NCBI RefSeq assembly: GCF_009745975.1
Contig: NZ_WHOL01000077.1
Coordinates: 49,493 to 113,492, forward strand
Direction of reading: 5' to 3'
From: Actinokineospora pegani
Lineage (GTDB): Bacteria; Actinomycetota; Actinomycetes; Mycobacteriales; Pseudonocardiaceae
DNA: 64,000 nucleotides
Shown in pieces: positions 1-64,000 of the stretch (position 1 is its first letter; the number at the start of each line of letters is the position of its first letter). The notes below the pieces were generated by a model. It was given only the letters and a program-made list of their open reading frames with translations, did not search any database and was not told the origin of the DNA. The translations under genes and the position numbers were made by a program.

Positions 1-17
1 GCGCCTGCGTCTCGGGC

Positions 18-1403
18 TCACTGGCTGTGGTGCTCGCGCAGCAGCTCGGCGACCCGGAACGCCAACTCGATCGACTGGGTGGCGTTGAGCCGCGGGTCGC
101 ACGCGGTCTCGTAGCGGCGGCACAGGTGCCCGTCGAGCACCTCGTCGGCGCCACCGAGGCACTCGGTCACGTCGTCGCCGGTCAGCTCGAGGTGGATGCC
201 GCCGGGGACGGTGCCCTCGGCCCGGTGCACGGCGAAGAAGCCGGAGATCTCCCGGGTGATGTCGACCAGGCTGCGGGTCTTGTAGCCGCTGGCCGACTTG
301 AACGTGTTGCCGTGCATGGGGTCGCAGGCCCACACCACCCGGCGGCCGGTGAACTCGACCGCCCGCACCAGCGGGGGCAGCAGCTCGGTCACCTTGTCGG
401 CGCCCATCCTGCTGATGAGCACCAGCCGCCCGGGGACGTGCCCGGGGTCGAGGCGCTCGCACAGGTCGACCAGCTCACCGGGGGTGGTGGACGGCCCGAG
501 CTTCACGCCCAGGGGGTTGCTCAGACCCGACAGGAACTCCACGTGCGCCCCGCCCAGGGAACGGGTCCGGTCGCCGATCCAGAGCATGTGCGCGCTGGTG
601 CCGTACCAGCCGTTGGGCCGGTGCCGGGTCAGCGCCTGCTCGAACCCCGGCAGCAGCGCCTCGTGCGAGGTGTAGAGCTGCGTCTGCCGCAGGCTGGACA
701 ACCCCTCCACGTCGGCCCCGCAGGCGGACATGAACCGCAGCGCCCAGGTGATGTCGCGCGCCGCGCTCTCGTAGTGCTGACCCGCCGGGCTGCGCCGGAC
801 GAACTCCTGGTTCCAGGCGTGCGCCTGGCCCAGGTCGGCGAAACCCTCCTTCGTCAGCGCCCGCAACACGTTCAGCGTCGCGGAGGCGTGGTGGTAGGCG
901 CGCAGCAGCCGGGAGGCGTCCGCGGTCCGCGCCCGCGGGGTCGGCTCCGGGTCGTTGACGATGTCACCGCGGAAGACGGGCAGCTCCACCCCGTCGACCA
1001 GCTCCGTCGGGCTGGACCTGGGCTTGCCGAACTGCCCCGCGATCCGCCCCACCTTCACCACCGGCAGGCCCGACCCGTAGGTGAGCAGGATGGCCAGTTG
1101 CAGGATGACCCGCAGCTTGCTGCGCACCCCGTCCTCGGTGCACGAGGAGAACCGCTCGGCGCAGTCGCCCGCCTGGAGCAGGAACGCCCGGCCCGCGGCC
1201 ACCTCCGCCAGGGAGGCGCCCAGCTCGTCGACCTCGCCGGGCAGCACCAGCGGCGGCAGCAGGGCCAGCTCGTCGAGCACCAGGCCGAGCTGGGCCGGGT
1301 CGGGCCAGGTGGGCTGCTGGGCGATGGGCAGGTCCCGCCACGAGTCCGGCGACCAGTGGTCGGGGGCGTGGTGCGGGGCGGGGCCGGTCTCCTTCAGTCG
1401 CAT
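18..1403 (-). CDS. Class II 3-deoxy-D-arabino-heptulosonate-7-phosphate (DAHP) synthase, full-length form
   Basis: This enzyme condenses phosphoenolpyruvate and erythrose 4-phosphate in the first step of the shikimate pathway. The 461-residue product has class II hallmarks: AGDCAERF with the metal-binding Cys, VGRIAGQFGKPRS, WIGDRTRSLGGAH, CDPMHGNT and a C-terminal ELTGDDVTEC. Its length matches the long, allosterically regulated class II enzymes (M. tuberculosis AroG is about 460 residues), and it keeps the internal insert before the QLYTSHEALL motif. The ATG start overlaps the end of trpA by 10 bp, so it is translationally coupled as the last gene of the operon. In this context it probably boosts chorismate supply for the operon's tryptophan-derived product. 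Shorter open extensions upstream read through trpA and are not the start. Confidence 0.93.
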   Translation of the reverse strand: MRLKETGPAPHHAPDHWSPDSWRDLPIAQQPTWPDPAQLGLVLDELALLPPLVLPGEVDELGASLAEVAAGRAFLLQAGDCAERFSSCTEDGVRSKLRVILQLAILLTYGSGLPVVKVGRIAGQFGKPRSSPTELVDGVELPVFRGDIVNDPEPTPRARTADASRLLRAYHHASATLNVLRALTKEGFADLGQAHAWNQEFVRRSPAGQHYESAARDITWALRFMSACGADVEGLSSLRQTQLYTSHEALLPGFEQALTRHRPNGWYGTSAHMLWIGDRTRSLGGAHVEFLSGLSNPLGVKLGPSTTPGELVDLCERLDPGHVPGRLVLISRMGADKVTELLPPLVRAVEFTGRRVVWACDPMHGNTFKSASGYKTRSLVDITREISGFFAVHRAEGTVPGGIHLELTGDDVTECLGGADEVLDGHLCRRYETACDPRLNATQSIELAFRVAELLREHHSQ

Positions 1404-2181
1404 GCTGTCACCAGTTCCTTCACCAGGGGTGTGGGGTCTTGGCCGCGGTCGACCAGGTCGACCAGGGCGCTGCCCACGACGGCGGCGTCGGCGTGGCCCG
1501 CCAGGTCGCGGATGTGGTCGGGACGGGAGATGCCGAACCCGGCGGCCACCGGGAGGGCGGTGTTCGCGCGCACGGTCGAGAGCACCGACCGCACACCGGC
1601 AGGCAGGTCGGTCCGGGTGCCGGTGATGCCCGTGACGGTCACGCAGTAGACGAACCCGCTCGAGGCCGCGCACGCCGCGGCGACCCGCTCCGGCGAGCTC
1701 GTCGGAGCGACCAGCATCACCAGGTCCACCCCGTGCGCGCGCAGCACCGAGCCGGTGGCCGCCGCCTCCTCCACCGGCAGGTCCGGCGCGATCACCCCGC
1801 TGACCCCGCACTCGGCGGCGTCGCGGGCGAAGCGCTCGACCCCGTAGGCCAGCACCGGGTTCACGTAGGTCATCAGGACCACGGGCGCCGCGCCCTCGTC
1901 GGCGACGTCCCGGGCCACCTCCAGGCAGCCCGCCAGCGTCACGCCCGCGTCGACCGCGCGCTGTGCCGCCCGCTGGATCACCGGTCCGTCGGCGAGCGGG
2001 TCGTTGTGCGGGATGCCCAGCTCCAGCGCGCCCACGCCCGCGTTGACCAGGCGCTTGCCCAGCTCGCGGGTGGTGTCCAGACCGGTGTGCCCGGCCATCA
2101 GGTAGGGCACGACCGACACCCCGTCGCCGCGCAGCCGCGCCCCGGACCGGCCGAGCCGTCCCGTCGTCCCGTTGGTGATCG

Positions 2182-2185
<4 letters not shown>
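1394..2185 (-). CDS. trpA: Tryptophan synthase alpha chain
   Basis: The 263-residue product cleaves indole-3-glycerol phosphate to indole and glyceraldehyde 3-phosphate, passing indole to TrpB. The catalytic Glu lies in [15 protein letters not shown] near residue 54, where the family has ELG(I/V)PFSDPLADG, and the catalytic Asp of PLADG is also present. MLVAPTS and the phosphate-binding AAGFGIS segment near the C terminus are conserved. It overlaps trpB by 4 bp (ATGA) and the DAHP synthase gene by 10 bp. Length is normal for the family. Confidence 0.95.
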
Positions 2186-3356
<1,171 letters not shown>

Positions 3357-3360
<4 letters not shown>

Positions 3361-4154
3361 CGGTCCACCCTTCCCAGGGCGGCCACCAGGGCCGCCGGGT
3401 CGTCGGCGCGCATCAGCGCCTCGCCGATCAGCACCGCGTCGGCGCCCGCGGCGCGCAGCGCGGCCGCCTCGCCCGCCGTGCGCACCCCGCTCTCGGCCAC
3501 CAGCACCCGCTGCGGGGTGATCAGCGGCGCCAGCCGCGCGGTGAGGTCCATGTCGATGGTGAAGGTGCGCAGGTCGCGGTGGTTGACCCCGATGGCCGTC
3601 GCGTCCGCGGCGATCGCCGCCTCGGCCTCCTCGTCGTCGTGCACCTCGACCAGCGCGGTCATGCCCAGCGAGCGCACGAGCGCGATCAGCTCGCCCAGCC
3701 GCGCGCCGCTCAGCGCGGACACCACGAGCAGGACGGCGTCCGCCCCGATCGCCCGCGCCTCGTGCACCTGGTAGTCGTCGACCACGAAGTCCTTGCGCAG
3801 CAGCGGGAGCGCGCAGTGCTCCCGGACCTCGGCCAGGTGCTCCGGCGACCCGCCGAAGCCCTCCTCGTGGGTGAGCACCGACAGCGCCGCCGCCCCGCCG
3901 CGCTGGTAGGCCAGCGCCCGCTCGACCGGCCGGAAGTCGGCCGTCAGCGGCCCCTTGACCGGGCTCTGCCGCTTGACCTCGGCGATCACCGACAGCCCCG
4001 GGGCCCGCAGCGCGGCGACGAAGTCCAGGGCAGGCGGGCGGTCCGCCGCCCGCCGGATGAGTTCGGCCTCGGACACGCCTGCCCGCCGCCGGTCTGTCTG
4101 GGCCGACGCCTGTCGCACGAGCCGGTCCAGCAGTCCAGCCGTCGGCCCGGTCAT
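3357..4154 (-). CDS. trpC: Indole-3-glycerol-phosphate synthase
   Basis: The 265-residue (beta/alpha)8 enzyme converts CdRP to indole-3-glycerol phosphate. Visible motifs are [12 protein letters not shown] with the catalytic Lys, the [10 protein letters not shown] phosphate loop, [12 protein letters not shown] with the second catalytic Lys, [10 protein letters not shown] and VAESGV. The start is the ATG of MTGPTAGLL. It overlaps the trpD stop by 4 bp and the trpB start by 4 bp. Family length is normal, and nothing suggests a TrpC-TrpF fusion. No trpF/priA gene is in the operon, as expected in actinomycetes, where PriA serves both His and Trp synthesis. Confidence 0.94.
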
Positions 4155-5176
4155 GCCACACCCCGCGCCGGTTCCCGGCTCGACACCTGGACCCAGGCGT
4201 CCAGCGTAGACCGCGCCGACCCGTCGACGAGCACGCCGCGGGCCTGCTCCAGCCCCTCGGCCCAGGTCTCGACGCGACCAGCCACCCGCAGCGCGGCGGC
4301 CGCGTTGAGGACGACCACGTCCGCGGCCGGGCCGGGCTCGCCGTCGAGCACGCGGCGGATGATGGCCGCGTTGGTCACCCGGTCGCCGCCGTCGAGCACG
4401 CCCGGGGCGGCCACCGGCAGGGACAGCTCGGCGGGGTCGAACCGGTACGCCCGGGTCTCGCCGCCCACGACCTCGACCACGTCCGCCGGGGCGGAGGTGT
4501 TCAACTCGTCCATGCCGTCGGCGGAGTGGAAGACCATCGCCCGGTGCACGCCCAACCGGGCGAGCGCCTCGGCGAGCGGGGCCACCAGCCGCGCCTCGGC
4601 CACCCCCAGCACCTGGTACCGCGCTCGCGCCGGGTTGACCAGCGGGCCGATCAGGTTGAACACCGTCCGCACCCCGAGCGCCCTGCGCACGGCGGCGGCG
4701 TGGGCCAGCGCCGGGTGGTAGAGCGGCGCGAACAGGAACGTGATCCCGGTCCGGTCCAGGCAGTCCGCGGCGGCCCGCGGCTCCAGGTCGATCCGGACGC
4801 CCAGTTCCTCCAGCACGTCGGCGCTGCCGCAGGACGACGACGCGGCCCGGTTGCCGTGCTTGGCGACCGGAACCCCGCACGCGGCGGCCACGACGGCGGC
4901 GGTGGTGGAGATGTTGAAGGTGCCCGACCCGTCGCCGCCGGTCCCGCAGGTGTCCAGCAGGCCGTCGGGGACGGCCACCGGCACCGCGGCCTCCCGCGCC
5001 GCGCGGGCCAGGCCGACGATCTCGTCCACCGTCTCACCGCGGGCGGTCAGCGCCATGGCGAACCCGGCGACCCGCGCCGGGTCGGTCGTCCCGGACATGA
5101 CCGCGCGCATCGCCGCCGCGGCCCCCTCCTCGTCGAGCGCCCGGCCCCTGGCCAGCACGCGTAGCTGTTCGATCAC
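4151..5176 (-). CDS. trpD: Anthranilate phosphoribosyltransferase
   Basis: The 341-residue product transfers phosphoribose from PRPP to anthranilate. It has the PRPP/metal loop [38 protein letters not shown] and the [10 protein letters not shown] anthranilate tunnel segment. The start is a GTG at 5174-5176 ([11 protein letters not shown]). It overlaps the trpG stop as GTGA, the same arrangement as the other junctions. A longer open frame upstream is a shadow of trpG. Confidence 0.94.
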
Positions 5177-5799
5177 GAGACGACCTCCAGGAAGTTGGCC
5201 ACCAGGCGCTTGCCGACACCGGTGAGCACCGACTCGGGGTGGAACTGGACACCGAAGGTGGGCTGCTCGCGGTGCCGCAGCGCCATGAGCACGCCGTCGT
5301 CGGTCCACGCCGTGGCCACCAGCTCCTCGGGCATCGACCCGTGGTCCACGACCAGCGAGTGGTACCGGGTGGCGCCGAACGGGTTGGGCAACCCGCTCAG
5401 CGGCCCGCTCCCGTCGTGGGCGACCTCGGAGGTCTTGCCGTGGGTCGGCACGCCGCGCACGATCCGGCCGCCGAACGCCCGTGCGACGCCCTGGTGCCCG
5501 AGGCACACCCCGAGCACCGGCATCCGCCCGGTCAGCTCCCGGATCGCCCGCACCGACACACCCGCGTCGTCGGGGTCGCCGGGGCCGGGGGAGACGACGA
5601 GCAGGTCGTACTCGGCCAGTTCGCCCACCGTGGTCTCGTCGTTGCGCCGGACGGTGACCTCGGCGCCGTGCTCGGCGAGGTAGTGGACCAGGTTGTAGGT
5701 GAAGGAGTCGTAGTTGTCGACCACGACCACCCGCTTGCCGCCGCCCACCGCGGCCGAGGTGTCGGCGGCGGGCGCGGTCGTCGGTGTCCGCGTGCTCAT
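5173..5799 (-). CDS. trpG: Anthranilate synthase component II (glutamine amidotransferase)
   Basis: The 208-residue class I glutamine amidotransferase supplies ammonia to TrpE. The oxyanion segment VSPGPGDP, nucleophile Cys in GVCLGHQ and the His-Glu pair in QFHPESVLT are all present. The N terminus begins VVVVDNYDSFTYNLVHYL, which is diagnostic of TrpG/PabA. Its position next to trpE and the 4-bp overlap with trpE favour TrpG over PabA. A short Ala/Thr-rich N-terminal tail of about 22 residues precedes the domain. Confidence 0.93.
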   Translation of the reverse strand: MSTRTPTTAPAADTSAAVGGGKRVVVVDNYDSFTYNLVHYLAEHGAEVTVRRNDETTVGELAEYDLLVVSPGPGDPDDAGVSVRAIRELTGRMPVLGVCLGHQGVARAFGGRIVRGVPTHGKTSEVAHDGSGPLSGLPNPFGATRYHSLVVDHGSMPEELVATAWTDDGVLMALRHREQPTFGVQFHPESVLTGVGKRLVANFLEVVS

Positions 5800-7262
5800 C
5801 GGGCCTCCTCCGCGGAGCGGACGGCGGTGAACAGGGCGTTGGCCTTGTGCAGGGTCTCCAGGTACTCGGCGGTGGGGTCGGAGTCGGCGACCACGCCCGC
5901 GCCCGCCTGCACGTGGATCAGGCCGTCGGCGACGACCAGGGTGCGCAGGCCGATCGCGAAGTCGACCAGGCCGCCGAAGCCGACGCAGCCCAGCGCGCCG
6001 CCGTAGACGCCGCGCCGGTCGGGCTCCATCTCGGCGATCAGCTCCATCGCCCGGATCTTCGGGGCGCCGCTGAGCGTGCCCGCCGGGAAGGCGGCGCGCA
6101 GCGCGTCCAGCGGGGTGGCGCCGTCGGTCAGCTCACCGGCCACAGTGGACGACAGGTGCATCACGTGGGAGAACCGCTCGACCTCCATCAGCCGCTCGAC
6201 CCGCACCGTGCCGGGCACGCACACCCGGCTGATGTCGTGCCTGCCCAGGTCGACCAGCATCACGTGCTCGGCGCGCTCCTTGCTGTCGGTGAGCAGGTCG
6301 CGCTCCAGCGCCAGGTCGCCCTCGTGGTCGCTGCCGCGGGCCCGGGTGCCCGCCAGCGGGCGGGTCCGCACGGTCCGGCCGTCGGCGCGCACCAGCAACT
6401 CGGGGGAGGCGCCGATGACATGCCTGCCCCCGCCCAGGCTCAGGTGGTAGAGGTACGGCGACGGGTTGACCGCGCGCAGGTGCCGGTACAGCTCGGCGGG
6501 CTCCACCCGCAGCGGCCGGGTGAACCGCTGCGACAGCACGACCTGGAACGCGTCGCCCGCGGCGATGTGCTCCCTGGCCCGCCGCACCCGACCCTCGAAC
6601 TCCGCCTGCGTGGTGTTCGACGCCCACCCGTCGTCCGGCCGGACCCCGCCGGGGTGCCTGCCCGCCGCGGTGAGCACCGTCGACGGCGGCTCGGCCGTCA
6701 GCCGCTCCCGCAGGCCGGACAGCCTGCTCAGCGCCGCCTCGTAGGGTTCGTCCGCGGGCCGGTGCAGGGTCACCAGCAGCACCGAGCGGGTCGCGTGGTC
6801 GAACACGACCAGGTCGTCCGCGGCCAGGAACGCCGCCTCCGGCACCCCCGGCCCCGGACCGGCCGCCCGGGGCAGCCGCTCGAAGTGCCGGGCCGTCTCG
6901 TACCCCAGGTAGCCCACCGCGCCGCCGAAGAACGGCGGCAGGCCCGCGACCGGCGCCACCGACCGCCCGGCCACCTCGGCCAGCGTCGGCAGCGGGTCGC
7001 CCTCGGGCAGGTCGACCGGACGGGGCCGGTACCCCAGGTAGGAGTAGCGGCCCACGTCGCCGCCGACCGGGACGCTCTCCAACAGGAACCCGGTCTCCCC
7101 CGGCCCGCACAGCCGGTCGAACGCCGAGGTGGGGGACAGGCCCTCGACCAGCAGTTCGCGGAAGACGGGCACCCGCTCGTAGTGCTCGGCCAGGTCGGCC
7201 ACCTCGGCCGGGCCCGGCACCGCGGTGTCGGTGGTCGGGGTGGGTCGGTGCACGGTCGTCAT
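5796..7262 (-). CDS. trpE: Anthranilate synthase component I
   Basis: The 488-residue chorismate-utilising enzyme makes anthranilate. C-terminal motifs include AGDAFQVVLSQRF, GASPELLVR, PLAGTRARG, LLTDSKERAEHVMLVDLGR and PAGTLSGAPKIRAMELI. The N-terminal domain keeps FLLESVPVGG, equivalent to the LLES element of the tryptophan-binding feedback site, so feedback control may be retained. The ATG start (MTTVHRPTP) overlaps the P450 stop by 4 bp. Placement directly behind two tailoring genes, in the same transcript, suggests supply of precursor to a specialised product. Confidence 0.94.
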   Translation of the reverse strand: MTTVHRPTPTTDTAVPGPAEVADLAEHYERVPVFRELLVEGLSPTSAFDRLCGPGETGFLLESVPVGGDVGRYSYLGYRPRPVDLPEGDPLPTLAEVAGRSVAPVAGLPPFFGGAVGYLGYETARHFERLPRAAGPGPGVPEAAFLAADDLVVFDHATRSVLLVTLHRPADEPYEAALSRLSGLRERLTAEPPSTVLTAAGRHPGGVRPDDGWASNTTQAEFEGRVRRAREHIAAGDAFQVVLSQRFTRPLRVEPAELYRHLRAVNPSPYLYHLSLGGGRHVIGASPELLVRADGRTVRTRPLAGTRARGSDHEGDLALERDLLTDSKERAEHVMLVDLGRHDISRVCVPGTVRVERLMEVERFSHVMHLSSTVAGELTDGATPLDALRAAFPAGTLSGAPKIRAMELIAEMEPDRRGVYGGALGCVGFGGLVDFAIGLRTLVVADGLIHVQAGAGVVADSDPTAEYLETLHKANALFTAVRSAEEAR

Positions 7263-8575
7263 CGGTCCTCCACCACGCACTCGGTGCGCTCCGGGGCCAT
7301 GAAGATGCCCTGCTGCCGCGCGCCCGGCACCGGCCCGACGGCGCGCATGTCCACCGCGGCCAGGACCATCGCCAGGATGACCCGCATCTCGGCGCGGGCG
7401 TAGCCGCGGCCCACGCACATCCGCGCCCCGCCGCCGAAGGCCCCGAACACGTAGGGGTCGACCGGGGCGCCCATGAACCGCTCCGGCCGGAACACCAGCG
7501 GGTCCTCGTAGTTGCGCGGGTCGCGCTGGATGACGTGCGCGCAGTGCACGACGACGGTGCCCCTCGGCAGCTCGTGCCCGTCGACGACCAGCGGCCGCAC
7601 GACCATCCGCACCCCGTTGAGCGCCGAGACCGGGTGCAGCCGCAGCGCCTCCGAGAGCACCGCGTCGACGTAGTCCAGGTCCTTCGCGGCCTCGCCGGGC
7701 ACCGGCCGGGTGGCGAACCGGTCGCCGATCTCGGCCATCAGCCGGTCCCGCACGCGCTGGTCGGCCAGCACCTCCAGGAACGCCCACGACAGCGCGTTCG
7801 CCGTGGTGGAGAACCCGGTGAAGAGCAGGCTGAACACCTCGTCGCGCACGACCTCGTCGGTCAGCGCCTCGTCGCCCGCCTCGGCGTGCCGCCGCAGTGC
7901 GGCGCTGACGTCGTCGACGCCCGCCGCGTCGCACCGCTGCCGGTGGCCCGCGAGGTGCTGGTCGAGGTGGGCGCGCAGCTCCTGGTCGGCGGCGACGACC
8001 TCGTCCCGGCTGTACCGCGCGTTCTCCATCCGCGGCAGCATCGCGGCGAGCTCGGCCTTGACCCCGGCGGGCATCCCGCCGCACACCACCTCGACGATGA
8101 TGTCGGAGGTCAGCGCCTGCAGAGCGGTGAACAGGTCGAACCGCTCCCCGCGCGGCCACCTCGCCACGTGCTCGTCCACCGCGGTGGTGATGATCGCGGC
8201 GTAGTCGCGGCCGCCGCTGAACGCCGGGTGCAGCTGGCTGCGGCGGCGGCGGTGCAGGGTGCCGTCGATGTAGCCGACGGACTCCTCCGGCGTGCCGAAG
8301 AAGAGCTGGTTCGCGAGCGCGCCCGAGGTGCCCGCGTCCGGGGCGTACATCGCGCGCAGCTGGTCGGGGCGGGTCAGGAACACCCAGGCCCCGTTGTGCT
8401 CGACGTCGACGAGGTCCTCGTTGCCCAAGCCGCCCAGCCGGAGGGTGAACAGCTCGCCGTACTCGCGGGTCATCCGCTCGACGCGGCCGAACGGGTCCGC
8501 CTCGAACCTGGCGAGCTGCTCGTCGACGGGCTCGTCCGGGCCGGGCGGCAGGCCCTTGCGGGTCGCGGTGGTCAT
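7259..8575 (-). CDS. Cytochrome P450
   Basis: The 438-residue heme monooxygenase has the K-helix EALRLHP (ExxR) and the heme loop FGGGARMCVG with ligand Cys387. Its I-helix reads TGFSTTANALSW, keeping the Thr-Thr pair but having Ser where an Asp/Glu is common. It probably hydroxylates or couples an intermediate derived from tryptophan or kynurenine; the substrate cannot be read from the sequence. It overlaps trpE by 4 bp and the fusion gene upstream by 4 bp (ATGA), so expression is locked to both. No ferredoxin or reductase gene is adjacent. Confidence 0.92.
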   Translation of the reverse strand: MTTATRKGLPPGPDEPVDEQLARFEADPFGRVERMTREYGELFTLRLGGLGNEDLVDVEHNGAWVFLTRPDQLRAMYAPDAGTSGALANQLFFGTPEESVGYIDGTLHRRRRSQLHPAFSGGRDYAAIITTAVDEHVARWPRGERFDLFTALQALTSDIIVEVVCGGMPAGVKAELAAMLPRMENARYSRDEVVAADQELRAHLDQHLAGHRQRCDAAGVDDVSAALRRHAEAGDEALTDEVVRDEVFSLLFTGFSTTANALSWAFLEVLADQRVRDRLMAEIGDRFATRPVPGEAAKDLDYVDAVLSEALRLHPVSALNGVRMVVRPLVVDGHELPRGTVVVHCAHVIQRDPRNYEDPLVFRPERFMGAPVDPYVFGAFGGGARMCVGRGYARAEMRVILAMVLAAVDMRAVGPVPGARQQGIFMAPERTECVVEDR

Positions 8576-11427
8576 GACGCGGTCTCCTTCTCCAGTCGCT
8601 GCATGGCGGACTGCACGTCCTCGACGAACTGGTCGAGGACCAGCTCGTCGGTGAGGTGGTGGGTCAGGCACGCGCGGACGACGGCGCCCTCGCGCGGCAG
8701 CACGGACGTGGCGACGTAGACGTTGCCGCGGGCGCAGACCCGCTCGCACAGCTCGGTGGTCGCCGCGTCCGAGTCGTGCACCCGGAACGCCACCGTGGGC
8801 AGGTGCGGGGCCGCCCGGTCCACCACGGTCACGCCGGGCAGCGCGGCCAACCGGGCCGCCAGCTCCTCGGCCAGGTCGAGCTTGTGGTCCAGGCCGTGCT
8901 CGAAGGCGGCTGCCCCGTGCAGGCGCAGCGGCAGCCACGCGGTCAGGCCGCGGAACTCACGGGTCACCTCCGGGCCGTAGTTCATGAAGTCCGCGGTGTC
9001 CTCGTCGGTGGACAGCTCCGGGATGTAGGCGGCGCCGGGGATGGCGAACGCCGCGCGCAGCGCCGCCTTCTCCCGGACCAGCAGCGCGGAGCTGCCGTGC
9101 GGCAGGAACAGCGACTTGTGCGCGTCGACGGCGATCGAGTCGGCGAGCCCGGTGCCCGCCAGCAGCTCCCGGCCGCGGGCGGTGAGCCGGAAGAAGCCGC
9201 CGAAGCAGGCGTCGACGTGCAGCCAGACCCCCTCCTCGGCGGCGACCGCGGCCAGCGCGCGGATGTCGTCCACCGCACCGGTGTTGGTCGTGCCCGCGGT
9301 GGCCACCACGCACCCGGGCGGGTCGCCCGCCTCGGCGTCCGCCCGGATCGCCGCCCGCAGCGCGTCGACATCGATCCGGTGGTCGGCGCCGGTGGGCATC
9401 ACGACCACCCGGTCGGCGGGCAGCCCGGCGAGCTTCGCCGCCTTGGCCACCGAGAAGTGCCCCTGGTCGGACACGTACACCCGGGCGCGGTGGCGGTCGT
9501 GCTCCGGGATCCGCTCCAGCGCGCAGCGCAGCGCCATGAAGTTCGCGATCGAGCCGCCGGTGGTCAGGTAGCCGAACGACCCGGTCCCGTACCCCATGAT
9601 CCGGCAGAACCAGTCGATGACGTCGGTCTCCAGCCGGGCGAACCCGGGTGCGGCCGCCCACGCCCCGGCGAACCGGTTCAGCGCCCGGGCCAGGAACTCC
9701 CCGACCGCGCCCTGGAACAGCCCGCCGGAGGGGACGTGCGCCAGGAACCCGGGGTGCGCGTGCATCATGCCCTGCGGCATCGCGGTGTCGAACAGCTCGT
9801 CGAGCAGCGCGGGCAGGTCTGTCGCGCACTCGGGCAACGGGCTGGGGCCGGGGGTGTCGGTGGCCGGGTAGGACGCCGGGAAGTTCCGTTTGGCCAGTTC
9901 CTCGTGGTACCCGGCCAGGCGGTCCGAGACCGCGTCCAGCAGCGCGCGCTGCCGCGCCGGGCCCAGGTCCAGCGACGTCGAGGCCCGGACGTGCTCGTCC
10001 TCGTGGCGCGGCACCGGGACCGCGGTGTTCGCGCTGAGCACCGCGGCGTACTCGGCGATGATCAGGTCGCGGTCGGTGCTCGGGTCGTGGCGGCGGCACA
10101 GCTCGTCGAGCACCGCGCGCTGCCTGCGGTGGCGGGTGACCACCTCGTGGTAGGGCGAGCTGGTGAACGCCACCGCGTGGTACAGCGGGACGTACAGGTC
10201 GGGGTAGGTGGCGTGCAGCGCCTTCTCCAGCGCCGAGCGGGCCTGGAAACCCGGGTCGCCCGTCCGGTTCTTCAGCTCGCGGGCCATGGCCAGCGACAGG
10301 TCCGCGATGGCGTCCCCGGCGGGCTTGCGCAGCCGGGTGTACTCCGGCAGCGCCAGCTCGATCGCCTCCGGGCCGTCCGTGCGGTGGCGGTTGGCCGCCA
10401 GCAAGTCCAGGAACGTGCGCACGTCCTCGAAGCTGCAGTTGATGCCCTGCCCGAAGAACGGCACCAGCGTGTGCGCCGAGTCGCCCAACAGGACGGTCTT
10501 GCCGTGGTGGTACGGGCCGCAGCGCATCGTCTTGAGCGGTGCGGGCGGGAACCGCAGCACGTCGTCGGCGAACCCGGGCGCCAGCGGCACCAGGTCGGCG
10601 AAGTGCTCGGCGAACAGCGCCGCCACCTCGGCCCGGCCGCCGAGCGTGCGCCAGTCCGGCGCGTCGCCGTCCGCGGCCATCGGCATCCACAGGCCCGCGG
10701 TGTACGTGCCATCCACATTGGGCTGCGCGAGCAGCATGAAGTCCCCGCGCGGCCACACGTGCATCCCGTGCACCATGCTCTCCGGCGTCGCCGGGTCGCG
10801 CAGCTCCCGCAGCAGCGCGTGCCCGCCGTCGGCCGCGGCGGGCACGACGATCTCCACGAAGCCGTCGCGCACGTACTCCTGGTGGATCGTCATCCGCGAC
10901 CCGCGTCGGGAGATCTCGTGCCGGACCGTGCTGTTCGCCCCGTCACAGCCGACCAGCAGGTCGGCCTCCACCCGCACCATGGTCTCGGCGACGAACGTCG
11001 CCGCCCCCGCCACCGGGTCCACCGCGACGCAGTCGTGCTCGAAGTGGATGCGCGCGCCCGCCTTCTCCGCCTCGTCCAGCAGGATCTGGTGCAGCAGGCC
11101 CCGGGGGATGGACAGCAGGTGGTGGTCCGGGTCCAGGCTGTAGGGCTGGTAGGACACCGACCCGTCCCTGGCGTGGATCACCCGCTGCGGCAGCGGGACA
11201 CCGTTGGCGTACAACAGGTCCACCACCGCCGGGTCGAGCGACCCGAGACCGCGCTTGGTCAGGGTCAGGTTGAACGAGTGGCCGCGCACCCCCTCGGCCC
11301 GCCGGATGTCCGACCCCCGTTCGTAGAGGTCGACCTCGAACGACTGCGCGCGCAGTCCGATCGCCACCAGGCACGCGACCGGCCCCGCGCCGACCACCGT
11401 CGCCGTCAGTCGGGTGGTTCCCGACAT
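8572..11427 (-). CDS. Fusion of a kynurenine 3-monooxygenase-type flavoprotein and a PLP-dependent aromatic amino acid decarboxylase
   Basis: One 951-residue frame holds two enzymes. Residues 1 to about 450 are a KMO-like FAD monooxygenase: VVGAGPVACLVAIG dinucleotide motif, RGHSFNLTLTKRG, LLVGCDGANSTVR, MHVWPRGDFMLLAQPN and GDSAHTLVPFFGQGINCSFED. These match human and bacterial KMO closely. From about residue 475 a group II decarboxylase follows: TTGGSIANFMALR, HVDACFGGFF and DAHKSLFLPHGSS with PLP Lys771. The predicted chemistry is ring hydroxylation followed by decarboxylation, for example L-kynurenine to 3-hydroxykynurenamine, or an equivalent indole substrate. Start ATG at 11425-11427 has a strong GAGGAGG site. 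It is the first gene of the nine-gene operon. No tryptophan dioxygenase or formamidase gene is seen in the window. Confidence 0.9.
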   Translation of the reverse strand: MSGTTRLTATVVGAGPVACLVAIGLRAQSFEVDLYERGSDIRRAEGVRGHSFNLTLTKRGLGSLDPAVVDLLYANGVPLPQRVIHARDGSVSYQPYSLDPDHHLLSIPRGLLHQILLDEAEKAGARIHFEHDCVAVDPVAGAATFVAETMVRVEADLLVGCDGANSTVRHEISRRGSRMTIHQEYVRDGFVEIVVPAAADGGHALLRELRDPATPESMVHGMHVWPRGDFMLLAQPNVDGTYTAGLWMPMAADGDAPDWRTLGGRAEVAALFAEHFADLVPLAPGFADDVLRFPPAPLKTMRCGPYHHGKTVLLGDSAHTLVPFFGQGINCSFEDVRTFLDLLAANRHRTDGPEAIELALPEYTRLRKPAGDAIADLSLAMARELKNRTGDPGFQARSALEKALHATYPDLYVPLYHAVAFTSSPYHEVVTRHRRQRAVLDELCRRHDPSTDRDLIIAEYAAVLSANTAVPVPRHEDEHVRASTSLDLGPARQRALLDAVSDRLAGYHEELAKRNFPASYPATDTPGPSPLPECATDLPALLDELFDTAMPQGMMHAHPGFLAHVPSGGLFQGAVGEFLARALNRFAGAWAAAPGFARLETDVIDWFCRIMGYGTGSFGYLTTGGSIANFMALRCALERIPEHDRHRARVYVSDQGHFSVAKAAKLAGLPADRVVVMPTGADHRIDVDALRAAIRADAEAGDPPGCVVATAGTTNTGAVDDIRALAAVAAEEGVWLHVDACFGGFFRLTARGRELLAGTGLADSIAVDAHKSLFLPHGSSALLVREKAALRAAFAIPGAAYIPELSTDEDTADFMNYGPEVTREFRGLTAWLPLRLHGAAAFEHGLDHKLDLAEELAARLAALPGVTVVDRAAPHLPTVAFRVHDSDAATTELCERVCARGNVYVATSVLPREGAVVRACLTHHLTDELVLDQFVEDVQSAMQRLEKETAS

Positions 11428-11490
11428 CAGCGCCTCCTCCCGTTCGACCAGGCTCGTCCGCGGCTGGTTTGCGCGGATCTGACCGCTCCG

Positions 11491-11533
11491 ACGCTAGGAA
11501 CGGGACCTCTCGCCGCACTCTTCGCTGACTCTT
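11491..11533 (-). promoter_or_regulatory. Candidate SARP operator and promoter of the trp/KMO operon
   Basis: Read on the minus strand, three heptamers follow one another at exact 11-bp spacing: AAGAGTC (11527-11533), AAGAGTG (11516-11522) and the weaker GAGAGGT (11505-11511). Exactly 8 bp separate the last heptamer from a -10-like TAGCGT (11491-11496). Heptamer repeats with 4-bp spacers, the last 8 bp from the -10 box, are the known layout of SARP activator sites such as those of ActII-ORF4 and DnrI. The fusion-gene start lies 64 bp downstream. No Trp-rich leader peptide or attenuator is visible in the leader. Confidence 0.55.
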
Positions 11534-11666
11534 AACGATCACGCTGACCGGCGGGAGAGGGGATCGAGAGCGAGATGCGCGATGCTGTCGGCGGCGAATC
11601 CGCCCGCGAGCGGCGCACAGTCCCCTCACTCGACCCAACTGCCGAGACCAGCGCTGGTCATAAGCT

Positions 11667-12248
11667 GTGGCTGTGTCCGATTGGCGCAACACCACCCACG
11701 ACTGGGCCGGCACGGTGGATACCGCGCACCTCGAGGCGATCCGCGCCGCGCGTGCGGAGGTCGCCCCTGGTGGTGTGCGGCACCTGGTGCTCGAGGTCTT
11801 GGCCTACGCCGCGGACGAGGCCGAGTCGCGAGGCGGCGGCACCGCCGTCGTCACCCGGCACGCGGATGGATCGATCTCCGTCACCGATGACGGGCGCGGC
11901 ACCGACACCCGCGTCGACGCGGCGGGGCGCACCGTCAAGAAGCCGGTGATGGCGACCAAGGACCTGCGGTTCTTCGACCACCCGGCGGCTGCCACGCTGC
12001 CTGACGGCTGCCCGCGCCGGGGCATGTCGGTGGTGGCAGCGCTCAGCGAGTGGCTGGTGCACACCAACCGGCGCGTGAACGGCTCATGGACGCAGCGCTA
12101 TGAGCACGGCGTCCCCGTAACCGGTCTGACCCCGATCCCTGACGACGGCACCACGGGCACCACCGTCCACTTCCTCCCGACCCTGTGCGGGCCTGTCGAC
12201 CTCGACGGATTGGCCTTCGGACCGCATCTGACAGTGGTGCTCCGCTGA
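11667..12248 (+). CDS. Stand-alone GyrB-like GHKL ATPase-domain protein, divergent
   Basis: This protein of about 193 residues aligns with only the N-terminal ATPase domain of DNA gyrase B: LEAIRAAR, VRHLVLEVLAYAADEA, ISVTDDGRGTDTR, VVAALSEWL, WTQRYEHGVPV and GTTVHFLPT. The catalytic and Mg-binding positions are altered. The GyrB N1 box DNSIDEA reads AYAADEA here, and the glycine-rich lid GLHGVG is reduced to PRRGMS. It therefore may bind nucleotide poorly or not at all. No toprim or transducer region follows. It is not a real gyrase subunit, and its role is unknown. Start is GTG at 11667 or GTG at 11673. It is divergent from the trp operon and 163 bp upstream of the NTPase/TPR gene. Confidence 0.75.
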   Translation: MAVSDWRNTTHDWAGTVDTAHLEAIRAARAEVAPGGVRHLVLEVLAYAADEAESRGGGTAVVTRHADGSISVTDDGRGTDTRVDAAGRTVKKPVMATKDLRFFDHPAAATLPDGCPRRGMSVVAALSEWLVHTNRRVNGSWTQRYEHGVPVTGLTPIPDDGTTGTTVHFLPTLCGPVDLDGLAFGPHLTVVLR

Positions 12249-12411
12249 CGCGCGCCGCGCGTCCTCGCCCCGGTCGGCCCACGCCCCGGGCGGCGGCGGG
12301 CGTTGACGGGACGCTGTGCTGGGTGGCGACGAGCGTTTCCCCGCCTCCGGGTGCCGTGGCGGTGATCTTCTCGGTACCCTCGGGTTCTCACAGCGAGGGG
12401 CAGGGGGCCGG

Positions 12412-14442
12412 GTGTCGGACGTTTCGCGGTCTGAGAACCGGGTGCGGGACAGCGATGGGAACATCGTCCAGGCGCACAGCGTCCGTGACGTGCACTTCCA
12501 CGGGGCGCCGCCGGGGGCGGGGCCTGGGGTTTCGCAGCAGTTGCCGGTGCCGCCCGCGGTGTTCGTGGACCGGGACCCGCTCATGGCGTGGCTGGGGGAG
12601 CGGGTCGCCGCGGCGTGGGAGGCGGGCAGGCCCGCGTTCGTGGCGCTGCACGGTCCCGCCGGGGTCGGGGTGCGCAGTGTGCTGCGCCGGTACTGGGCGG
12701 ACAACTCGGGGTCGTTCGCCGACGGCGTGGTGCGGGTGCGGTTCGGGGAGGGGCAGTCGGTGGCGGAGGCGCTGGCCGATGTGCTGGCCGACCTGGGAGT
12801 GGACCGGCGGGAGTTGCCGGTGTCGGAGGCGGCCCGGCAGGGGCGGTTGTTGACGGTCACGCACCCGAAGAGCGTGTTGCTGGTGTTGGAGGGCGTGGAG
12901 TCCGCGGCGCAGGTGGAGCCGTTCTTGCTGAACTCGCCGCGGTCGGCTGTGGTGGTGCTGTCGAGGGCGCCGATCCGGCACCTGCTGCGGGTGGGCTTCC
13001 AGGCGCGGGCGGTCGAACCGCTGGACGAGCGGTTCGGGTTGGAGCTGTTCGACCGGGTGCTGGGGGTCGGGTGGCACGTCGAGTCGGGGGTGGAGCCCGC
13101 GGCGCTGGTGCGGGCGTGCGGGGGCTACCCGTTGGCGATGCAGGCGACGGCGGCGCAGATCGCTGGGGCGTCGGAGTGGGAGGTCGCCGACCTCGTCCGG
13201 GCGCTGGCGAGCCGTGGCCTGGAGGCGTTGGACCCGGAGTCGCAGGAGTACGTGCGGGTCAGCTTCGAGGGGGCCTACCTGCGGTTGAGCCCAGCGGCGG
13301 CGCGGGCGTACCGGCTGGTGGTCGGCCACCACCCGGGCAGTGCGGTGGTGGCGGACGGGGCCGCGGCGATGCTCGGCGTCACCGAGGACGAGGCCGTCGC
13401 CGTGCTGACCGCGTTGTCGGAGGCCCGGTTGCTGGAGCGGACCGGGGCGGGCACGTTCGAGTTCCACACGGTGGCGCACTGGCACGCCCGCGACCGGGCC
13501 GAGCGCGACGAGCCCCGCGCTGAGGTGGCCGCGGCCGTGGAGCGGGTGGTGGGCTGGTACCTCGCCCAGGCGGTGGCCCACGACCGGGTGCTGTCCTCCC
13601 GCCCCCGGCTGGGTGGGCTCTACCAGGTCCCGGCGGCCGTGCGGCCGACCCGCGCGCAGGCGTGGGCGTGGTTGGAGCGGCGGCGGCCGAACCTGCGGGC
13701 GGCGGTCGCCTTGGCCGGGCGGTTCCAGATGCCGGAGCTGGTGTGGCAGTTGTGCGAGGCGCTGTGGGGCGTCTACCACGTGCACCGGCACTATGACGAG
13801 TGGATCGCCACCCACCGGGGCGGTGTCGAGGCCGCGATCCAGCTCGGTGATGCCCGGGTGCGGATGCGGATGACCTCCCAGTTGGGCTCGGCCCTGCTCA
13901 ACGTCGACGACCTCGACGAGGCGGCGGCCGCCTTCGCCGAGTCGCACCGGGCCGCGGACGAGGCGGGCGACCCCGTGGGCAGGCAGAGCGCGCTGGAGTG
14001 GTCGGGCAAGATCGCCGCCCGCCGGGGCCGCACCGCCGACGCGCTCGCCTTCTTCGACCAGTCCTGGCACGTGGCCGCCACCGAGGCCCCCGAGCGCGAG
14101 CGGCCGCGGATGTTCGCCCTGCTGTGGCTCCAGCGCGCCAGGGTGCTGCTCGCCGCCACCGAGCACGAGCGAGCCGCGCAGGCCGCGCGGCAGGCGCTCG
14201 AGCACTTCCGGGACACCGGCGAGACCGACAACACCGCCAAGTCCCTGCTCGTCCTCGCCCAGGCCGCGGCAGGCCTCGGCGACCCCGCCGCGGCCGGGCG
14301 CGCCCGCGAGGCGGCGGACCTGTTCCAGGCGGACGGGTCCGCCCGCGGCGAGGCGGACGCGCTCGAGGTGCTGCTCGCCACCGCACCGGACGACGAGGCC
14401 CGGGCCCGGCTGACCTTCCTGCGCGACCAGGCCCGCGGCTGA
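12412..14442 (+). CDS. NTPase-TPR protein (AfsR/NB-ARC-like) with a degenerate P-loop
   Basis: This 676-residue protein starts at GTG 12412, preceded by a GAGGGGCAGGGGG Shine-Dalgarno region. The N terminus holds a short GNIVQAHSVRDVHFHG segment, a leader seen on actinomycete NTPase/TPR proteins. An STAND-like NTPase domain spans about 48-330, and helical TPR-like repeats fill about 380-660. The Walker A site reads GPAGVGVRS (81-89), lacking the lysine, and the Walker B-like strand is VLLVLEGVES. It has no N-terminal DNA-binding BTAD domain, so it is not a SARP. A signalling or defence-like role is possible. It abuts the convergent next gene with zero spacing (TGA/TCA). Confidence 0.72.
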   Translation: MSDVSRSENRVRDSDGNIVQAHSVRDVHFHGAPPGAGPGVSQQLPVPPAVFVDRDPLMAWLGERVAAAWEAGRPAFVALHGPAGVGVRSVLRRYWADNSGSFADGVVRVRFGEGQSVAEALADVLADLGVDRRELPVSEAARQGRLLTVTHPKSVLLVLEGVESAAQVEPFLLNSPRSAVVVLSRAPIRHLLRVGFQARAVEPLDERFGLELFDRVLGVGWHVESGVEPAALVRACGGYPLAMQATAAQIAGASEWEVADLVRALASRGLEALDPESQEYVRVSFEGAYLRLSPAAARAYRLVVGHHPGSAVVADGAAAMLGVTEDEAVAVLTALSEARLLERTGAGTFEFHTVAHWHARDRAERDEPRAEVAAAVERVVGWYLAQAVAHDRVLSSRPRLGGLYQVPAAVRPTRAQAWAWLERRRPNLRAAVALAGRFQMPELVWQLCEALWGVYHVHRHYDEWIATHRGGVEAAIQLGDARVRMRMTSQLGSALLNVDDLDEAAAAFAESHRAADEAGDPVGRQSALEWSGKIAARRGRTADALAFFDQSWHVAATEAPERERPRMFALLWLQRARVLLAATEHERAAQAARQALEHFRDTGETDNTAKSLLVLAQAAAGLGDPAAAGRAREAADLFQADGSARGEADALEVLLATAPDDEARARLTFLRDQARG

Positions 14443-16038
14443 TCACCCGTTCACGGACACAGTGACCGCGTCCGCGCTGTCGACTCGGACTCGGCGGGGC
14501 GCCGCGGCCGGGTGGTCGGGGAGCAGGTAGAGCGCCGAGGCGGCGACCAGCGGGTCGACGCCGGACGGGGTCCGGCATGGCAGGCGGGGGCCGTCGCGCA
14601 CTTGGACCACGCACTCGGTCGGTGAGGTCACCGCGGCGGCGAACGCCGCGAAGGGGTGCTTGTCCGCCGCGGTGTCGAGCCAGCGCAGGTCGGCTGACCT
14701 GCGGAAGACGACGTCGGCGCCGCTGCGGAGCTCCGGGAGCGGGTGGTCGGCCGCGGCGACCAGGTGCGTCTCGGGCAAGCGCGGGTGCGGGGTGCTCCGC
14801 CCGAGCAGGGCGTCAGCCGGGTGCCGGGTCAGTTCCAGGACACCGTCCGGGCCGACCGACCCGTGCACGCGCACCGCCAGCCCGCCGCGCGGCCCACTGG
14901 CCTCGGGGTCGGGCAGGACCGGCACGGGGACGGGCAGTTCGGGCACCGGCAGTCCCAGCAGCTCGTAGCAGACCTCCCGCAGCAGTTGCGCCGCCTTGCC
15001 CGGCACCGAGGTCACCAGGTCGGCGACCGGGGCCGGGTCCGCGAGCCGCCTGGCGAGCACGTCCCGCACCTGGCCCCGCAACGGCCGGGACCGGTCCAGC
15101 CGAGGCGCCACACCGCCGACCACGTGCACGGCGGTGCCCTCGGCGACGTCGTCCTCCGGGAAGGTCCCGAGCAGGACCGGGCGGCCGAGCGCGGCGGCGT
15201 AGGTGGTCACCGCCCCGTGATCACCCACCACCACGTCGGCGGCGATCAACGCCGCCGACCACCCCTCCTCCGGCGGCACGAGCAGCAGCCCCGACCGCAG
15301 GCACCGCGCCAACCACGACCGCACGACGGCGGGTCCGTGCGCGGACCAGATGTGCGGGTGCAGCACCGCCGCCACCCGGTACCGGTCCACGGGCAACTCG
15401 GCGAGGAGTTGGTCCAACAGCTCCGGCCAGCTACCGAACAGCGACCGCTGCCACCACGTCGAGGACACCACCACCAACGCGTCCCGCTCACCGACCCCCA
15501 GCGCCGCCCGGTACCGGTCACGCTCGTCGAGCGAGGCCAGCATCCGGTCGAACCGGGGGTCACCGGCGACCACCGCCCGCTCCACCGCCTCCGCCACCGC
15601 GGCGGCGAGGCGCTCAAGCTGCTCCTCGTGCGACAGGACAAGCACATCCGGGAGCAGCCGCCCGCCTGAGAACAGCGACTCGGCCGACAGGCCATACACG
15701 GGTTTTCGGGCGCCCGGGCTTCCGGGCGTGATCGTCTTGGTGTAGCCAATCCCATGGGAGACAAGGACAACAGGCCCCAGCAGCTCGTGCAGCCCACCGC
15801 TGGAGTTGGCCGTGATGATCAGGTCCCACACTGTGTTCACCGCCTGCCCCCAACCGACGACGGCGAAGCCCCGGCGGGCCAGGTGCTCGTCGACCCCCGC
15901 GGGCACACTCGCGGTCTCGGGGCAGGTGTGCACGAGCTGGACCCGTGGATCGGAGTCGAACAGGTCCACCAGGTCGCCCAGCCGGTTCGCCGACGCCACG
16001 GTGTGGACCACGAACAACACCTTCCGCGTGTCCGCCAC
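14443..16038 (-). CDS. GT-B-fold glycosyl/glycerophosphotransferase-like protein of unknown function
   Basis: This 531-residue protein starts at GTG 16036-16038 (VADTRKVLFVVHTVAS). The N-terminal half looks like a GT-B acceptor domain, including VVLVSHGIGYTKT. The middle has VVAGDPRFDRML and VVVGDHGAVTTYAAALGRPVLLGTF, resembling the C-terminal donor motif of CDP-glycerol glycerophosphotransferases and UDP-GlcNAc epimerase-like folds. The last 130 residues are a less conserved tail. The substrate is unknown. It stands alone on the minus strand between convergent and tandem neighbours, with about 210 bp of upstream space for its own promoter. Confidence 0.6.
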   Translation of the reverse strand: MADTRKVLFVVHTVASANRLGDLVDLFDSDPRVQLVHTCPETASVPAGVDEHLARRGFAVVGWGQAVNTVWDLIITANSSGGLHELLGPVVLVSHGIGYTKTITPGSPGARKPVYGLSAESLFSGGRLLPDVLVLSHEEQLERLAAAVAEAVERAVVAGDPRFDRMLASLDERDRYRAALGVGERDALVVVSSTWWQRSLFGSWPELLDQLLAELPVDRYRVAAVLHPHIWSAHGPAVVRSWLARCLRSGLLLVPPEEGWSAALIAADVVVGDHGAVTTYAAALGRPVLLGTFPEDDVAEGTAVHVVGGVAPRLDRSRPLRGQVRDVLARRLADPAPVADLVTSVPGKAAQLLREVCYELLGLPVPELPVPVPVLPDPEASGPRGGLAVRVHGSVGPDGVLELTRHPADALLGRSTPHPRLPETHLVAAADHPLPELRSGADVVFRRSADLRWLDTAADKHPFAAFAAAVTSPTECVVQVRDGPRLPCRTPSGVDPLVAASALYLLPDHPAAAPRRVRVDSADAVTVSVNG

Positions 16039-16247
16039 CGTGCTCCACCGACGCGCGTGCGGCCCCACCGGCGCCTTCACCCACCGCCCAGTCACACGCC
16101 CACGCCCCGCCGCCACGCCACTAGGACGAACCCAGGGGGCAAGCGGATCGACCGGCGCGGCTCCCGGGGCGTCATAGCAGCACCGTAATACGTTCGGCCC
16201 GCCGACCGGCTTCCCCCTCCAGCCGATCACCTGCGCCCGAGAGCGCC

Positions 16248-17381
<1,134 letters not shown>

Positions 17382-17401
17382 GGTGCCCCCAGTATCCGAA
17401 A

Positions 17402-17416
17402 TGAAAACCATTTCCT
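17402..17416. promoter_or_regulatory. Zur-box-like operator
   Basis: TGAAAACCATTTCCT matches the actinobacterial Zur box TGAAAATCATTTTCA at 12 of 15 positions. It sits 21 bp upstream of the GTPase start, where a bound Zur repressor would block transcription. Matching was done by eye against the remembered consensus. Confidence 0.5.
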
Positions 17417-17581
17417 TTAGCCTATCCCACCCCGGTCACCGCACCGCCGTCGCGTCAGCGGTCGGCGTCCCCTGCGCCGTCCGGGTGCCGCTGTGCGACT
17501 AGGCTGGGCTACTCGCGGCCCGCTCCACCGACGGCACGGTTCGACCAGCCGCGAAATCTGTCTCAGATGGGGAAATGCCAC

Positions 17582-18280
17582 GTGAATTCGTTCTGGCACG
17601 ATCCGAGTGTCGCGACCAGTTACACGGAAGCGTCACACGATTTGGCGCAGGACGTCGGGTATCCGGCCGTTTTCGCCGCACTGGGCCTGGGGGCGTCGGA
17701 CGGGCCCAAGAACCTGCTGGATTACGGCTGCGGAGCAGGCCACACCGCGCACGCGGCCACGCGCTCGTTCGGCGTGCGCGTGTGTGCTGTCGACACGTCC
17801 CCGGCGATGCTGGCGCTGGCGCGCCGCCAGCCGCACCACCTCATCGACTTCAGGCACACCGACGACGGGGATCTGGGTTTCCTGCCGGACGGATCGATGG
17901 ACGCCGCCATGTGCGGCTTCGTGTTCGTGTGCGTGCCCGAGCGTGAGCGGCTGGGCGACATCTGCCGGGACATTCTCAGGGCGTTGCGCCCGGGCGGGAA
18001 GCTCGCGGTGTGGGGAGCTGACCCGGCCACGATAGGCACCGCGAACTACGACGGTTGGCTAACCGAGCCCGGCCCCTACAGCGACGGCGCTGCCGTCCGC
18101 AGCCGCCTTCGTCAAGCCGACGGCTCCTGGGTGGACGTCACCGACACGTTCTGGACCGCCGACACCTACCGCAGCGTGCTGTCCGAAGCTGGTTTCGCCC
18201 CCGTGACGACCGCTACCCTTCCCTCGAACTCGCCCTCTGACGCGAGCGGCTTGATCCTGGTGACCGGCGAGAAACCCTGA
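17582..18280 (+). CDS. Class I SAM-dependent methyltransferase
   Basis: This protein of about 232 residues has the SAM-binding motif I LLDYGCGAGHTA, motif II CAVDTSPAML, a FVFVCVPERERL strand and the post-II motif LRALRPGGKLAVWG. The acceptor cannot be predicted. GTG 17582 is chosen because GGGGAA lies 7 bp upstream. An in-frame ATG at 17567 has no visible ribosome-binding site. The gene is divergent from the zinc GTPase and convergent with the AraC regulator, 18 bp away. Confidence 0.8.
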   Translation: MNSFWHDPSVATSYTEASHDLAQDVGYPAVFAALGLGASDGPKNLLDYGCGAGHTAHAATRSFGVRVCAVDTSPAMLALARRQPHHLIDFRHTDDGDLGFLPDGSMDAAMCGFVFVCVPERERLGDICRDILRALRPGGKLAVWGADPATIGTANYDGWLTEPGPYSDGAAVRSRLRQADGSWVDVTDTFWTADTYRSVLSEAGFAPVTTATLPSNSPSDASGLILVTGEKP

Positions 18281-18298
18281 CCGACCGCGACCACGGGA

Positions 18299-19048
18299 TC
18301 AGGTGGGCAGCCAGCTCGACGGGACCACGCCGAACTCGGTCCGGAAGGCGGCGGCGAACGCGCTCGCCGTGGAGTACCCCACCAGCTGTGCGACCGTGCC
18401 GACCTGCGCACCGCCCGCCAGGTGCGCCACCGCGTCGAGCATCCGCCTGCGCCGCCGCCACTGGCCGACGCTCATGCCGGTCTCGGCCAGGAACAGCCGC
18501 TCCAGGGTGCGCCTGCCTACGCCCACCCGCAGGCACGCGGTCGGGACGTCCAGTTCGGTGATCAGCCGGGCCGCGGCCACCGCCCTCGGGTCGGTCGGGG
18601 CAGGCAGCAGCAGCGCCGGGTCCGACGGCAGGTCGGCGAGCAGGTCGTGCAGCACCGCGACCAGCCGGGCCTGCCGAGGCTCGTCGAGGTCCAGCGGCGC
18701 GCGCTCGACGAGGTGCACGATCAACTCCCGCGCCAGGGGCGGCACGTCGACCACCCGGCAACCGGGCGGCAGCAGCCGCACACGCTCGCCCGCGTAGAGG
18801 ATGCGCAACCTGCTCCGGTGGACCACCCGCAACCGGTGCCCGATACCCGCCGACACCCACAACGCCCGGTGCCGCGGCAGCGTCCACCTCCCCTCAGCGG
18901 TGTCAACCACCAACACCCCGGACACGGCGTAGATCAACTGATGCCACCCCGCCGCCTGCGGCGGGATCAGCGGTCCTGGCGGGTGGGTGACCGCGTAACC
19001 GCGCAGGTCCGGTTCATCGTGGCGCATGCGCGACAGATTTAGTCGCAT
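18299..19048 (-). CDS. AraC-family transcriptional regulator
   Basis: This 249-residue protein has an N-terminal cupin-like sensing domain (HQLIYAVSGVLVV, LPRHRALWVSAGIGH) and a C-terminal double helix-turn-helix (VGVGRRTLERLFLAETGMSVGQWRRRRR, VAQLVGYSTASAFAAAFR). Start is ATG 19048 or ATG 19027; neither has a strong ribosome-binding site. It is divergent from a small VOC-domain gene and most likely controls it and itself through repeats lying at its own start. Confidence 0.86.
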   Translation of the reverse strand: MRLNLSRMRHDEPDLRGYAVTHPPGPLIPPQAAGWHQLIYAVSGVLVVDTAEGRWTLPRHRALWVSAGIGHRLRVVHRSRLRILYAGERVRLLPPGCRVVDVPPLARELIVHLVERAPLDLDEPRQARLVAVLHDLLADLPSDPALLLPAPTDPRAVAAARLITELDVPTACLRVGVGRRTLERLFLAETGMSVGQWRRRRRMLDAVAHLAGGAQVGTVAQLVGYSTASAFAAAFRTEFGVVPSSWLPT

Positions 19049-19055
19049 GCGCGAC
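19023..19055. promoter_or_regulatory. Direct repeat at the AraC/VOC divergent region
   Basis: CGCATGCGCGAC occurs twice, at 19023-19034 and 19044-19055, a 21-bp period or two helical turns. AraC-type activators bind two such half-sites on one face of the helix. The repeats overlap the AraC start region and lie 36-68 bp upstream of the VOC gene. Confidence 0.45.
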
Positions 19056-19090
19056 TGCGCGCAACCCACCCACTGCCTACCCTTTTCCCC

Positions 19091-19471
19091 ATGACCGATC
19101 TCGCTCACATCGCGATCAACGCGGACGACGTCCCGACCACCCGCCGGTTCTACGCGGACACCTTCGGTTGGGACTTTGCCCCGTGGGGGCCACCCGGCTT
19201 CTACCGGATCGATGCGGGCGCACCAGGCGGCCCGGGCGTCGCCGCGGCCCTGCAACAGCGACGCGCCCTCCAGCCGGACCGGCCGACCAACGGCTTCGAG
19301 TGCACCATCGCGGTGGAGGACGTGGCCGCCACCCGGGAGGCAGCCCTCGCGGCAGGCGGCCGAGTGCTGGTGGAACCCGTCACCATCGCAGGCGTCGGCC
19401 ACCTCATCTGGCTCGCCGATCCCTCCGGCAACGTCGTGGGCGCCATGACCTTCGACCCCGCCGCGGACTGA
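19091..19471 (+). CDS. VOC-superfamily (glyoxalase/bleomycin-resistance-like) small protein
   Basis: This 126-residue single-domain protein has the VOC paired beta-alpha-beta-beta-beta pattern: LAHIAINADDVPTTRRFYADTFGWDF in the first half, then FECTIAVEDVAATREAALAAGG and HLIWLADPSGNVVGAMTF. Related proteins occur as enzymes, thiol-adduct resistance proteins or partners of AraC regulators. The substrate is unknown. It is transcribed away from the AraC gene across a 42-bp gap carrying direct repeats. Confidence 0.75.
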   Translation: MTDLAHIAINADDVPTTRRFYADTFGWDFAPWGPPGFYRIDAGAPGGPGVAAALQQRRALQPDRPTNGFECTIAVEDVAATREAALAAGGRVLVEPVTIAGVGHLIWLADPSGNVVGAMTFDPAAD

Positions 19472-19606
19472 CCCGCCCAGGCCCCGGCGACCAGCACGTG
19501 GCTGCCGTGCGCGTCAGACGAGCGTCACCGTGGGACACGAGACCTCCAGGGCCGGTGGGTGGCGTCGTCATCACCACCGCACCCGGAGGCCTCCCTTCTC
19601 AAGCGC

Positions 19607-20881
19607 CTAAGCGGTCTCCTTGACCCGCGGCCGCGGGTCGGCAACGTCGGCGAGTTCGCGGTCGAGGGTCGCTGAGGGGCGGTGGGCCCAGGCGACCCAG
19701 ATCAGGGCGGCCAAGCCGAGCAGCAGGTAGGAGTTGCCGTAGATGTTCTGCCACCAGGTCCACTTCGTGCCGTCGGACTCCTCGCTCCGGGCGATGAAGT
19801 GGGGGGCGACGTAGAAGATCGCCAGTCCGAACGCGGCGGCCATGAGCTTGGCCGGGTTCCAGGGGGTGCGCAGCACGCGGGCGGCGACGACCACCAGGCC
19901 GGGGACGATCCACACGTAGTGGTGCGACCACGAGATCGGCGACAGCACCAAGGCCGCCATCGCGGTCACGGCGACCCCCGTCTCGGCGTCGACCCGGGGG
20001 ACGACCCACAGGAAGATCAGGCCGACCAGCATGGCGGCGCCCAGCCAGACCATCTTGTCGTACGGGGCGTCGATGCCGAAGCGGGCCAGCGCGCCCGCGA
20101 CGGTCTGGTTGGTGACGATCGCCGAGCCCGCCATCCGGTCGGTGGGGCCCGCGCCGGTGAACCAGAAGTCGAGCGATTCCTGCCAGGCGAGCACGAACGC
20201 CAGCGCCGTGCACGCCGCCGCGCTCAGGCAGGTGACGACCGCGGCGCGGAAGTCGCGGCGCAGCAGGAAGTACAGCAGGAACACCGCCGGGGTCAGCTTG
20301 ACCGCGATGGCGATGCCGACGAGCAGCCCGCGCGGCCACTTCGGCGTGCGGACCAGGCAGTCGACCACGACCAGCGCCATCAGCCACAGGTTGACCTGGC
20401 CGAACTTGATGGTCTCGGCGACCGGTTCGAGCAGCAGCGCGAACGGCAGCAGCCCGGCCGCGAGACCGAACGCGCCCATGCGCCCGCCCGCAGGCCACAC
20501 CCGGGAGATGACGACGGCGAGCGACACGACCACCGCGAGGACCGACATCCCCGTCGCCAGCACCACCGACAGCTCCCACGGCACCACGGTCAGCGGGGCG
20601 AACGCCAACAGCGACGACGGGGGGTACAGGTACCAGAGGGCCACGCCCACCGACGTGGGGGGCAGGAGCGCGTACGGGTCGCCGCCGGACCACCAGGCCT
20701 CCACGCCGAAGCGGTACACCTGCAAATCGATCAGCTGGTCCTCGATCCGGAAGATCCAGGCCAGGGCGCCCGCGGACGCCAGCCCGCACAGCACGAAGAA
20801 CAGGACGCTGTACGACGGGCGCTCCGACAGCCCCCTCAACCGGGGTGCGGGGGTCTGCCGTTGAGCGGTTGCCGAGTCCAC
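19607..20881 (-). CDS. GT87-family membrane mannosyltransferase-like protein
   Basis: This 424-residue polytopic protein has about ten hydrophobic helices. It carries the LQVYRFGVEAWWSGGDPYAL extracytoplasmic loop with acidic residues after helix 1, YPPSSLLAFAPL, and FGQVNLWLMALVVVDC. These are typical of polyprenol-phosphomannose-dependent alpha-1,2-mannosyltransferases (PimE/DUF2029 type) that act on cell-envelope lipoglycans. The start is GTG (20879-20881), just downstream of a promoter-sized gap. The gene stands alone. Confidence 0.8.
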   Translation of the reverse strand: MDSATAQRQTPAPRLRGLSERPSYSVLFFVLCGLASAGALAWIFRIEDQLIDLQVYRFGVEAWWSGGDPYALLPPTSVGVALWYLYPPSSLLAFAPLTVVPWELSVVLATGMSVLAVVVSLAVVISRVWPAGGRMGAFGLAAGLLPFALLLEPVAETIKFGQVNLWLMALVVVDCLVRTPKWPRGLLVGIAIAVKLTPAVFLLYFLLRRDFRAAVVTCLSAAACTALAFVLAWQESLDFWFTGAGPTDRMAGSAIVTNQTVAGALARFGIDAPYDKMVWLGAAMLVGLIFLWVVPRVDAETGVAVTAMAALVLSPISWSHHYVWIVPGLVVVAARVLRTPWNPAKLMAAAFGLAIFYVAPHFIARSEESDGTKWTWWQNIYGNSYLLLGLAALIWVAWAHRPSATLDRELADVADPRPRVKETA

Positions 20882-21127
20882 CCCGCGAAGCTATCGGAAG
20901 CCCGTTCCAGGTGCGCGTGTCCAATGAGAATTTGTCATACCCCGCAGGTAAGCACCGTTGAAGACGCGCGGCCACCACTAATTCGAGTGTGCGTGATCGC
21001 GTCGAGAATGTGCTGGCGCGACCGGACGGGGTGACCCGAGTGACGTCCACACAGGCCGGTGTCCATCCGAGCGCGGTCGGTAGCCGCAGGCGGCGGGGTG
21101 TTCGACCGCTGTGAGACTTGACGGGGC

Positions 21128-21161
21128 TGAACGTCTGTTCAATACTCTGAACATGCGTTCA
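21128..21161. promoter_or_regulatory. Twin palindromic operators of the TetR gene
   Basis: Two perfect inverted repeats, TGAACGTCTGTTCA (21128-21141) and TGAACATGCGTTCA (21148-21161), share TGAAC-N4-GTTCA and are centred 20 bp apart. The second contains the ATG start of the TetR gene. Two dimers could bind side by side, occluding the promoter and the translation start. Confidence 0.65.
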
Positions 21162-21764
21162 GCATCCGATGTGACCGCCCGGGCCCGCATCCGCGACGCG
21201 GCCCTGGCGAGGTTCGGTGCCGAGGGTGTCGCCGGGACCTCCGTGCGCGCGGTGGCCGCCGACGCCGGGGTGTCTCCCGCGTTGGTGCTGCACCACTTCC
21301 GCTCGAAGGAGGGACTGCGGCAGGCGTGCGACGAGCACGTGCTCGACGCGATCCGGTCCGGCGGCGGCGCCGACACCAGTGCGCTGGGAGACGTCCTGCG
21401 GGCGGCTACACCGGTGCGGCGGTACCTGGGGCGTGCCCTGCTGGACGGGACCGAGGGCGCGTCCGCGCTGTTCGCCGAGATCGTCGAACGCACCCAGGAG
21501 TGGCTGGCCACCGGGGAGGCGGAGGGGTGGGCGCGTCCGACGGCGGACGCGCGGGCACGGGCGGTGACCTACGTGTCGTGGCTGCTGGCACCGCTGGTGC
21601 TCGGCGACCAGGTCGGGCGTCTGCTCGGCGGCGACCCGGCCGACACCGCGACGGCGGTGCGGGGCGCGCGGGCCGGGCTGGAGATGCTGACCGGCGGCCT
21701 GTTCGCCGACGACCGCTGGCTGACCGCGTTCACCGCGGTCGACGAGCAGGGGTCGTCGCGGTGA
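21153..21764 (+). CDS. TetR-family transcriptional regulator
   Basis: This 203-residue protein has an N-terminal helix-turn-helix (ARIRDAALARFGAEGVAGTSVRAVAADAGVSP, then LVLHHFRSKEGL) and a variable helical ligand-binding domain. ATG 21153 (MRSASD) is preferred over GTG 21111, because the latter would put two operator palindromes inside the coding sequence. The stop overlaps the glycosyltransferase start as GTGA, so regulator and glycosyltransferase are cotranscribed and probably autoregulated. Confidence 0.88.
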   Translation: MRSASDVTARARIRDAALARFGAEGVAGTSVRAVAADAGVSPALVLHHFRSKEGLRQACDEHVLDAIRSGGGADTSALGDVLRAATPVRRYLGRALLDGTEGASALFAEIVERTQEWLATGEAEGWARPTADARARAVTYVSWLLAPLVLGDQVGRLLGGDPADTATAVRGARAGLEMLTGGLFADDRWLTAFTAVDEQGSSR

Positions 21765-23020
21765 GGGCGCTGTTGGTCACCCACGGCACGCGCGGCGACG
21801 TGCAGCCATTCCTCGCGCTCGCGGTGGCGTTGCGCGAACGCGGCCACGAGGCGGTGCTGGCCGCGCCGGGCTCCTTCGCGCAGGCCGCCTCTGAGCACGG
21901 GGTGGACTTCGCACCGCTGGACGAGGGGCCCAACCGGCTGATGGACGACCCGGTGGTCCGGGAGGCGATCGACGGTGGCTACCGGGGTGTGCGGGGCAAG
22001 GTCACCGCCGTGCGGACAGCCCGGCGGATCAAGCCCTTGATGGGAGTTGTCCTGCGCGATGTCGGCGAGGTGGCCCGGCGGTCGCGGGCGGACGTGGTGG
22101 TGCACTCGCCGTCCCTGCCCGCCCAGCACGCGGCGGAGGTGCTCGGTGTGCCCGCGGTGCTGGTCGCGTTGCAGCCGGGCTGGGTGCCCACGGGCGCGTT
22201 CCCCTGCCCGATGGTGCCGCTGCCCCGGCTGCCGCGGTTCCTCAACCGTGCCAGCTATCTGACGGTGTCCGCCACCCTGCGCACCTTCTCCGGCATCGCC
22301 ACCGCGTGGCGCACGGCTGACCTCGGGTTGCCGCGCCGCCGCGGGAGCCACGACGTGCTGCACGACCCCTCGGGCCACGACCGGCTGGTGTTGCAGGCAT
22401 TCAGCCGCCACGTCACACCGGTCGACCCCGGTTGGCCCGAGTCGGTGCGCACCACCGGGTTCTGGTACCTGCCCACCGCGCCGCGGTGGTCGCCACCGGA
22501 CCGGCTGAGGCGTTTCCTCGACGACGGCCCCGCACCCGTCTACATCGGTTTCGGCAGCATGGCCGACCGGGACTCCAGCCGCACCACCACGATGGTCACC
22601 GAAGCCGTGCGCCGGGCCGGTGTCCGCGCCGTGCTGGCCACCGGCTGGGGCGGCGCCACCCCGGACACCGACGGCGTGCTGGTGATCGACCAAGCTCCGC
22701 ACGACTGGCTGCTCCCCCGGATGAGCGCGGTGGTGCACCACGGAGGCGGCGGCACCACGGGCGCCGCGCTGGCGGCGGGCCTGCCGCAGGTCGTATGCCC
22801 GTTCGTCGCCGACCAACCGCACTGGGCCGACCGCATGCACGCCGCAGGGGTCGCACCACCCCCGGTGCGACAGCGCCACCTCACCGCCGACCTGCTCACC
22901 ACGGCTCTGACGGCCACCAGCCACACCGGGATGCGCGACCGGGCCGGGCGGTTGGGACGGCGGATCCGCGCGGAGAACGGCGTCACCACGGCGGTCGACG
23001 CCCTCGAAGGGATCACCTGA
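21761..23020 (+). CDS. GT1-family glycosyltransferase (UGT/macrolide or sterol glucosyltransferase type)
   Basis: This 419-residue GT-B enzyme starts at GTG 21761 (VRALLVTHGTRGDVQPFLALA), the standard N terminus of sterol/antibiotic glycosyltransferases. The C-terminal sugar-nucleotide site is HHGGGGTTGAALAAGLPQVV followed by PFVADQPHWADRM. It probably transfers a sugar from a nucleotide donor to a small hydrophobic acceptor. Under TetR control and next to a small membrane protein, it may detoxify or modify a compound sensed by the regulator. Confidence 0.88.
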   Translation: MRALLVTHGTRGDVQPFLALAVALRERGHEAVLAAPGSFAQAASEHGVDFAPLDEGPNRLMDDPVVREAIDGGYRGVRGKVTAVRTARRIKPLMGVVLRDVGEVARRSRADVVVHSPSLPAQHAAEVLGVPAVLVALQPGWVPTGAFPCPMVPLPRLPRFLNRASYLTVSATLRTFSGIATAWRTADLGLPRRRGSHDVLHDPSGHDRLVLQAFSRHVTPVDPGWPESVRTTGFWYLPTAPRWSPPDRLRRFLDDGPAPVYIGFGSMADRDSSRTTTMVTEAVRRAGVRAVLATGWGGATPDTDGVLVIDQAPHDWLLPRMSAVVHHGGGGTTGAALAAGLPQVVCPFVADQPHWADRMHAAGVAPPPVRQRHLTADLLTTALTATSHTGMRDRAGRLGRRIRAENGVTTAVDALEGIT

Positions 23021-23038
23021 ACTCGGGAGGACACCACG

Positions 23039-23554
23039 ATGGGTGCCAAGAACACGGTGGCGTGGGCGTTCGGCATGGACGACGAGGCGTGGCGGCGGCA
23101 CGCGAACCCGTGGAGCGTGTGGACCCGCTTCGCCGCGGTCCCGCTGATGCCGGCCGCGATCTGGAGCCGCACCTGGATCGGCTGGTGGAGCCTGCTGCCG
23201 ATCGCGGCCGTGGTCGTCTGGCTGTTCGTCAACCCGACGGTGTTCCGGCCGGTCGAGCCGCGCGGTTGGGCGGCACGCGGAATCCACGGAGAACGGGCGT
23301 GGGTGCGCGATGCGTCGCTGGTCCCGCCGGATCACCGTGCCGTGCTGCGCCTCCTGGTGGTGCTCGGGCTGGCGGGCTTCGCCCTCGTGACGTGGGGCCT
23401 GGTCCGGCTCGACGTGTGGCCGACGGTGTTCGGCGCGACGCTGGTGATCGTGGCGCAGTTGTGGCGCATCGACCGGTTCGGGTGGCTGTGGGAACGGGTC
23501 GAGCGGCGATCCGGCCCGGTTCACGGCTCCCAGGCGCGCACGGCGGACACGTGA
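23039..23554 (+). CDS. Small integral membrane protein of unknown function
   Basis: This 171-residue protein begins after a good GGGAGG site. It starts with NTVAWAFGMDDEAWRRHANPWSVWTR and has two hydrophobic helices in its first half (around 30-65) and two more in its second half (around 100-140). The pattern resembles the DUF6653 group as I remember it, though I cannot confirm this. It lies 18 bp after the glycosyltransferase and is likely the third gene of that operon. Confidence 0.65.
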   Translation: MGAKNTVAWAFGMDDEAWRRHANPWSVWTRFAAVPLMPAAIWSRTWIGWWSLLPIAAVVVWLFVNPTVFRPVEPRGWAARGIHGERAWVRDASLVPPDHRAVLRLLVVLGLAGFALVTWGLVRLDVWPTVFGATLVIVAQLWRIDRFGWLWERVERRSGPVHGSQARTADT

Positions 23555-23584
23555 ACCGCGCACTGCGGCGGGTGGCACGATCAG

Positions 23585-24496
23585 GTGCCGCCGACCTCGC
23601 TGGAACAACCAGGGGCGTCCGGACATACTGGCGTGGTGTCGACGGTGTACAAGGATCCAAGTGGTGAGAGCGCGGTGCGGCGATGGTGCTCGCAAGCCCT
23701 GGCGCGAGCGGACTTCGCGCTCACCAGGACGACCTTGGACACCAGCGTCGGCCGGGTGGAGCTGACCTCCGCCGGGACCGGGCGCCCGCGGGTCGTCCTG
23801 GTGCCAGGGACCGGTTTCAACGCCGCGGTGGCCCTGCCGTGGCTGCGGGCGCTGTCAGCCCACTGGGCCACCGCGGTGGTGGACCTGCCGGGTCAGCCCG
23901 GACTCAGCGACCCGCGTCGACCACGGCGGGACCGGTTGGCCTGGTACGGCCGGGTGTTGGACGAGGTCCTGGCGCTGATGGACGTCGACGGCGTTGTGGT
24001 GGTGGGCAACTCGCTGGGCGCCGCCGTGGCCCTGGCCGCGGACTCACCCCGCATCACCGCACGGGCGTTGGTCTCACCCGCTGGCTTCATCCGGCTCAGC
24101 GTGTCCCCAGGACTGGCGTGGGCGTCGGCGGTGTGGCTGTCGCGCCCCACGACCGACCACACCCGCCGAATGCTCCGGCTGTTCGTCGCCCCCGGCGCGG
24201 AACCACCCGGCACCGAGGTCGAGTGGATGACCCTCGTGGCCAGCTGCTGCCGCACGCCCCTGGCCCCACCACCCCTCCCCGCCGAACTGCTGGCCCGCCG
24301 CGCCCAGCGGCCGTGCGTGGTCGGGGTCGGGGAACACGACCGCTTCCTGCCACCCCGTCGACTGGCACCGGCAGTGCGCCGGACCATGAACCTCGACGTC
24401 CGCGTCTTCCCCGGCATCGGCCACCTCACCACACCCGCCGACCTCGACGAGGTGGTGTCGCTGGTGGCCGAGGTCGCCAACCCCGACGCCCGCTGA
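23585..24496 (+). CDS. Alpha/beta-hydrolase fold protein
   Basis: This protein of about 303 residues has the nucleophile elbow GNSLGAAVAL (Ser143), the oxyanion-type VPGTGFNAAV and PGQPGLSD segments, Asp in GVGEHDRF and the catalytic His in GIGHLTTP. It is a serine hydrolase or esterase of unknown substrate. Starts are uncertain: GTG 23585, or GTG 23633/23636 (VSTVYKD), since no clear ribosome-binding site marks any of them. Confidence 0.8.
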   Translation: MPPTSLEQPGASGHTGVVSTVYKDPSGESAVRRWCSQALARADFALTRTTLDTSVGRVELTSAGTGRPRVVLVPGTGFNAAVALPWLRALSAHWATAVVDLPGQPGLSDPRRPRRDRLAWYGRVLDEVLALMDVDGVVVVGNSLGAAVALAADSPRITARALVSPAGFIRLSVSPGLAWASAVWLSRPTTDHTRRMLRLFVAPGAEPPGTEVEWMTLVASCCRTPLAPPPLPAELLARRAQRPCVVGVGEHDRFLPPRRLAPAVRRTMNLDVRVFPGIGHLTTPADLDEVVSLVAEVANPDAR

Positions 24497-24728
24497 GCGG
24501 TGCCATCGGCTTCGGGATCCACTGATCCACATTGGACTTCTTCTTTCGCGTCAGCGGGCAATAGGGAGAAAAGCCTTTTCTGATCACGGTTTTGTCACCC
24601 ACACAGGTGTTACCGGTCGGGATCGACGCCAGGGACCGGACATGGGCGTCGGATCGTGCTGCACTCAGTGGGCAAGTACTCACGGGTCACGACGGGACAC
24701 GCCGTGGCACTCACCAAGGGAGGCTTCA

Positions 24729-24929
24729 ATGTCTGTTTACACCCCGGTTCGGCCGGTCACGACGCCGGCCGACCTCGCGCAGCTCAGCAAGCTGGTGGCG
24801 GAGCCGGAATCGACGCTGGCCGATCCGCCGCTGTCCACGCCGAACGCTGCAGGCGGTGGTGTCGGCGCCCTGCTGCTGGGCCTGGGACTGCTGCTCTCGC
24901 CCCCGACGCCGAAGGAGCCGCGCAGGTAG
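24729..24929 (+). CDS. 66-residue peptide with hydrophobic Gly-rich C-terminal segment
   Basis: ATG 24729 is set by a strong AAGGGAGG site 6-13 bp upstream. The product MSVYTPVRPVTTPADL... has a polar N-terminal part of about 40 residues, then GGGVGALLLGLGLLL and a charged PPTPKEPRR tail. It has no cysteine, so it is not a lanthipeptide or sactipeptide type. It may be a precursor peptide, a small membrane peptide or a toxin-like product. It heads an operon with two unknown proteins and a serine hydrolase. I recognise no family. Confidence 0.6.
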   Translation: MSVYTPVRPVTTPADLAQLSKLVAEPESTLADPPLSTPNAAGGGVGALLLGLGLLLSPPTPKEPRR

Positions 24930-24972
24930 TCATCCGCCGGTCCGGACGAGTTGATCGCTGACTGGAGGATTT

Positions 24973-25665
24973 GTGGACGCGTCGTCTTGCGCACGTGACG
25001 CCGCGGCCCTGGCCGATCGGGTACTCGGCGCGTTGCGGGGAAGCGGTGGAGTGGGTTTGGCCGACTTCCTCGCCTCGCGCGCCGACCCGACGGCCGGGCT
25101 CGGCGCGGTCCGGTTGGTGGGCGCGGACATCTTCCTTCCGCACGTGGTGCTGAACCGCCCGCTGACAGCCCAGGACGCCGAGGTGGTGGCCGCGTCCTTC
25201 GAGGTCTTCCCACAGGCCACCGAGCCGGTCGCGCCGGAACAGCGGGTCATGGCCTGGCACGACTGGTCTACCGCCCGGCTGCTGGCCACCCTCACCGGCG
25301 ACGCGGCCGTCGCGGCGCCCGACGACCCGGCCGCTGTGCTGGGCTCGGTCGAGAAGTGGGCGCGCTGGTCGGTCGCGGTGGCACAGTTGTCCTCGCTGGC
25401 GCACCCCGGGGCGACCGGCCCCGTGGTGGACGCGGTCGCGGCGCAGCCGCAGGCCCTGTGCCGAGGCGTGCTGCGGGCCGCGTTGCGCCGCGATTTCGTC
25501 ATCGCGAGCCGGCTGACCCGCTGGGTCGCCCTGACGCACGCCATGGGTGTTCGACTGCCGGTGAACCCGGTGGTGCTGGTCGACCACGTCGCGCTGCGGG
25601 TCGGCTCGGAGCCCCGCCAGTTGCTCGACCTCGCCGTCGCCCGCCACCTGGTGGGTGCGCCATGA
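24973..25665 (+). CDS. Unknown protein, second gene of the peptide operon
   Basis: This 230-residue protein starts at GTG 24973 with GGAGG 5 bp upstream. It is mainly helical and Ala/Leu/Val-rich, with no signal peptide, cysteine cluster or recognisable catalytic motif. Distinct stretches are GADIFLPHVVLNRPL, WHDWSTARLLATL and TRWVALTHAMGVRLP. It overlaps the next gene by 4 bp (ATGA), which suggests the two products work together, perhaps on the 66-residue peptide encoded 43 bp upstream. Confidence 0.6.
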   Translation: MDASSCARDAAALADRVLGALRGSGGVGLADFLASRADPTAGLGAVRLVGADIFLPHVVLNRPLTAQDAEVVAASFEVFPQATEPVAPEQRVMAWHDWSTARLLATLTGDAAVAAPDDPAAVLGSVEKWARWSVAVAQLSSLAHPGATGPVVDAVAAQPQALCRGVLRAALRRDFVIASRLTRWVALTHAMGVRLPVNPVVLVDHVALRVGSEPRQLLDLAVARHLVGAP

Positions 25666-26570
25666 CCTCCCTCGTCCACACCGCCCACGACGTCGCGGCG
25701 CGTGCCCTCGGCTGGTTGCACACCAACCGCGACTTGGGCGCGTTCGAGGACGACGCCGCCACCACGGACCTCAACGACCCTGAAGGCGCCTACAAGCCGC
25801 TGTGCGAGCTGGCGCTGGCGTCGTCGCTGGTGTTGCGCGAGGGCGTGGCGGGCACCAACGAGCAGCGGGCCGCGCGCGCACTGGTGGGCTTCACGTGGCA
25901 GCAGTTGCGCGAGGGCGACCTGCTCTACGAGCGCCAACTGCGGCACGCCCTGCTCACCGACCCGCTGGAGACCTACGCCCACCACGCTCGCAGCGGACTG
26001 CGCCACGAGGCCTTGGAGCAGACCCTGGTGCAGTGCGCGGTCGAGGACTCCATGACCGAGCTGCTGCCCAACCGCAGGCTGGCGGTGGCCAACGCCCACC
26101 GCATCGTGGGCATCCACCGAGACGACGACTTCACGGCGATGCTCCGGCAGACGTGGCTCGGCCGCATACCGCAGCCCTGGGCGCTGGACTGGTACACCGC
26201 CTACTACATGACGCACACCGTCTTCCATGTCACCGACTGGGGCGCGAAGCCCGGGGACCTGCCGCCCGATGTGGTCGAGTACCTGGAGAACTGGCTGCCG
26301 GTGTGGATCGACGTGTGGGCGGAGGCGGGTCAGTGGGACCTGCTGGGCGAGCTGCTGATCGTGAGCGCGTGCCTGCCCGAGCCGCGGTGCGACCTGGCCG
26401 AGTGGGAGCTGTTCGCGAGCGCCCAGCACGCCGACGGGCTCCTGCCCCGGGACGACCGACCCGTCGTCGACGACACGGAGCAGCGCTACCACGACCACAA
26501 GCACACCGCCGTGGTGGCCACCATCGCGGGCACGCTGGCCATGTCCCGGCTGCTCGGTGGGCAGGCGTGA
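25662..26570 (+). CDS. Unknown helical protein, third gene of the peptide operon (DUF6895-like)
   Basis: This 302-residue protein starts MTSLVHTAHDVAARALGWLHTN. It contains YKPLCELALASSLVL, HRIVGIHRDDDF, WYTAYYMTHTVFHVTDWG and several conserved His/Asp residues (HDHKHTAVVATI near the C terminus), which could form a metal or catalytic site. The pattern resembles proteins I remember labelled DUF6895, unverified. Its stop overlaps the GTG of the serine hydrolase (GTGA), so four genes form one transcript. Confidence 0.6.
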   Translation: MTSLVHTAHDVAARALGWLHTNRDLGAFEDDAATTDLNDPEGAYKPLCELALASSLVLREGVAGTNEQRAARALVGFTWQQLREGDLLYERQLRHALLTDPLETYAHHARSGLRHEALEQTLVQCAVEDSMTELLPNRRLAVANAHRIVGIHRDDDFTAMLRQTWLGRIPQPWALDWYTAYYMTHTVFHVTDWGAKPGDLPPDVVEYLENWLPVWIDVWAEAGQWDLLGELLIVSACLPEPRCDLAEWELFASAQHADGLLPRDDRPVVDDTEQRYHDHKHTAVVATIAGTLAMSRLLGGQA

Positions 26571-27655
26571 GAGACCTCGTGGAACACCTCCCGGCCGCCG
26601 TGCCCGGAGCCACGGGGTTCGCGATCGCCATTCGGCAGCGCGACCAGGAGCTGGTCCTGGCCGGCGGCACCACCGCCAGGCGGGCCGCGCGGCCCGTGAC
26701 CGCACGCACCCGCTTCGAGCTCGGCTCGCTGACCAAGACGTTCACCGGTCTGCTGCTGGCCGAGATGGTCGGCCGGGGCGAGGTGGACCCGGCCGATCCC
26801 GTCCGGCGCCACCTGCCGCCAGGAGCGGCCCCCGGCCTGGGCCGCGAGGTCACCCTGGAGCGCCTGGCCACCCACACCTCCGGCCTACCGCGCCTGCCCC
26901 CCGGCCTGTGGCGGTCAGCGCTGCCGCAGTGGCGCACCAACCCCTACCGCGACTTCGATGCCGACGACTTCGCCGCGGCGCTGCGCCGCACCCGACCCGG
27001 GCCACCCGGTCGGTACCGCTACTCGAACTTCGGCGGTGCGCTGCTCGGCCACGCCCTCGCCCACGCGGGCGGTCGGCGCTACGAGGACCTGCTGGCCGAG
27101 TACGTGCTGCGCCCGCTGAACCTGCACGACACCGACTTCTCCACCTCCGCGCAGGTCACCGGGCACCTACGCGGGCGTCCTCGGCCCCTGTGGGAGATCC
27201 CGGGCATGCCCGCGGCCGGAGGACTGCGCTCGTCGGCGTCGGACATGCTGCGCTACCTGACCGCCCACCTGTCCCCGCCCACCCCGCCGCTCGGCGGGGC
27301 CTGCGCCGAGGTCACCCGGCCGCGGGAGTCGGCGGGTGCCCACGAGGTGTGCCTGGTGTGGAACCTGCGCCGCCGCGGGGACCAGGAACTGCTGTTCCAC
27401 TCCGGCGGCACCCGGGGCTGCACGGCGTTCGCCGCGTTCAGCCCCAGCACCGCGACCGCGTTCGTGGCCTTGGCCAACGCGGGCCCGACGGTGCGCGGTT
27501 CGTTCGTGCAACGCGCCTACGAGACCGCTTGGGCCCTGGTGGAGCGCGCAGCCGAAGCCCCGCCGGTGGAGGGGTCGGTCGCCGCTGCGACCCGCTTCGA
27601 AGCGAGGCCTGGGCCGCACCGGCCCGCCGATGGTCCAGCAGAGGGCGCCGGGTGA
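26567..27655 (+). CDS. Serine hydrolase of the beta-lactamase/class C (DD-peptidase-like) superfamily
   Basis: This 362-residue protein has the three class C motifs: SxxK in GSLTK (Ser54, Lys57), YxN in YRYSNFGG (Tyr152, Asn154) and HxG in LFHSGGTRG. There is no signal peptide, so it acts in the cytoplasm, unlike most penicillin-binding relatives. As the last gene of the peptide operon it could be a processing peptidase, esterase or acyl-transfer enzyme for the peptide product. Start GTG 26567 overlaps the previous stop. Confidence 0.82.
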   Translation: MRDLVEHLPAAVPGATGFAIAIRQRDQELVLAGGTTARRAARPVTARTRFELGSLTKTFTGLLLAEMVGRGEVDPADPVRRHLPPGAAPGLGREVTLERLATHTSGLPRLPPGLWRSALPQWRTNPYRDFDADDFAAALRRTRPGPPGRYRYSNFGGALLGHALAHAGGRRYEDLLAEYVLRPLNLHDTDFSTSAQVTGHLRGRPRPLWEIPGMPAAGGLRSSASDMLRYLTAHLSPPTPPLGGACAEVTRPRESAGAHEVCLVWNLRRRGDQELLFHSGGTRGCTAFAAFSPSTATAFVALANAGPTVRGSFVQRAYETAWALVERAAEAPPVEGSVAAATRFEARPGPHRPADGPAEGAG

Positions 27656-27714
27656 CGCGAACCCGCCCGGCGCCATCGCCACTCACCTTCCACGCGGCCG
27701 AGTCGGTCCGGCTC

Positions 27715-27747
27715 TCTCGGCCCGGTCACGGTCCGGCCAGGCCGAGA
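27715..27747. terminator. Hairpin between convergent genes
   Basis: TCTCGGCC (27715-27722) pairs with GGCCGAGA (27740-27747) around a 17-nt loop. It lies between the end of the serine hydrolase gene and the end of the secreted protease gene, so it may terminate both. No U-run follows, as is usual in high-GC actinomycetes. Confidence 0.5.
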
Positions 27748-27764
27748 AGGCGGGCACGACCCGG

Positions 27765-28757
27765 TCAGGTCGTCTTGTTCTTCGCCGTGTTGAACACGTT
27801 CAAGACGTAGCTGTCGAAGTAGGGGCTGTAGTTCTTGGTGTTCCACACGTAGGCGACGACGCCGTTGACGTTGCCGAACTTCACCGTGTTGCTGTACTGG
27901 TGGATCATCGGGCCGCCGCTGGCGCCCCCGGGCAGTCCGCAGTAGACCTTCACCTGCGCGGCCGCGGCCCAGTGCATGTTCGCCTGGCAGTAGATCTGGT
28001 CCGTGCCGTCATAGGGGTTCGACGCGGGGTAGGCCAGCACGGTGACCGCGTTCTGCTTGCTGGAGTTGACCAGGATGCCGTTGCCGCCGGTCTTGTGCAC
28101 CAGGTTCACCCCGTCGAGCTTGCGGACGTTGACGAAGGCGAAGTCCCACCAGTTGTAGCTGTGCGAGGTCCAGCCCTTGGTGGCGTGGTAGTACTTGGCC
28201 GAGAACTTGCCGAGGTGGGCGACGCCGTTGTGGTAGCCGGGCGCGTACATCCAGTTGTCGTACTCGTGGCCGTTCTTGCCGCTGTGGATGCAGTGCGCCG
28301 CGGTGGACACGACGTTCTTCGCGTTGCTGTTGATCGTGCTGCCGGAGCACACGTAGTTCTTGAGGGTCACCGGGTCGCGGAAGAAGACCTTGCCCACACC
28401 GGGCGACAACGACACCGACTGCGTGCCCCCGGACCGAGCGGCCGTGAGGGGGCCGACCGGCTCGGACGCGACCTCCTCCGGACCCACGTTGTCCGGGTGG
28501 TCCAGCCGCTCCAGCTCCGGGTCGTCGATGATCTCCGGATCAGCGACCGGCTCCGCCGCACGCATCCGCTCGGGCGTCCAGTACGCGTCGATCAGCCGCT
28601 GCGCGACCGCGTCGTCCTCGACCACCTGGCCGTTGATGAGCGCTGTCATCTCGACCACGGTGCTCGAGGGCACCACCACCGCGGCCTGGGCGGGCGCAGC
28701 CGCGAGGCACACCGCGAGCAGCGCCACGACCGGCGCTGTCTTCAATCTGGGAATCAC
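27765..28757 (-). CDS. Secreted trypsin-like (S1/V8-type) serine protease
   Basis: This 330-residue preproprotein has a Sec signal peptide (about 1-25, cleavage after AQA). An acidic propeptide-like region follows (about 35-105), then the protease domain. The triad is His155 in STAAHC, Asp205 in WWDFAFV and Ser280 in GGASGGP. Paired cysteines (CSGS/AHC and YCQ/VYC) suggest disulfides. The start is GTG 28755-28757 with a strong GAGGAG site. It is probably an exported protease maturing by loss of its propeptide. Confidence 0.9.
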   Translation of the reverse strand: MIPRLKTAPVVALLAVCLAAAPAQAAVVVPSSTVVEMTALINGQVVEDDAVAQRLIDAYWTPERMRAAEPVADPEIIDDPELERLDHPDNVGPEEVASEPVGPLTAARSGGTQSVSLSPGVGKVFFRDPVTLKNYVCSGSTINSNAKNVVSTAAHCIHSGKNGHEYDNWMYAPGYHNGVAHLGKFSAKYYHATKGWTSHSYNWWDFAFVNVRKLDGVNLVHKTGGNGILVNSSKQNAVTVLAYPASNPYDGTDQIYCQANMHWAAAAQVKVYCGLPGGASGGPMIHQYSNTVKFGNVNGVVAYVWNTKNYSPYFDSYVLNVFNTAKNKTT

Positions 28758-29146
28758 CGTTCACTCCTCAGTCAGGGACGGTGCGCGCCTGGAATCGCCG
28801 CGCATCCAGGAGTGGGGTCCGATCACCCACTCACATCCCAGTCGTGGCAGAACCCGCCGGGGTGAGGGGGGTAGATGGAAAATACCCCGAAAGGATTAGC
28901 GATGCCGTCGCTCGAGGGAGACGCGGACTTGGACGGAGCTGCGAAGCCGAGCGCCTGGACGAAGGCGTACCCGCAGAGCCGCCGCGGCGGGCCGCCGCCG
29001 GGTGGAAGGCTTCCGCCCGGTGACCGCGAGCCGACCTATGCGCGCGGCCTCCAGGGGCGCACCGGCGGGAACCGCGGAGCATCTCAGCCACGATGCCCTG
29101 ATCACTCTGCTCACAGCCCTGGCGGAGTGGACGCCGTTGCCCGGCC
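28758..29146. other. Intergenic region without a supported gene (389 bp)
   Basis: This stretch lies between the protease start and the 3' end of the NlpC-like gene. It should hold the protease promoter and ribosome-binding site on the minus strand. A plus-strand open frame at 28875-29192 has no ribosome-binding site and low-complexity composition. I saw no RNA gene or strong hairpin. Confidence 0.5.
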
Positions 29147-29653
29147 TCATGAGTCTTGTGTGGAGTTCACGGCGGTGATGACGTTGCGGTAGCGGCGCGG
29201 CGCGCAGAGCGCCACCCCGGCGTCATGGCGGAGGGGGATGCGGTGGTGCACGGCACCGGCCCGCACCGACTGCTCGAACCCCCAGTACGCCGTCCGATGG
29301 CTGTCCGCCCACTCGTGGAAGAGGGCGATGTGCCGGGTGAGCTCGTCCCCGCCGACGCGCAGCAGCGCGTCTCCGGCGAGCAGCTCGTCCCACCCGATCG
29401 ACGTGCTGGCCTCGGCGAGCCCCCGCGCGTCGAGGCCGCCGCGGCGGTCGGTGGGCAGGCCGGGCAGGCCCCAGGCCATCGAGACGAAGCCCGAGCAGTC
29501 GGTGCGGTAGATCCCGTGCTCGTTGTGGTGGAACCTCGACCGGCTGAAGGCCACGGGCACCCTCAGCCAGCTCTCCGCGCGCTCGACGATCTCGCTCCGG
29601 GTGGTGCGCGCACCGAGTCCCAGGAGGATCTCGGTGTCCCGGGGAGCGATCAT
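29147..29653 (-). CDS. NlpC/P60-like cysteine hydrolase domain protein
   Basis: This protein of about 168 residues has Cys53 in YRTDCSGFVSMAW and a His in TRHIALFHEW (His108). That order and spacing is typical of NlpC/P60 peptidoglycan-peptide hydrolases and related amidases. No signal peptide is seen with the ATG 29653 start. A longer reading from 29728 adds 25 Arg-rich residues without export features. Its target is unknown, since cytoplasmic NlpC-like proteins may act on other gamma-D-Glu or amide bonds. Confidence 0.7.
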   Translation of the reverse strand: MIAPRDTEILLGLGARTTRSEIVERAESWLRVPVAFSRSRFHHNEHGIYRTDCSGFVSMAWGLPGLPTDRRGGLDARGLAEASTSIGWDELLAGDALLRVGGDELTRHIALFHEWADSHRTAYWGFEQSVRAGAVHHRIPLRHDAGVALCAPRRYRNVITAVNSTQDS

Positions 29654-29764
29654 CGCGAGCACCCCGCTCCCTCGTGTCGTTGTTCTGACACGAGGAGGTT
29701 CGCGTGCTCGGCTCCAACTTCCCCGCAAGCGCCCTCCAGGAACGGGGGCCCGCCTACAGGTTGC

Positions 29765-32700
29765 CTATAAGCCCGCCCGCAGGTGCGCCGCCCGCACGTG
29801 CTCGAACCAGCTCGCGGGGTTGTGACCAGCCAGTTCCGCCACCTCGCGGCCACCGGCCGAGGCGAACAGCTCACCCGCCCTGCCCCAGTGCGGGTCCGCG
29901 TTGTCCGGGTCGGCCGCGGCGAGGTCGCGCAGCGTCCTGGCCTCCCACAGCGGCAGGCCCAGCTCCGCCCAGGCCGCGAGCGCGCCGGTCAGCGTCCGCC
30001 TGGCGGCCGGGCGGTCGCCGAGGGCCAGTCGCAGCTCGCCGAGGGTCCTGGTCATCAGCGCGGCGCCGAACCGGTCGCGCTGGCGGGTGCACACGGCCAG
30101 GCACTCGCCGAGGACCTCGGCCAGGCCGTCGGTGCGGCCCAGGCGCAGCGACGCCTTCGCCCACGACTGGCGGGCGTAGGTGGCGAGCAGCTCGTCGCCG
30201 GAGGACAGCAGCTTCTCCGCCGCCCGCTCGCTCAGCTCGGCCGCCTCGGCGTGCTCCTGGCTGGGCCCGGTGGCACAGGCTGAGCCCGCGCTCGGCCAGC
30301 GCCTCGCCCCGGGGGTCGTCCAGCTCGTGGTAGAGCCGCGCGCTGCGGCGGAAGTGGGCCACCGCGTCGTCGACCTCGCCGTGGTCGCGGCTGATCGTGC
30401 CCAGGCCGTAGCCCGCCGCGGCGACCACGCTGAGGTCGCCGGTGCGCTCGCCCAGCCCGGCCGCCGCCTCCAGGTGGACCCGCGCCTGGGCGTACTCGGC
30501 CAGGTCGCGGCGGACGGTGCCCAGGCCGACCAGCGCCACCGCCTGGGTCGCCTCGTCGCCGACGGCGACCGCGTGCCCGTGCGCCCTGGTGAAGTGGTCC
30601 AGCGCGGTGCCGAAGTCGTCCTTCTCGTAGTAGAGCTGGCCCAGCCCGGCCAGCACCACGGCCTCGGCCCGCCGGTCGCCGGTCGAGCGGGCGGCGGTCA
30701 GCGCGACCTCGTGCGTGCGCTGCCACCCGTCGAACTCGTTGCGCACGGCGAACGTCGACGACAGCAGCGAGGTCATCAGCAGCGTGGTCATGCCGTCGAT
30801 GCCCAGGTCGTGCCCGTGCTCCACGGCCCGCACCACCGCGGCGGTCTCGGACTTGAGCCACTCGGTGGGGTTGTCCTCGACCTCCTCGACCAGCCGCGGG
30901 TCGACGTCGAGGCAGGCGACCAGGACCGGGCGCAGGCCCACCGTCGTCCTGGGCAGCTTGCGCGAGCCGACCTCGACCAGGGCCATCCACATCCGCAGCG
31001 TGCGCGAGACGGCGGCGGCGACCGCGTCGGCGGGCTCGGCGCCCGCGGCGTGCTCGGCGCCGAAGAGCTGCACGAGGTCGTGGAAGCGGTAGCGGACCCG
31101 GCCGAGGCTGTCGACGCCCGCCACGTCCAGCAGCCGCAGGTCGACCAACTGCTCGACGACGTCCTCGGCGTCGTCCAGCGCGATGTCGAGCAGCGGCGCG
31201 GCGACCCACCAGCCGAAGTCGGGCAGGTCGAGCACGCTGAGCAGGTGGAACGCCTGGCGCTGGCGGTCGTCGAGCTCGGTGTAGTTCAGCCGCAGGCTCG
31301 ACCGGATCGCCAGGTCGCCCACGGCCAGCTCGTCGAGCCTGCGGTGCTCGTCGGACAGCCGGGCCGCCAGCGACTTCAAGGCCAGTGCGGCCGGGCCAGC
31401 AGCTTGGCCGCCGCCGCCCGGATGGCCAGCGGGATGCCGCCGCACAGGTCCGCGATCCGCTCCGCGGCGGCGAGCTGGGTCGCCACCCGCTGCCTGCCCA
31501 CGATCTTGCCCAACATCTCCACGGCGGTCTCGGTGCTGAAGAAGCCCAGCTCGACCGGCTCGGCGCCCTCCAGGCCGGTCAGCCGCGAGCGGCTGGTGAC
31601 CAGCACCAGGCAGCGCGGCTCACCGGGCAGCAGCGGGCGCACCTGGTGCTCGCCGCGGGCGTTGTCGAGCACGATGACCACCCGGCGGCCGGAGACCGTC
31701 CGGCGGAACAGCTCCGCCCGCTCGTCCAGCGTGGTCGGCAGCTCGGCCCCGCGGACGCCCAGCACGCCGAGGAACCGGCCCAGCACCTCGAACGCGCCCA
31801 GGTCGCGGTCGGAGCCGCGCAGGTCGGCGAAGAGCTGCCCATCGGGGTAGTGCCCGCGCAGCAGGTGCGCGGCGTGCACGGCCAGCGCGGACTTGCCCGC
31901 CCCACCGAACCCGGACACCACGATCGTCGGCGTGGTCCTGCGGGTGTCGGCGTCGGCGGTGTCGCCCAGCCGCAGCACCGTGGCCAGGTCCTCGTCCCGG
32001 CCGGTGAAGTCGCCGATGTCCGGCGGCAGGTTCCGCGGGACCAGCTCGGGTGGCGCCGGTTCCATCCCGCCGCCCGAGACCACCGGGTCCGGCGCCCCCA
32101 CCCGCTGGGCGGGCACGCGCGCCCCCGGCGGCCCCAGGGTGCCGTTGAGGATCGAGCCGTGCAGCTCCCGCAGCGCGGTGCCGGGCTCGATGCCCAGCTC
32201 GTCGAGCAGGTGCTTGCGCCCCTGCCGGTACACCGCGAGCGCATCGGCCTGGCTGCCCGTCTCGTAGAGCGCCCGCATCAGCAGCCCGCGCACCTCCTCG
32301 CGCAGCGGGTGCGCGGCGACCAGCCCGCGCAGCGGACCGGCCAGCTCACCCGCGCGGCCCTCGGCGAGCCTGCACCGGGCCATGCCCTCCTCGGCGCTGA
32401 GCCGCTCCTCGGTCAGCCCCTCGGCCCGGATCCTGGCGAACCCGGCGTCGACCCCGCCGAAGGCCGGTCCGCGCCACAGGTCCAGGGCCCGCCGGTAGTG
32501 CCCGGCCGCGGCGTCGAGGTCCTGGCGCCACTCGGCCTGCCTGCCGGAGTCGAGGTGCTGGGCGAAGGACTCGAGGTCGCTGTCGGCCGCGGTCACATCG
32601 AGCAGGTAACCGGGTGCGCGCGTGATCAGCGCCCCGGCCCGGCCGCCCGCGGCGGAGCAGCGAGATGTAGGTGTGCACGAGCGCGGTGGCGGATTGCGGC

Positions 32701-32861
32701 GGCGACTCGTCCCAGATCAGGTCGATCAACCGCTCGGTGGACACGACCTGCCTGGCCTGGAGCAGCAGCGCCGTCAGCAGGGCTTTCGGCTTGGGACCGC
32801 CGAGGTTGATCTCGTGGTCGCCCACGCGGACCTCGATCGGACCCAGCACAAGGATGCGCAC
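29765..32861 (-). pseudogene. AfsR/SARP-type regulator (BTAD-NB-ARC-TPR) interrupted by three frameshifts
   Basis: The N-terminal winged helix (MRILVLGPIEVRVGDHEI, GGPKPKALLTALLL) begins at GTG 32859-32861. The BTAD domain, a P-loop NTPase with an intact GFGGAGKSALAVHAA, VVIVLDNARGEHQVRPLLPG, CGGIPLAIRAAA, and a long TPR domain follow in order. Continuity requires three single-base corrections. An extra G sits near 32645-32651, before ALITRAPGYLL. A missing base near 31379 turns HWPLKSLAARL into a stop. An extra C lies near 30270-30280, before QEHAEAAELS. Either this is a recent pseudogene of about 1030 codons or the assembly has indel errors. The intact protein would be a pathway-type activator of specialised metabolism. 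Confidence 0.85.
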
Positions 32862-33077
32862 GCTTTTACCCCCAGGTAGATGTGCTCACCCGGTGTATCG
32901 AAACCCAGGCGCATCTCGTAACAAACCACCGCGCCGCTGGCCGCCGTCGCGGTCGAGGTGGCCGTGCTGGGTATCTTCCTGTTCATGCCACCGCTGCCCG
33001 GACTGCTGCGCGGAACAGCTCCGCCGCCGGGCCGCACGTGCCACTGATCCCGCTCACCGCTCGATGGAGGCAACCGG

Positions 33078-33950
33078 ATGAACAGCCAGGATCGGGCCCG
33101 ACACCCCGTCGTGGTCGGCGTCGACGGGTCGCAGTACGCGCGAGGGGCCCTGGACTGGGCGATCGCCGAGGCCGCGGACACCGGCCGCCCGCTGCGCGTC
33201 GTGCACGCCTTCGTCTGGTCACTGCTGGGGATGCCCGACAGGCCGACGAAGGCCGCTCCGCACGGCGGGCTCCGCGCGGACGCCCAACAGCTCCTCGACG
33301 CCGCCGTGGCCCACGCGCGGTCGGCGGCGCCGGGGATCGAGGTCACCGGTGCCTTCCCGACCGCGACCGCGGCGGGCGCCCTGGTCGAGGCGAGCGCGGA
33401 CGCCGCCCTGGTCGTCGTCGGCGCCCGCGGCCTCGGTGCGGTCGGCAGGCTCCTGCTCGGATCGACCAGCGACCAGGTGACCGCGCACGCGCGCTGCCCG
33501 GTGGTCGTGGTCGGCGAGGAGCGGGGAGGGACAGGCGGGGTGGTGGTCGGCGTCGACGGGTCGCCGTCATCGGCGAGCATCCTCGCCTTCGCCGCCGCCG
33601 AGGCCGCCCGGCTGGGCGTCGCCCTCACCGCCACCATGGTGGTCCCGTCGCTGATCCCCGGGGACCACGAGGTCCAAACGCGCGACGAGCACGACGCGCC
33701 GCTGCACGCGGCCCAATTCGCCGCCGCCACCGAGACCCTGCACACCGAGTTCCCCGACGTCCCCGTCCACCTGTCCCTGCTGGGTGGGCACCCGGGCCGC
33801 GTGCTCACCCAGACCGCGGCCGACGCCCGCCTGCTCGTCGTCGGCGCCCGCGGCCAGGGCGGCTTCAGCGCCCTCCCCCTCGGGAGCACCGGCCGGTACG
33901 CGCTGCACCACGCCCCCTGCCCAATTGCGGTCGTCCACGAGGCCCGGTGA
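33078..33950 (+). CDS. Tandem-domain universal stress protein (UspA family)
   Basis: This 290-residue protein has two Usp domains, each starting with VVVGVDGS and ending with the ATP-binding G2xG9xG(S/T) signature: GARGLGAVGRLLLGSTS and GARGQGGFSALPLGSTG. Start ATG 33078 follows a GGAGG site. Such proteins bind ATP and respond to hypoxia, starvation or redox stress in actinobacteria. It has no operon partners. Confidence 0.92.
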   Translation: MNSQDRARHPVVVGVDGSQYARGALDWAIAEAADTGRPLRVVHAFVWSLLGMPDRPTKAAPHGGLRADAQQLLDAAVAHARSAAPGIEVTGAFPTATAAGALVEASADAALVVVGARGLGAVGRLLLGSTSDQVTAHARCPVVVVGEERGGTGGVVVGVDGSPSSASILAFAAAEAARLGVALTATMVVPSLIPGDHEVQTRDEHDAPLHAAQFAAATETLHTEFPDVPVHLSLLGGHPGRVLTQTAADARLLVVGARGQGGFSALPLGSTGRYALHHAPCPIAVVHEAR

Positions 33951-33990
33951 ACACCGGTCTGAGCGTCGGGCCGAATGGGTTGGAGCGCCG

Positions 33991-34809
33991 CTATGCGGCC
34001 GGGTCGTCCCAGACGATGATGTGCAGGACGTATGCCTTGTCGTCGCGGGTGCGGGTGGTGCTGGCGAAGGCGGTTCGGCCCTCGGAGGTGCGGAAGCAGA
34101 AGTCGCCGCCGCCGGTGTTGGAGTTGGCGGGCCTTTCCATGTCGCTCTGGCAGGTGTAGTAGGTCTGGCTGGGGCTGACACCGGAGTACGGGTGGACGTT
34201 GGGACCGTTGACGGCCTGGATGTTGTCGGACCTGACCTGCCCCCAGTCGTGGAAGAGGTCGTAGTCGCCGATGGCGCCGTCGTCGTGGTCGGTGACGATC
34301 TCCAGGCCGGGCGTGTCGACATCGACGGCCGCGTCGCGGGCCAGCACGACGGCCTGGTCGACGAGCTTGCGCGGGCTTGTGCCCGTCGCCTCCGATGACC
34401 GCGCCGCGGTCGTCGTGGGGGCCGGGGGCGGTGCCGTCGCCTCGGCGACAGGCTCGGCGACAGGCTCGGCGACGGGCTCGGAGTCGGCGCGCGGTGGCTG
34501 CGCGGTGGCGGTGTCGCGCGGGTTGACGAGGCGGTCGACGGCGATAGCCGCGCTTCCCCCGGCGAGCAGGCATCCCACCACCAGCAGGCCGACGGCGGCC
34601 TTGGGCCGCCTGCGCCACAGCCAGGAGCAGGTGATGAGCAGGACAGCCGCGACGGCGAGCACGATGAGCAAGACATCCCCCTTGAGGAAACCCTGGACCG
34701 CCGCGACCACGCCGAAGGCGTCAGCGAGGATGCCCACGACCGCGAGCCGCCTGGTATGGCGGCCCGCCGCGATGCCGTCGTCCTGCTGGGTCGCGATGTG
34801 CCCTCCCAC
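33991..34809 (-). CDS. Membrane-anchored protein of unknown function with extracytoplasmic C-terminal domain
   Basis: The 272-residue product has three hydrophobic helices in the first 95 residues and then a PVAEPVAEPVAE linker. A C-terminal domain of about 130 residues follows with two cysteines (YYTCQSD and DFCFRT) that could form a disulfide outside the cell. No family is recognised. Start is GTG 34807-34809. It is convergent with the UspA gene, 40 bp away. Confidence 0.55.
   Translation of the reverse strand: MGGHIATQQDDGIAAGRHTRRLAVVGILADAFGVVAAVQGFLKGDVLLIVLAVAAVLLITCSWLWRRRPKAAVGLLVVGCLLAGGSAAIAVDRLVNPRDTATAQPPRADSEPVAEPVAEPVAEATAPPPAPTTTAARSSEATGTSPRKLVDQAVVLARDAAVDVDTPGLEIVTDHDDGAIGDYDLFHDWGQVRSDNIQAVNGPNVHPYSGVSPSQTYYTCQSDMERPANSNTGGGDFCFRTSEGRTAFASTTRTRDDKAYVLHIIVWDDPAA
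34441..34481. repeat. 12-bp tandem repeat inside the membrane-protein gene
   Basis: CTCGGCGACAGG is repeated with period 12 at 34441, 34453 and 34465 (last copy one mismatch), followed by a partial copy. It encodes the PVAE repeats of the linker and is likely length-variable between strains. Confidence 0.75.
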
Positions 34810-35002
34810 TCGGCCGCGACGTCACACATGATCCACAGGACTGGTCGCACTCCGCCACCGGCTCGTTACGGCACGTCGTGGACCGGGTCGACACCACGGT
34901 GAACGCCTGTCGCCAGGCAACTCCACTTGCCGCCGGCCGGTAATGAAGAGCACTCCGAGGTGACCGCGCCCGATAATGCGGTCAGCGGCTGGAAGGAGCG
35001 GC

Positions 35003-35470
35003 ATGAACAGATCGGAATCTCCACGTCACCCCGTATACCCGCCGCTGCGAGGCGGTCCAGCGGATTTTCTCAAGTACGACCTGACCTCGGTGGCGGACTC
35101 GCAAGCCAGGGTCGCCGTGTTCGTGCCGGTCGCCGAGGAGATCAAGACGTTGTTGCTCGAGGCGGGCTTCCCGGTCCACCACGACGACCCCATGCACCTC
35201 GGGCACCAGTCGGGTGTCTGCTTGTCGATCGATCCCGGCGTAGGGGTCGTGGTCCTGTGGAAACTGCCAGCCGAACTCAACACGCGATTCAAGAATGCGG
35301 TTCGCCGCACCGCAGCGGACCCCGGGGTCATCGCCCACTGGGAGACTGTCAGATCCGCCATGGCGAGGGCCTTGGCGGAGATCCTGCGGGTGAACGGATA
35401 TCCGCTTGCGGTCGGTGAGAACGATCTGGAACCGGACGCGATCTACGTCCAGGGCGCACGTCCGTCCTGA
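35003..35470 (+). CDS. Small protein of unknown function
   Basis: This 155-residue protein starts at ATG 35003 after GGAAGGAGCGGC. It has an ordered pattern of hydrophobic strands and helices (DSQARVAVFVPVAEEIKTLLLEAGF, VCLSIDPGVGVVVLWKLP, NAVRRTAADPGVIAHWETVRSAMARAL, GYPLAVGENDLEPDAIYV), with no signal or transmembrane segment. No family is recognised. The codon use looks genuine, and the gene stands alone. Confidence 0.6.
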   Translation: MNRSESPRHPVYPPLRGGPADFLKYDLTSVADSQARVAVFVPVAEEIKTLLLEAGFPVHHDDPMHLGHQSGVCLSIDPGVGVVVLWKLPAELNTRFKNAVRRTAADPGVIAHWETVRSAMARALAEILRVNGYPLAVGENDLEPDAIYVQGARPS

Positions 35471-35776
35471 CCGACGGGGCGGTTCAGATCGAGTCCGCGG
35501 AGACAGAGTTGATCATCAAGTCGTCCTCGGGGGAGGCGCCGGCCCCAGCACCGGCGTCCACCTCCCACGGGCCTGTCGCAGTATCTACTGTGGAGTGATC
35601 GCGGCCTGCCTCGCTCGAGCGCGCCCGGTGTTACGCCCCCTCCGCGACTCCGCCGGAAAGATCCAACATCAAGAGCAGTCACCGATGGACCATTCGGCCG
35701 CATTCGCTGATTTCGGACGCTGTGGCTGTAACGGTGGTTCGGGATGGGGTGATTTCGACTTCGCGTCCGGTCGAGC
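35471..35776. other. Intergenic region, nothing recognised (306 bp)
   Basis: The stretch before the phosphatase gene is less GC-rich than its surroundings and should contain that gene's promoter. An open frame from ATG 35684 is too short and lacks a ribosome-binding site. No hairpin or RNA gene stands out. Confidence 0.4.
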
Positions 35777-38269
35777 GTGGGCGCCCAGGTGCCCCTTCCC
35801 CGGCTCGCCGGGCCGGATTCCGTTGTGGAGTCAACGTTGGCCGTCGAAGTCCTCTGTGGTCCAGTGCTGCGCAGGGTCACCCCCGACAGGGTTTCGGTGT
35901 TCTTGGCGCTGCGGTCGAGCAAGCGCGTCACGCTGCGGGTCTACAGCGGGGAGGACGACAGCGCCAGGGGGACCGGGGTGGTGCTGACCGGGAGCGCGGA
36001 CACCGTGGCCCTCGGGGCCGGGCTGCACGTGGTGACCGTGTCCACCGCGCTCGACGAGGTCGAGCTCGTGGCTGGGCGCACCTACCGCTACCAGGTGACC
36101 TTCGGGGCCGCGGGGGCGGCGGGTGACCTCCCCGAGGGCGGGCCGACGCTGTTCAGCCCCGGATACCTGGTGGAGCCCGGCGCCGCCGAGGCCACCGCCT
36201 ACCCGTTGCTGGGCTACGGGGGTGCGGGCAAGCGGCTGCCCTCGTTCGAGGTGGCCCCGGACGACCCCGGGCTGCTGCGGCTGCTGCACGTCGCCGACCG
36301 GCTTCCGCACGGTGGGGGAGACGACGCGCTGGCCTATGCCGATGAGCGGATCGCCTCGGCGGTGGGTGGGGACGGCAGCACCCGGCCGCACCTGCTGGTG
36401 ATGACCGGCGACCAGGTCCACGCGGACCGGGTGTCGCCGACGATGCTCGCGGTGCTGCGTGGCGCGCTGGGCGCCCTGGGGGTGCCCGACGACGCCCTGC
36501 CCGGTGGGGGCGCGCTGCCCGGACCGGGGCAGCGCAAGGCCCTCGCCCAGGCCGCCAAGTTCGCCACCCCCACCGACAGCCACCTGCTGACCTTCGCCGA
36601 GTACGCGGCCATGCACCTGCTGGCCTGGTCGCCCGCCCTGTGGCCCGCGGCGCTGCCCGACTTCACCACCGTGCACCCGGGCGACGCGTGGCTGTCGCTG
36701 CCCGCCGACACCAGGACGGCCGTCGGGCTCGGCGCCCCCTACGCGCTGCCCGCGGGCGTGGAGCCCACGGTGGACAACTTCCTGCGCTGGACCGACGACA
36801 GTGTGGCGCTGGCCGCGTTCCGCACGGCGCTGACCGCGGTGCGCCGGGCGATGGCCAACACCCCGGTGCTCACCACCCCGGGCGACCACGAGGTCTCCGC
36901 GGGGTGGAACGGCCCCGCCCGCACCGCCAAGGCCATGCTCGGCACCCCCGTCGGCCGCCGGGTGGTGGGCAACGGCCTGGCCGCGCACGCGGTGTTCCAG
37001 GCCTGGGGCAACACGCCAGAGCTGTTCGAGGGCACCGCCGCGGGCGCGACCCTGCTCGCCAAGCTCAAGGAGTGGCTGCCCGGCGCCCCCGGTTCCGCCC
37101 CGGCCGCCGACGCCGTCGCCGCCCTGGCCGGGTTGCCCAGCGCGACCCTGGTCCGCCCCACGACCGCGCTCACCTACCACCACGCGGTGATCCGGCCCCG
37201 CTGGCAGGTGCTCCTCGTCGACACCCAGACCCAGCGCGGCTACCCGGGCGGGGCAGCCGCTGCCGACGCCGACCCGCCCGCCCCGGTCGCCGACGCGCCG
37301 CTGGCCGCCGTGCTGGCCGCTCTGCCCGCCCCCGCGGCGAACACGCTCACGGTCATCGCGGGCAGCACCCCGCTGGTGCGCACCCCGCCGCGGGACAAGG
37401 CCGAGGAGGTGGCGGGCACCTGGTCGTGGACGCACGCCCCCAAGGCCGCCCACGCCCTCCTCGGCAAGCTCGCCACCCAGGGCGTCACGGCAGGCACCGA
37501 CGGCGTCCGCAGGCGCAGGCTGGTGCTGCTGGCGGGCGGTCAGGGCCACGGCTACGCCACCCGCGTGCGGTACTCGGCCGACGCCGCCCACGGCGGCGGT
37601 GAGGTCAAGGCCGAGGCGGTCTTCGCCCACCTCGTCGCGGCCCCCGCCCGGCACACCACCACCCTCGGCGAGCGCCTGCACCGGGACGGGTACCGGGCCC
37701 GCACGGTCGCCGCCCCGTGGCGCGAGCACGTCGGCTGGGACACCCCGCGCGACCCCGACCCGCGCAAGCCGGAGCCCCAGTTCACCGTCGGGCAGCTCAA
37801 CGCCGACGCCGCGGGCCACGTCGCCCCCTGGCAGGTGTCGGGGCTGCCGCCCCAGCTCTCCGCGCACGAGGGCGAGCGCAGGCTCGACGCCCGCCCCCGG
37901 TTCCGCTTCCACGTGGACTTCCTGCGCGCCCGCCTGGCGCGCTTCGAGGGCGCGCGGGTGCCGACCGGCCGTGTTCTGGGTCTGACCGGGCGCGGCTGGC
38001 AACGGTGCGAGCCGCAGGACGCGGGCTGGGAACCAGTGATCACCAAGCCCCTGCCGGACGGTCGGGTGGCGGTCGTGGACATCCACCCCGGTATCGCCAT
38101 CGGCTACATCTCGGAGTACCCAGACCAGCAGATCACCGCCGTCTGGCTGACCCGTGCGGGTAAGGACATCGACGGCCACCGGCCCGAATTGGCACTGCCG
38201 TTCAGCGTCACCGACCAGGTGGCGGCGTCCGAACTGCTCGACGACCTGCACCACCTGACCGTGGACTAG
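35777..38269 (+). CDS. PhoD-like metallophosphoesterase
   Basis: This 830-residue protein has an N-terminal fibronectin-like beta domain (about 20-135) and then a calcineurin-like phosphoesterase domain. The metal-binding motifs are MTGDQVHAD (209-217), TTPGDHEV (367-373) and a distal GQGHGYA segment. It is longer than typical PhoD alkaline phosphatases and lacks an obvious Tat or Sec signal, so its location is uncertain. Start GTG 35777 has no clear ribosome-binding site. Translation could begin at a nearby downstream alternative, before LAVEVLCGPVLRR. Confidence 0.75.
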   Translation: MGAQVPLPRLAGPDSVVESTLAVEVLCGPVLRRVTPDRVSVFLALRSSKRVTLRVYSGEDDSARGTGVVLTGSADTVALGAGLHVVTVSTALDEVELVAGRTYRYQVTFGAAGAAGDLPEGGPTLFSPGYLVEPGAAEATAYPLLGYGGAGKRLPSFEVAPDDPGLLRLLHVADRLPHGGGDDALAYADERIASAVGGDGSTRPHLLVMTGDQVHADRVSPTMLAVLRGALGALGVPDDALPGGGALPGPGQRKALAQAAKFATPTDSHLLTFAEYAAMHLLAWSPALWPAALPDFTTVHPGDAWLSLPADTRTAVGLGAPYALPAGVEPTVDNFLRWTDDSVALAAFRTALTAVRRAMANTPVLTTPGDHEVSAGWNGPARTAKAMLGTPVGRRVVGNGLAAHAVFQAWGNTPELFEGTAAGATLLAKLKEWLPGAPGSAPAADAVAALAGLPSATLVRPTTALTYHHAVIRPRWQVLLVDTQTQRGYPGGAAAADADPPAPVADAPLAAVLAALPAPAANTLTVIAGSTPLVRTPPRDKAEEVAGTWSWTHAPKAAHALLGKLATQGVTAGTDGVRRRRLVLLAGGQGHGYATRVRYSADAAHGGGEVKAEAVFAHLVAAPARHTTTLGERLHRDGYRARTVAAPWREHVGWDTPRDPDPRKPEPQFTVGQLNADAAGHVAPWQVSGLPPQLSAHEGERRLDARPRFRFHVDFLRARLARFEGARVPTGRVLGLTGRGWQRCEPQDAGWEPVITKPLPDGRVAVVDIHPGIAIGYISEYPDQQITAVWLTRAGKDIDGHRPELALPFSVTDQVAASELLDDLHHLTVD

Positions 38270-38491
38270 GCCCGCGGGCAGACCGACTACAGGACACACT
38301 CCTACCCGGCCGACGCTGAAGCCGGGGGAGCTGGCCGGCTCGAATGGAGCCCGTCGTCGCACAACCACGCTGATAGTGACGACCTTGCGCGCGCGAGACG
38401 GCCTGGGGGCGCCCGGGTGCGCCTCCGAGCCTGCCCCCTTGCGCGGATCGGCATTTCGTGACCTGCTTCAACGGCCCGTAGCGTCGATTTC

Positions 38492-39943
38492 ATGGAGTGG
38501 AGTTTTCAGACGGCCGAGAAGTTGGCGGCCGCGATGCGTGCTGGTGAAGTGACCTCGGCGGAACTGACCGATGAGGCGATCGCCCGTATCGAGCGGGAAG
38601 ACAAGGTGGTCAACGCGATCTGCGTGCCGGACTTCGGCCGCGCGCGGGCCGCCGCGCGCGGAGCCGACCAGGCGCGCGCTCGCGGCGAGGACCGGCCGCT
38701 GCTCGGTGTCCCGGTGACGGTCAAAGAGTGCTACAACATGGCTGGGCTGCCCACGAGTTGGGGCATGCCGCAACACCGGGACTACGTGCCGACCGAGGAC
38801 GCGGTGCAGGTGTCGCGGCTCAAGGCCGCGGGCGCGGTGGTGCTGGGTAAGACCAATGTGCCCTTGGGGCTACAGGACATCCAGAGCTTCAACGAGATCT
38901 ACGGCACCACCAACAACCCGTGGGATTACGAGCGCACGCCGGGCGGGTCCTCCGGCGGGTCAGCGGCGGCCCTGGCGTCCGGATTCGGCGCGCTGTCCAT
39001 CGGCTCCGACCTCGCCGGTTCGCTGCGCACCCCCGCGCATTTCTGCGGTGTCTACGCGCACAAGCCGACACTCGGGCTGGCGGCGACCCGCGGCATGGTC
39101 GAGCCGCAGGCACCGCCCTTGCCGGTCGAACTCGACCTCGCCGTCGTCGGTCCGATGGCTCGCACCGCCCGCGACCTCGAACTCCTGCTCGACGTCATGG
39201 CCGGGCCGGACCCGCTGACGCTCGGCAAGGCGCACGACTTGACGTTGCCGCCCGCCCGCCACGAGCGGCTCGCCGACTTCCGGGTCCTGGTCCTCGAAGA
39301 ACACCCACTCATCCCGACCGGGTCCGCGGTGCGAGCGGGCGTGAACCGGGTGGCCGGCGCGCTTGCCGACGGCGGCGCCCGCGTCGAACGGCACACTCCG
39401 CTGCTGCCCGACCTGACCGAAGCCGCGACGCTCTACACGCAGTTGCAGTTCTCGGGCTCCGTCGCGCGTTTTCCCGTCGATGCCCACGAGCAGTTGCGGA
39501 CCCGCGCCGCCGGACTGAGCGCGGACGACCAGGGCCTCGACGCGGCGCGGCTGCGCGCCATGGTGTTCAGCCACCGCGACTGGATCGGGGTCGACAACCG
39601 CCGCGAGCTCCACCGCCACCACTGGCGGCGGCTCTTCGCCGAGTTCGACGTCGTGGTCTGCCCGATCACGCCCACCCCCGCGTTCCCGCACGACCACGAC
39701 CCCAACCCGCTGGAACGCCGAATCGACATCGACGGCGCCGACTACCCGTACTTCGACCAGCTCGTCTGGGCCGGTCTGGCCACCATGCCCGGCCTGCCCG
39801 CCACCGCCATACCAGCGGGTCGGTCCCCCGAGGGCCTGCCGGTGGGAGTGCAGCTCATCGGCCCGATGTTCGAAGACCGCACCCCGCTGCGGCTGGCCGA
39901 ACTGCTCGAGCGGGAGATCGGCGGCTTCCAAGCACCGAGGTAG
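38492..39943 (+). CDS. Amidase-signature family hydrolase
   Basis: This 483-residue protein has the Ser-cisSer-Lys triad of the amidase signature family: Lys78 in VTVKE, the cis-Ser in PGGSSGGSAAA (153-154) and the nucleophile Ser177 in SDLAGSLRTPA. It hydrolyses a carboxamide of unknown identity. Genomic context gives no GatCAB partner genes, so a stand-alone catabolic or detoxifying amidase is likely. ATG 38492 gives a full-length family N terminus. Confidence 0.9.
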   Translation: MEWSFQTAEKLAAAMRAGEVTSAELTDEAIARIEREDKVVNAICVPDFGRARAAARGADQARARGEDRPLLGVPVTVKECYNMAGLPTSWGMPQHRDYVPTEDAVQVSRLKAAGAVVLGKTNVPLGLQDIQSFNEIYGTTNNPWDYERTPGGSSGGSAAALASGFGALSIGSDLAGSLRTPAHFCGVYAHKPTLGLAATRGMVEPQAPPLPVELDLAVVGPMARTARDLELLLDVMAGPDPLTLGKAHDLTLPPARHERLADFRVLVLEEHPLIPTGSAVRAGVNRVAGALADGGARVERHTPLLPDLTEAATLYTQLQFSGSVARFPVDAHEQLRTRAAGLSADDQGLDAARLRAMVFSHRDWIGVDNRRELHRHHWRRLFAEFDVVVCPITPTPAFPHDHDPNPLERRIDIDGADYPYFDQLVWAGLATMPGLPATAIPAGRSPEGLPVGVQLIGPMFEDRTPLRLAELLEREIGGFQAPR

Positions 39944-40116
39944 GGCGTATCACCGGATGTCCGCCGAGTCGCCTCGACCGCCGGTGCGGTGTCGGGGTCG
40001 CCATCGCCAGCTTCCTTGGGAGTCGATGGACGTCGTCGCGCGACTATCGTTACACGACCTTGGCACCGTGCTGGGGCTGATCACTCGCCGGAAGTCGACC
40101 CCCATACCATGGGCGG

Positions 40117-41147
40117 ATGCTCGCCGATCAGCTCATCCGCTCAATCAATGCCCTCGACGACGCCGCGTTCCAAGCGGCACTGGACGAGCTCGGTTCGTCG
40201 TTGCCCCGACTGGGACCCGGGGAAGTGGCGAGCAATGCCGTCGTGCTGGCCGCTGAGCTCCATCGGCTGCCCATCGGCATCGGCTCCTACATCGCCCGCC
40301 TGCTCGGCGACATGTGCGACCGCGGTGCGGACCTCGCCGCGGTGGTGCCGGCGCTTGTGGACGGTGTGCTGCGTGTGCTCGGCACCGCGGAGCAGTTCAA
40401 GGTCTTGTGCGCGGATTCGGGAGTCGAGCTTCCGGACCGCGACGACGAAGCGGCCTTTGTGTCGACCGTGGAATCCTTGATCACCGCTGTGGGCGGTCGA
40501 CTTGAGCCATGGGAGTGCGCGCAGCTCGTGGAGTCCTGGTTCGCTGGCGGTGATTGGGTGCAGCCGGTCCTGTTCCTCGCGCAGCGCGAAGATGTTCGAG
40601 GAATACTGCCACGGCGGGCAGAGCTCCTTGCCGCGGTCGAGGCTGTTGCCGAGGACCTGCCAACCGCGCACTGGTTGCGCGGCCTCCTGCTCGTCCTCGA
40701 TGACGAACCCCTCATCGTTCTGCACCGCGCGACCTCGCAGGGCTGGCGCTGCACCATGAGCGGTATCGGTGACAACTTCCAGTTGCACACGTTGCTCGCC
40801 GGGCAGTTCGCCACCGCGGTCGGTGCCCCGCCGCCGACCGCGGCGGAACTCGCCGCCGCGAACACCGGGGAGTTGCAGCCGCAGGCGGGGATCACCGGCA
40901 CCTTCAACCTCGTCGACGCGTTCGGTGCGTGGATCTGGAACGAAGGCCGGCCGGCGGACATCCCGCACTGCGACGGCACCCGCGTGATCGTTCTCGACCC
41001 TCCCCCGTACAGCGATCCTGGAACGCCGGCCGCATCTACCCCCTCATGGCACCCAGCCTGACCATGGACGAGCGCCTGTCCGCGGACGAGGCCGCGCAGT
41101 TGTTGTCCACGGTCAAACCGGCATCGTCCGCCCCGAGTCAGCGCTGA
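40117..41147 (+). pseudogene. Hypothetical protein gene with a C-terminal frameshift
   Basis: From ATG 40117 a mostly helical protein reads for 314 residues and stops at 41061 after a low-quality tail. Just before that tail, after VIVLDPPPYS (about 41008-41013), the next frame continues sensibly as RSWNAGRIYPLMAPSL, TMDERLSADEAAQLLS to 41147. One missing base near 41012 (probably in AGCGATCC) explains this, giving an original product of about 343 residues. No family is recognised. The restored C terminus overlaps the convergent TetR gene by 35 bp. Confidence 0.6.
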
Positions 41148-41850
41148 CCCGCCGCTCGACATCGTCCGGCGACACCCGGTGAACCATCGGGACCTGGCTG
41201 GACAGCCTGTCCAGCAGTTCACCGAGTAGCGCGCGTTCTCCCGCGGTCAGCCCGGACGGGTCCTCGTCCACCAGGGCGCGCAGGGTGAGCGCCGCGCTCG
41301 CTCGACTCGATCCGGTCGCCTGGTCGCCGACCTGCAGCACGCCGGCGAGCGCCGACTCGCGAACGCGGGCAGACAGCCCGAAATCCGGTTCCGGCATGGT
41401 GATCAGGCTCAGCGTCACGCCGACGTTCGCCGCCAGGATCTGCATGGCGGCGTCCTCAGCCGGCACCGTGAGCAGGCCGAGCCGGGCGGCCTCGACACAC
41501 CTGTCCCGTGCCGCCGCGTGCGCGGGCGCCGTGATGGCGCACGGTTTGCCCTGCTCGGCGCGCCCATAGAGCAGCCCGTAGAACGACGGGTGCTCCAGCC
41601 CGAACCGGACGTGCCTGTCCCAGCCCTCCCGCAGGTCCTCCAGCGGTGACCCGGAGCCCGAGGGTGTGACGTACTGCGTGAACCCGTGGTTCAACACCGC
41701 GTCGATCAGGCCCTGCTTGCTGCCGAAGTGGTGGTACAGCGTGGGCGCCTGCACCCCCGCGCGCTCGCAGACGGCTCTCGTGGACACCGTCCCGCCGCTG
41801 TCCATCAACTCCGCCGCCGCGAGCAGCAACCTGTCCTTTGCGTTCCGCAT
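41113..41850 (-). CDS. TetR-family transcriptional regulator
   Basis: This 245-residue protein begins MRNAKDRLLLAAAELMDSGG. Its helix-turn-helix covers VSTRAVCERAGVQAPTLYHHFGSKQGL. A TetR_C-type ligand domain follows, with a longer C-terminal tail than usual. ATG 41848-41850 is preferred to a start 18 bp upstream, because the intergenic palindromes would otherwise be coding. It is divergent from a short-chain dehydrogenase, which it most likely represses. Confidence 0.87.
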   Translation of the reverse strand: MRNAKDRLLLAAAELMDSGGTVSTRAVCERAGVQAPTLYHHFGSKQGLIDAVLNHGFTQYVTPSGSGSPLEDLREGWDRHVRFGLEHPSFYGLLYGRAEQGKPCAITAPAHAAARDRCVEAARLGLLTVPAEDAAMQILAANVGVTLSLITMPEPDFGLSARVRESALAGVLQVGDQATGSSRASAALTLRALVDEDPSGLTAGERALLGELLDRLSSQVPMVHRVSPDDVERRVSADSGRTMPV

Positions 41851-41853
41851 GAC

Positions 41854-41894
41854 GCTATGGTACTCCATATAGCGCTACAGGATGCTCTATAGCG
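41854..41894. promoter_or_regulatory. Probable operator between TetR and SDR genes
   Basis: TATGG-TACT-CCATA (41856-41869) is an inverted repeat, TAGCGCTA (41870-41877) is a perfect palindrome, and TATAGCG recurs 20 bp apart at 41868 and 41888. The cluster of symmetry in a 54-bp divergent gap fits a TetR operator controlling both genes. Confidence 0.5.
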
Positions 41895-41904
41895 GAGGTT
41901 ATCG

Positions 41905-42741
41905 ATGAAGACGTGGTTCATCACGGGCGGCACTCCCGGTGGGTTTGGCATCGCTTACGCAGAGGCGGCGCTCAGGCAGGGCGATCGCGTCGCACTGACC
42001 GTGCGCCGGCCCGCTGAACTGCGGGAATGGGCGGACGGGCACGGCGACAGCGTGCTGATCCTCCCGCTTGACGTCACCGACAGTGAGCACGTGCGCAGCG
42101 CGGTGAAGACGGCCGAGGACCGGTTCGGCGGCATCGACGTGCTGGTCAACAACGCCGGACGCGGCTGGTACGGATCAGTCGAGGGAACGGTCCAGGAGAC
42201 GGTGCGGCGGTCGTTCGACCTCAACTTCTTCGCGGTCGCGGACGTCATCCGCGCCGTGTTGCCGGGTATGCGCGAACGAGGTGGCGGTTGGATCGTCAAC
42301 ATGTCGTCGCTGGCAGGCCTGGTCGGGGTGACGGGTTTCGGCTACTACTCGGCGGCCAAGTTCGCGCTCGAAGGCCTGTCGGAGTCGTTGCGGCAGGAGG
42401 TGGAGCCGTTCGGCGTCAAGGTGCTCGTGGTGGAACCGGGCGCGTTCCGCACCAAGGCCTACGCCGGGTTCGCGACCGAACCCGTCACCGAGACGGTCGA
42501 CGCTTACCACGACCTGATCGCCGGAATCCGCTCGTCCTTCGCGGAGCAGAACGGGACCCAGCCCGGCGACCCGGTGCGCGGAGTGCAGGCGGTCATCGCC
42601 GCGATGAACTCCGCTGAGCCGCCGCGCCGACTCGTGCTCGGCGGCGCCGCTCACGACGCCGCTGTCGCGATGCACGAATCCGCGCTCGCCGAGCTGCGTG
42701 CCCACGAGGGGCTGTCCAGTAGCGCGGACTTCCATCGATAG
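41905..42741 (+). CDS. Classical short-chain dehydrogenase/reductase
   Basis: This 278-residue Rossmann enzyme has the cofactor motif TGGTPGGFG (7-15), NNAG (82-85), catalytic Ser134/135, Tyr148 and Lys152. The spacing and the VVEPGAFRT C-terminal region fit NADP-dependent SDRs acting on carbonyls. The substrate is unknown. It is led by a GCGGAGG site and divergent from its likely TetR repressor. Confidence 0.9.
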   Translation: MKTWFITGGTPGGFGIAYAEAALRQGDRVALTVRRPAELREWADGHGDSVLILPLDVTDSEHVRSAVKTAEDRFGGIDVLVNNAGRGWYGSVEGTVQETVRRSFDLNFFAVADVIRAVLPGMRERGGGWIVNMSSLAGLVGVTGFGYYSAAKFALEGLSESLRQEVEPFGVKVLVVEPGAFRTKAYAGFATEPVTETVDAYHDLIAGIRSSFAEQNGTQPGDPVRGVQAVIAAMNSAEPPRRLVLGGAAHDAAVAMHESALAELRAHEGLSSSADFHR

Positions 42742-43108
42742 TCCGGTTATGGGGTCTGCCGGTCTGCAACGGGAACGCCGGCCGATCCGCCTGTGGCCCA
42801 TGAGCTCTTCGCCGGCTTGCACCTCGGGACGGCAGACGAGAAGGCGCTCGCCGAGCCCGTCGCGGCCGGCTGGCGGTGCAGGCCGAGCGGGAGAAGAACG
42901 CCATCCTGCTACTGGGGTTCCTCGCCGCGTGGACGGCGAGCACTACGTGCCCGCCGTCCACGACGCAGGCGGCACGGCCTGCGTGGCCGGGATCCACACC
43001 AGGACCGCGCACGACTGGTTCTGTGGCAGCGGCTCGCTGCTGGTGAACATCGCTTACCCGGCGACCGCGGCGATCGCCACCCGGGTCGTGAGCCTGAGTT
43101 AAGTGAAG
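42742..43108 (+). pseudogene. Possible frameshifted gene remnant
   Basis: Three plus-strand frames each carry a sensible piece in order. These are HELFAGLHLGTADEKALAEPVAAG (from about 42795), LAVQAEREKNAILLLGFLAA (about 42870), and VDGEHYVPAVHDAGGT running on to ATRVVSLS with a stop at 43102. Joining them needs two frame changes. Base composition is coding-like. I cannot name the family. It may be a decayed gene or non-coding DNA that mimics one. Confidence 0.3.
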
Positions 43109-43136
43109 CGCGGGTTGTCCACCCTTGACAACCGCG
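43109..43136. terminator. Hairpin downstream of the flavin oxidase gene
   Basis: GGTTGTC (43113-43119) pairs with GACAACC (43127-43133), extended by CGCG/GCG outside with one bulge, around a 7-nt loop. It lies 9 bp beyond the stop of the minus-strand oxidase gene and probably terminates it. Confidence 0.55.
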
Positions 43137-43144
43137 ACCCGGCA

Positions 43145-44848
43145 CTAGGAGGGGAGCGTCACCGACTGCGCGTGCCGGAAGATGTTCTTCGGGTCCCACC
43201 TGGCCTTGACCTGTTGCAAGCGCGCGTAATTGCCCTTGTAGTACAGGCCGTGCCAGGGGACCTGGGAGGAGTTGTAGGCCGGGTTCGACAGGTCTGTGTC
43301 GGGGTAGTTCACGTAGCAGCCGTCCGTGCGGTCGTTGGGGACCGGGACGCCGCCGGTGCTGGCGTAGAGTTCGGCGTAGAAGGCGCGGACCCAGGCCAGG
43401 TTCTCGGCGTCTTCGCCGGGGGTGGACCAGAAACTCTGGCAGAGGGCCTGGTACGCCGAGTTCCGGTGTGGTGCGGCGGTCGCGGTGGGGTCGACGGCGT
43501 TGATGTTGCCGCCGTAGGGGAGCAGCAGGAGCATCGCGTTCGGGTTGTCGATGGTGGTGCTGGTGAGGTGCTTGTAGATGACCGCCAGATCGGCGTCGTT
43601 GAAGGCCTTGCGGTGGTAGGCGGACTTGTGGTCCGCGCGCAGGGTCGGGTTCGTCAGCATGGGGGAGTTGGTGGCCAGCAGTCGAACCGAGTGGAACCAA
43701 GGCAGGCGCTGGGCCGTGACCAGTTGCGGCATGGGGCCGTACTCACCCGCGCTCCCGCTCATCGGCTGGACCTGGGCCGACACACCGTCGCGCAGCTCGG
43801 TGACGAAGGTGGCCAGCAGTCGCTCCGCGTTCGCCACGTCGCCGTCGACCTGTGCGAACATGCCGACACTGCCGTTGGACCTGTGGTTCAGCGCGAGGGA
43901 GGCGGATAAAGCCACACCCGGCGAACCCGGCGCGCTGTTGCGCTCCTGCCACCCGGTGAAGTTCTTCACCAGTCTGGCGAACCTCGCCTGGGTCAGGTCC
44001 GCCCAGGCGAACGACACGCCGTTGAGCAGGACCGTCGATGGCGGCTTGGGCAGTGCGGTGGTCGGGTCCGTGCCGGTCGCGTTGGGCGAGCGCAGCCAGT
44101 AGCGGGTGATCACGCCGAAGTTCCCGCCGCCACCGCCGGTGTGCGCCCACCACAGGTCGTGGTTGGGGTCGTTGGGGTCGCGGGTCGCGACCACGGCGCG
44201 CGCCCTGCCCGCCTGGTCGACCACCACGACCTCGACGGCGTGCAGGTGGTCGACGGTGAGCCCGTGGCGCCGCGACAGCGGACCGTCGCCACCGCCGCAG
44301 ATGTGTCCGCCCGCGCCAACGGAGTAGCACCGTCCACCCGGGAGGGTGACGCCCCAGCCCTTGTAGAGGGTGGCGTACAGGTTCAGCAGGCGGGCGCCGG
44401 GCTCGACGGCGAACGCCTTCATGTTCGGGTCGTACCAGACGGAGTCCATCTCGGACATGTCGATGACCACGCGCACGTCGGCGTTGCTGACGAAGTCCTC
44501 GTAGCAGTGCCCGCCGCTGCGCACGGCGACCCGCTTGCCCGTCTTGACCGCGGCCTGCACGGCGTCGACGACCTGCTGGGTCGACCCGACCATCTGGAAG
44601 CAGTCGGGGGAGCCCACCCAGCGCTGGTTGTTGCCGGTGATCAACTCGCCGTAGCGGGGATCGTCCGGTTCGACGGTGAACGGGCCGAAAACCTCGGCCG
44701 CGGTCAGCGGTGCAGTGGAGGTGGTCGCTTTCACGGAACCCGAGCCTAGCAACGGGAGCGCGGTCGCGCCAACGACCAAACCCGTTGTCGTGCCGAGGAA
44801 CGACCGCCTGCCCCGTGCCGACGCGGTCTTGTCGCTTCTTTTGTCCAT
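43145..44848 (-). CDS. Tat-exported berberine-bridge-type FAD oxidase with two covalent flavin attachment sites
   Basis: This 567-residue protein starts at ATG 44846-44848 behind GGGGGAAAG. It has a twin-arginine signal (ARGRRSFLGTT, then a hydrophobic stretch to about 35). The FAD_binding_4 domain has His114 in SGGHCYED and Cys184 in GHICGGGDG, the pair used for bicovalent FAD in enzymes such as AknOx and GilR. A BBE C-terminal segment contains YVNYPDTDL and YKGNYARLQQVKARWDPKNIF. It oxidises alcohols or sugars outside the membrane. It faces the cyclitol cluster across 409 bp and could be a late tailoring enzyme, but this is not proven. Confidence 0.9.
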   Translation of the reverse strand: MDKRSDKTASARGRRSFLGTTTGLVVGATALPLLGSGSVKATTSTAPLTAAEVFGPFTVEPDDPRYGELITGNNQRWVGSPDCFQMVGSTQQVVDAVQAAVKTGKRVAVRSGGHCYEDFVSNADVRVVIDMSEMDSVWYDPNMKAFAVEPGARLLNLYATLYKGWGVTLPGGRCYSVGAGGHICGGGDGPLSRRHGLTVDHLHAVEVVVVDQAGRARAVVATRDPNDPNHDLWWAHTGGGGGNFGVITRYWLRSPNATGTDPTTALPKPPSTVLLNGVSFAWADLTQARFARLVKNFTGWQERNSAPGSPGVALSASLALNHRSNGSVGMFAQVDGDVANAERLLATFVTELRDGVSAQVQPMSGSAGEYGPMPQLVTAQRLPWFHSVRLLATNSPMLTNPTLRADHKSAYHRKAFNDADLAVIYKHLTSTTIDNPNAMLLLLPYGGNINAVDPTATAAPHRNSAYQALCQSFWSTPGEDAENLAWVRAFYAELYASTGGVPVPNDRTDGCYVNYPDTDLSNPAYNSSQVPWHGLYYKGNYARLQQVKARWDPKNIFRHAQSVTLPS

Positions 44849-45257
44849 TGTGCTTTCCCCCATTGGAAGTCATGCCGAAAGCAGCGCCCGGATCAGGGCG
44901 GAACAAGATGTCGATTTCGTTGCGTGGACAAGCGACCGGGAGTGCGCTGCCCCCGCAGCGTCCCGCGCTCGTCACTGGCACCGGCGGGCCCCCGAACCGG
45001 CGCCGATGTGGTCGCGACACTAGCAGAGCGGCTACCCCCGTTCGAGTGACTTCGGGTGGTTGGGATCGCGTCGAGCGCACCCCAAACCGAGCATCACTTG
45101 GGCTATGATGGGGGTGTCAATGGGGTGGCTTCGAGGTGATCTCTCCGCGCAGGGCCGCAGGCGTGCCGGACGTTGTCGTTCGGCCCGCCGGTGTGCGCCA
45201 CGGAGAAGTCGTCGCAAGAGAGGCAATCGACGATGTCCGGCACTTCTAGGGGGATAT
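44849..45257. other. Divergent intergenic region between the flavin oxidase and the LmbU regulator (409 bp)
   Basis: No gene is supported. The region must contain promoters for both directions. A TATGAT hexamer at 45104-45109 is a possible -10 for the regulator, but its -35 is poor. A site CCCGCCGGTG (45184-45193) resembles elements in two other promoter regions of the cluster. A strong AGGGGGAT ribosome-binding site ends the region. Confidence 0.45.
45184..45193. promoter_or_regulatory. LmbU-like site 1 (imperfect)
   Basis: CCCGCCGGTG differs by one base from the CCCGCCGGCG found in two other intergenic regions of this cluster. It lies 65 bp upstream of the regulator's own start, compatible with autoregulation. 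Confidence 0.3.
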
Positions 45258-45884
45258 GTGCCACATAGCAACCAAAGCGTCCACGGGTCAGTGCAGGTCC
45301 GGTCGACGGCGCGAGTCAGCACAGACCAGGTGTTGATTTCCCGAGTCGGTCTGCACATCCCGCCCAGCCTCACCTACACCGGTTGGGAGCGCACCGGTGC
45401 GCAGTTGGCCCGCATCTTCGATTCCTCGGCCTGGTGCCTGGGGGACTGGCTGGTCTGCGGCCAGGAGAACTACGCGGACCGCTATGTCCGGGCCGTCGAA
45501 GCCGCCGGTCTCGACTACCAGACCCTGCGAAACTACGCCTGGGTCGCCCGCCGGTTCCCGCTGGAGCGGCGTCGGGAACTGCTGAGTTTTCAACACCACG
45601 CCGAGGTCGCCTCCCTGGTCCCGGGCGAACAGGACCGCTGGTTGGACCGCGCTGAGAAGGGGAGGTGGTCGCGCAACGAGCTGCGCCGTTGGCTGCGCGG
45701 CACCAGGTTGGACAAGAAGGCCGCCGCTGAGGCGACCTCGATGATCCCGAGGGTCGCCGTCGCCGCCGAACGGGTCGAGCGCTGGCGGGCCGCCGCGCAA
45801 CGGGCAGACGACCAGTTGGAGAACTGGATGGTGCTGATCCTGGACCGGGCGGCCGAGGATGTACTGAGCACGGAATCGACGTGA
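45258..45884 (+). CDS. LmbU-family pathway regulator
   Basis: This 208-residue protein matches the LmbU/NovE/CloE/HrmB group. The diagnostic core is WCLGDWLVCGQ, DYQTLRNYAWVARRFP, RRELLSFQHHAEVASL and SRNELRRWL. LmbU is an unusual DNA-binding activator of lincomycin biosynthesis; relatives are found in aminocoumarin and hormaomycin clusters. GTG 45258 is chosen because AGGGGGAT lies just upstream and because the resulting length fits the family. Longer open sequence upstream is Arg-rich and non-coding. It heads the salicylate/cyclitol gene cluster and is the likely activator of it. Confidence 0.88.
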   Translation: MPHSNQSVHGSVQVRSTARVSTDQVLISRVGLHIPPSLTYTGWERTGAQLARIFDSSAWCLGDWLVCGQENYADRYVRAVEAAGLDYQTLRNYAWVARRFPLERRRELLSFQHHAEVASLVPGEQDRWLDRAEKGRWSRNELRRWLRGTRLDKKAAAEATSMIPRVAVAAERVERWRAAAQRADDQLENWMVLILDRAAEDVLSTEST

Positions 45885-45940
45885 CGACGGCTCGGTCGCG
45901 CGGGATCTCCGCCGACCTCGATCACTGGCCGCCGTGCCGT

Positions 45941-45950
45941 CCCGCCGGCG
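45941..45950. promoter_or_regulatory. LmbU-like site 2
   Basis: CCCGCCGGCG sits in the 180-bp gap between the regulator and the SDR gene, embedded in the 12-bp palindrome CCCGCCGGCGGG. It contains CGCCGGCG, the core reported for LmbU binding in the lincomycin cluster, as I recall it. Confidence 0.4.
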
Positions 45951-46064
45951 GGGCGAGCGCGCCGAGTGGTCGTGGACCCATGAGGACTCCGGTCGCCCGG
46001 GGGCGGGTGGCCGCGAGACGAACCAGCACGACTAGTGCCGCGCAAGCGGTGGAGGGCATTGACG

Positions 46065-46841
46065 ATGACGACGAAGACAACGCGCGTTGCTGTGGTGACC
46101 GGAGCGGGGAGGGGAATCGGCCTGGCGATCGTGCGCGCGCTGGTCGAGGACGGGTACACCGTCGTCGCGGGCAGCCGGACTGTCACCGCGGGGCTCAAGG
46201 AACTCTCGCCGGACGCGATCGAGGCCGACCTGGGCCACCCCGATGAACCGGCCCGCGTCGTGCGGCACGCGCTCGACCAGCACGGCGGCATCGACCTGCT
46301 GGTCAACAACGTCGCGGGCACCTCGACGCCGCCCGGTGGCTTCCTCCAGCTCGACGACGACGCCTTCCTGCACACCTTCAACGTGACGTTCATGTCGAAC
46401 GTCCGCGCGACCCGCGCCGCGCTGCCCAGCCTGCTCGAACGCCGCGGCGCGGTCATCAACATCAGCTCCGTCAACGCGAAGCTGCCCCAGCCGCGCCTGG
46501 TCGCCCAGTCCGCCGTCAAGGCGGCGGTGTCGAACCTCGGCAAGGCGCTCGCCGAGGAGTTCGGCGGCCAGGGCCTGCGGGTCAACACCATCTCCCCCGG
46601 CCCGGTGTGGACCGACCTGTGGACCGCCCCCGGTGGACCGGGCGAGCAGATCGCCAAGCGGGCAGGCGCCACGCTGGACACCTTCAAGGACCGGCTGCCC
46701 GCCACCGTTGGCACCTCGACCGGCGAGTTCGCCCACCCGGAGGAGATCGCGGAGCTGGTGGTGTTCCTCGCCTCCGGCAAGGTGGCCAACATGAGCGGCG
46801 CCGACCTGGTGATCGACGGCGGGATGATGAAGACAGTCTGA
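46065..46841 (+). CDS. SDR-family protein lacking the catalytic tyrosine
   Basis: This 258-residue protein has the cofactor motif TGAGRGIG (12-19), NNVAG (81-85), INISS with Ser134/135, Lys152 and a C-terminal SGADLVIDGG. The position four residues before Lys152, where classical SDRs have Tyr, is Gln148 (AQSAVK). It may therefore be a non-reducing relative, a dehydratase/epimerase-type enzyme or catalytically weak. ATG 46065 is set by GGAGGG upstream. It lies directly behind the LmbU gene and before a bidirectional terminator, so it probably belongs to the cluster. Confidence 0.85.
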   Translation: MTTKTTRVAVVTGAGRGIGLAIVRALVEDGYTVVAGSRTVTAGLKELSPDAIEADLGHPDEPARVVRHALDQHGGIDLLVNNVAGTSTPPGGFLQLDDDAFLHTFNVTFMSNVRATRAALPSLLERRGAVINISSVNAKLPQPRLVAQSAVKAAVSNLGKALAEEFGGQGLRVNTISPGPVWTDLWTAPGGPGEQIAKRAGATLDTFKDRLPATVGTSTGEFAHPEEIAELVVFLASGKVANMSGADLVIDGGMMKTV

Positions 46842-46855
46842 TCCGGAGACCGGAC

Positions 46856-46898
46856 GCCGACAAGGCCCCTTTCGACTGTCGAGAGGGGCCTTGTCGGC
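46856..46898. terminator. Strong bidirectional terminator hairpin
   Basis: A perfect 15-bp stem pairs GCCGACAAGGCCCCT (46856-46870) with AGGGGCCTTGTCGGC (46884-46898) around a 13-nt loop. It lies between the convergent SDR and exporter genes, 14 bp and 10 bp from their stops, and should end both transcripts. Confidence 0.9.
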
Positions 46899-46908
46899 AT
46901 CCAGCCGC

Positions 46909-48369
46909 TCAGGCCTTGGTCGCCTCCGCGGGGTGGCGCGCGCTCACGAAAAGGGCGGACGCGATCAAGCCGATCAGCAGCACCAGCGCGGGCAGGTACA
47001 TGGAGCGGCTGAGCGCGGTGCTCATGTCGTCCAGCAGCGCTTCCCGCTGATCAGGTGGCGGGATGACGGCCGTGGAGCCGCCCTCGCCGATCGGGCCCGC
47101 CTGCAGTCCCTGGGCCGCGATGAGTGCCGACAACAGCGCGCTGATGCCAGCCGAGCCGAGGGTGAAGCCCAACTGGCGGGTGGTCAGGAACACGCCGGAA
47201 CCGGCCCCCGCCTGCTGGGGGGACAGGCTCCGGATGGCGTTGGCCGCGAGCGGCGCCCAGACGAAGGCGTTCGCCACACCGGCGACGGCGCCGATGACCA
47301 CGAGCAGCGCGATGGACGAGTCCGGCGTCATGGACCACGCGAAGCCGAACAAGGTCGCGGAGAACAGGGCGAATCCGGTGGTCGGGATGACCCGCGGCGG
47401 CAGCCGGTCGGCGATCTTGCCGATGAACGGCGCCAGCACGCCGGTCAGCGTCGCCATCGGTGCGAACACCATCGCCGATTCCGTTGGTGACATGCCCCGC
47501 ACCTGTTGCAGGTAGAAGTAGGCGACTACGAACAGGCCGTTCACCGCGGCCGCCATCGAGGTCACCGCCACGTTGGACAGCGTGAAGTTTCGGTCCTTGA
47601 ACAGGCTCAGCGGCACCAGCGGCTCCCGCGTGTTGCGGGACTGGTTGAGCACGAACAGGGCCAGCACGGCCACACCGCCGAGGATCAGCGCCCAGATCAC
47701 AACGTCCCAGTCCCGCGCGTTGCCCTCCTGGATGCCGAACACCAGCAGGAACATGCCAGCAGCGGACAGTGCCATTCCGGCGACGTCGAACTTGTGCTCC
47801 CTGGTCTCCAACGCCGGCACGAGCCAGGCCGCCAGCACGAACGCGACGACACCGACGGGCACGTTCACGTAGAAGATCCACTGCCAGCCCTGCCAGTCCA
47901 CCAGCACGCCGCCCAGGATCGGGCCGACCAGCGCCGCCAGCCCGGCCGCGCCGCCCCACAGGCCCATCGCCGCGCCGCGCTTGTCCGGCGGGAATGTGCG
48001 GGTGATCACGGCCATGGTCTGCGGTGTCATCAGCGCCGCGCCGAGCCCCTGCGCCACCCGCGCCGCGATCAGCATCTCGATGCTGGTGGACGCCCCGCAC
48101 CACAGCGAGGCGCCGGTGAACACCACCAGGCCGACCAGGTAGACGGTTTTGGGGCCGAAGCGGTCGCCGAGCCTGCCGGTGATCAGCAGCGGCACGGCGT
48201 AGGCCAGCAAGTAGGCGCTCGTGGCCCAGATGGCCTGCGAGAGGTCGGCGTCGAGGTCCGCCATGATCGCCGGGTTGGCCACCGCGACGATGCTCATGTC
48301 CAGCAGGAGCATGAAGAAGCCGACGATGACCGCGTAGAGCGCGGGCCACGGGTTGGCTTGTGTTGGCAT
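46909..48369 (-). CDS. MFS drug/proton antiporter, 14-helix DHA2 (EmrB/QacA) type
   Basis: This 486-residue polytopic protein has the DHA2 N terminus VGFFMLLLDMSIVAVANPAI, motif A GRLGDRFGPK, and motif C-like GPILGGVLVD in helix 5. Hydrophobic segments are consistent with 14 helices. ATG 48367-48369 follows AGGAGAACGCAAGC. It shares a divergent promoter region with the first biosynthetic gene of the cluster, so it is a good candidate for product export and self-resistance. Confidence 0.9.
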   Translation of the reverse strand: MPTQANPWPALYAVIVGFFMLLLDMSIVAVANPAIMADLDADLSQAIWATSAYLLAYAVPLLITGRLGDRFGPKTVYLVGLVVFTGASLWCGASTSIEMLIAARVAQGLGAALMTPQTMAVITRTFPPDKRGAAMGLWGGAAGLAALVGPILGGVLVDWQGWQWIFYVNVPVGVVAFVLAAWLVPALETREHKFDVAGMALSAAGMFLLVFGIQEGNARDWDVVIWALILGGVAVLALFVLNQSRNTREPLVPLSLFKDRNFTLSNVAVTSMAAAVNGLFVVAYFYLQQVRGMSPTESAMVFAPMATLTGVLAPFIGKIADRLPPRVIPTTGFALFSATLFGFAWSMTPDSSIALLVVIGAVAGVANAFVWAPLAANAIRSLSPQQAGAGSGVFLTTRQLGFTLGSAGISALLSALIAAQGLQAGPIGEGGSTAVIPPPDQREALLDDMSTALSRSMYLPALVLLIGLIASALFVSARHPAEATKA

Positions 48370-48542
48370 TGCTTGCGTTCTCCTGTCTGAGGAGTGGGCG
48401 GTCCACCGCTGCGCAGCGGGCACCACGCCCCCCCCGAGTCCACCACCTCGGCCGCACTGCGACCAGGGTAGGTGCAGTGTGGTCGGTCGTTGACCCGGAG
48501 CGGGCTGTCCGGCGTTGCATCGGGTGTGCGGCCGCGGGTTCG

Positions 48543-48570
48543 TTGTCAAAGCATTTATCTGGAGTATTTG
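48543..48570 (+). promoter_or_regulatory. Candidate sigma70-type promoter for the biosynthetic operon
   Basis: TTGTCA (48543-48548) and TATTTG (48565-48570) are spaced by 16 bp. They precede the LmbU-like site and the DAHP synthase gene, giving an untranslated leader of about 150 nt. Assignment is by eye. Confidence 0.35.
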
Positions 48571-48571
48571 T

Positions 48572-48581
48572 CCCGCCGGCG
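48572..48581. promoter_or_regulatory. LmbU-like site 3
   Basis: CCCGCCGGCG begins 2 bp after the candidate -10 hexamer in the divergent exporter/biosynthesis region. It is identical to site 2. Activation from this position would be unusual, so it may act on the exporter direction or on another promoter. Confidence 0.4.
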
Positions 48582-48727
48582 AGACAGGCGGGTCGTAGGA
48601 CCTTTTCAGATGTGCGGTGTTCTGATAGATTTCACCATCGAATCCCGCCGCACGAATGTGGCCGAATCTGTTCGGGTCTTGCGGAGTTCAGTATTTGACT
48701 TCCGCCGCTCATGTTAAGCGGTGTGCG

Positions 48728-49963
48728 ATGGTCGAACGCGTCAGGTCGGATATGGAGGCCTGGGCGGACCTGGCTCATATGGGGGAGTTTCTGGTGCAGG
48801 GTGATCTTTTAGTGCTATCGGCCGAATCGGCACCGCAACAGCCGGAATGGCCCGATCGCCGGCACGTGCGAGTGGTGCGCGAGGTGCTCGCCGGTCGACC
48901 GCCCCTGGTCCGCGCGGACGAGGTCCACGCGTTGCGCTCGCAGGTGGCCAGGGCCGCGGCGGGCGAGCTGCTGGTCGTGCAGGCTGGCGATTGCGCCGAG
49001 GACCCGGCCGAGTGCGTGCCGGGTCACCTGTGCCGCAAGATCGCCCTGCTGGACGTGCTGGCCGGTGTGTTGAACACGACCACTGGCAAGCCCGTGCTGC
49101 GGGTGGGTCGGATCGCGGGCCAGTTCGGCAAGCCGCGGTCCAGGGCGACCGAGCGCGTCGACGGCCTCGACCTGCCCGTCTACCGGGGTCACATGGTGAA
49201 CAGCCCGGAACCGGACCCCCTGCTGCGCCTGCCGGACCCGGAGCGGCTGCTCGCGGGCCACGACGCGGCGAGCGCGGCCGCGGGCTACCTGCGGCTGCGC
49301 AACAGCGAGCGGCTGCCGTCGGCGCAGTCGTGGGTCTGGACCAGCCACGAAGCGCTGCTGCTGGACTACGAGCTGCCGATGCTGCGGCAGACCGATGAGG
49401 GCGGGCGGCTGCTCGCGTCGACGCACTGGCCGTGGATCGGCAACCGCACCAACCAGGTCGACGGCGCCCACACTGCCCTACTGGCGACGGTCAGCAACCC
49501 GGTCTCCTGCAAGGTCGGGCCGACCATGACGCCGCAGGAGCTGGTCGCGCTCTGCGAACGCCTCGACCCGTTCCGCGCACCCGGCAGGCTTACCCTCATC
49601 TCCCGGATGGGCGCCGCGGTCGTGGCCGAGCGGCTGCCGCCGCTGGTGGCCGCGGTCCGCGAGGCGGGCCACCCGGTCGGCTGGCTCGTCGACCCCATGC
49701 ACGGCAACACCGTGAGTGGTCCGCACGGGCTGAAGACGCGGTTCGTGGACACCGTGGTCCAGGAGGTCGTCGAGTTCCAGCGCGCGGTGGCAGTGGGGCG
49801 CGGGGTAGCTGTCGGGCTGCACCTGGAGACCACGCCGGACGACGTGACGGAATGCGTCGCGAATGCTTCGGCGATCGACCGAGTCGGCGACAAGTTCACC
49901 AGTTTGTGTGATCCGAGGCTCAATCCGGAACAAGCCGTGGAAGTGGTTTCATCCTGGCGCTAG
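48728..49963 (+). CDS. Class II DAHP synthase, short (PhzC-like) form
   Basis: This 411-residue enzyme has AGDCAEDP, VGRIAGQFGKPRS, PWIGNRTNQVDGAH, CKVGPTMTP, DPMHGNT and ETTPDDVTEC. Compared with the DAHP synthase at the left end of the window, it lacks an internal stretch of roughly 45 residues before WTSHEALL. That is the region which carries regulatory helices in the long enzymes, as in PhzC-type specialised enzymes that escape feedback. Codon 28 is TTA (48809-48811), a rare codon that requires the bldA tRNA. ATG 48728 is assumed; ATG codons 9 and 18 are alternatives. It supplies chorismate for salicylate. Confidence 0.9.
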   Translation: MVERVRSDMEAWADLAHMGEFLVQGDLLVLSAESAPQQPEWPDRRHVRVVREVLAGRPPLVRADEVHALRSQVARAAAGELLVVQAGDCAEDPAECVPGHLCRKIALLDVLAGVLNTTTGKPVLRVGRIAGQFGKPRSRATERVDGLDLPVYRGHMVNSPEPDPLLRLPDPERLLAGHDAASAAAGYLRLRNSERLPSAQSWVWTSHEALLLDYELPMLRQTDEGGRLLASTHWPWIGNRTNQVDGAHTALLATVSNPVSCKVGPTMTPQELVALCERLDPFRAPGRLTLISRMGAAVVAERLPPLVAAVREAGHPVGWLVDPMHGNTVSGPHGLKTRFVDTVVQEVVEFQRAVAVGRGVAVGLHLETTPDDVTECVANASAIDRVGDKFTSLCDPRLNPEQAVEVVSSWR

Positions 49964-49969
49964 CAGTCG

Positions 49970-51367
49970 ATGATGAAGCCCTTTTCCTCTTATCGTGTCA
50001 GCAGAATCGAGGTCGCTGGAATGAGCAGTGCGGAATGGGTGCGATACGTCGAGACGACGATCGAGGTGGCGGGGGACCCGCTCGACCTGTCGGCGCGATT
50101 GGCCGAGGCGGGCCCGCACGGCGAATTCGTCGTCTACGAGAAGGACGGGCACTGGTCCTACGCGGGCGGTGTGCTCGCCGACATCACCCTCGACCGGGAC
50201 GGGGCCCGGCTCGGCGGCGTGCGGACCGCTCGCCTGCCCTGGAGCGACCAGCCGTTGCGCCAGGTGCGCGACCTGCTCGCGATGGTGCCAGTCCGGGGCT
50301 GGCGCGCGTACGGCACCGCGGCGTTCGAGTTGTCCTACGCCAAGCACGGCGATCGCGCCCACGTTGACGACCAACCCCTGCTGCACCTCGTGGTGCCCCA
50401 GAGCGAGGTGCGCATCAGTTCCGGCCGGGCGCACGTGCGCTCCACCAACCCGGACACCCTGACCGCGCTCGTCGGCCTGCTCACCAGCCCGGTCGAGGAC
50501 CGCCCGCGGGACGCGGTCGCGCTCGACGTCCGGCAGGTCGGTCGGGACGAGTACCGCGCCACGGTCGCCGCCGCGGTCCGAGACATCGCCGACGCGCGGT
50601 TGCAGAAGGTGATCCTGTCCAGGATCGTGCGGGTCGACGGCGAGATCGACCTGACTGGCACCTACGTGCTCGGTCGCCGCGAGAACAATCCGGCGCGGTC
50701 CTTCCTGCTGCGGCTGGGCGGCTTGGAGGCCGCCGGGTTCAGCCCCGAGATCGTCGTCAGCGTGACCGAGGACGGTGCGGTGGTCAGCCAGCCGCTCGCG
50801 GGCACCAGGGCGCTCACCGCGGACGCGGCGACCAACAGCCGCCTGCGCGGGGAACTGCTCTCGGACGAGAAGGAGATCTACGAGCACGCGATCTCGGTGA
50901 AGGTCGGCAACGACGAGTTGCTCACCGTGTGCGAGCCGGACTCCGTGGGTGTGCACAACCTGATGACGCTGGAGGAGCGCGGCAGCGTCCAGCACATCGC
51001 CTCCAGGGTGACCGGCACGCTCTCCGCCGGGCACGACGCCTGGGACGCCTTCGCCGCGGTCTTCCCCGCCGTGACCGCCTCCGGGGTGTCGAAGGAGGCC
51101 GCGTACGAGGCGATCCGCGGCTACGAGACCGAGCGCCGCGGCCTCTACAGCGGCGCCGTGCTGACCGTGGACGAGTCCGGGGCGATGGACGCGGCGCTGG
51201 TGCTTCGGACCGTGTACCGGCAGCACGGGCGGACCTGGCTGCGCGCGGGCGCGGGCATCGTCGGCCAGTCCCAGCCCGACCGGGAGTTCGAGGAGACCTG
51301 CGAGAAGCTCGACAGCGTCGCCCGCTTCCTCGTCGCCGCCGTGGTCAAGGCGGAGGTGCACGCGTGA
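49970..51367 (+). CDS. Salicylate synthase (MbtI/Irp9 type)
   Basis: This protein of about 465 residues belongs to the chorismate-utilising family and converts chorismate via isochorismate to salicylate and pyruvate. Its C-terminal half follows MbtI closely: PLAGTRALTAD, SDEKEIYEHAISVK, FPAVTASGVSKEAAYEAI, RGLYSGAVLTVDESGAMDAAL and WLRAGAGIVGQS, then EFEETCEKL. It lacks the PAGTLSGAPK of anthranilate synthases. Start is ATG 49970, 6 bp after the previous stop; ATG 50021 is an alternative. No separate isochorismate pyruvate lyase is present, as expected for this type. Confidence 0.9.
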   Translation: MMKPFSSYRVSRIEVAGMSSAEWVRYVETTIEVAGDPLDLSARLAEAGPHGEFVVYEKDGHWSYAGGVLADITLDRDGARLGGVRTARLPWSDQPLRQVRDLLAMVPVRGWRAYGTAAFELSYAKHGDRAHVDDQPLLHLVVPQSEVRISSGRAHVRSTNPDTLTALVGLLTSPVEDRPRDAVALDVRQVGRDEYRATVAAAVRDIADARLQKVILSRIVRVDGEIDLTGTYVLGRRENNPARSFLLRLGGLEAAGFSPEIVVSVTEDGAVVSQPLAGTRALTADAATNSRLRGELLSDEKEIYEHAISVKVGNDELLTVCEPDSVGVHNLMTLEERGSVQHIASRVTGTLSAGHDAWDAFAAVFPAVTASGVSKEAAYEAIRGYETERRGLYSGAVLTVDESGAMDAALVLRTVYRQHGRTWLRAGAGIVGQSQPDREFEETCEKLDSVARFLVAAVVKAEVHA

Positions 51368-52407
51368 GGGTCGTCGACGTCCACCTCTCCGGGATCGGCA
51401 GCGTCGTGCCGGACCTGGTGAGCACCGAGCACGCGGTGGCGCAGGGCTGGTACGACGAGTCGGCCCGCGCGGCCTCGGGCATCCTGTCGGTCGCGGTGGC
51501 CGGCTCGACCCCCGCACCGGACATGGCGGTCGACGCCGCGAACCTCGCGATCCGGCGCGGCGGCCACGCCGCCGACGACTTCGGCGTCCTGCTGCACAGC
51601 CACGCCCACCACCAAGGCCCGGACGCCTGGTCGCCCGCGCACTACATCCTGAACAACACCCTGGACCGCCCGATCCCGGCGATCGAGGTCAAGCAGGGCT
51701 GCCTCGGCGGGCTGGCCGCGCTCGAACTCGCCGCGACCCGACTGCTGGCCAACCCCAGCCACCCAGCCGCGCTGGTCACCGCCGCGGACAACTTCTCCAT
51801 CCCGCTGGTCGACCGCTGGCGGACGTCCTCGGCTTTCGTGCTCGCCGACTCCGCCGCCGCGGTGACCGTGTCCCGCACCGGCGGGTTCGCCCGGCTGCTG
51901 GCGATCGGCTCGGTCTCCGACGCCAGGATGGAGGCGCTCGACCGGGGCCGCGACCCGCTGTTCCCACCCGGGGTGACCGTGGGGCAGCCGCTGGATTTCG
52001 ACCAGCGTCGAGAGCACATGCGCGAGCGGTGGGCGCAGGGTGTCACCCCGCCCATCGGCTACTTCGGCGACAAGATCACCGCCGTCACCGAGTCGGTGCT
52101 CGAGGAAGCGGGCCTGACCTTCGACCAGGTCACCAGGGTGGCGCACCCCGGCTTCGGCTGGGATTCGCTGGAGACGATGTTCCTCGACCCGCTGCTGATC
52201 GACGCCGAGCGCGGGGTCTGGGACTACATCAGGCGGATCGGGCACGCCGGGGTGACCGAGGTGTTCCTCGGGCTCGAGCACCTGTGGACCTCCGGTCAGG
52301 TCGGACCAGGCGACCACGTGCTCCTGGTGTCATCCGGGGCGGGCGCGTCCATGGGCGCCGCTGTCGTCGAGGTGCTCACCGCCCATCAGCCAGGGACGGA
52401 GGTCTGA
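51364..52407 (+). CDS. KAS III-like acyltransferase
   Basis: This 347-residue thiolase-fold protein has the nucleophile Cys in VKQGCLGGLAALEL and a His in VAHPGFGWD. The usual KAS III Asn position lies in LLVSSGAGASMGA and is not conserved. That C-H pattern without the condensing Asn is typical of KAS III-like enzymes such as CerJ, ChlB3 and DpsC that transfer acyl groups instead of elongating chains. Here it most plausibly moves salicylate from the aryl carrier protein onto the aminocyclitol nitrogen. Start GTG 51364 overlaps the salicylate synthase stop. Confidence 0.82.
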   Translation: MRVVDVHLSGIGSVVPDLVSTEHAVAQGWYDESARAASGILSVAVAGSTPAPDMAVDAANLAIRRGGHAADDFGVLLHSHAHHQGPDAWSPAHYILNNTLDRPIPAIEVKQGCLGGLAALELAATRLLANPSHPAALVTAADNFSIPLVDRWRTSSAFVLADSAAAVTVSRTGGFARLLAIGSVSDARMEALDRGRDPLFPPGVTVGQPLDFDQRREHMRERWAQGVTPPIGYFGDKITAVTESVLEEAGLTFDQVTRVAHPGFGWDSLETMFLDPLLIDAERGVWDYIRRIGHAGVTEVFLGLEHLWTSGQVGPGDHVLLVSSGAGASMGAAVVEVLTAHQPGTEV

Positions 52408-52408
52408 C

Positions 52409-54037
52409 ATGGTCGAGGGAAGCACGCCCTGGCCCGCCGATGTGGCGCAGCGGTACCGCCGAGCGGGGCTGTGGCGGGGCGAGCCGCTCGGCGCCCTGCT
52501 GCGGGCGGCGACCGCCGAACACGGCCAGGCCACCGCGCTGGTGCACGGCGACCGCCGGATCAGCTACACCGAGCTCGACCGCTGGGCGGACCGGATGGCC
52601 GCGGGCTTCGCCCGGTACGGCATCGCCCCCGGCGACCGGGTCGTGGTGCAGCTGCCCAACGTGCCGGAGTTCGTCGCGGTCTGCTTCGCCCTTTTCCGGC
52701 TCGGTGCCAAGCCGGTGTTCGCGCTGCCCGCGCACCGCTCGCAGGAGATCGGGCACCTCTGCCGGATCACCGGCGCGGTGGCGTACGTGCTGCCCGGTGT
52801 GCACCGCGGGTTCGACCACCGGGTGCTGGCCAAGCAGGTCCGCTCCGGCGCGCCCGCGCTGCGGCTGCTGTTCAGCCTCAGCGGCCAGGGCGGCGACGTC
52901 ATCGACTTGTCCGCTGTTGACGATGCGCCCCGCGACTTCACTGGGCAGGACCCGTCGGACGCGGCGTTCTTTCTGCTCTCCGGTGGGACGACGGCCCTGC
53001 CGAAGGTCATCCCACGCACCCACGACGACTACGCCTACCAGGTCCGCGCCACCGCCGAGGTGCTGAGCATGTCCACATCGGACGTTTATCTCGCGGTCCT
53101 GCCACTGGAGTTCAACTTCACCTGGGGCTGCCCCGGGGTGGTCGGCACGCTGGCCTCCGGCGGTACGGTCGTGCTCGCCGACGACCCGACCGCCGACGAC
53201 TGCTTCGCCCTGATCGCGGCCGAGCGCGTCACCGTGACCTCCGTGGTGCCGAGCATCGCCCAGATGTGGCTGGAGGCGGCGAGTTGGTCCGAGGCTGATC
53301 TGTCGAGCCTGCGGGTCGTGCAGATCGGCGGCGCCAAGCTCCAGCGGTCGGTCGCCGAGCGGATCACCCCGGTTCTCGGCTGCCAGCTCCAGCAGGTCTT
53401 CGGCATGGCGGAGGGACTGCTCACGCTCACCAGGCCCGGCGACGGGCACGAGGCGGTCGTGGCGACCCAAGGCAGTCCGCTGTCGGAAGCGGACGAGATC
53501 CGGATCGTCGGCCCGGACGACCGCGACGTCGCCCCGGGCGAGGTGGGCGAGCTGCTCACCCGCGGCCCCTACACGCTGCGGGGCTACTACCGCGCGCCCG
53601 AGCACAACGCGATCGCGTTCACCGACGACGGGTTCTACCGCAGCGGCGACCTCGCCCGGCTGACCGCCGACGGCGACCTGGTCATCGAGGGCCGGATCAA
53701 GGACGTGGTGATCCGGGGCGGCGACAAGATCTCCGCGGCTGAGGTGGAAGGGCACCTGCTCGGCCACCCGGGAGTGCTGCGCGCGGCGGTGGTCGGCGTG
53801 CCGGATGACTTCCTCGGGGAGCGGACCTGCGCCTACCTCGTGGCGGCAGGCGAACGTCCGACGCTGCACGACCTCAAGAGCGCGCTGCGCGACCGCGGGC
53901 TGGCCGACTACAAGCTCCCCGACCGCGTCGAGTTCCTCGACGAGCTCCCGGTCACCCCGCTGGGGAAGGTCGACAAGAAGGCGCTGGTGCTCCTCGCCGA
54001 CCGACCACGCACACCGGTAGCGAACCAGAAAGGCTGA
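52409..54037 (+). CDS. Aryl-AMP ligase, probably salicylate-specific
   Basis: This 542-residue adenylating enzyme of the DhbE/EntE/MbtA group has SGGTTALPK (191-199), PRTHDDYAYQ, IGGAKLQ, QQVFGMAEGLLT, YRSGDLARL, GRIKDVVIRGG and PLGKVDKKAL with the A10 Lys. In the aryl pocket, LPLEFNFTWGCPG keeps the Asn (236) that contacts the 2-hydroxyl. It has Cys241 where the 2,3-dihydroxybenzoate enzyme DhbE has Ser240; salicylate enzymes such as YbtE and PchD carry Cys there. It would load salicylate onto the adjacent carrier protein, 1 bp downstream. Confidence 0.93.
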   Translation: MVEGSTPWPADVAQRYRRAGLWRGEPLGALLRAATAEHGQATALVHGDRRISYTELDRWADRMAAGFARYGIAPGDRVVVQLPNVPEFVAVCFALFRLGAKPVFALPAHRSQEIGHLCRITGAVAYVLPGVHRGFDHRVLAKQVRSGAPALRLLFSLSGQGGDVIDLSAVDDAPRDFTGQDPSDAAFFLLSGGTTALPKVIPRTHDDYAYQVRATAEVLSMSTSDVYLAVLPLEFNFTWGCPGVVGTLASGGTVVLADDPTADDCFALIAAERVTVTSVVPSIAQMWLEAASWSEADLSSLRVVQIGGAKLQRSVAERITPVLGCQLQQVFGMAEGLLTLTRPGDGHEAVVATQGSPLSEADEIRIVGPDDRDVAPGEVGELLTRGPYTLRGYYRAPEHNAIAFTDDGFYRSGDLARLTADGDLVIEGRIKDVVIRGGDKISAAEVEGHLLGHPGVLRAAVVGVPDDFLGERTCAYLVAAGERPTLHDLKSALRDRGLADYKLPDRVEFLDELPVTPLGKVDKKALVLLADRPRTPVANQKG

Positions 54038-54038
54038 C

Positions 54039-54296
54039 ATGGAAACCAATTCCCGGTCGACCGCGCAACCACCCGGCGAACAGGAGTTGCGCGAACTCCT
54101 GGCGCCGCTGGTCGACGCACGGCCAGAGGACATCCCCGGTGACGCCAACCTGATCCTGCTGGGGATGAGCTCGATCGACATGATGCGGCTGGTCGGCCGC
54201 TGGCGCCGGGCGAAGCTGCCGGTCGTGTTCGAGGAGTTGGCGTCAGCGCCCACGCTCAACGGCTGGCTCGCACACCTCGAAGGGCTGCGCCCGTGA
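54039..54296 (+). CDS. Aryl carrier protein
   Basis: This 85-residue carrier has LLGMSSIDMMRLVGRWRR, where the second Ser of SSI is the phosphopantetheine site (canonical DSI; here the Asp is Ser). The rest of the fold, VVFEELASAPTLNGWLAHL, matches ArCP domains of siderophore synthetases. It stands between the AMP ligase and the first cupin and overlaps the latter by 4 bp. It holds salicylate as a thioester. Confidence 0.9.
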   Translation: METNSRSTAQPPGEQELRELLAPLVDARPEDIPGDANLILLGMSSIDMMRLVGRWRRAKLPVVFEELASAPTLNGWLAHLEGLRP

Positions 54297-54709
54297 GCGC
54301 CCACGCGGTGGTCGCCGACCTCGACCAGGCGTCCGTCGTGCACGGCGTGCACGGGGCGGACGGCGCCTCCGAGTGGAAGGCGTTCGCCCGCCGACACGAC
54401 CTGTTCGGGGCCTGGGAGGCCGTCGAGTGGGCCGCGCTGCCGCCGGGTGGGATCAGCGGCGAGCACGTGCACACCCGGACCGAGGAGCTGTACTTCATCA
54501 TCTCCGGCACCGGCGTCATGCTCCTCGACGGCCGCGAGCACCCGGTGCGCGCGGGCGACCTGATCGTGAACGGCATCGGCACCAGGCACGGCCTCGTGAA
54601 CGTGGGCGACGACCGGTTGACCTGGCTCGTCATCGAAGTGGTCGGACCGCTGATGGCGGCTGTCTACTCCGAACACCAGAAGCTGACCGAGAGTGGGGGA
54701 CGACGATGA
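54293..54709 (+). CDS. Cupin, type A of the duplicated cupin module
   Basis: This 138-residue single cupin has a complete metal site: His58 and His60 in GEHVHTRTEE, Glu64 and His99 in GTRHG. It aligns with the first half of the bicupin encoded at 55423, sharing WKAFARRHDLFG-type, WEAVE, LPPGG and LVIEV segments. Its role in the cyclitol pathway is unknown. Dehydration, isomerisation or dioxygen chemistry are possible. GTGA overlap with the carrier-protein stop. Confidence 0.85.
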   Translation: MSAHAVVADLDQASVVHGVHGADGASEWKAFARRHDLFGAWEAVEWAALPPGGISGEHVHTRTEELYFIISGTGVMLLDGREHPVRAGDLIVNGIGTRHGLVNVGDDRLTWLVIEVVGPLMAAVYSEHQKLTESGGRR

Positions 54710-55032
54710 GCAACGCCGTGGTGATCAACCTTCGCGAGGTGCGGGAGATCGACGCGCGCGTGTTCCTGAGCGGGCCGCTCGGCCGGGTCCGGCTGCCGCA
54801 GCTCGAGCCGGGCCAGCGGGAGGAGTTGGTCGCCGATGACCAGGAGCACACCTTGTTCGTCGTGCGCGGCAACGGGACCGCGACGACCGGGGCGACGGCC
54901 GTCCCGCTGCGCGCCGGTGTCTCGCTGACCCTGCCGCTGGGCAGCAGCGTCGCGGTCGAGGCCGGCGACGAGGGCCTGGAGCTGTTCATCGCCAGCCTGG
55001 TCACACCGCAGGCCGCCGAGGTGTCCCGGTGA
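54706..55032 (+). CDS. Cupin-like protein, type B (metal site lost)
   Basis: This 108-residue protein resembles the second half of the bicupin at 55423: VVINLREVREIDARVFLSGPLGRVRLPQL, QEHTLFVVRGNGTA. It lacks the HxH motif (GQREELVADDQEHTLF), so it likely binds no metal and may be a structural or regulatory partner of the type A cupin. It overlaps both neighbours by 4 bp. Confidence 0.75.
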   Translation: MSNAVVINLREVREIDARVFLSGPLGRVRLPQLEPGQREELVADDQEHTLFVVRGNGTATTGATAVPLRAGVSLTLPLGSSVAVEAGDEGLELFIASLVTPQAAEVSR

Positions 55033-55430
55033 TCGTCACCAACGCGAGCGGGCTGAGCCGGACGCAGGACGGCAACGCCTGGCGCTGCCTGGCCCGTCGC
55101 GGCATGCTGCACAGCGAGTGCGAGTCCGTCGACTACCTCCGGCTGCCGCCGGGCGGCGCGCGCGACGTGCGCGGCAGCGACGGTGTCGACGCGGTCTGGT
55201 TCGTGCTCGCGGGCGAGGGGGAGTTCGACGGCGGGGCTGGGGCCCCCGTCCTGCTGCGCCCCGGCGACCTGCTCCTCTGGTCCGGGGGATCGGGCGGGAC
55301 GGTGCGCAACCACCGCACCGACCACCTCGAACTGCTCGCCCTGGCGGTGCTGCCCACGGCGGTGACCGACCGGCTCCCCGCACGCGTCCCGCTGATCCCC
55401 GCGCCCGTGACCGGAGCCGACCATGGCTGA
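55029..55430 (+). CDS. Cupin-like protein, type C (first copy)
   Basis: This 133-residue cupin-fold protein begins VIVTNASGLSRTQDG and has WRCLARRGMLHSECESVDYLRLPPGG and VWFVLAGEGEF. The metal-binding histidines are absent. It is a clear paralogue of the protein encoded at 56130. Start GTG 55029 overlaps the type B stop. Function is unknown. Confidence 0.75.
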   Translation: MIVTNASGLSRTQDGNAWRCLARRGMLHSECESVDYLRLPPGGARDVRGSDGVDAVWFVLAGEGEFDGGAGAPVLLRPGDLLLWSGGSGGTVRNHRTDHLELLALAVLPTAVTDRLPARVPLIPAPVTGADHG

Positions 55431-56133
55431 CCGGCTGGTCGTCACAACCCTGGACGAGCTGTCCGAGGTCTACGAGATGCACGGTGGCGAGAAGGTGGCC
55501 AGGTGGAAGTGCCTCGCCCGGCGCAACAACCTGTTCGGGCCGTGGGAGGCGGTGGAGTGCTCGTTCCTGCCCCCGGGCGGGGCCAGCGGCGTGCACCTGC
55601 ACAGCCGGACCGAGCAGTTCGACTACGTGGTGTCCGGCTCCGGCGTGATGACGATCAACGGCGTCGACCACCCGATCACCGCGGGAGACCTGCTCACCAC
55701 CTGCCTCGGCACCAGGCACGGCATCCGCAACGCCGGTGACACCGACCTGGTCTGGCTGGTCATCGAGGTGTCCGGCCCGGGGATGGCGCCGGGCGTGCCC
55801 GCACGCGACACCAGCGGCGACCGCGCCGAGGTGATCAAGCTCGGCGCGGTCCGCGACGTCGACGCGCTGGGCTACCTGTCCGGGCCGCTGCGCCGGGCCC
55901 GACTGCTCCAGCTCGACCAGGGGCAGACCGAGACCTTGGCGGCGGACGAGCAGGAGCACGTGCTCTTCACGCTCAGCGGCACGGGGTCCGCGGCGTCGGC
56001 GTCCACCACCGTGCCGCTGTCCTACGGGGTGTCGGTCGGGGTGCCGTTCCTTGGTTCCACCACGATCGAGGGCGGGCCTGGCGGCCTGGAGTCCTTCGTC
56101 GTCAGCCTGGCCGTCCCGGGAGGTGCGCGGTGA
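55423..56133 (+). CDS. Bicupin: fused type A and type B domains
   Basis: This 236-residue protein joins in one chain the two domains that are separate genes at 54293 and 54706. Residues 1-125 keep the complete metal site at the same numbering as the type A protein (His58, His60, Glu64, His99). Residues 130-236 match type B (LSGPLRRARLLQLDQGQ, QEHVLFTLSGTG). The fusion strongly suggests that types A and B form a complex. It overlaps the type C gene by 8 bp. Confidence 0.85.
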   Translation: MADRLVVTTLDELSEVYEMHGGEKVARWKCLARRNNLFGPWEAVECSFLPPGGASGVHLHSRTEQFDYVVSGSGVMTINGVDHPITAGDLLTTCLGTRHGIRNAGDTDLVWLVIEVSGPGMAPGVPARDTSGDRAEVIKLGAVRDVDALGYLSGPLRRARLLQLDQGQTETLAADEQEHVLFTLSGTGSAASASTTVPLSYGVSVGVPFLGSTTIEGGPGGLESFVVSLAVPGGAR

Positions 56134-56516
56134 TCGTCTCCAACGCCGGTGACGGGCTCACCCGGACCGTGGACGGCAGCGCCGGGGACGCGGTCTGGCG
56201 GTGCCTCGGGCGCCGCGGGATGTTGTTCAGCGAATGCGAGTCCTTCGACTTCGTCCGACTCGCACCGGGGGCCGTCCTCGACGAGCGCGGCCGCGACGAC
56301 ATCGAGGAAGCCTGGTTCGTGCTCCGCGGCGGCGCCACGTTCGTCCGGGACGGCCACGACCCCCTGCTCGTCGGCGAGGGCGAGCTGGTCCTCGGCTCGC
56401 ACGCGGCGGGCGGCCGGTGGCACAACGCGGGCGACTCCCCGGTGGAGATGTTGTTCCTCGCGCTGATGCCCGCCTCGGTCAGCAGCCGGTTGCCGACGCG
56501 CACGCCGTCGGACTGA
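56130..56516 (+). CDS. Cupin-like protein, type C (second copy)
   Basis: This 128-residue paralogue of the 55029 protein has VIVSNAGDGLTRTVDG, VWRCLGRRGMLFSECESFDFVRL and AWFVLRGGATF. The metal-binding histidines are again missing. With the bicupin it forms the second copy of an A-B-C module. GTGA overlap with the bicupin stop. Confidence 0.75.
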   Translation: MIVSNAGDGLTRTVDGSAGDAVWRCLGRRGMLFSECESFDFVRLAPGAVLDERGRDDIEEAWFVLRGGATFVRDGHDPLLVGEGELVLGSHAAGGRWHNAGDSPVEMLFLALMPASVSSRLPTRTPSD

Positions 56517-56533
56517 GGGGGGAGGAGAACCGC

Positions 56534-58114
56534 ATGAGTCACCAGCGCATCGAGGTGGACGTCCTCGTCGTGGGGTCGGGGCCGGTGGGCGCGACCTTCG
56601 CGCGCACGCTCGTCGAGGGCGGTCGCAGTGTCCTGGTGGTCGACGCCGGGCCGCAACTGTCCCGCCGTCCGGGCGAGCACCTGAAGAACCACTTCTCCTA
56701 CCAGCACAGCCACGAGCGCTTCGGCGCCCTGGTCCGCGGGCACCTGCACCCGGTGTCGAGCCCCGGAGGCGGCGCGGACGAGCGCGACCGGCTGATCAGC
56801 CTGGACGCGGGTGTCGCCACGTACGCGGTGGGCGGGATGGCCACCCACTGGACCGGCGTGACACCGCGGCACCACCCGACCGTCGAGCTGTCCGACGCCA
56901 TCGCGGCCACCGAGTGGGACCAGCTCTACGACGACGCCGAGGCGCTGCTCGGCACCGGGACCGACCTGACCGCGCACGCCGTCTCGCACCAGGTCGTGCT
57001 GGACGCGCTCACAGCCGAGTACCCGGAGCTGCCCGAGGGGCACGGGGTGCGGCACCTGCCGATGGCGGCGCGGCGGCGCACCGACAACCCCCGGCTCGTG
57101 CGGTGGACCGGCGCCGACACCATCCTCGGCCCGCTCGCCGACGGCGACCGCGACGGGTTCGAGCTGCGCGAGCAGCACCTGTGCCGCAGGCTCGTGCCGT
57201 CGGCGGACGGCTCGCGGATCGAGTACGCCGAGGTCGAGGACCACCTCACCTGGCGGACGCTGCGCGTCGTGGCGGACACCTACGTCGTCGCCTGCGGGGC
57301 CGTGCTCACCCCGCAACTGCTGCACGCCTCCGGTGTCCGCCCGCCCGCGCTCGGCCGCTACCTCACCGAACAGCCGGTCGCCTTCTGCCAGATCGTGCTC
57401 TCCGACGAGCTGGTCGACAGCGTCGCGGCCGACGAGCGCTTCGCCGAGCAGGTGGCCGCCCACCGGGCGGCCCACCCCGGCGACCCGCTGCCCATCCCGC
57501 TAGACGACGCCGACCCCAACGTGTGGATCCCGGTGTCGGCAGACCGCCCGTGGCACTGCCAGATCCACCGCGACCTGCCCTACGCCGACATGGCGCCGAA
57601 CCGGGGGGTCGACACTCGGCTGGTGGTCGACCTGCGCTGGTTCGGGCTCGTCGACCCGAGGCCGGGGAACCGGGTCCTGTTCTCCGACACCGAGCAGGAC
57701 GGCTTCGGCCTGCCGCGGCCTGCCTTCGAGTTCTCGCTCAGCGAGCAGGACCGCGAACGGCAGCACCGGATGATGGCGGACCTGCGGCGGGCCGCGTCCG
57801 CGCTCGGGTCGTACCTGCCTGGGGCCGAGCCGCGGTTCATCGTCCCCACCCTCCCGCTGCACATCGCGGGCACCGCCCGGATGGGCACCGACGCCGACAC
57901 CAGCGTGGTCGACCCCGGATCGAGGGTCTGGGGCGTGGACAACCTCTACCTCGGCGGCAACGGCCTCATCCCGACCCCGAACGCGAGCAACCCGACGCTC
58001 ACCAGCGTCGCGATGGCTCTGCGGGCGGCACGCGGGATTCTCGGCACCCAACACCCACTCACGGCAGGAAGGCGCGCAGATGAGCGGCCCGGGCTACTTG
58101 TTCCTCGGCGATGA
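56534..58114 (+). CDS. GMC-family (glucose-methanol-choline) oxidoreductase
   Basis: This 526-residue FAD protein has the N-terminal VVGSGPVGATFARTL dinucleotide motif, GGMATHWTGVTP (the GMC substrate/FAD loop), a C-terminal HIAGTARMGTD with the catalytic His, and NASNPTLTSVAMALRAA with the paired Asn. It resembles pyranose oxidase-type GMC enzymes and would oxidise a cyclitol hydroxyl to the ketone that the aminotransferase needs. A GMC oxidoreductase is known in the cetoniacytone cluster. Start ATG 56534 follows GGGGGGAGGAG. It overlaps the next gene by 35 bp. Confidence 0.9.
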   Translation: MSHQRIEVDVLVVGSGPVGATFARTLVEGGRSVLVVDAGPQLSRRPGEHLKNHFSYQHSHERFGALVRGHLHPVSSPGGGADERDRLISLDAGVATYAVGGMATHWTGVTPRHHPTVELSDAIAATEWDQLYDDAEALLGTGTDLTAHAVSHQVVLDALTAEYPELPEGHGVRHLPMAARRRTDNPRLVRWTGADTILGPLADGDRDGFELREQHLCRRLVPSADGSRIEYAEVEDHLTWRTLRVVADTYVVACGAVLTPQLLHASGVRPPALGRYLTEQPVAFCQIVLSDELVDSVAADERFAEQVAAHRAAHPGDPLPIPLDDADPNVWIPVSADRPWHCQIHRDLPYADMAPNRGVDTRLVVDLRWFGLVDPRPGNRVLFSDTEQDGFGLPRPAFEFSLSEQDRERQHRMMADLRRAASALGSYLPGAEPRFIVPTLPLHIAGTARMGTDADTSVVDPGSRVWGVDNLYLGGNGLIPTPNASNPTLTSVAMALRAARGILGTQHPLTAGRRADERPGLLVPRR

Positions 58115-59315
58115 AGAGAAGGCGCTGGTCACCCGTGCGCTGGACACCTGGCAGCTCAACCGGTACCGATTCGACGAGACCGCCGAGCCGTCCATGGTGT
58201 TCACCCTCGAGCGCGAGTTCGAGCAGCGCACGGGCGCGGCCCACTGCCTGGCGGTGAACAGCTGCACCTCCGCGCTGCTCACCGCGCTGGCGGCCCTGGG
58301 CGTCGGCCCGGGGGACGAGGTCATCGTCCCCGGCTACACGTTCATCGCCTCCATCGCCGCCATCGTGCACCGGGGCGCGGTCCCGGTGCTGGCCGAGATC
58401 GACGAGTCGCTGACCCTCGACCCCGAGGACGTGGCGCGCCGGATCACCCCGGCGACCAAGGCCATCCTCGCCGTGCACATGCTGGGAGCGCCTGCCGCGC
58501 TCGACGAGCTGCGCCGCGTCGCCGACGACCACGGCCTGTTCCTGGTCGAGGACGCCGCCCAGGCCACGGGAGGGCGGTACCGGGGCCGCGCCCTGGGCTC
58601 CATCGGCGACGCGGGCGCGTTCTCGCTCAACCTGTTCAAGATCATCACCAGCGGCGACGGCGGGCTGCTGACGCTCGCCGACGACACCGCCTACGAGCGC
58701 GCCTTCGCCTTCCACGACCACGGTTTCAAGCCGCTGCGGCACGGCATCGCCGACGCCGACTCGCTGTTCGGGCTGAACCTGCGGATGCACGAGCTCACCG
58801 GCGCCGTCGCGCTCGGCCAGCTACGCAAGATCGATAGAATCCTGGCGAGGCTGCGCGAGCAGAAGACCGCACTGGCCGAGGCGATCGGCGAGCTGCCCGG
58901 CGTCGAGCGAAGGCGGATCAACGACCCGGACGGCGAGTGCCACTCCTTCTTCGTCCTGCGGTTCGCCACCGCAGGCGCGGCGCGGGCGGTGGCCGCCAAG
59001 TTGGGCACCTCCACGCTCATCGACTCAGGACGCCACTACTACGGGAACATGCCCCAGCTGACCAGCAGGCGCATGCCCACCGCGGCCGAGCACCCCTTCG
59101 GGTGCCCGGCACACCCCACCGCGCAGCGGTACGAGCCGCACATGCTGCCCCGCACCGACGACATCCTCGGCCGGTCGGTGGCGTTGTCGGTCGGGGTGGT
59201 CGACGCCTACCTCGGTGCCGGAGTCGGCATCACCCCGCTCTCGACGCCCGAGGAGATCGCGGCCGTTGCCGCGGCAGTACAGACAGCCGTCAACGAAGTG
59301 GTCGGGAGGCCATGA
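58080..59315 (+). CDS. DegT/DnrJ/EryC1-family PLP aminotransferase
   Basis: This 411-residue enzyme has PGYTFIAS, VEDAAQATGG with the PLP-N1 Asp, and FSLNLFKIITSGDGG with PLP Lys187. Related enzymes transaminate keto-sugars and keto-cyclitols (L-glutamine:scyllo-inosose type). Here it most likely installs the amine of a C7N aminocyclitol. Start ATG 58080 follows GGAAGG. Its stop overlaps the cyclase start by 4 bp. Confidence 0.92.
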   Translation: MSGPGYLFLGDEEKALVTRALDTWQLNRYRFDETAEPSMVFTLEREFEQRTGAAHCLAVNSCTSALLTALAALGVGPGDEVIVPGYTFIASIAAIVHRGAVPVLAEIDESLTLDPEDVARRITPATKAILAVHMLGAPAALDELRRVADDHGLFLVEDAAQATGGRYRGRALGSIGDAGAFSLNLFKIITSGDGGLLTLADDTAYERAFAFHDHGFKPLRHGIADADSLFGLNLRMHELTGAVALGQLRKIDRILARLREQKTALAEAIGELPGVERRRINDPDGECHSFFVLRFATAGAARAVAAKLGTSTLIDSGRHYYGNMPQLTSRRMPTAAEHPFGCPAHPTAQRYEPHMLPRTDDILGRSVALSVGVVDAYLGAGVGITPLSTPEEIAAVAAAVQTAVNEVVGRP

Positions 59316-60544
59316 CCATGCACCGCACAGAACCGGGCCTGGTGGAGACGGGCTCCCCGGCCCACCACTGGCGTGTCCAGGCCCACCTGCCGGTCGACTA
59401 CCAGGTCGAGATGACCAGCGGCGTCCTCGACCCGTCCAACCTGGCGCTGCTCGAAGCGGGCGCCACCGTCCGCGCCGACCGGCTACGCCGCTTCGTCGTG
59501 GTCGACGCCACCGTCTACGACCTCTACGGCGACAACCTGCGCAAGTACCTGGACCACCACAACGTCGAGTACAGCATCTGCGTCCTGCCCGCCTCCGAGG
59601 AGGCCAAGACCATGGAGTCGGTGTTCACGGTGGTGAACCGGCTCGACGCGTTCGGCATCTCCCGCAGGCACGAGCCCGTCATCGCCATCGGCGGCGGCAT
59701 CGTGCTGGACATCGTGGGCCTGGTCAGCAGCCTCTACCGCCGCAGCACCCCGTACGTCCGCGTCCCCACCTCGCTGGTCGGCCTCGTCGACGCCGGAGTC
59801 GGCATCAAGACCGGCGTGAACCACGGCTTCCACAAGAACCGCCTGGGTTCATACTTCGCCCCCGCCGTGGTGCTGCTGGACCGCGACTTCCTGGCCACTC
59901 TGGACGACCGCCACGTCAGCAACGGCTTGGCGGAGATCCTCAAGATCGCGCTGATCAAGGACGCGAGGCTGTTCCAACTCCTGGAAGACCACGCCGACCT
60001 GCTGCTGGCCGAACGGCTCACCGGCCAGACCCAGACCGGCGACGCCGTCGCGGGGGAGGTGTTCAGCCGAGCAGTCGGCGGCATGCTGGAGGAGTTGCAA
60101 CCGAACCTCTGGGAAAAGCAACTGGAGCGCGTAGTCGACTACGGCCACTCCTTCAGCCCCACCCTGGAGATGCGCGCCCTCCCAGCCCTGCTGCACGGCG
60201 AGGCCGTGACCATCGACATGGCGTTGACCACAGTCCTGGCGGAAGCACGCGGCCTGGTGTCCGCGCGGGACCGCCAACGGATCTTCCACCTGATGACCAA
60301 ACTCCGCCTCCCCACCTGGCACCCGCTTCTGGAAGCCGACCTCCTGGATCACGCCCTGCAAGAGACCGTCCGCCACCGAGACGGTCTACAACGCATGCCC
60401 ATCCCGCTCGGCATCGGCGCCGCCTGCTTCCTCAACGACCTCACCGCCACCGAACTCGCCAACGCGGCCCAGACCCTGCGCGACCTGCACCACCCGTCCG
60501 TCGCCGCGGTCGCCACCGACTCCCGACCGGACCCCGTCGCATGA
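59312..60544 (+). CDS. Sedoheptulose 7-phosphate cyclase (2-epi-5-epi-valiolone synthase family)
   Basis: This 410-residue member of the dehydroquinate synthase-like cyclases has the NAD motif IGGGIVLDIVGL, LVDAGVGIKTGVNHGFHKNRLG, and the zinc ligands Glu208 (NGLAEILK), His279 (DYGHSFSP) and His295 (LLHGEAV). KTGVN-HKNRLG and SFSPTLEMR are features of the EEVS/EVS branch, not of dehydroquinate synthase. It would cyclise sedoheptulose 7-phosphate to a valiolone isomer, the precursor of C7N cyclitols. Which isomer (2-epi-5-epi- or 2-epi-valiolone) cannot be fixed without alignment of active-site residues. Confidence 0.93.
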   Translation: MTMHRTEPGLVETGSPAHHWRVQAHLPVDYQVEMTSGVLDPSNLALLEAGATVRADRLRRFVVVDATVYDLYGDNLRKYLDHHNVEYSICVLPASEEAKTMESVFTVVNRLDAFGISRRHEPVIAIGGGIVLDIVGLVSSLYRRSTPYVRVPTSLVGLVDAGVGIKTGVNHGFHKNRLGSYFAPAVVLLDRDFLATLDDRHVSNGLAEILKIALIKDARLFQLLEDHADLLLAERLTGQTQTGDAVAGEVFSRAVGGMLEELQPNLWEKQLERVVDYGHSFSPTLEMRALPALLHGEAVTIDMALTTVLAEARGLVSARDRQRIFHLMTKLRLPTWHPLLEADLLDHALQETVRHRDGLQRMPIPLGIGAACFLNDLTATELANAAQTLRDLHHPSVAAVATDSRPDPVA

Positions 60545-61098
60545 CCCCCCAGCGAGGCATCCCGGGCGCGACCGCGGTCCACCACGTCGCCTACACCGTC
60601 CCAGACCTCAACCAGGCGATCGACTTCTTCGTCCAGGTCATCGGCGCCGACCTCGTCTACACCGAGGGCCCCATCAGGGACGACGACGGCGACTGGATGA
60701 CCCGCAAACTAGCCGTCCACGCCAAGGCCACCGCCCGAGTGGCCATGCTCCGCCTGGGCCCGGTCACCAACCTGGAACTGTTCGAATACACATCCCCAGA
60801 CCAGCGAACCCACCTCCCCCGCAACAGCGACTGGGGCGGCCACCACCTCGCCATCCACGTCACCGACGTCGACGAAGCCGCGGCCTACCTCAGATCCCAA
60901 CCAGGCGTCCGACTCCTGGGTGACCCGGAAACCATCACCGAGGGCCCCATCGCCGGAGACCGCTGGCTCTACTTCCTCACCCCCTGGGGCATGCAACTGG
61001 AACTCATCAACCTCCCCCCAGGGGCCCCCTTCGAACAACGAACCACCGCCCGCCTGTACCACCCCACCACTCCCTGGTCCAACCAAGGAACCCCATGA
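60541..61098 (+). CDS. VOC-superfamily epimerase, CetB-like
   Basis: This 185-residue vicinal-oxygen-chelate protein has the metal-ligand pattern HHVAYTV (14-15), NLELFEY (78-83), GGHHLAIHV (99-107) and GMQLELIN (150-156). Genes of this type follow the cyclase in C7N cyclitol clusters; CetB of cetoniacytone biosynthesis epimerises 2-epi-5-epi-valiolone. The 4-bp overlap with the cyclase supports the same role here. Confidence 0.85.
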   Translation: MTPQRGIPGATAVHHVAYTVPDLNQAIDFFVQVIGADLVYTEGPIRDDDGDWMTRKLAVHAKATARVAMLRLGPVTNLELFEYTSPDQRTHLPRNSDWGGHHLAIHVTDVDEAAAYLRSQPGVRLLGDPETITEGPIAGDRWLYFLTPWGMQLELINLPPGAPFEQRTTARLYHPTTPWSNQGTP

Positions 61099-61589
61099 CC
61101 CCCCAACCGCCCCCATTCCACATCCCCGCAGGCCAAGGCCCCACGACCTGGTTCGACGGCAACGTCTACACCACCAAGGCAAGCACCGAATCCACCAACG
61201 GGGCCATCTCCATCCTGGAATCCTCAATCCTCCCAGGAAGCGGCCCGCCCCTCCACGTCCACACCCGAGAAGACGAAGCCTTCTACATCCTGTCAGGCCA
61301 ACTGACCTTCACCATCGCCGACAACGAGTACGCCGCCAAGGCCGGGGACTTCCTCTTCGTCCCCCGAGGCACCCCGCACCGCTTCGAGAACGCCACCACC
61401 CACGTGGCCCACACCATCTTCATCTACACCCCTGCGGGCTTCGAGAAGTTCTTCCAAGAAGCAGGAGACTCCGCCGTTCCAGGTCTCCCGATCCCGAAGT
61501 GGGGCCACGCGGAGTTCCATCGAGCGGCGGAGATCGCCACTCGCTACGGCTGGGAGGGCCCCAGGACAGAGCAGGAGGCCGGCCGGTAG
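61095..61589 (+). CDS. Cupin (quercetinase-like), last gene of the cluster operon
   Basis: This 164-residue cupin has a complete metal site: His54, His56, Glu61 and His95 (PLHVHTREDEAFY, PRGTPHRFEN). It is not closely related to the type A cupins. Possible roles are epoxide or enone formation on the cyclitol ring, or dioxygenation, but none can be assigned. ATGA overlap with the VOC gene makes it the last supported gene of the run from 48728. Confidence 0.82.
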   Translation: MTPQPPPFHIPAGQGPTTWFDGNVYTTKASTESTNGAISILESSILPGSGPPLHVHTREDEAFYILSGQLTFTIADNEYAAKAGDFLFVPRGTPHRFENATTHVAHTIFIYTPAGFEKFFQEAGDSAVPGLPIPKWGHAEFHRAAEIATRYGWEGPRTEQEAGR

Positions 61590-61709
61590 GCAACCGAGGC
61601 GGTTGTCGCCCGCTACTTCACCCTCGACGGCACCGACCACCTCACCCACGCCGAACAGAACGCCGCCATCGGATCAAGCGCCACCGCGACCAGCGCGGGT
61701 TGATGTAGG

Positions 61710-62528
61710 TCAAGGCAGGTTCTTCTCCAAGGCGGTCACATACGCCTTCATGAAGTGGTCGCGCATCCCGTCACTGGCGGGGGCGAACGGGTCGGCGACC
61801 AGCCCCTTGCCGCGGTCGAGCAGGTTGGACACCACCGGCATGGACTCGCGGACCCGGCCGGAGGAGTCGATGTAGCGCAGGGCCGCGACGTGGTGGAACA
61901 CCGGCTCCGGCGGGACCTGGGCGACGATGTCGTTGTTGTTGACCACTCGGAACGTGCGTCCGGACAGGGCCTTGTCGTAGGCCCTGGCCAGGGTGCGGTC
62001 GCAGGTGCGTGGCTGTCCGAAGGTGTAGACGCCCTGGGCCGAGAGCCGGGGGTCCTCGAAGTGCAGCCAGGCCGCGGCCAGCATCGCCAGGCCCCCACCG
62101 AGGCTGTGCCCGGTGAACCACACCGTCTGCTCGGCGTCGCGCAGTTCCTCGATGGCCGCGCGCACGGACGGCATCACCGCCCGCAGCGCCTCGGCGAATC
62201 CGTAGTGGACCAGGCCGGTGTCCGCAGGGCCGGGCCACGGCGGGGTTGTCGTATCCGAGAGCCAGTCCCGCAACTGGACCGGCTCGGTGCCGCGGAACGC
62301 GGTCACGACCATCGTCGGGCTGGCCATGGTGTAGGCCTGGGTGTCGCTGAGCGCGAACGGCGGGGAGAACGTCGAGTGGTGGTGGCGCACCCGGTCGAAG
62401 CCCCACTCGGCGCCGGCGGACTCGATCCGTTCCCGGTCCTGGTAGGCCAGTTCGGCCGCCTTTGCCATGCAGTACGCCTGACGGGCGTCGTATCCGATGG
62501 CTTGGTGGTTCAACGTCGGCGCAGACAT
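61710..62528 (-). CDS. Class 3 lipase family protein
   Basis: This 272-residue protein has the GHSLGGGLAML elbow (Ser142), FRGTE upstream, Asp in NNNDIVAQVPP and a C-terminal DHFMKAY with the likely His. No signal peptide is seen, so it appears intracellular, unlike fungal relatives. ATG 62526-62528 is the only reasonable start. It is convergent with the cyclitol cluster and marks its right border. Confidence 0.88.
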   Translation of the reverse strand: MSAPTLNHQAIGYDARQAYCMAKAAELAYQDRERIESAGAEWGFDRVRHHHSTFSPPFALSDTQAYTMASPTMVVTAFRGTEPVQLRDWLSDTTTPPWPGPADTGLVHYGFAEALRAVMPSVRAAIEELRDAEQTVWFTGHSLGGGLAMLAAAWLHFEDPRLSAQGVYTFGQPRTCDRTLARAYDKALSGRTFRVVNNNDIVAQVPPEPVFHHVAALRYIDSSGRVRESMPVVSNLLDRGKGLVADPFAPASDGMRDHFMKAYVTALEKNLP

Positions 62529-63247
62529 CGTCCATCCTCACGAAGACATGGCGGCCACGGCTGCCGCCCGCACTCCATGCCTACCTGCGCCACGGCCCGC
62601 CCCACCAGGACGCACCCGGTCCGTCACCCCGCCGAGGCGCGTTTCCACTCGTCCTCGCCATGCCCATCCTGACCACGGTGACCGCATCAGCCAGCCCCGT
62701 CGGCGAAGGTCCCTGCCCCGGAGTGCAAGCGGCAGGCGTTATCAGTGCACGACGATGCCCGTGCGCTGTTCGGACATATCCGGCATCCACCTGCCCTGTA
62801 GGAGCTGCCCAGCACCTACAACGCCGCGTGCGAGCTCGCCTACGCCAACGGCATCGCCCTGACCGCCATCGGCAGGGACAGCTCTCGGCCGGGACGGCGC
62901 CGACCGCGACAACTCCATCGCCACCACGGGTGCGGCCCCGGAGAGCGTCGGCTGCGGCCGCGACGCCACCGACTGCGTGATTGGAAGGCACGTCACCCCA
63001 GACGACCGCCTGACCGAGGTCCGCTACGGGCGGCAGACGACCATGGCGAAGTTCCGCTGCCGATGCGCCACGACTCGGCACGACGGAGAAGAGACTTTCA
63101 CGCTCACCTCGTACCGTAGCGGAGCTGGTGACGCGGCGGGCCGCCGATGTCGATGTATACCCGCGCGGAGCAGGCGCCGTCCTCATCGGCCCCGAGCCTG
63201 CGGTGATCACCGGCTGTCCGGGGGATACCTGCGTGCGGTTCCCTCAG
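62529..63247. other. Gene-poor stretch with degenerate coding fragments (719 bp)
   Basis: No intact gene is supported. Plus-strand fragments such as ELPSTYNAACELAYANGIALT (about 62806) and TPDDRLTEVRYGRQTTMAKF (about 62996) look protein-like but lie in different frames separated by stops. The lipase promoter must lie at the left end. It may be the remains of a decayed gene. Confidence 0.4.
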
Positions 63248-64000
63248 TCACCAGCGCAGGAAGGCGAACCCGGTGCCGTCAGGGCGTTCGCCGTCGTGGA
63301 CCACCAGCAGGTTCAGCCGCCCGGTCACGATCGCCGCGCCGTCGGAGTGCTCGACGCCCTCGACGCGGAAGTCGCGTAGGGCGTGGAAGGCTCCTGTGCG
63401 TTGGTACAGCACGAATCGCGAGTCGCCCTGGCTCGAGGCGATGAGCTTGTCGCCGGTGATGGTGAGTCCCTCGGCGTCGGCTTCCAGCCAGCGTCCGCCG
63501 AAGCCGGGGTTCGGGCCGGCGGCGACGCACTCATCGGTCTGCGGGTCGTAGGTCTGCGGTGCGCCGAACGTGCGCACCTTGTCCAGCAGTTCGGGTTCGC
63601 CGAAACCGCTGGCGCGCAACGGGATGCGCCAGATTCCGACGTCCTCCTGCGCGGCGTACAGCAGGCCCGCGCGGGAGTCGATGACCATGCCCTCCACCTG
63701 CGGGTCGTCGCCGGGGTCGTCGCACGGGGACCACGTCGTCCCGTCAGGGAGGGTGAAGCGGCTCGGCAGGTCCAGGGTCGCCGCCACGCGCGTGTCGACG
63801 GTGCGGCCCTTGACCACGTGCAGCAGCGCGATGCGGGTCTCGCTGCGCCTGCTGGTGACCACGACGTCGCGGCCCCCGATGGTGCCCGCCGCCAGGCCGT
63901 AGGCGGTGTGCTGGTCGTCCACCTCGGCTTCCGAGGCGGAGAACACCGGGCGGGTGCCGGGGGAGGTCACGTCCCGGACGCCCGCGGCGGACACCCGGTA
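63248..64000 (-). CDS. Beta-propeller 3-phytase, C-terminal part (runs off the window)
   Basis: The frame is open to position 64000, so the N terminus, with any signal peptide, lies outside. The visible 250 residues show beta-propeller phytase repeats: VEGMVIDSRAGLLYAAQEDVGIWRIPL, ADAEGLTIT, LIASSQGDSRFVLYQR and EHSDGAAIV. These enzymes are normally secreted, calcium-dependent and release phosphate from phytate. Nothing in the visible part looks damaged. Confidence 0.85.
   Translation of the reverse strand, partial: YRVSAAGVRDVTSPGTRPVFSASEAEVDDQHTAYGLAAGTIGGRDVVVTSRRSETRIALLHVVKGRTVDTRVAATLDLPSRFTLPDGTTWSPCDDPGDDPQVEGMVIDSRAGLLYAAQEDVGIWRIPLRASGFGEPELLDKVRTFGAPQTYDPQTDECVAAGPNPGFGGRWLEADAEGLTITGDKLIASSQGDSRFVLYQRTGAFHALRDFRVEGVEHSDGAAIVTGRLNLLVVHDGERPDGTGFAFLRW

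Follow-up and report, generated by a model that had tools for sequence, protein, structure and literature searches.

Gene organization and distribution of the cluster

The window (64,000 nucleotides of Actinokineospora pegani contig NZ_WHOL01000077.1) contains a cluster of approximately 19 genes at 43145–61589, from a BBE oxidase through cupin D. Every enzyme named in the preliminary description of this DNA was found at its position with Pfam and TIGRFAM/NF profiles, but that inventory left out six cupin genes and the BBE oxidase, and its 14 proteins from 48728 to 61589 are 15 genes on recount. Among the domains that Pfam recognized are chorismate-binding, KAS III, AMP-binding, PP-binding, and GMC domains. 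These 15 genes all lie on the plus strand, and adjacent genes either overlap, by no more than 35 bases, or are separated by 17 bases or fewer. Upstream of them, the gene of the BBE-type FAD-linked oxidoreductase (43145–44863, minus strand; the start, 44734 or 44863, is uncertain) is divergent from that of an LmbU-family transcriptional regulator (45258–45884, plus strand; NF038070, 226 bits, above the cut-off of 125), which is followed by a short-chain dehydrogenase/reductase (SDR; 46065–46841, plus strand; PF13561, 148 bits) and an MFS transporter (46909–48459, minus strand; PF07690, 218 bits) whose start is uncertain (48369 in our gene call).

The core block is present in 12 further genomes, which gives 13 loci with the window. 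It is colinear, with 64–91% protein identity, in Amycolatopsis decaplanina, Umezawaea beigongshangensis, and Streptomyces sp. ODS25, and chance is thereby excluded. A salicylate module accompanies the core in 8 of the 13 loci, the window counted (salicyl-type loci), and is missing from the other 5 (non-salicyl loci). The salicyl-type loci come from several genera and have one gene order, and the donor-gene tree and the core tree are identical in topology across all 8 of them. The KASIII-like gene of the module was found at a level of at least 86% in 5 of the 399 relatives sampled, all 5 of which are salicyl-type. Homologs of the upstream genes occur in the 7 other salicyl-type loci with 70–84% (BBE oxidase) and 77–97% (SDR) identity and in the 5 non-salicyl loci with 54–56% and 51–53% identity, respectively; the MFS transporter has homologs of 77–84% identity in 5 of the 7. 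The BBE oxidase goes with the block. An LmbU gene was found near 11 of the 13 loci; control of the cluster by LmbU is no more than plausible.

The predicted salicylate donor module

The module begins with a short class-II DAHP synthase (48728–49963; PF01474, 391 bits; start uncertain), for which the best structure match is 6bmc (437 bits). The MbtI-type salicylate synthase (49970–51367) passes the equivalog cut-off of TIGR03494 (459 bits against 325), and its best structure match is MbtI (3rv8, 306 bits); the window genome carries 2 further salicylate synthases. The aryl-AMP ligase (52409–54037) is most similar to the salicylate-AMP ligase 5wm2 (629 bits) and has the residues of that enzyme, Cys241 and Leu338, at the positions of Ser240 and Val337 in the 2,3-dihydroxybenzoate ligase 1md9. 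Its score against the dihydroxybenzoate ligase profile TIGR02275 (637 bits) is under the cut-off of 724. The ligase is followed by an aryl carrier protein (54039–54296; PF00550, 32 bits), the stop of which overlaps the start of the first cupin gene by 4 bases, as it does in 5 of the 7 loci measured.

Between the salicylate synthase and the ligase lies a KASIII-like acyltransferase (51364–52407), which we propose to be the salicylyl transferase. Its best structure matches are 7vyu (442 bits) and ChlB3 (7eqi, 273 bits). Cys113 and His294 are kept in all 8 salicyl-type loci, and in the same 8 loci Glu299 replaces the third catalytic residue, which is Asp301 in ChlB3. The order of salicylate synthase, KASIII-like enzyme, AMP ligase, and carrier protein matches that of cbxABCD, and these donor genes have 60/57/64/35% identity to a caboxamycin-like set on a Streptomyces plasmid. 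Deletion of cbxA, cbxB, or cbxD abolished caboxamycin, according to the account in PMC5481532.

The predicted C7N ring module and the cupin set

The predicted sedoheptulose-7-phosphate cyclase (59312–60544) has a DHQ-synthase-like domain. Its closest PDB entry is 4p53 (435 bits; PDB name "Cyclase") rather than 5tpr (253 bits), and at 3 discriminating positions it has Leu, Asp, and His as in 4p53, where 5tpr has Glu, Ala, and Thr. On the bit scores and these 3 residues, we assign the enzyme to the 4p53 type. The adjacent VOC protein (60541–61098; PF00903/PF13669) has a VOC domain with His, Glu, His, and Glu positions in the window protein; it is a proposed, putatively CetB-like epimerase. The GMC oxidoreductase (56534–58114) of the preliminary description is indeed present and can be refined to a pyranose-oxidase-like enzyme, with 9fl2 as the best structure match (430 bits) and a TIGR02462 score of 478 bits that does not reach the cut-off of 545; its His and Asn columns are invariant in the 13 loci. 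In cetoniacytone-type C7N clusters, the pyranose-oxidase-like enzyme is CetL. The DegT-family aminotransferase (58080–59315; PF01041, 258 bits) retains its putative PLP lysine at all 13 loci.

Five cupin genes lie at 54293–56516 and a sixth at 61095–61589. The first five form a duplicated set, A1-B1-C1 and A2B2-C2: (i) cupin A1 (54293–54709; PF07883, 61 bits) has the metal motif HxHx3E, is modeled with a cupin fold (pLDDT 79), and keeps the motif in 13/13 loci; (ii) cupins B1 (54706–55032; 18.7 bits) and C1 (55029–55430; 25.6 bits) have no metal motif and do not reach the PF07883 cut-off of 27.2, their assignment being aided by alignment; (iii) cupins A2 and B2 are fused (55423–56133; PF07883, 66 bits), and the A2 motif is likewise found in 13/13 loci; and (iv) cupin C2 (56130–56516; PF07883, 26.4 bits, under the same cut-off) is without the metal motif. 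Cupin D (61095–61589; PF07883, 72 bits) has the motif HxHx4E in every one of the 13 loci. In 10 of the 12 other loci, the cyclase has a C-terminal cupin domain, which the window cyclase lacks as judged by lengths and alignment. In 20 other cyclase loci, the cupin set tracks the VOC gene (8 with both and 12 with neither).

We tentatively suggest, with less than even confidence, that the cupins may form an undescribed hetero-oligomeric catalyst of C7 cyclitols, composed of metal-binding A and metal-free B and C subunits and often fused to the cyclase, and that they may mark a wider cyclase-plus-VOC class. Their proposed role would be dehydration or epoxidation, which no other gene of the cluster explains. 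The product would carry an epoxide, to whose formation no cluster gene is tied. For those dehydration and epoxidation reactions of C7N biosynthesis that lack an assigned enzyme, the conserved cupin set offers a concrete starting point.

Proposed product and alternative readings

The genes probably constitute a two-module biosynthetic operon. In the ring module, the cyclase, VOC epimerase, cupins, pyranose-oxidase-like GMC enzyme, and DegT aminotransferase, together with the BBE oxidase and the SDR, would start from sedoheptulose 7-phosphate and yield an amino-cyclohexenone of the C7N class represented by cetoniacytone and epoxyquinomicin. In the donor module, the class-II DAHP synthase, salicylate synthase, AMP ligase, and aryl carrier protein would lead from chorismate to salicylate and load it on the carrier protein. 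The KASIII-like enzyme would then be acylated on Cys113 and pass the salicylyl group to the ring amine, forming an amide. The product is likely to be an unchlorinated, epoxyquinomicin C/D-like N-salicylyl C7N aminocyclitol. Gene content, conserved order, active-site residues, co-inheritance, and the mutually separate occurrence of the salicylate module and a cluster NAT are observations, whereas the reactions, the amide, the epoxide, and the product are predictions from them. Points against this reading include the Glu in place of the third catalytic residue of ChlB3, the lack of a gene tied to the epoxide, and the 2 further salicylate synthases of the window genome.

The distribution of acyl donors bears on the site of acylation. 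An arylamine N-acetyltransferase (NAT) gene adjoins the core in 4 of the 5 non-salicyl loci (the cluster NATs have 76–77% identity to the query from the fourth NAT locus, G160), and at none of the 13 loci do the salicylate module and a CetD-like NAT occur together (8 salicyl, 4 NAT, and 1 neither). The swap is imperfect because the core of G069 has neither. The salicyl-type loci G100, G101, and G106 share one genus label, which the non-salicyl loci G099 and G160 also carry. In the outgroup-rooted cyclase tree, the five non-salicyl loci form a single clade nested among salicyl types (nodes 87 and 96), and the direction of the swap depends on this rooting; the G044 node has values of 37 and 46, and several outgroup nodes have 35–65. 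The same ring pathway thus apparently goes with an acetyl instead of a salicylyl donor in relatives. Six of the 8 salicyl-type genomes do carry other NAT genes, of up to 55% identity, at a distance from the cluster, which also weighs against a clean swap.

These patterns, with the cbxABCD order and the Cys/Leu pair of the ligase, support the earlier proposal that salicylate is joined to the cyclitol amine, probably as an amide rather than an ester. Pactamycin contains 6-methylsalicylate as an ester. Salicylate could by analogy esterify a hydroxyl group such as the C7 hydroxymethyl, with the amine free or otherwise substituted. The relatives of the KASIII-like enzyme include CerJ, which acylates a sugar hydroxyl to an ester, as well as ChlB3, which acylates a carrier protein to a thioester (as described in PMC9573744). 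The account of nataxazole in PMC7204872, where the amide arises only as a shunt from the ester, also counts against the amide. We nevertheless consider attachment to a hydroxyl unlikely: a NAT-family gene seems to fill the pathway place of the module in orthologous loci, and the window genome has no match to the NAT family at E≤1e-15. That the aryl genes serve a neighboring siderophore or benzoxazole pathway while the C7N genes direct the synthesis of a separate product, as the recurrence of the four donor genes in the caboxamycin-like plasmid set might suggest, is very improbable given the single run of overlapping genes, the common order and tree topology in 8 loci, and the absence of amidohydrolase, 3-hydroxyanthranilate, and NRPS domains from the window genes scanned. 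Late aromatization or rearrangement of the ring, to an aminohydroquinone or quinone amide instead of an epoxycyclohexenone, appears quite unlikely; further oxidation of the cyclohexenone could be the work of the BBE and pyranose-oxidase-like enzymes, but the core also occurs at loci with a NAT reminiscent of the cetoniacytone cluster.

Epoxyquinomicins A and B are chlorinated, and a halogenase is expected for these two only. The window genome has no full-length flavin halogenase, the sole match covering profile positions 2–62 of 458 (61 positions), in agreement with the earlier statement that none is present. Of the 8 salicyl-type loci, G003 and G430 have a flavin halogenase gene within the locus or immediately next to it; that of G430, which accompanies 4 of the 5 salicylate-module genes, is closest to RadH (8gu0). 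The presence of halogenase genes at these 2 loci and of none at full length in the window genome supports the expectation of an unchlorinated product.

Comparison with known systems

Wu et al. (2009) reportedly noted a cet-like gene suite in Frankia alni ACN14a. In the cetoniacytone A cluster (Actinomyces sp. Lu 9419, MIBiG BGC0000283), the NAT-family enzyme CetD N-acetylates the aminocyclitol, as described in PMC11213898; NAT genes flank 4 of our 13 loci. Compared by description, the window differs from that cluster in having no NAT and in having the salicylate module and the KASIII-like enzyme, and we do not file it as a cetoniacytone cluster because the NAT is missing. As a natural experiment, the loci point to a single cyclitol pathway that is paired with either of two donors, acetyl or salicylyl, and they offer a test bed for acyl-group swaps.

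The cbx cluster of Streptomyces sp. NTK937 contains cbxA–D in order and the class-II DAHP synthase gene cbxF (as given in PMC5481532). The window shares both the donor gene order and a class-II DAHP synthase, but (i) this synthase gene precedes the donor genes in the window and follows them in cbx, and (ii) the cbx acceptor is 3-hydroxyanthranilate, with a ring closure involving an amidohydrolase, whereas the window acceptor is a predicted C7N cyclitol. Neither amidohydrolase nor 3-hydroxyanthranilate genes were found with Pfam among the genes at 43145–61589, which does not fit a caboxamycin or benzoxazole pathway.

The predicted scaffold is the same as that of epoxyquinomicins A–D of Amycolatopsis, a match to a compound and not to a cluster; no epoxyquinomicin gene cluster was found in the literature searched. 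The epoxyquinomicin producer is A. sulphurea MK299-95F4. The window cluster is a good candidate for a cluster of the type behind epoxyquinomicin biosynthesis. Epoxyquinomicin C was the template for the NF-κB inhibitor DHMEQ, according to PMC5877590, and the predicted molecule would be of the type from which this experimental anti-inflammatory drug was designed.

Extent and conservation of the gene block

Gene calls and domain searches placed each protein named in the preliminary description at its position, and its interpretation, a predicted salicylamide of a C7N aminocyclitol, was correct in substance. Between 48728 and 61589, 15 plus-strand genes overlap or lie at most 17 bases from their neighbors; the named enzymes are all among them, as are six cupin genes that the preliminary description overlooked. 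We set the block limits at 43145–61589 because the gene of a BBE-type FAD oxidoreductase (43145–44863, minus strand) has relatives at all 13 loci of the family.

These loci were collected with the cyclase. A scan of genome contigs revealed three loci, in Amycolatopsis decaplanina, Umezawaea beigongshangensis and Streptomyces sp. ODS25 (stretches L005, L006 and L007, which are the loci of G101, G388 and G003 and are counted once). Within the family of the window, 11 of 390 genomes, its own included, encode a cyclase of at least 74% identity, the next best match being 58%, and a class sample of 394 genomes added one locus (G430, cyclase 69%). Together with the Streptomyces locus the total is 13, all carrying cupins A1, B1, A2B2, C2 and D, the GMC oxidoreductase, the DegT aminotransferase, the cyclase and the VOC protein.

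In G106, G101, G100, G044 and G388, a gene judged by eye to encode an Rrf2-like regulator lies between the MFS and DAHP synthase genes; the stretches of the window and of the seven other loci showed none. The SDR (46065–46841) is the top gene of the block among G106, G101 and G100 with 96–97% identity, followed by DegT with 91%, a hint of either strong constraint or an exchange at a later date.

Core enzymes and cupins

The closest structure to the cyclase is 4p53 (435 bits). The cyclase has the Leu, Asp and His of 4p53 rather than the Glu, Ala and Thr of 5tpr, and these residues, which we take to discriminate between the two product types, are kept in 13/13 loci. The GMC enzyme possesses a histidine presumably serving covalent flavin attachment, and a His and an Asn assumed to be catalytic, as in pyranose oxidases.

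A metal-binding motif is present in cupins A1 (54293–54709) and A2 (fused to B2, 55423–56133) as HxHx3E and in D (61095–61589) as HxHx4E at all 13 loci; none was detected in B1 (54706–55032) and C2 (56130–56516; both 13/13), in C1 (55029–55430; 12/12 called), or in the further cupin domain that is fused to the cyclase in 10 loci (all except the window, G347 and G358). The model of A1 shows a cupin fold and nothing more specific. In 20 more distant loci, which are part of the cyclase matches listed for the family and the class sample and are not independent events, some being close kin (L051, L052, L055), cupin A/B plus C and VOC occur together in 8 and are jointly missing from 12; six of those 8 have a BBE gene no more than 8 kb away. 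Our favored guess for the cupins is a dehydratase or epoxidase role on epimerized valiolone.

The proposed salicylyl donor enzymes

The salicylate synthase scores above the curated cut-off with MbtI closest, and the DAHP synthase belongs to the short class-II enzymes. For the AMP ligase the nearest structure is the salicylate-AMP ligase 5wm2; its Cys241 and Leu338, which we read as salicylate-type residues, take the places of Ser and Val in the dihydroxybenzoate ligase 1md9. Across the salicyl-type loci (core plus salicylate module) the Cys is kept in 8/8 and the Leu in 7/8 (Ile in G003). At the site before a conserved Asn, all eight ligases have Phe, whereas four compared ligases have histidine. 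The KASIII-like enzyme has Cys113 and His294 in 8/8 loci, and Glu299 at the site of ChlB3 Asp301. Its gene is found with at least 86% identity in 5 of 399 relatives, all salicyl-type, and in two more with 55–56%.

The window genome carries two more salicylate synthase genes (G000:C60:35730-37082 and G000:C84:3427-4689; 59% and 46% identity), which could feed the pathway.

Salicyl-type and non-salicyl loci

Eight loci are salicyl-type (the window, G106, G101, G100, G044, G388, G003 and G430). All have the salicylate synthase, KASIII-like enzyme, ligase and carrier, and seven have the DAHP synthase, which was not found in the fetched stretch of G430. The other five (G099, G347, G358, G160 and G069) are without any salicylate-module gene. 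Salicylate synthase matches at E≤1e-50 are absent from four of these five genomes; G099 has one match of 50% identity on a separate contig. An arylamine N-acetyltransferase (NAT) family gene with 76–77% identity to the G160 query adjoins the core in 4/5 of them (two genes off in G099), and at the G069 locus neither the salicylate module nor the cluster NAT was found. The remaining NAT matches in the 13 genomes lie in unrelated places with at most 60% identity; 6/8 salicyl-type genomes have such matches, and the window genome and G430 had no match at E≤1e-15. CetD of the cetoniacytone cluster is an NAT-family aminocyclitol N-acetyltransferase (PMC11213898); in 4 of the 13 loci a NAT stands beside the core, whereas the window has the salicylate module instead.

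The five non-salicyl loci form one clade in the concatenated core tree and the outgroup-rooted cyclase tree (support 99 and 93). In both trees G388, a salicyl-type locus, is the sister of this clade, which lies inside the salicyl types, consistent with a single replacement of salicylate by acetate; the placement of G044 (37 and 46) and several outgroups (35–65) are weak. For the eight salicyl loci, the donor-gene tree and the core-gene tree agree in topology, although one node is weakly supported (42 and 72).

Near the G099 locus, L044:14268-19739 (minus strand) encodes a type I polyketide synthase (1823 aa, Pfam), which together with a small thioesterase-like gene (by eye) resembles an enediyne cassette.

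Halogenase genes

The preliminary description reported no halogenase, in agreement with the single PF04820 match in the window genome, which covers profile positions 2–62 only. The eight salicyl-type genomes were searched with PF04820; because this profile also picks up other flavoproteins, gives matches in 5/14 control genomes and has halogenase matches far from the block in several of the eight genomes (in G101 one ~100 kb off on the same contig), only long in-block matches were counted. Halogenase genes are present at 2/8 loci, G003 and G430, with 69% identity to each other. The former lies between SDR and DAHP synthase, at the place of the MFS gene in six loci, and the latter adjoins BBE and SDR, its closest structure being RadH 8gu0, followed by 8zop, 3e1t and CmlS. 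Epoxyquinomicins include chlorinated and unchlorinated members, and the presence of a halogenase at some of the loci fits this pattern.

Comparison with described clusters

The preliminary description knew of no described cluster with exactly this gene set, and we likewise found none in the open-licence literature on epoxyquinomicin, cetoniacytone, salicylate with cyclitol cyclase, salicylate synthase with aminocyclitol, or 2-epi-5-epi-valiolone with cupin; the available parts of that literature yielded no epoxyquinomicin gene cluster either. Full novelty is weakened because G430 is probably Frankia alni ACN14a, in which cet-like genes were reportedly noted in 2009. At L062:9866-15254, a different cyclase (54%) has a salicylate synthase-like gene (49%) and, judged by eye, a P450-like gene in its neighborhood; this may be a further cluster that combines salicylate with a C7 unit.

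On a Streptomyces linear plasmid (L101, NZ_CP107856.1 326938–351900) lies a caboxamycin-like set of benzoxazole genes. Those for salicylate synthase, KASIII, AMP-binding protein and carrier follow the order of the window (60, 57, 64 and 35% identity), and amidohydrolase and 3-hydroxyanthranilate-type genes come next. In the caboxamycin cluster, cbxA-D have the same order and are accompanied by a class-II DAHP synthase, cbxF; caboxamycin was lost on deletion of cbxA, B, D or E and kept on single deletion of cbxC, F, G, H or I, which its authors attributed to paralogues (PMC5481532). The window shares this donor order with caboxamycin and the plasmid but differs from caboxamycin in the predicted acceptor; therefore, its module is a known kind of salicylyl donor, combined here with a different predicted acceptor, and the family is a cetoniacytone-like core joined to a caboxamycin-like salicylyl donor.
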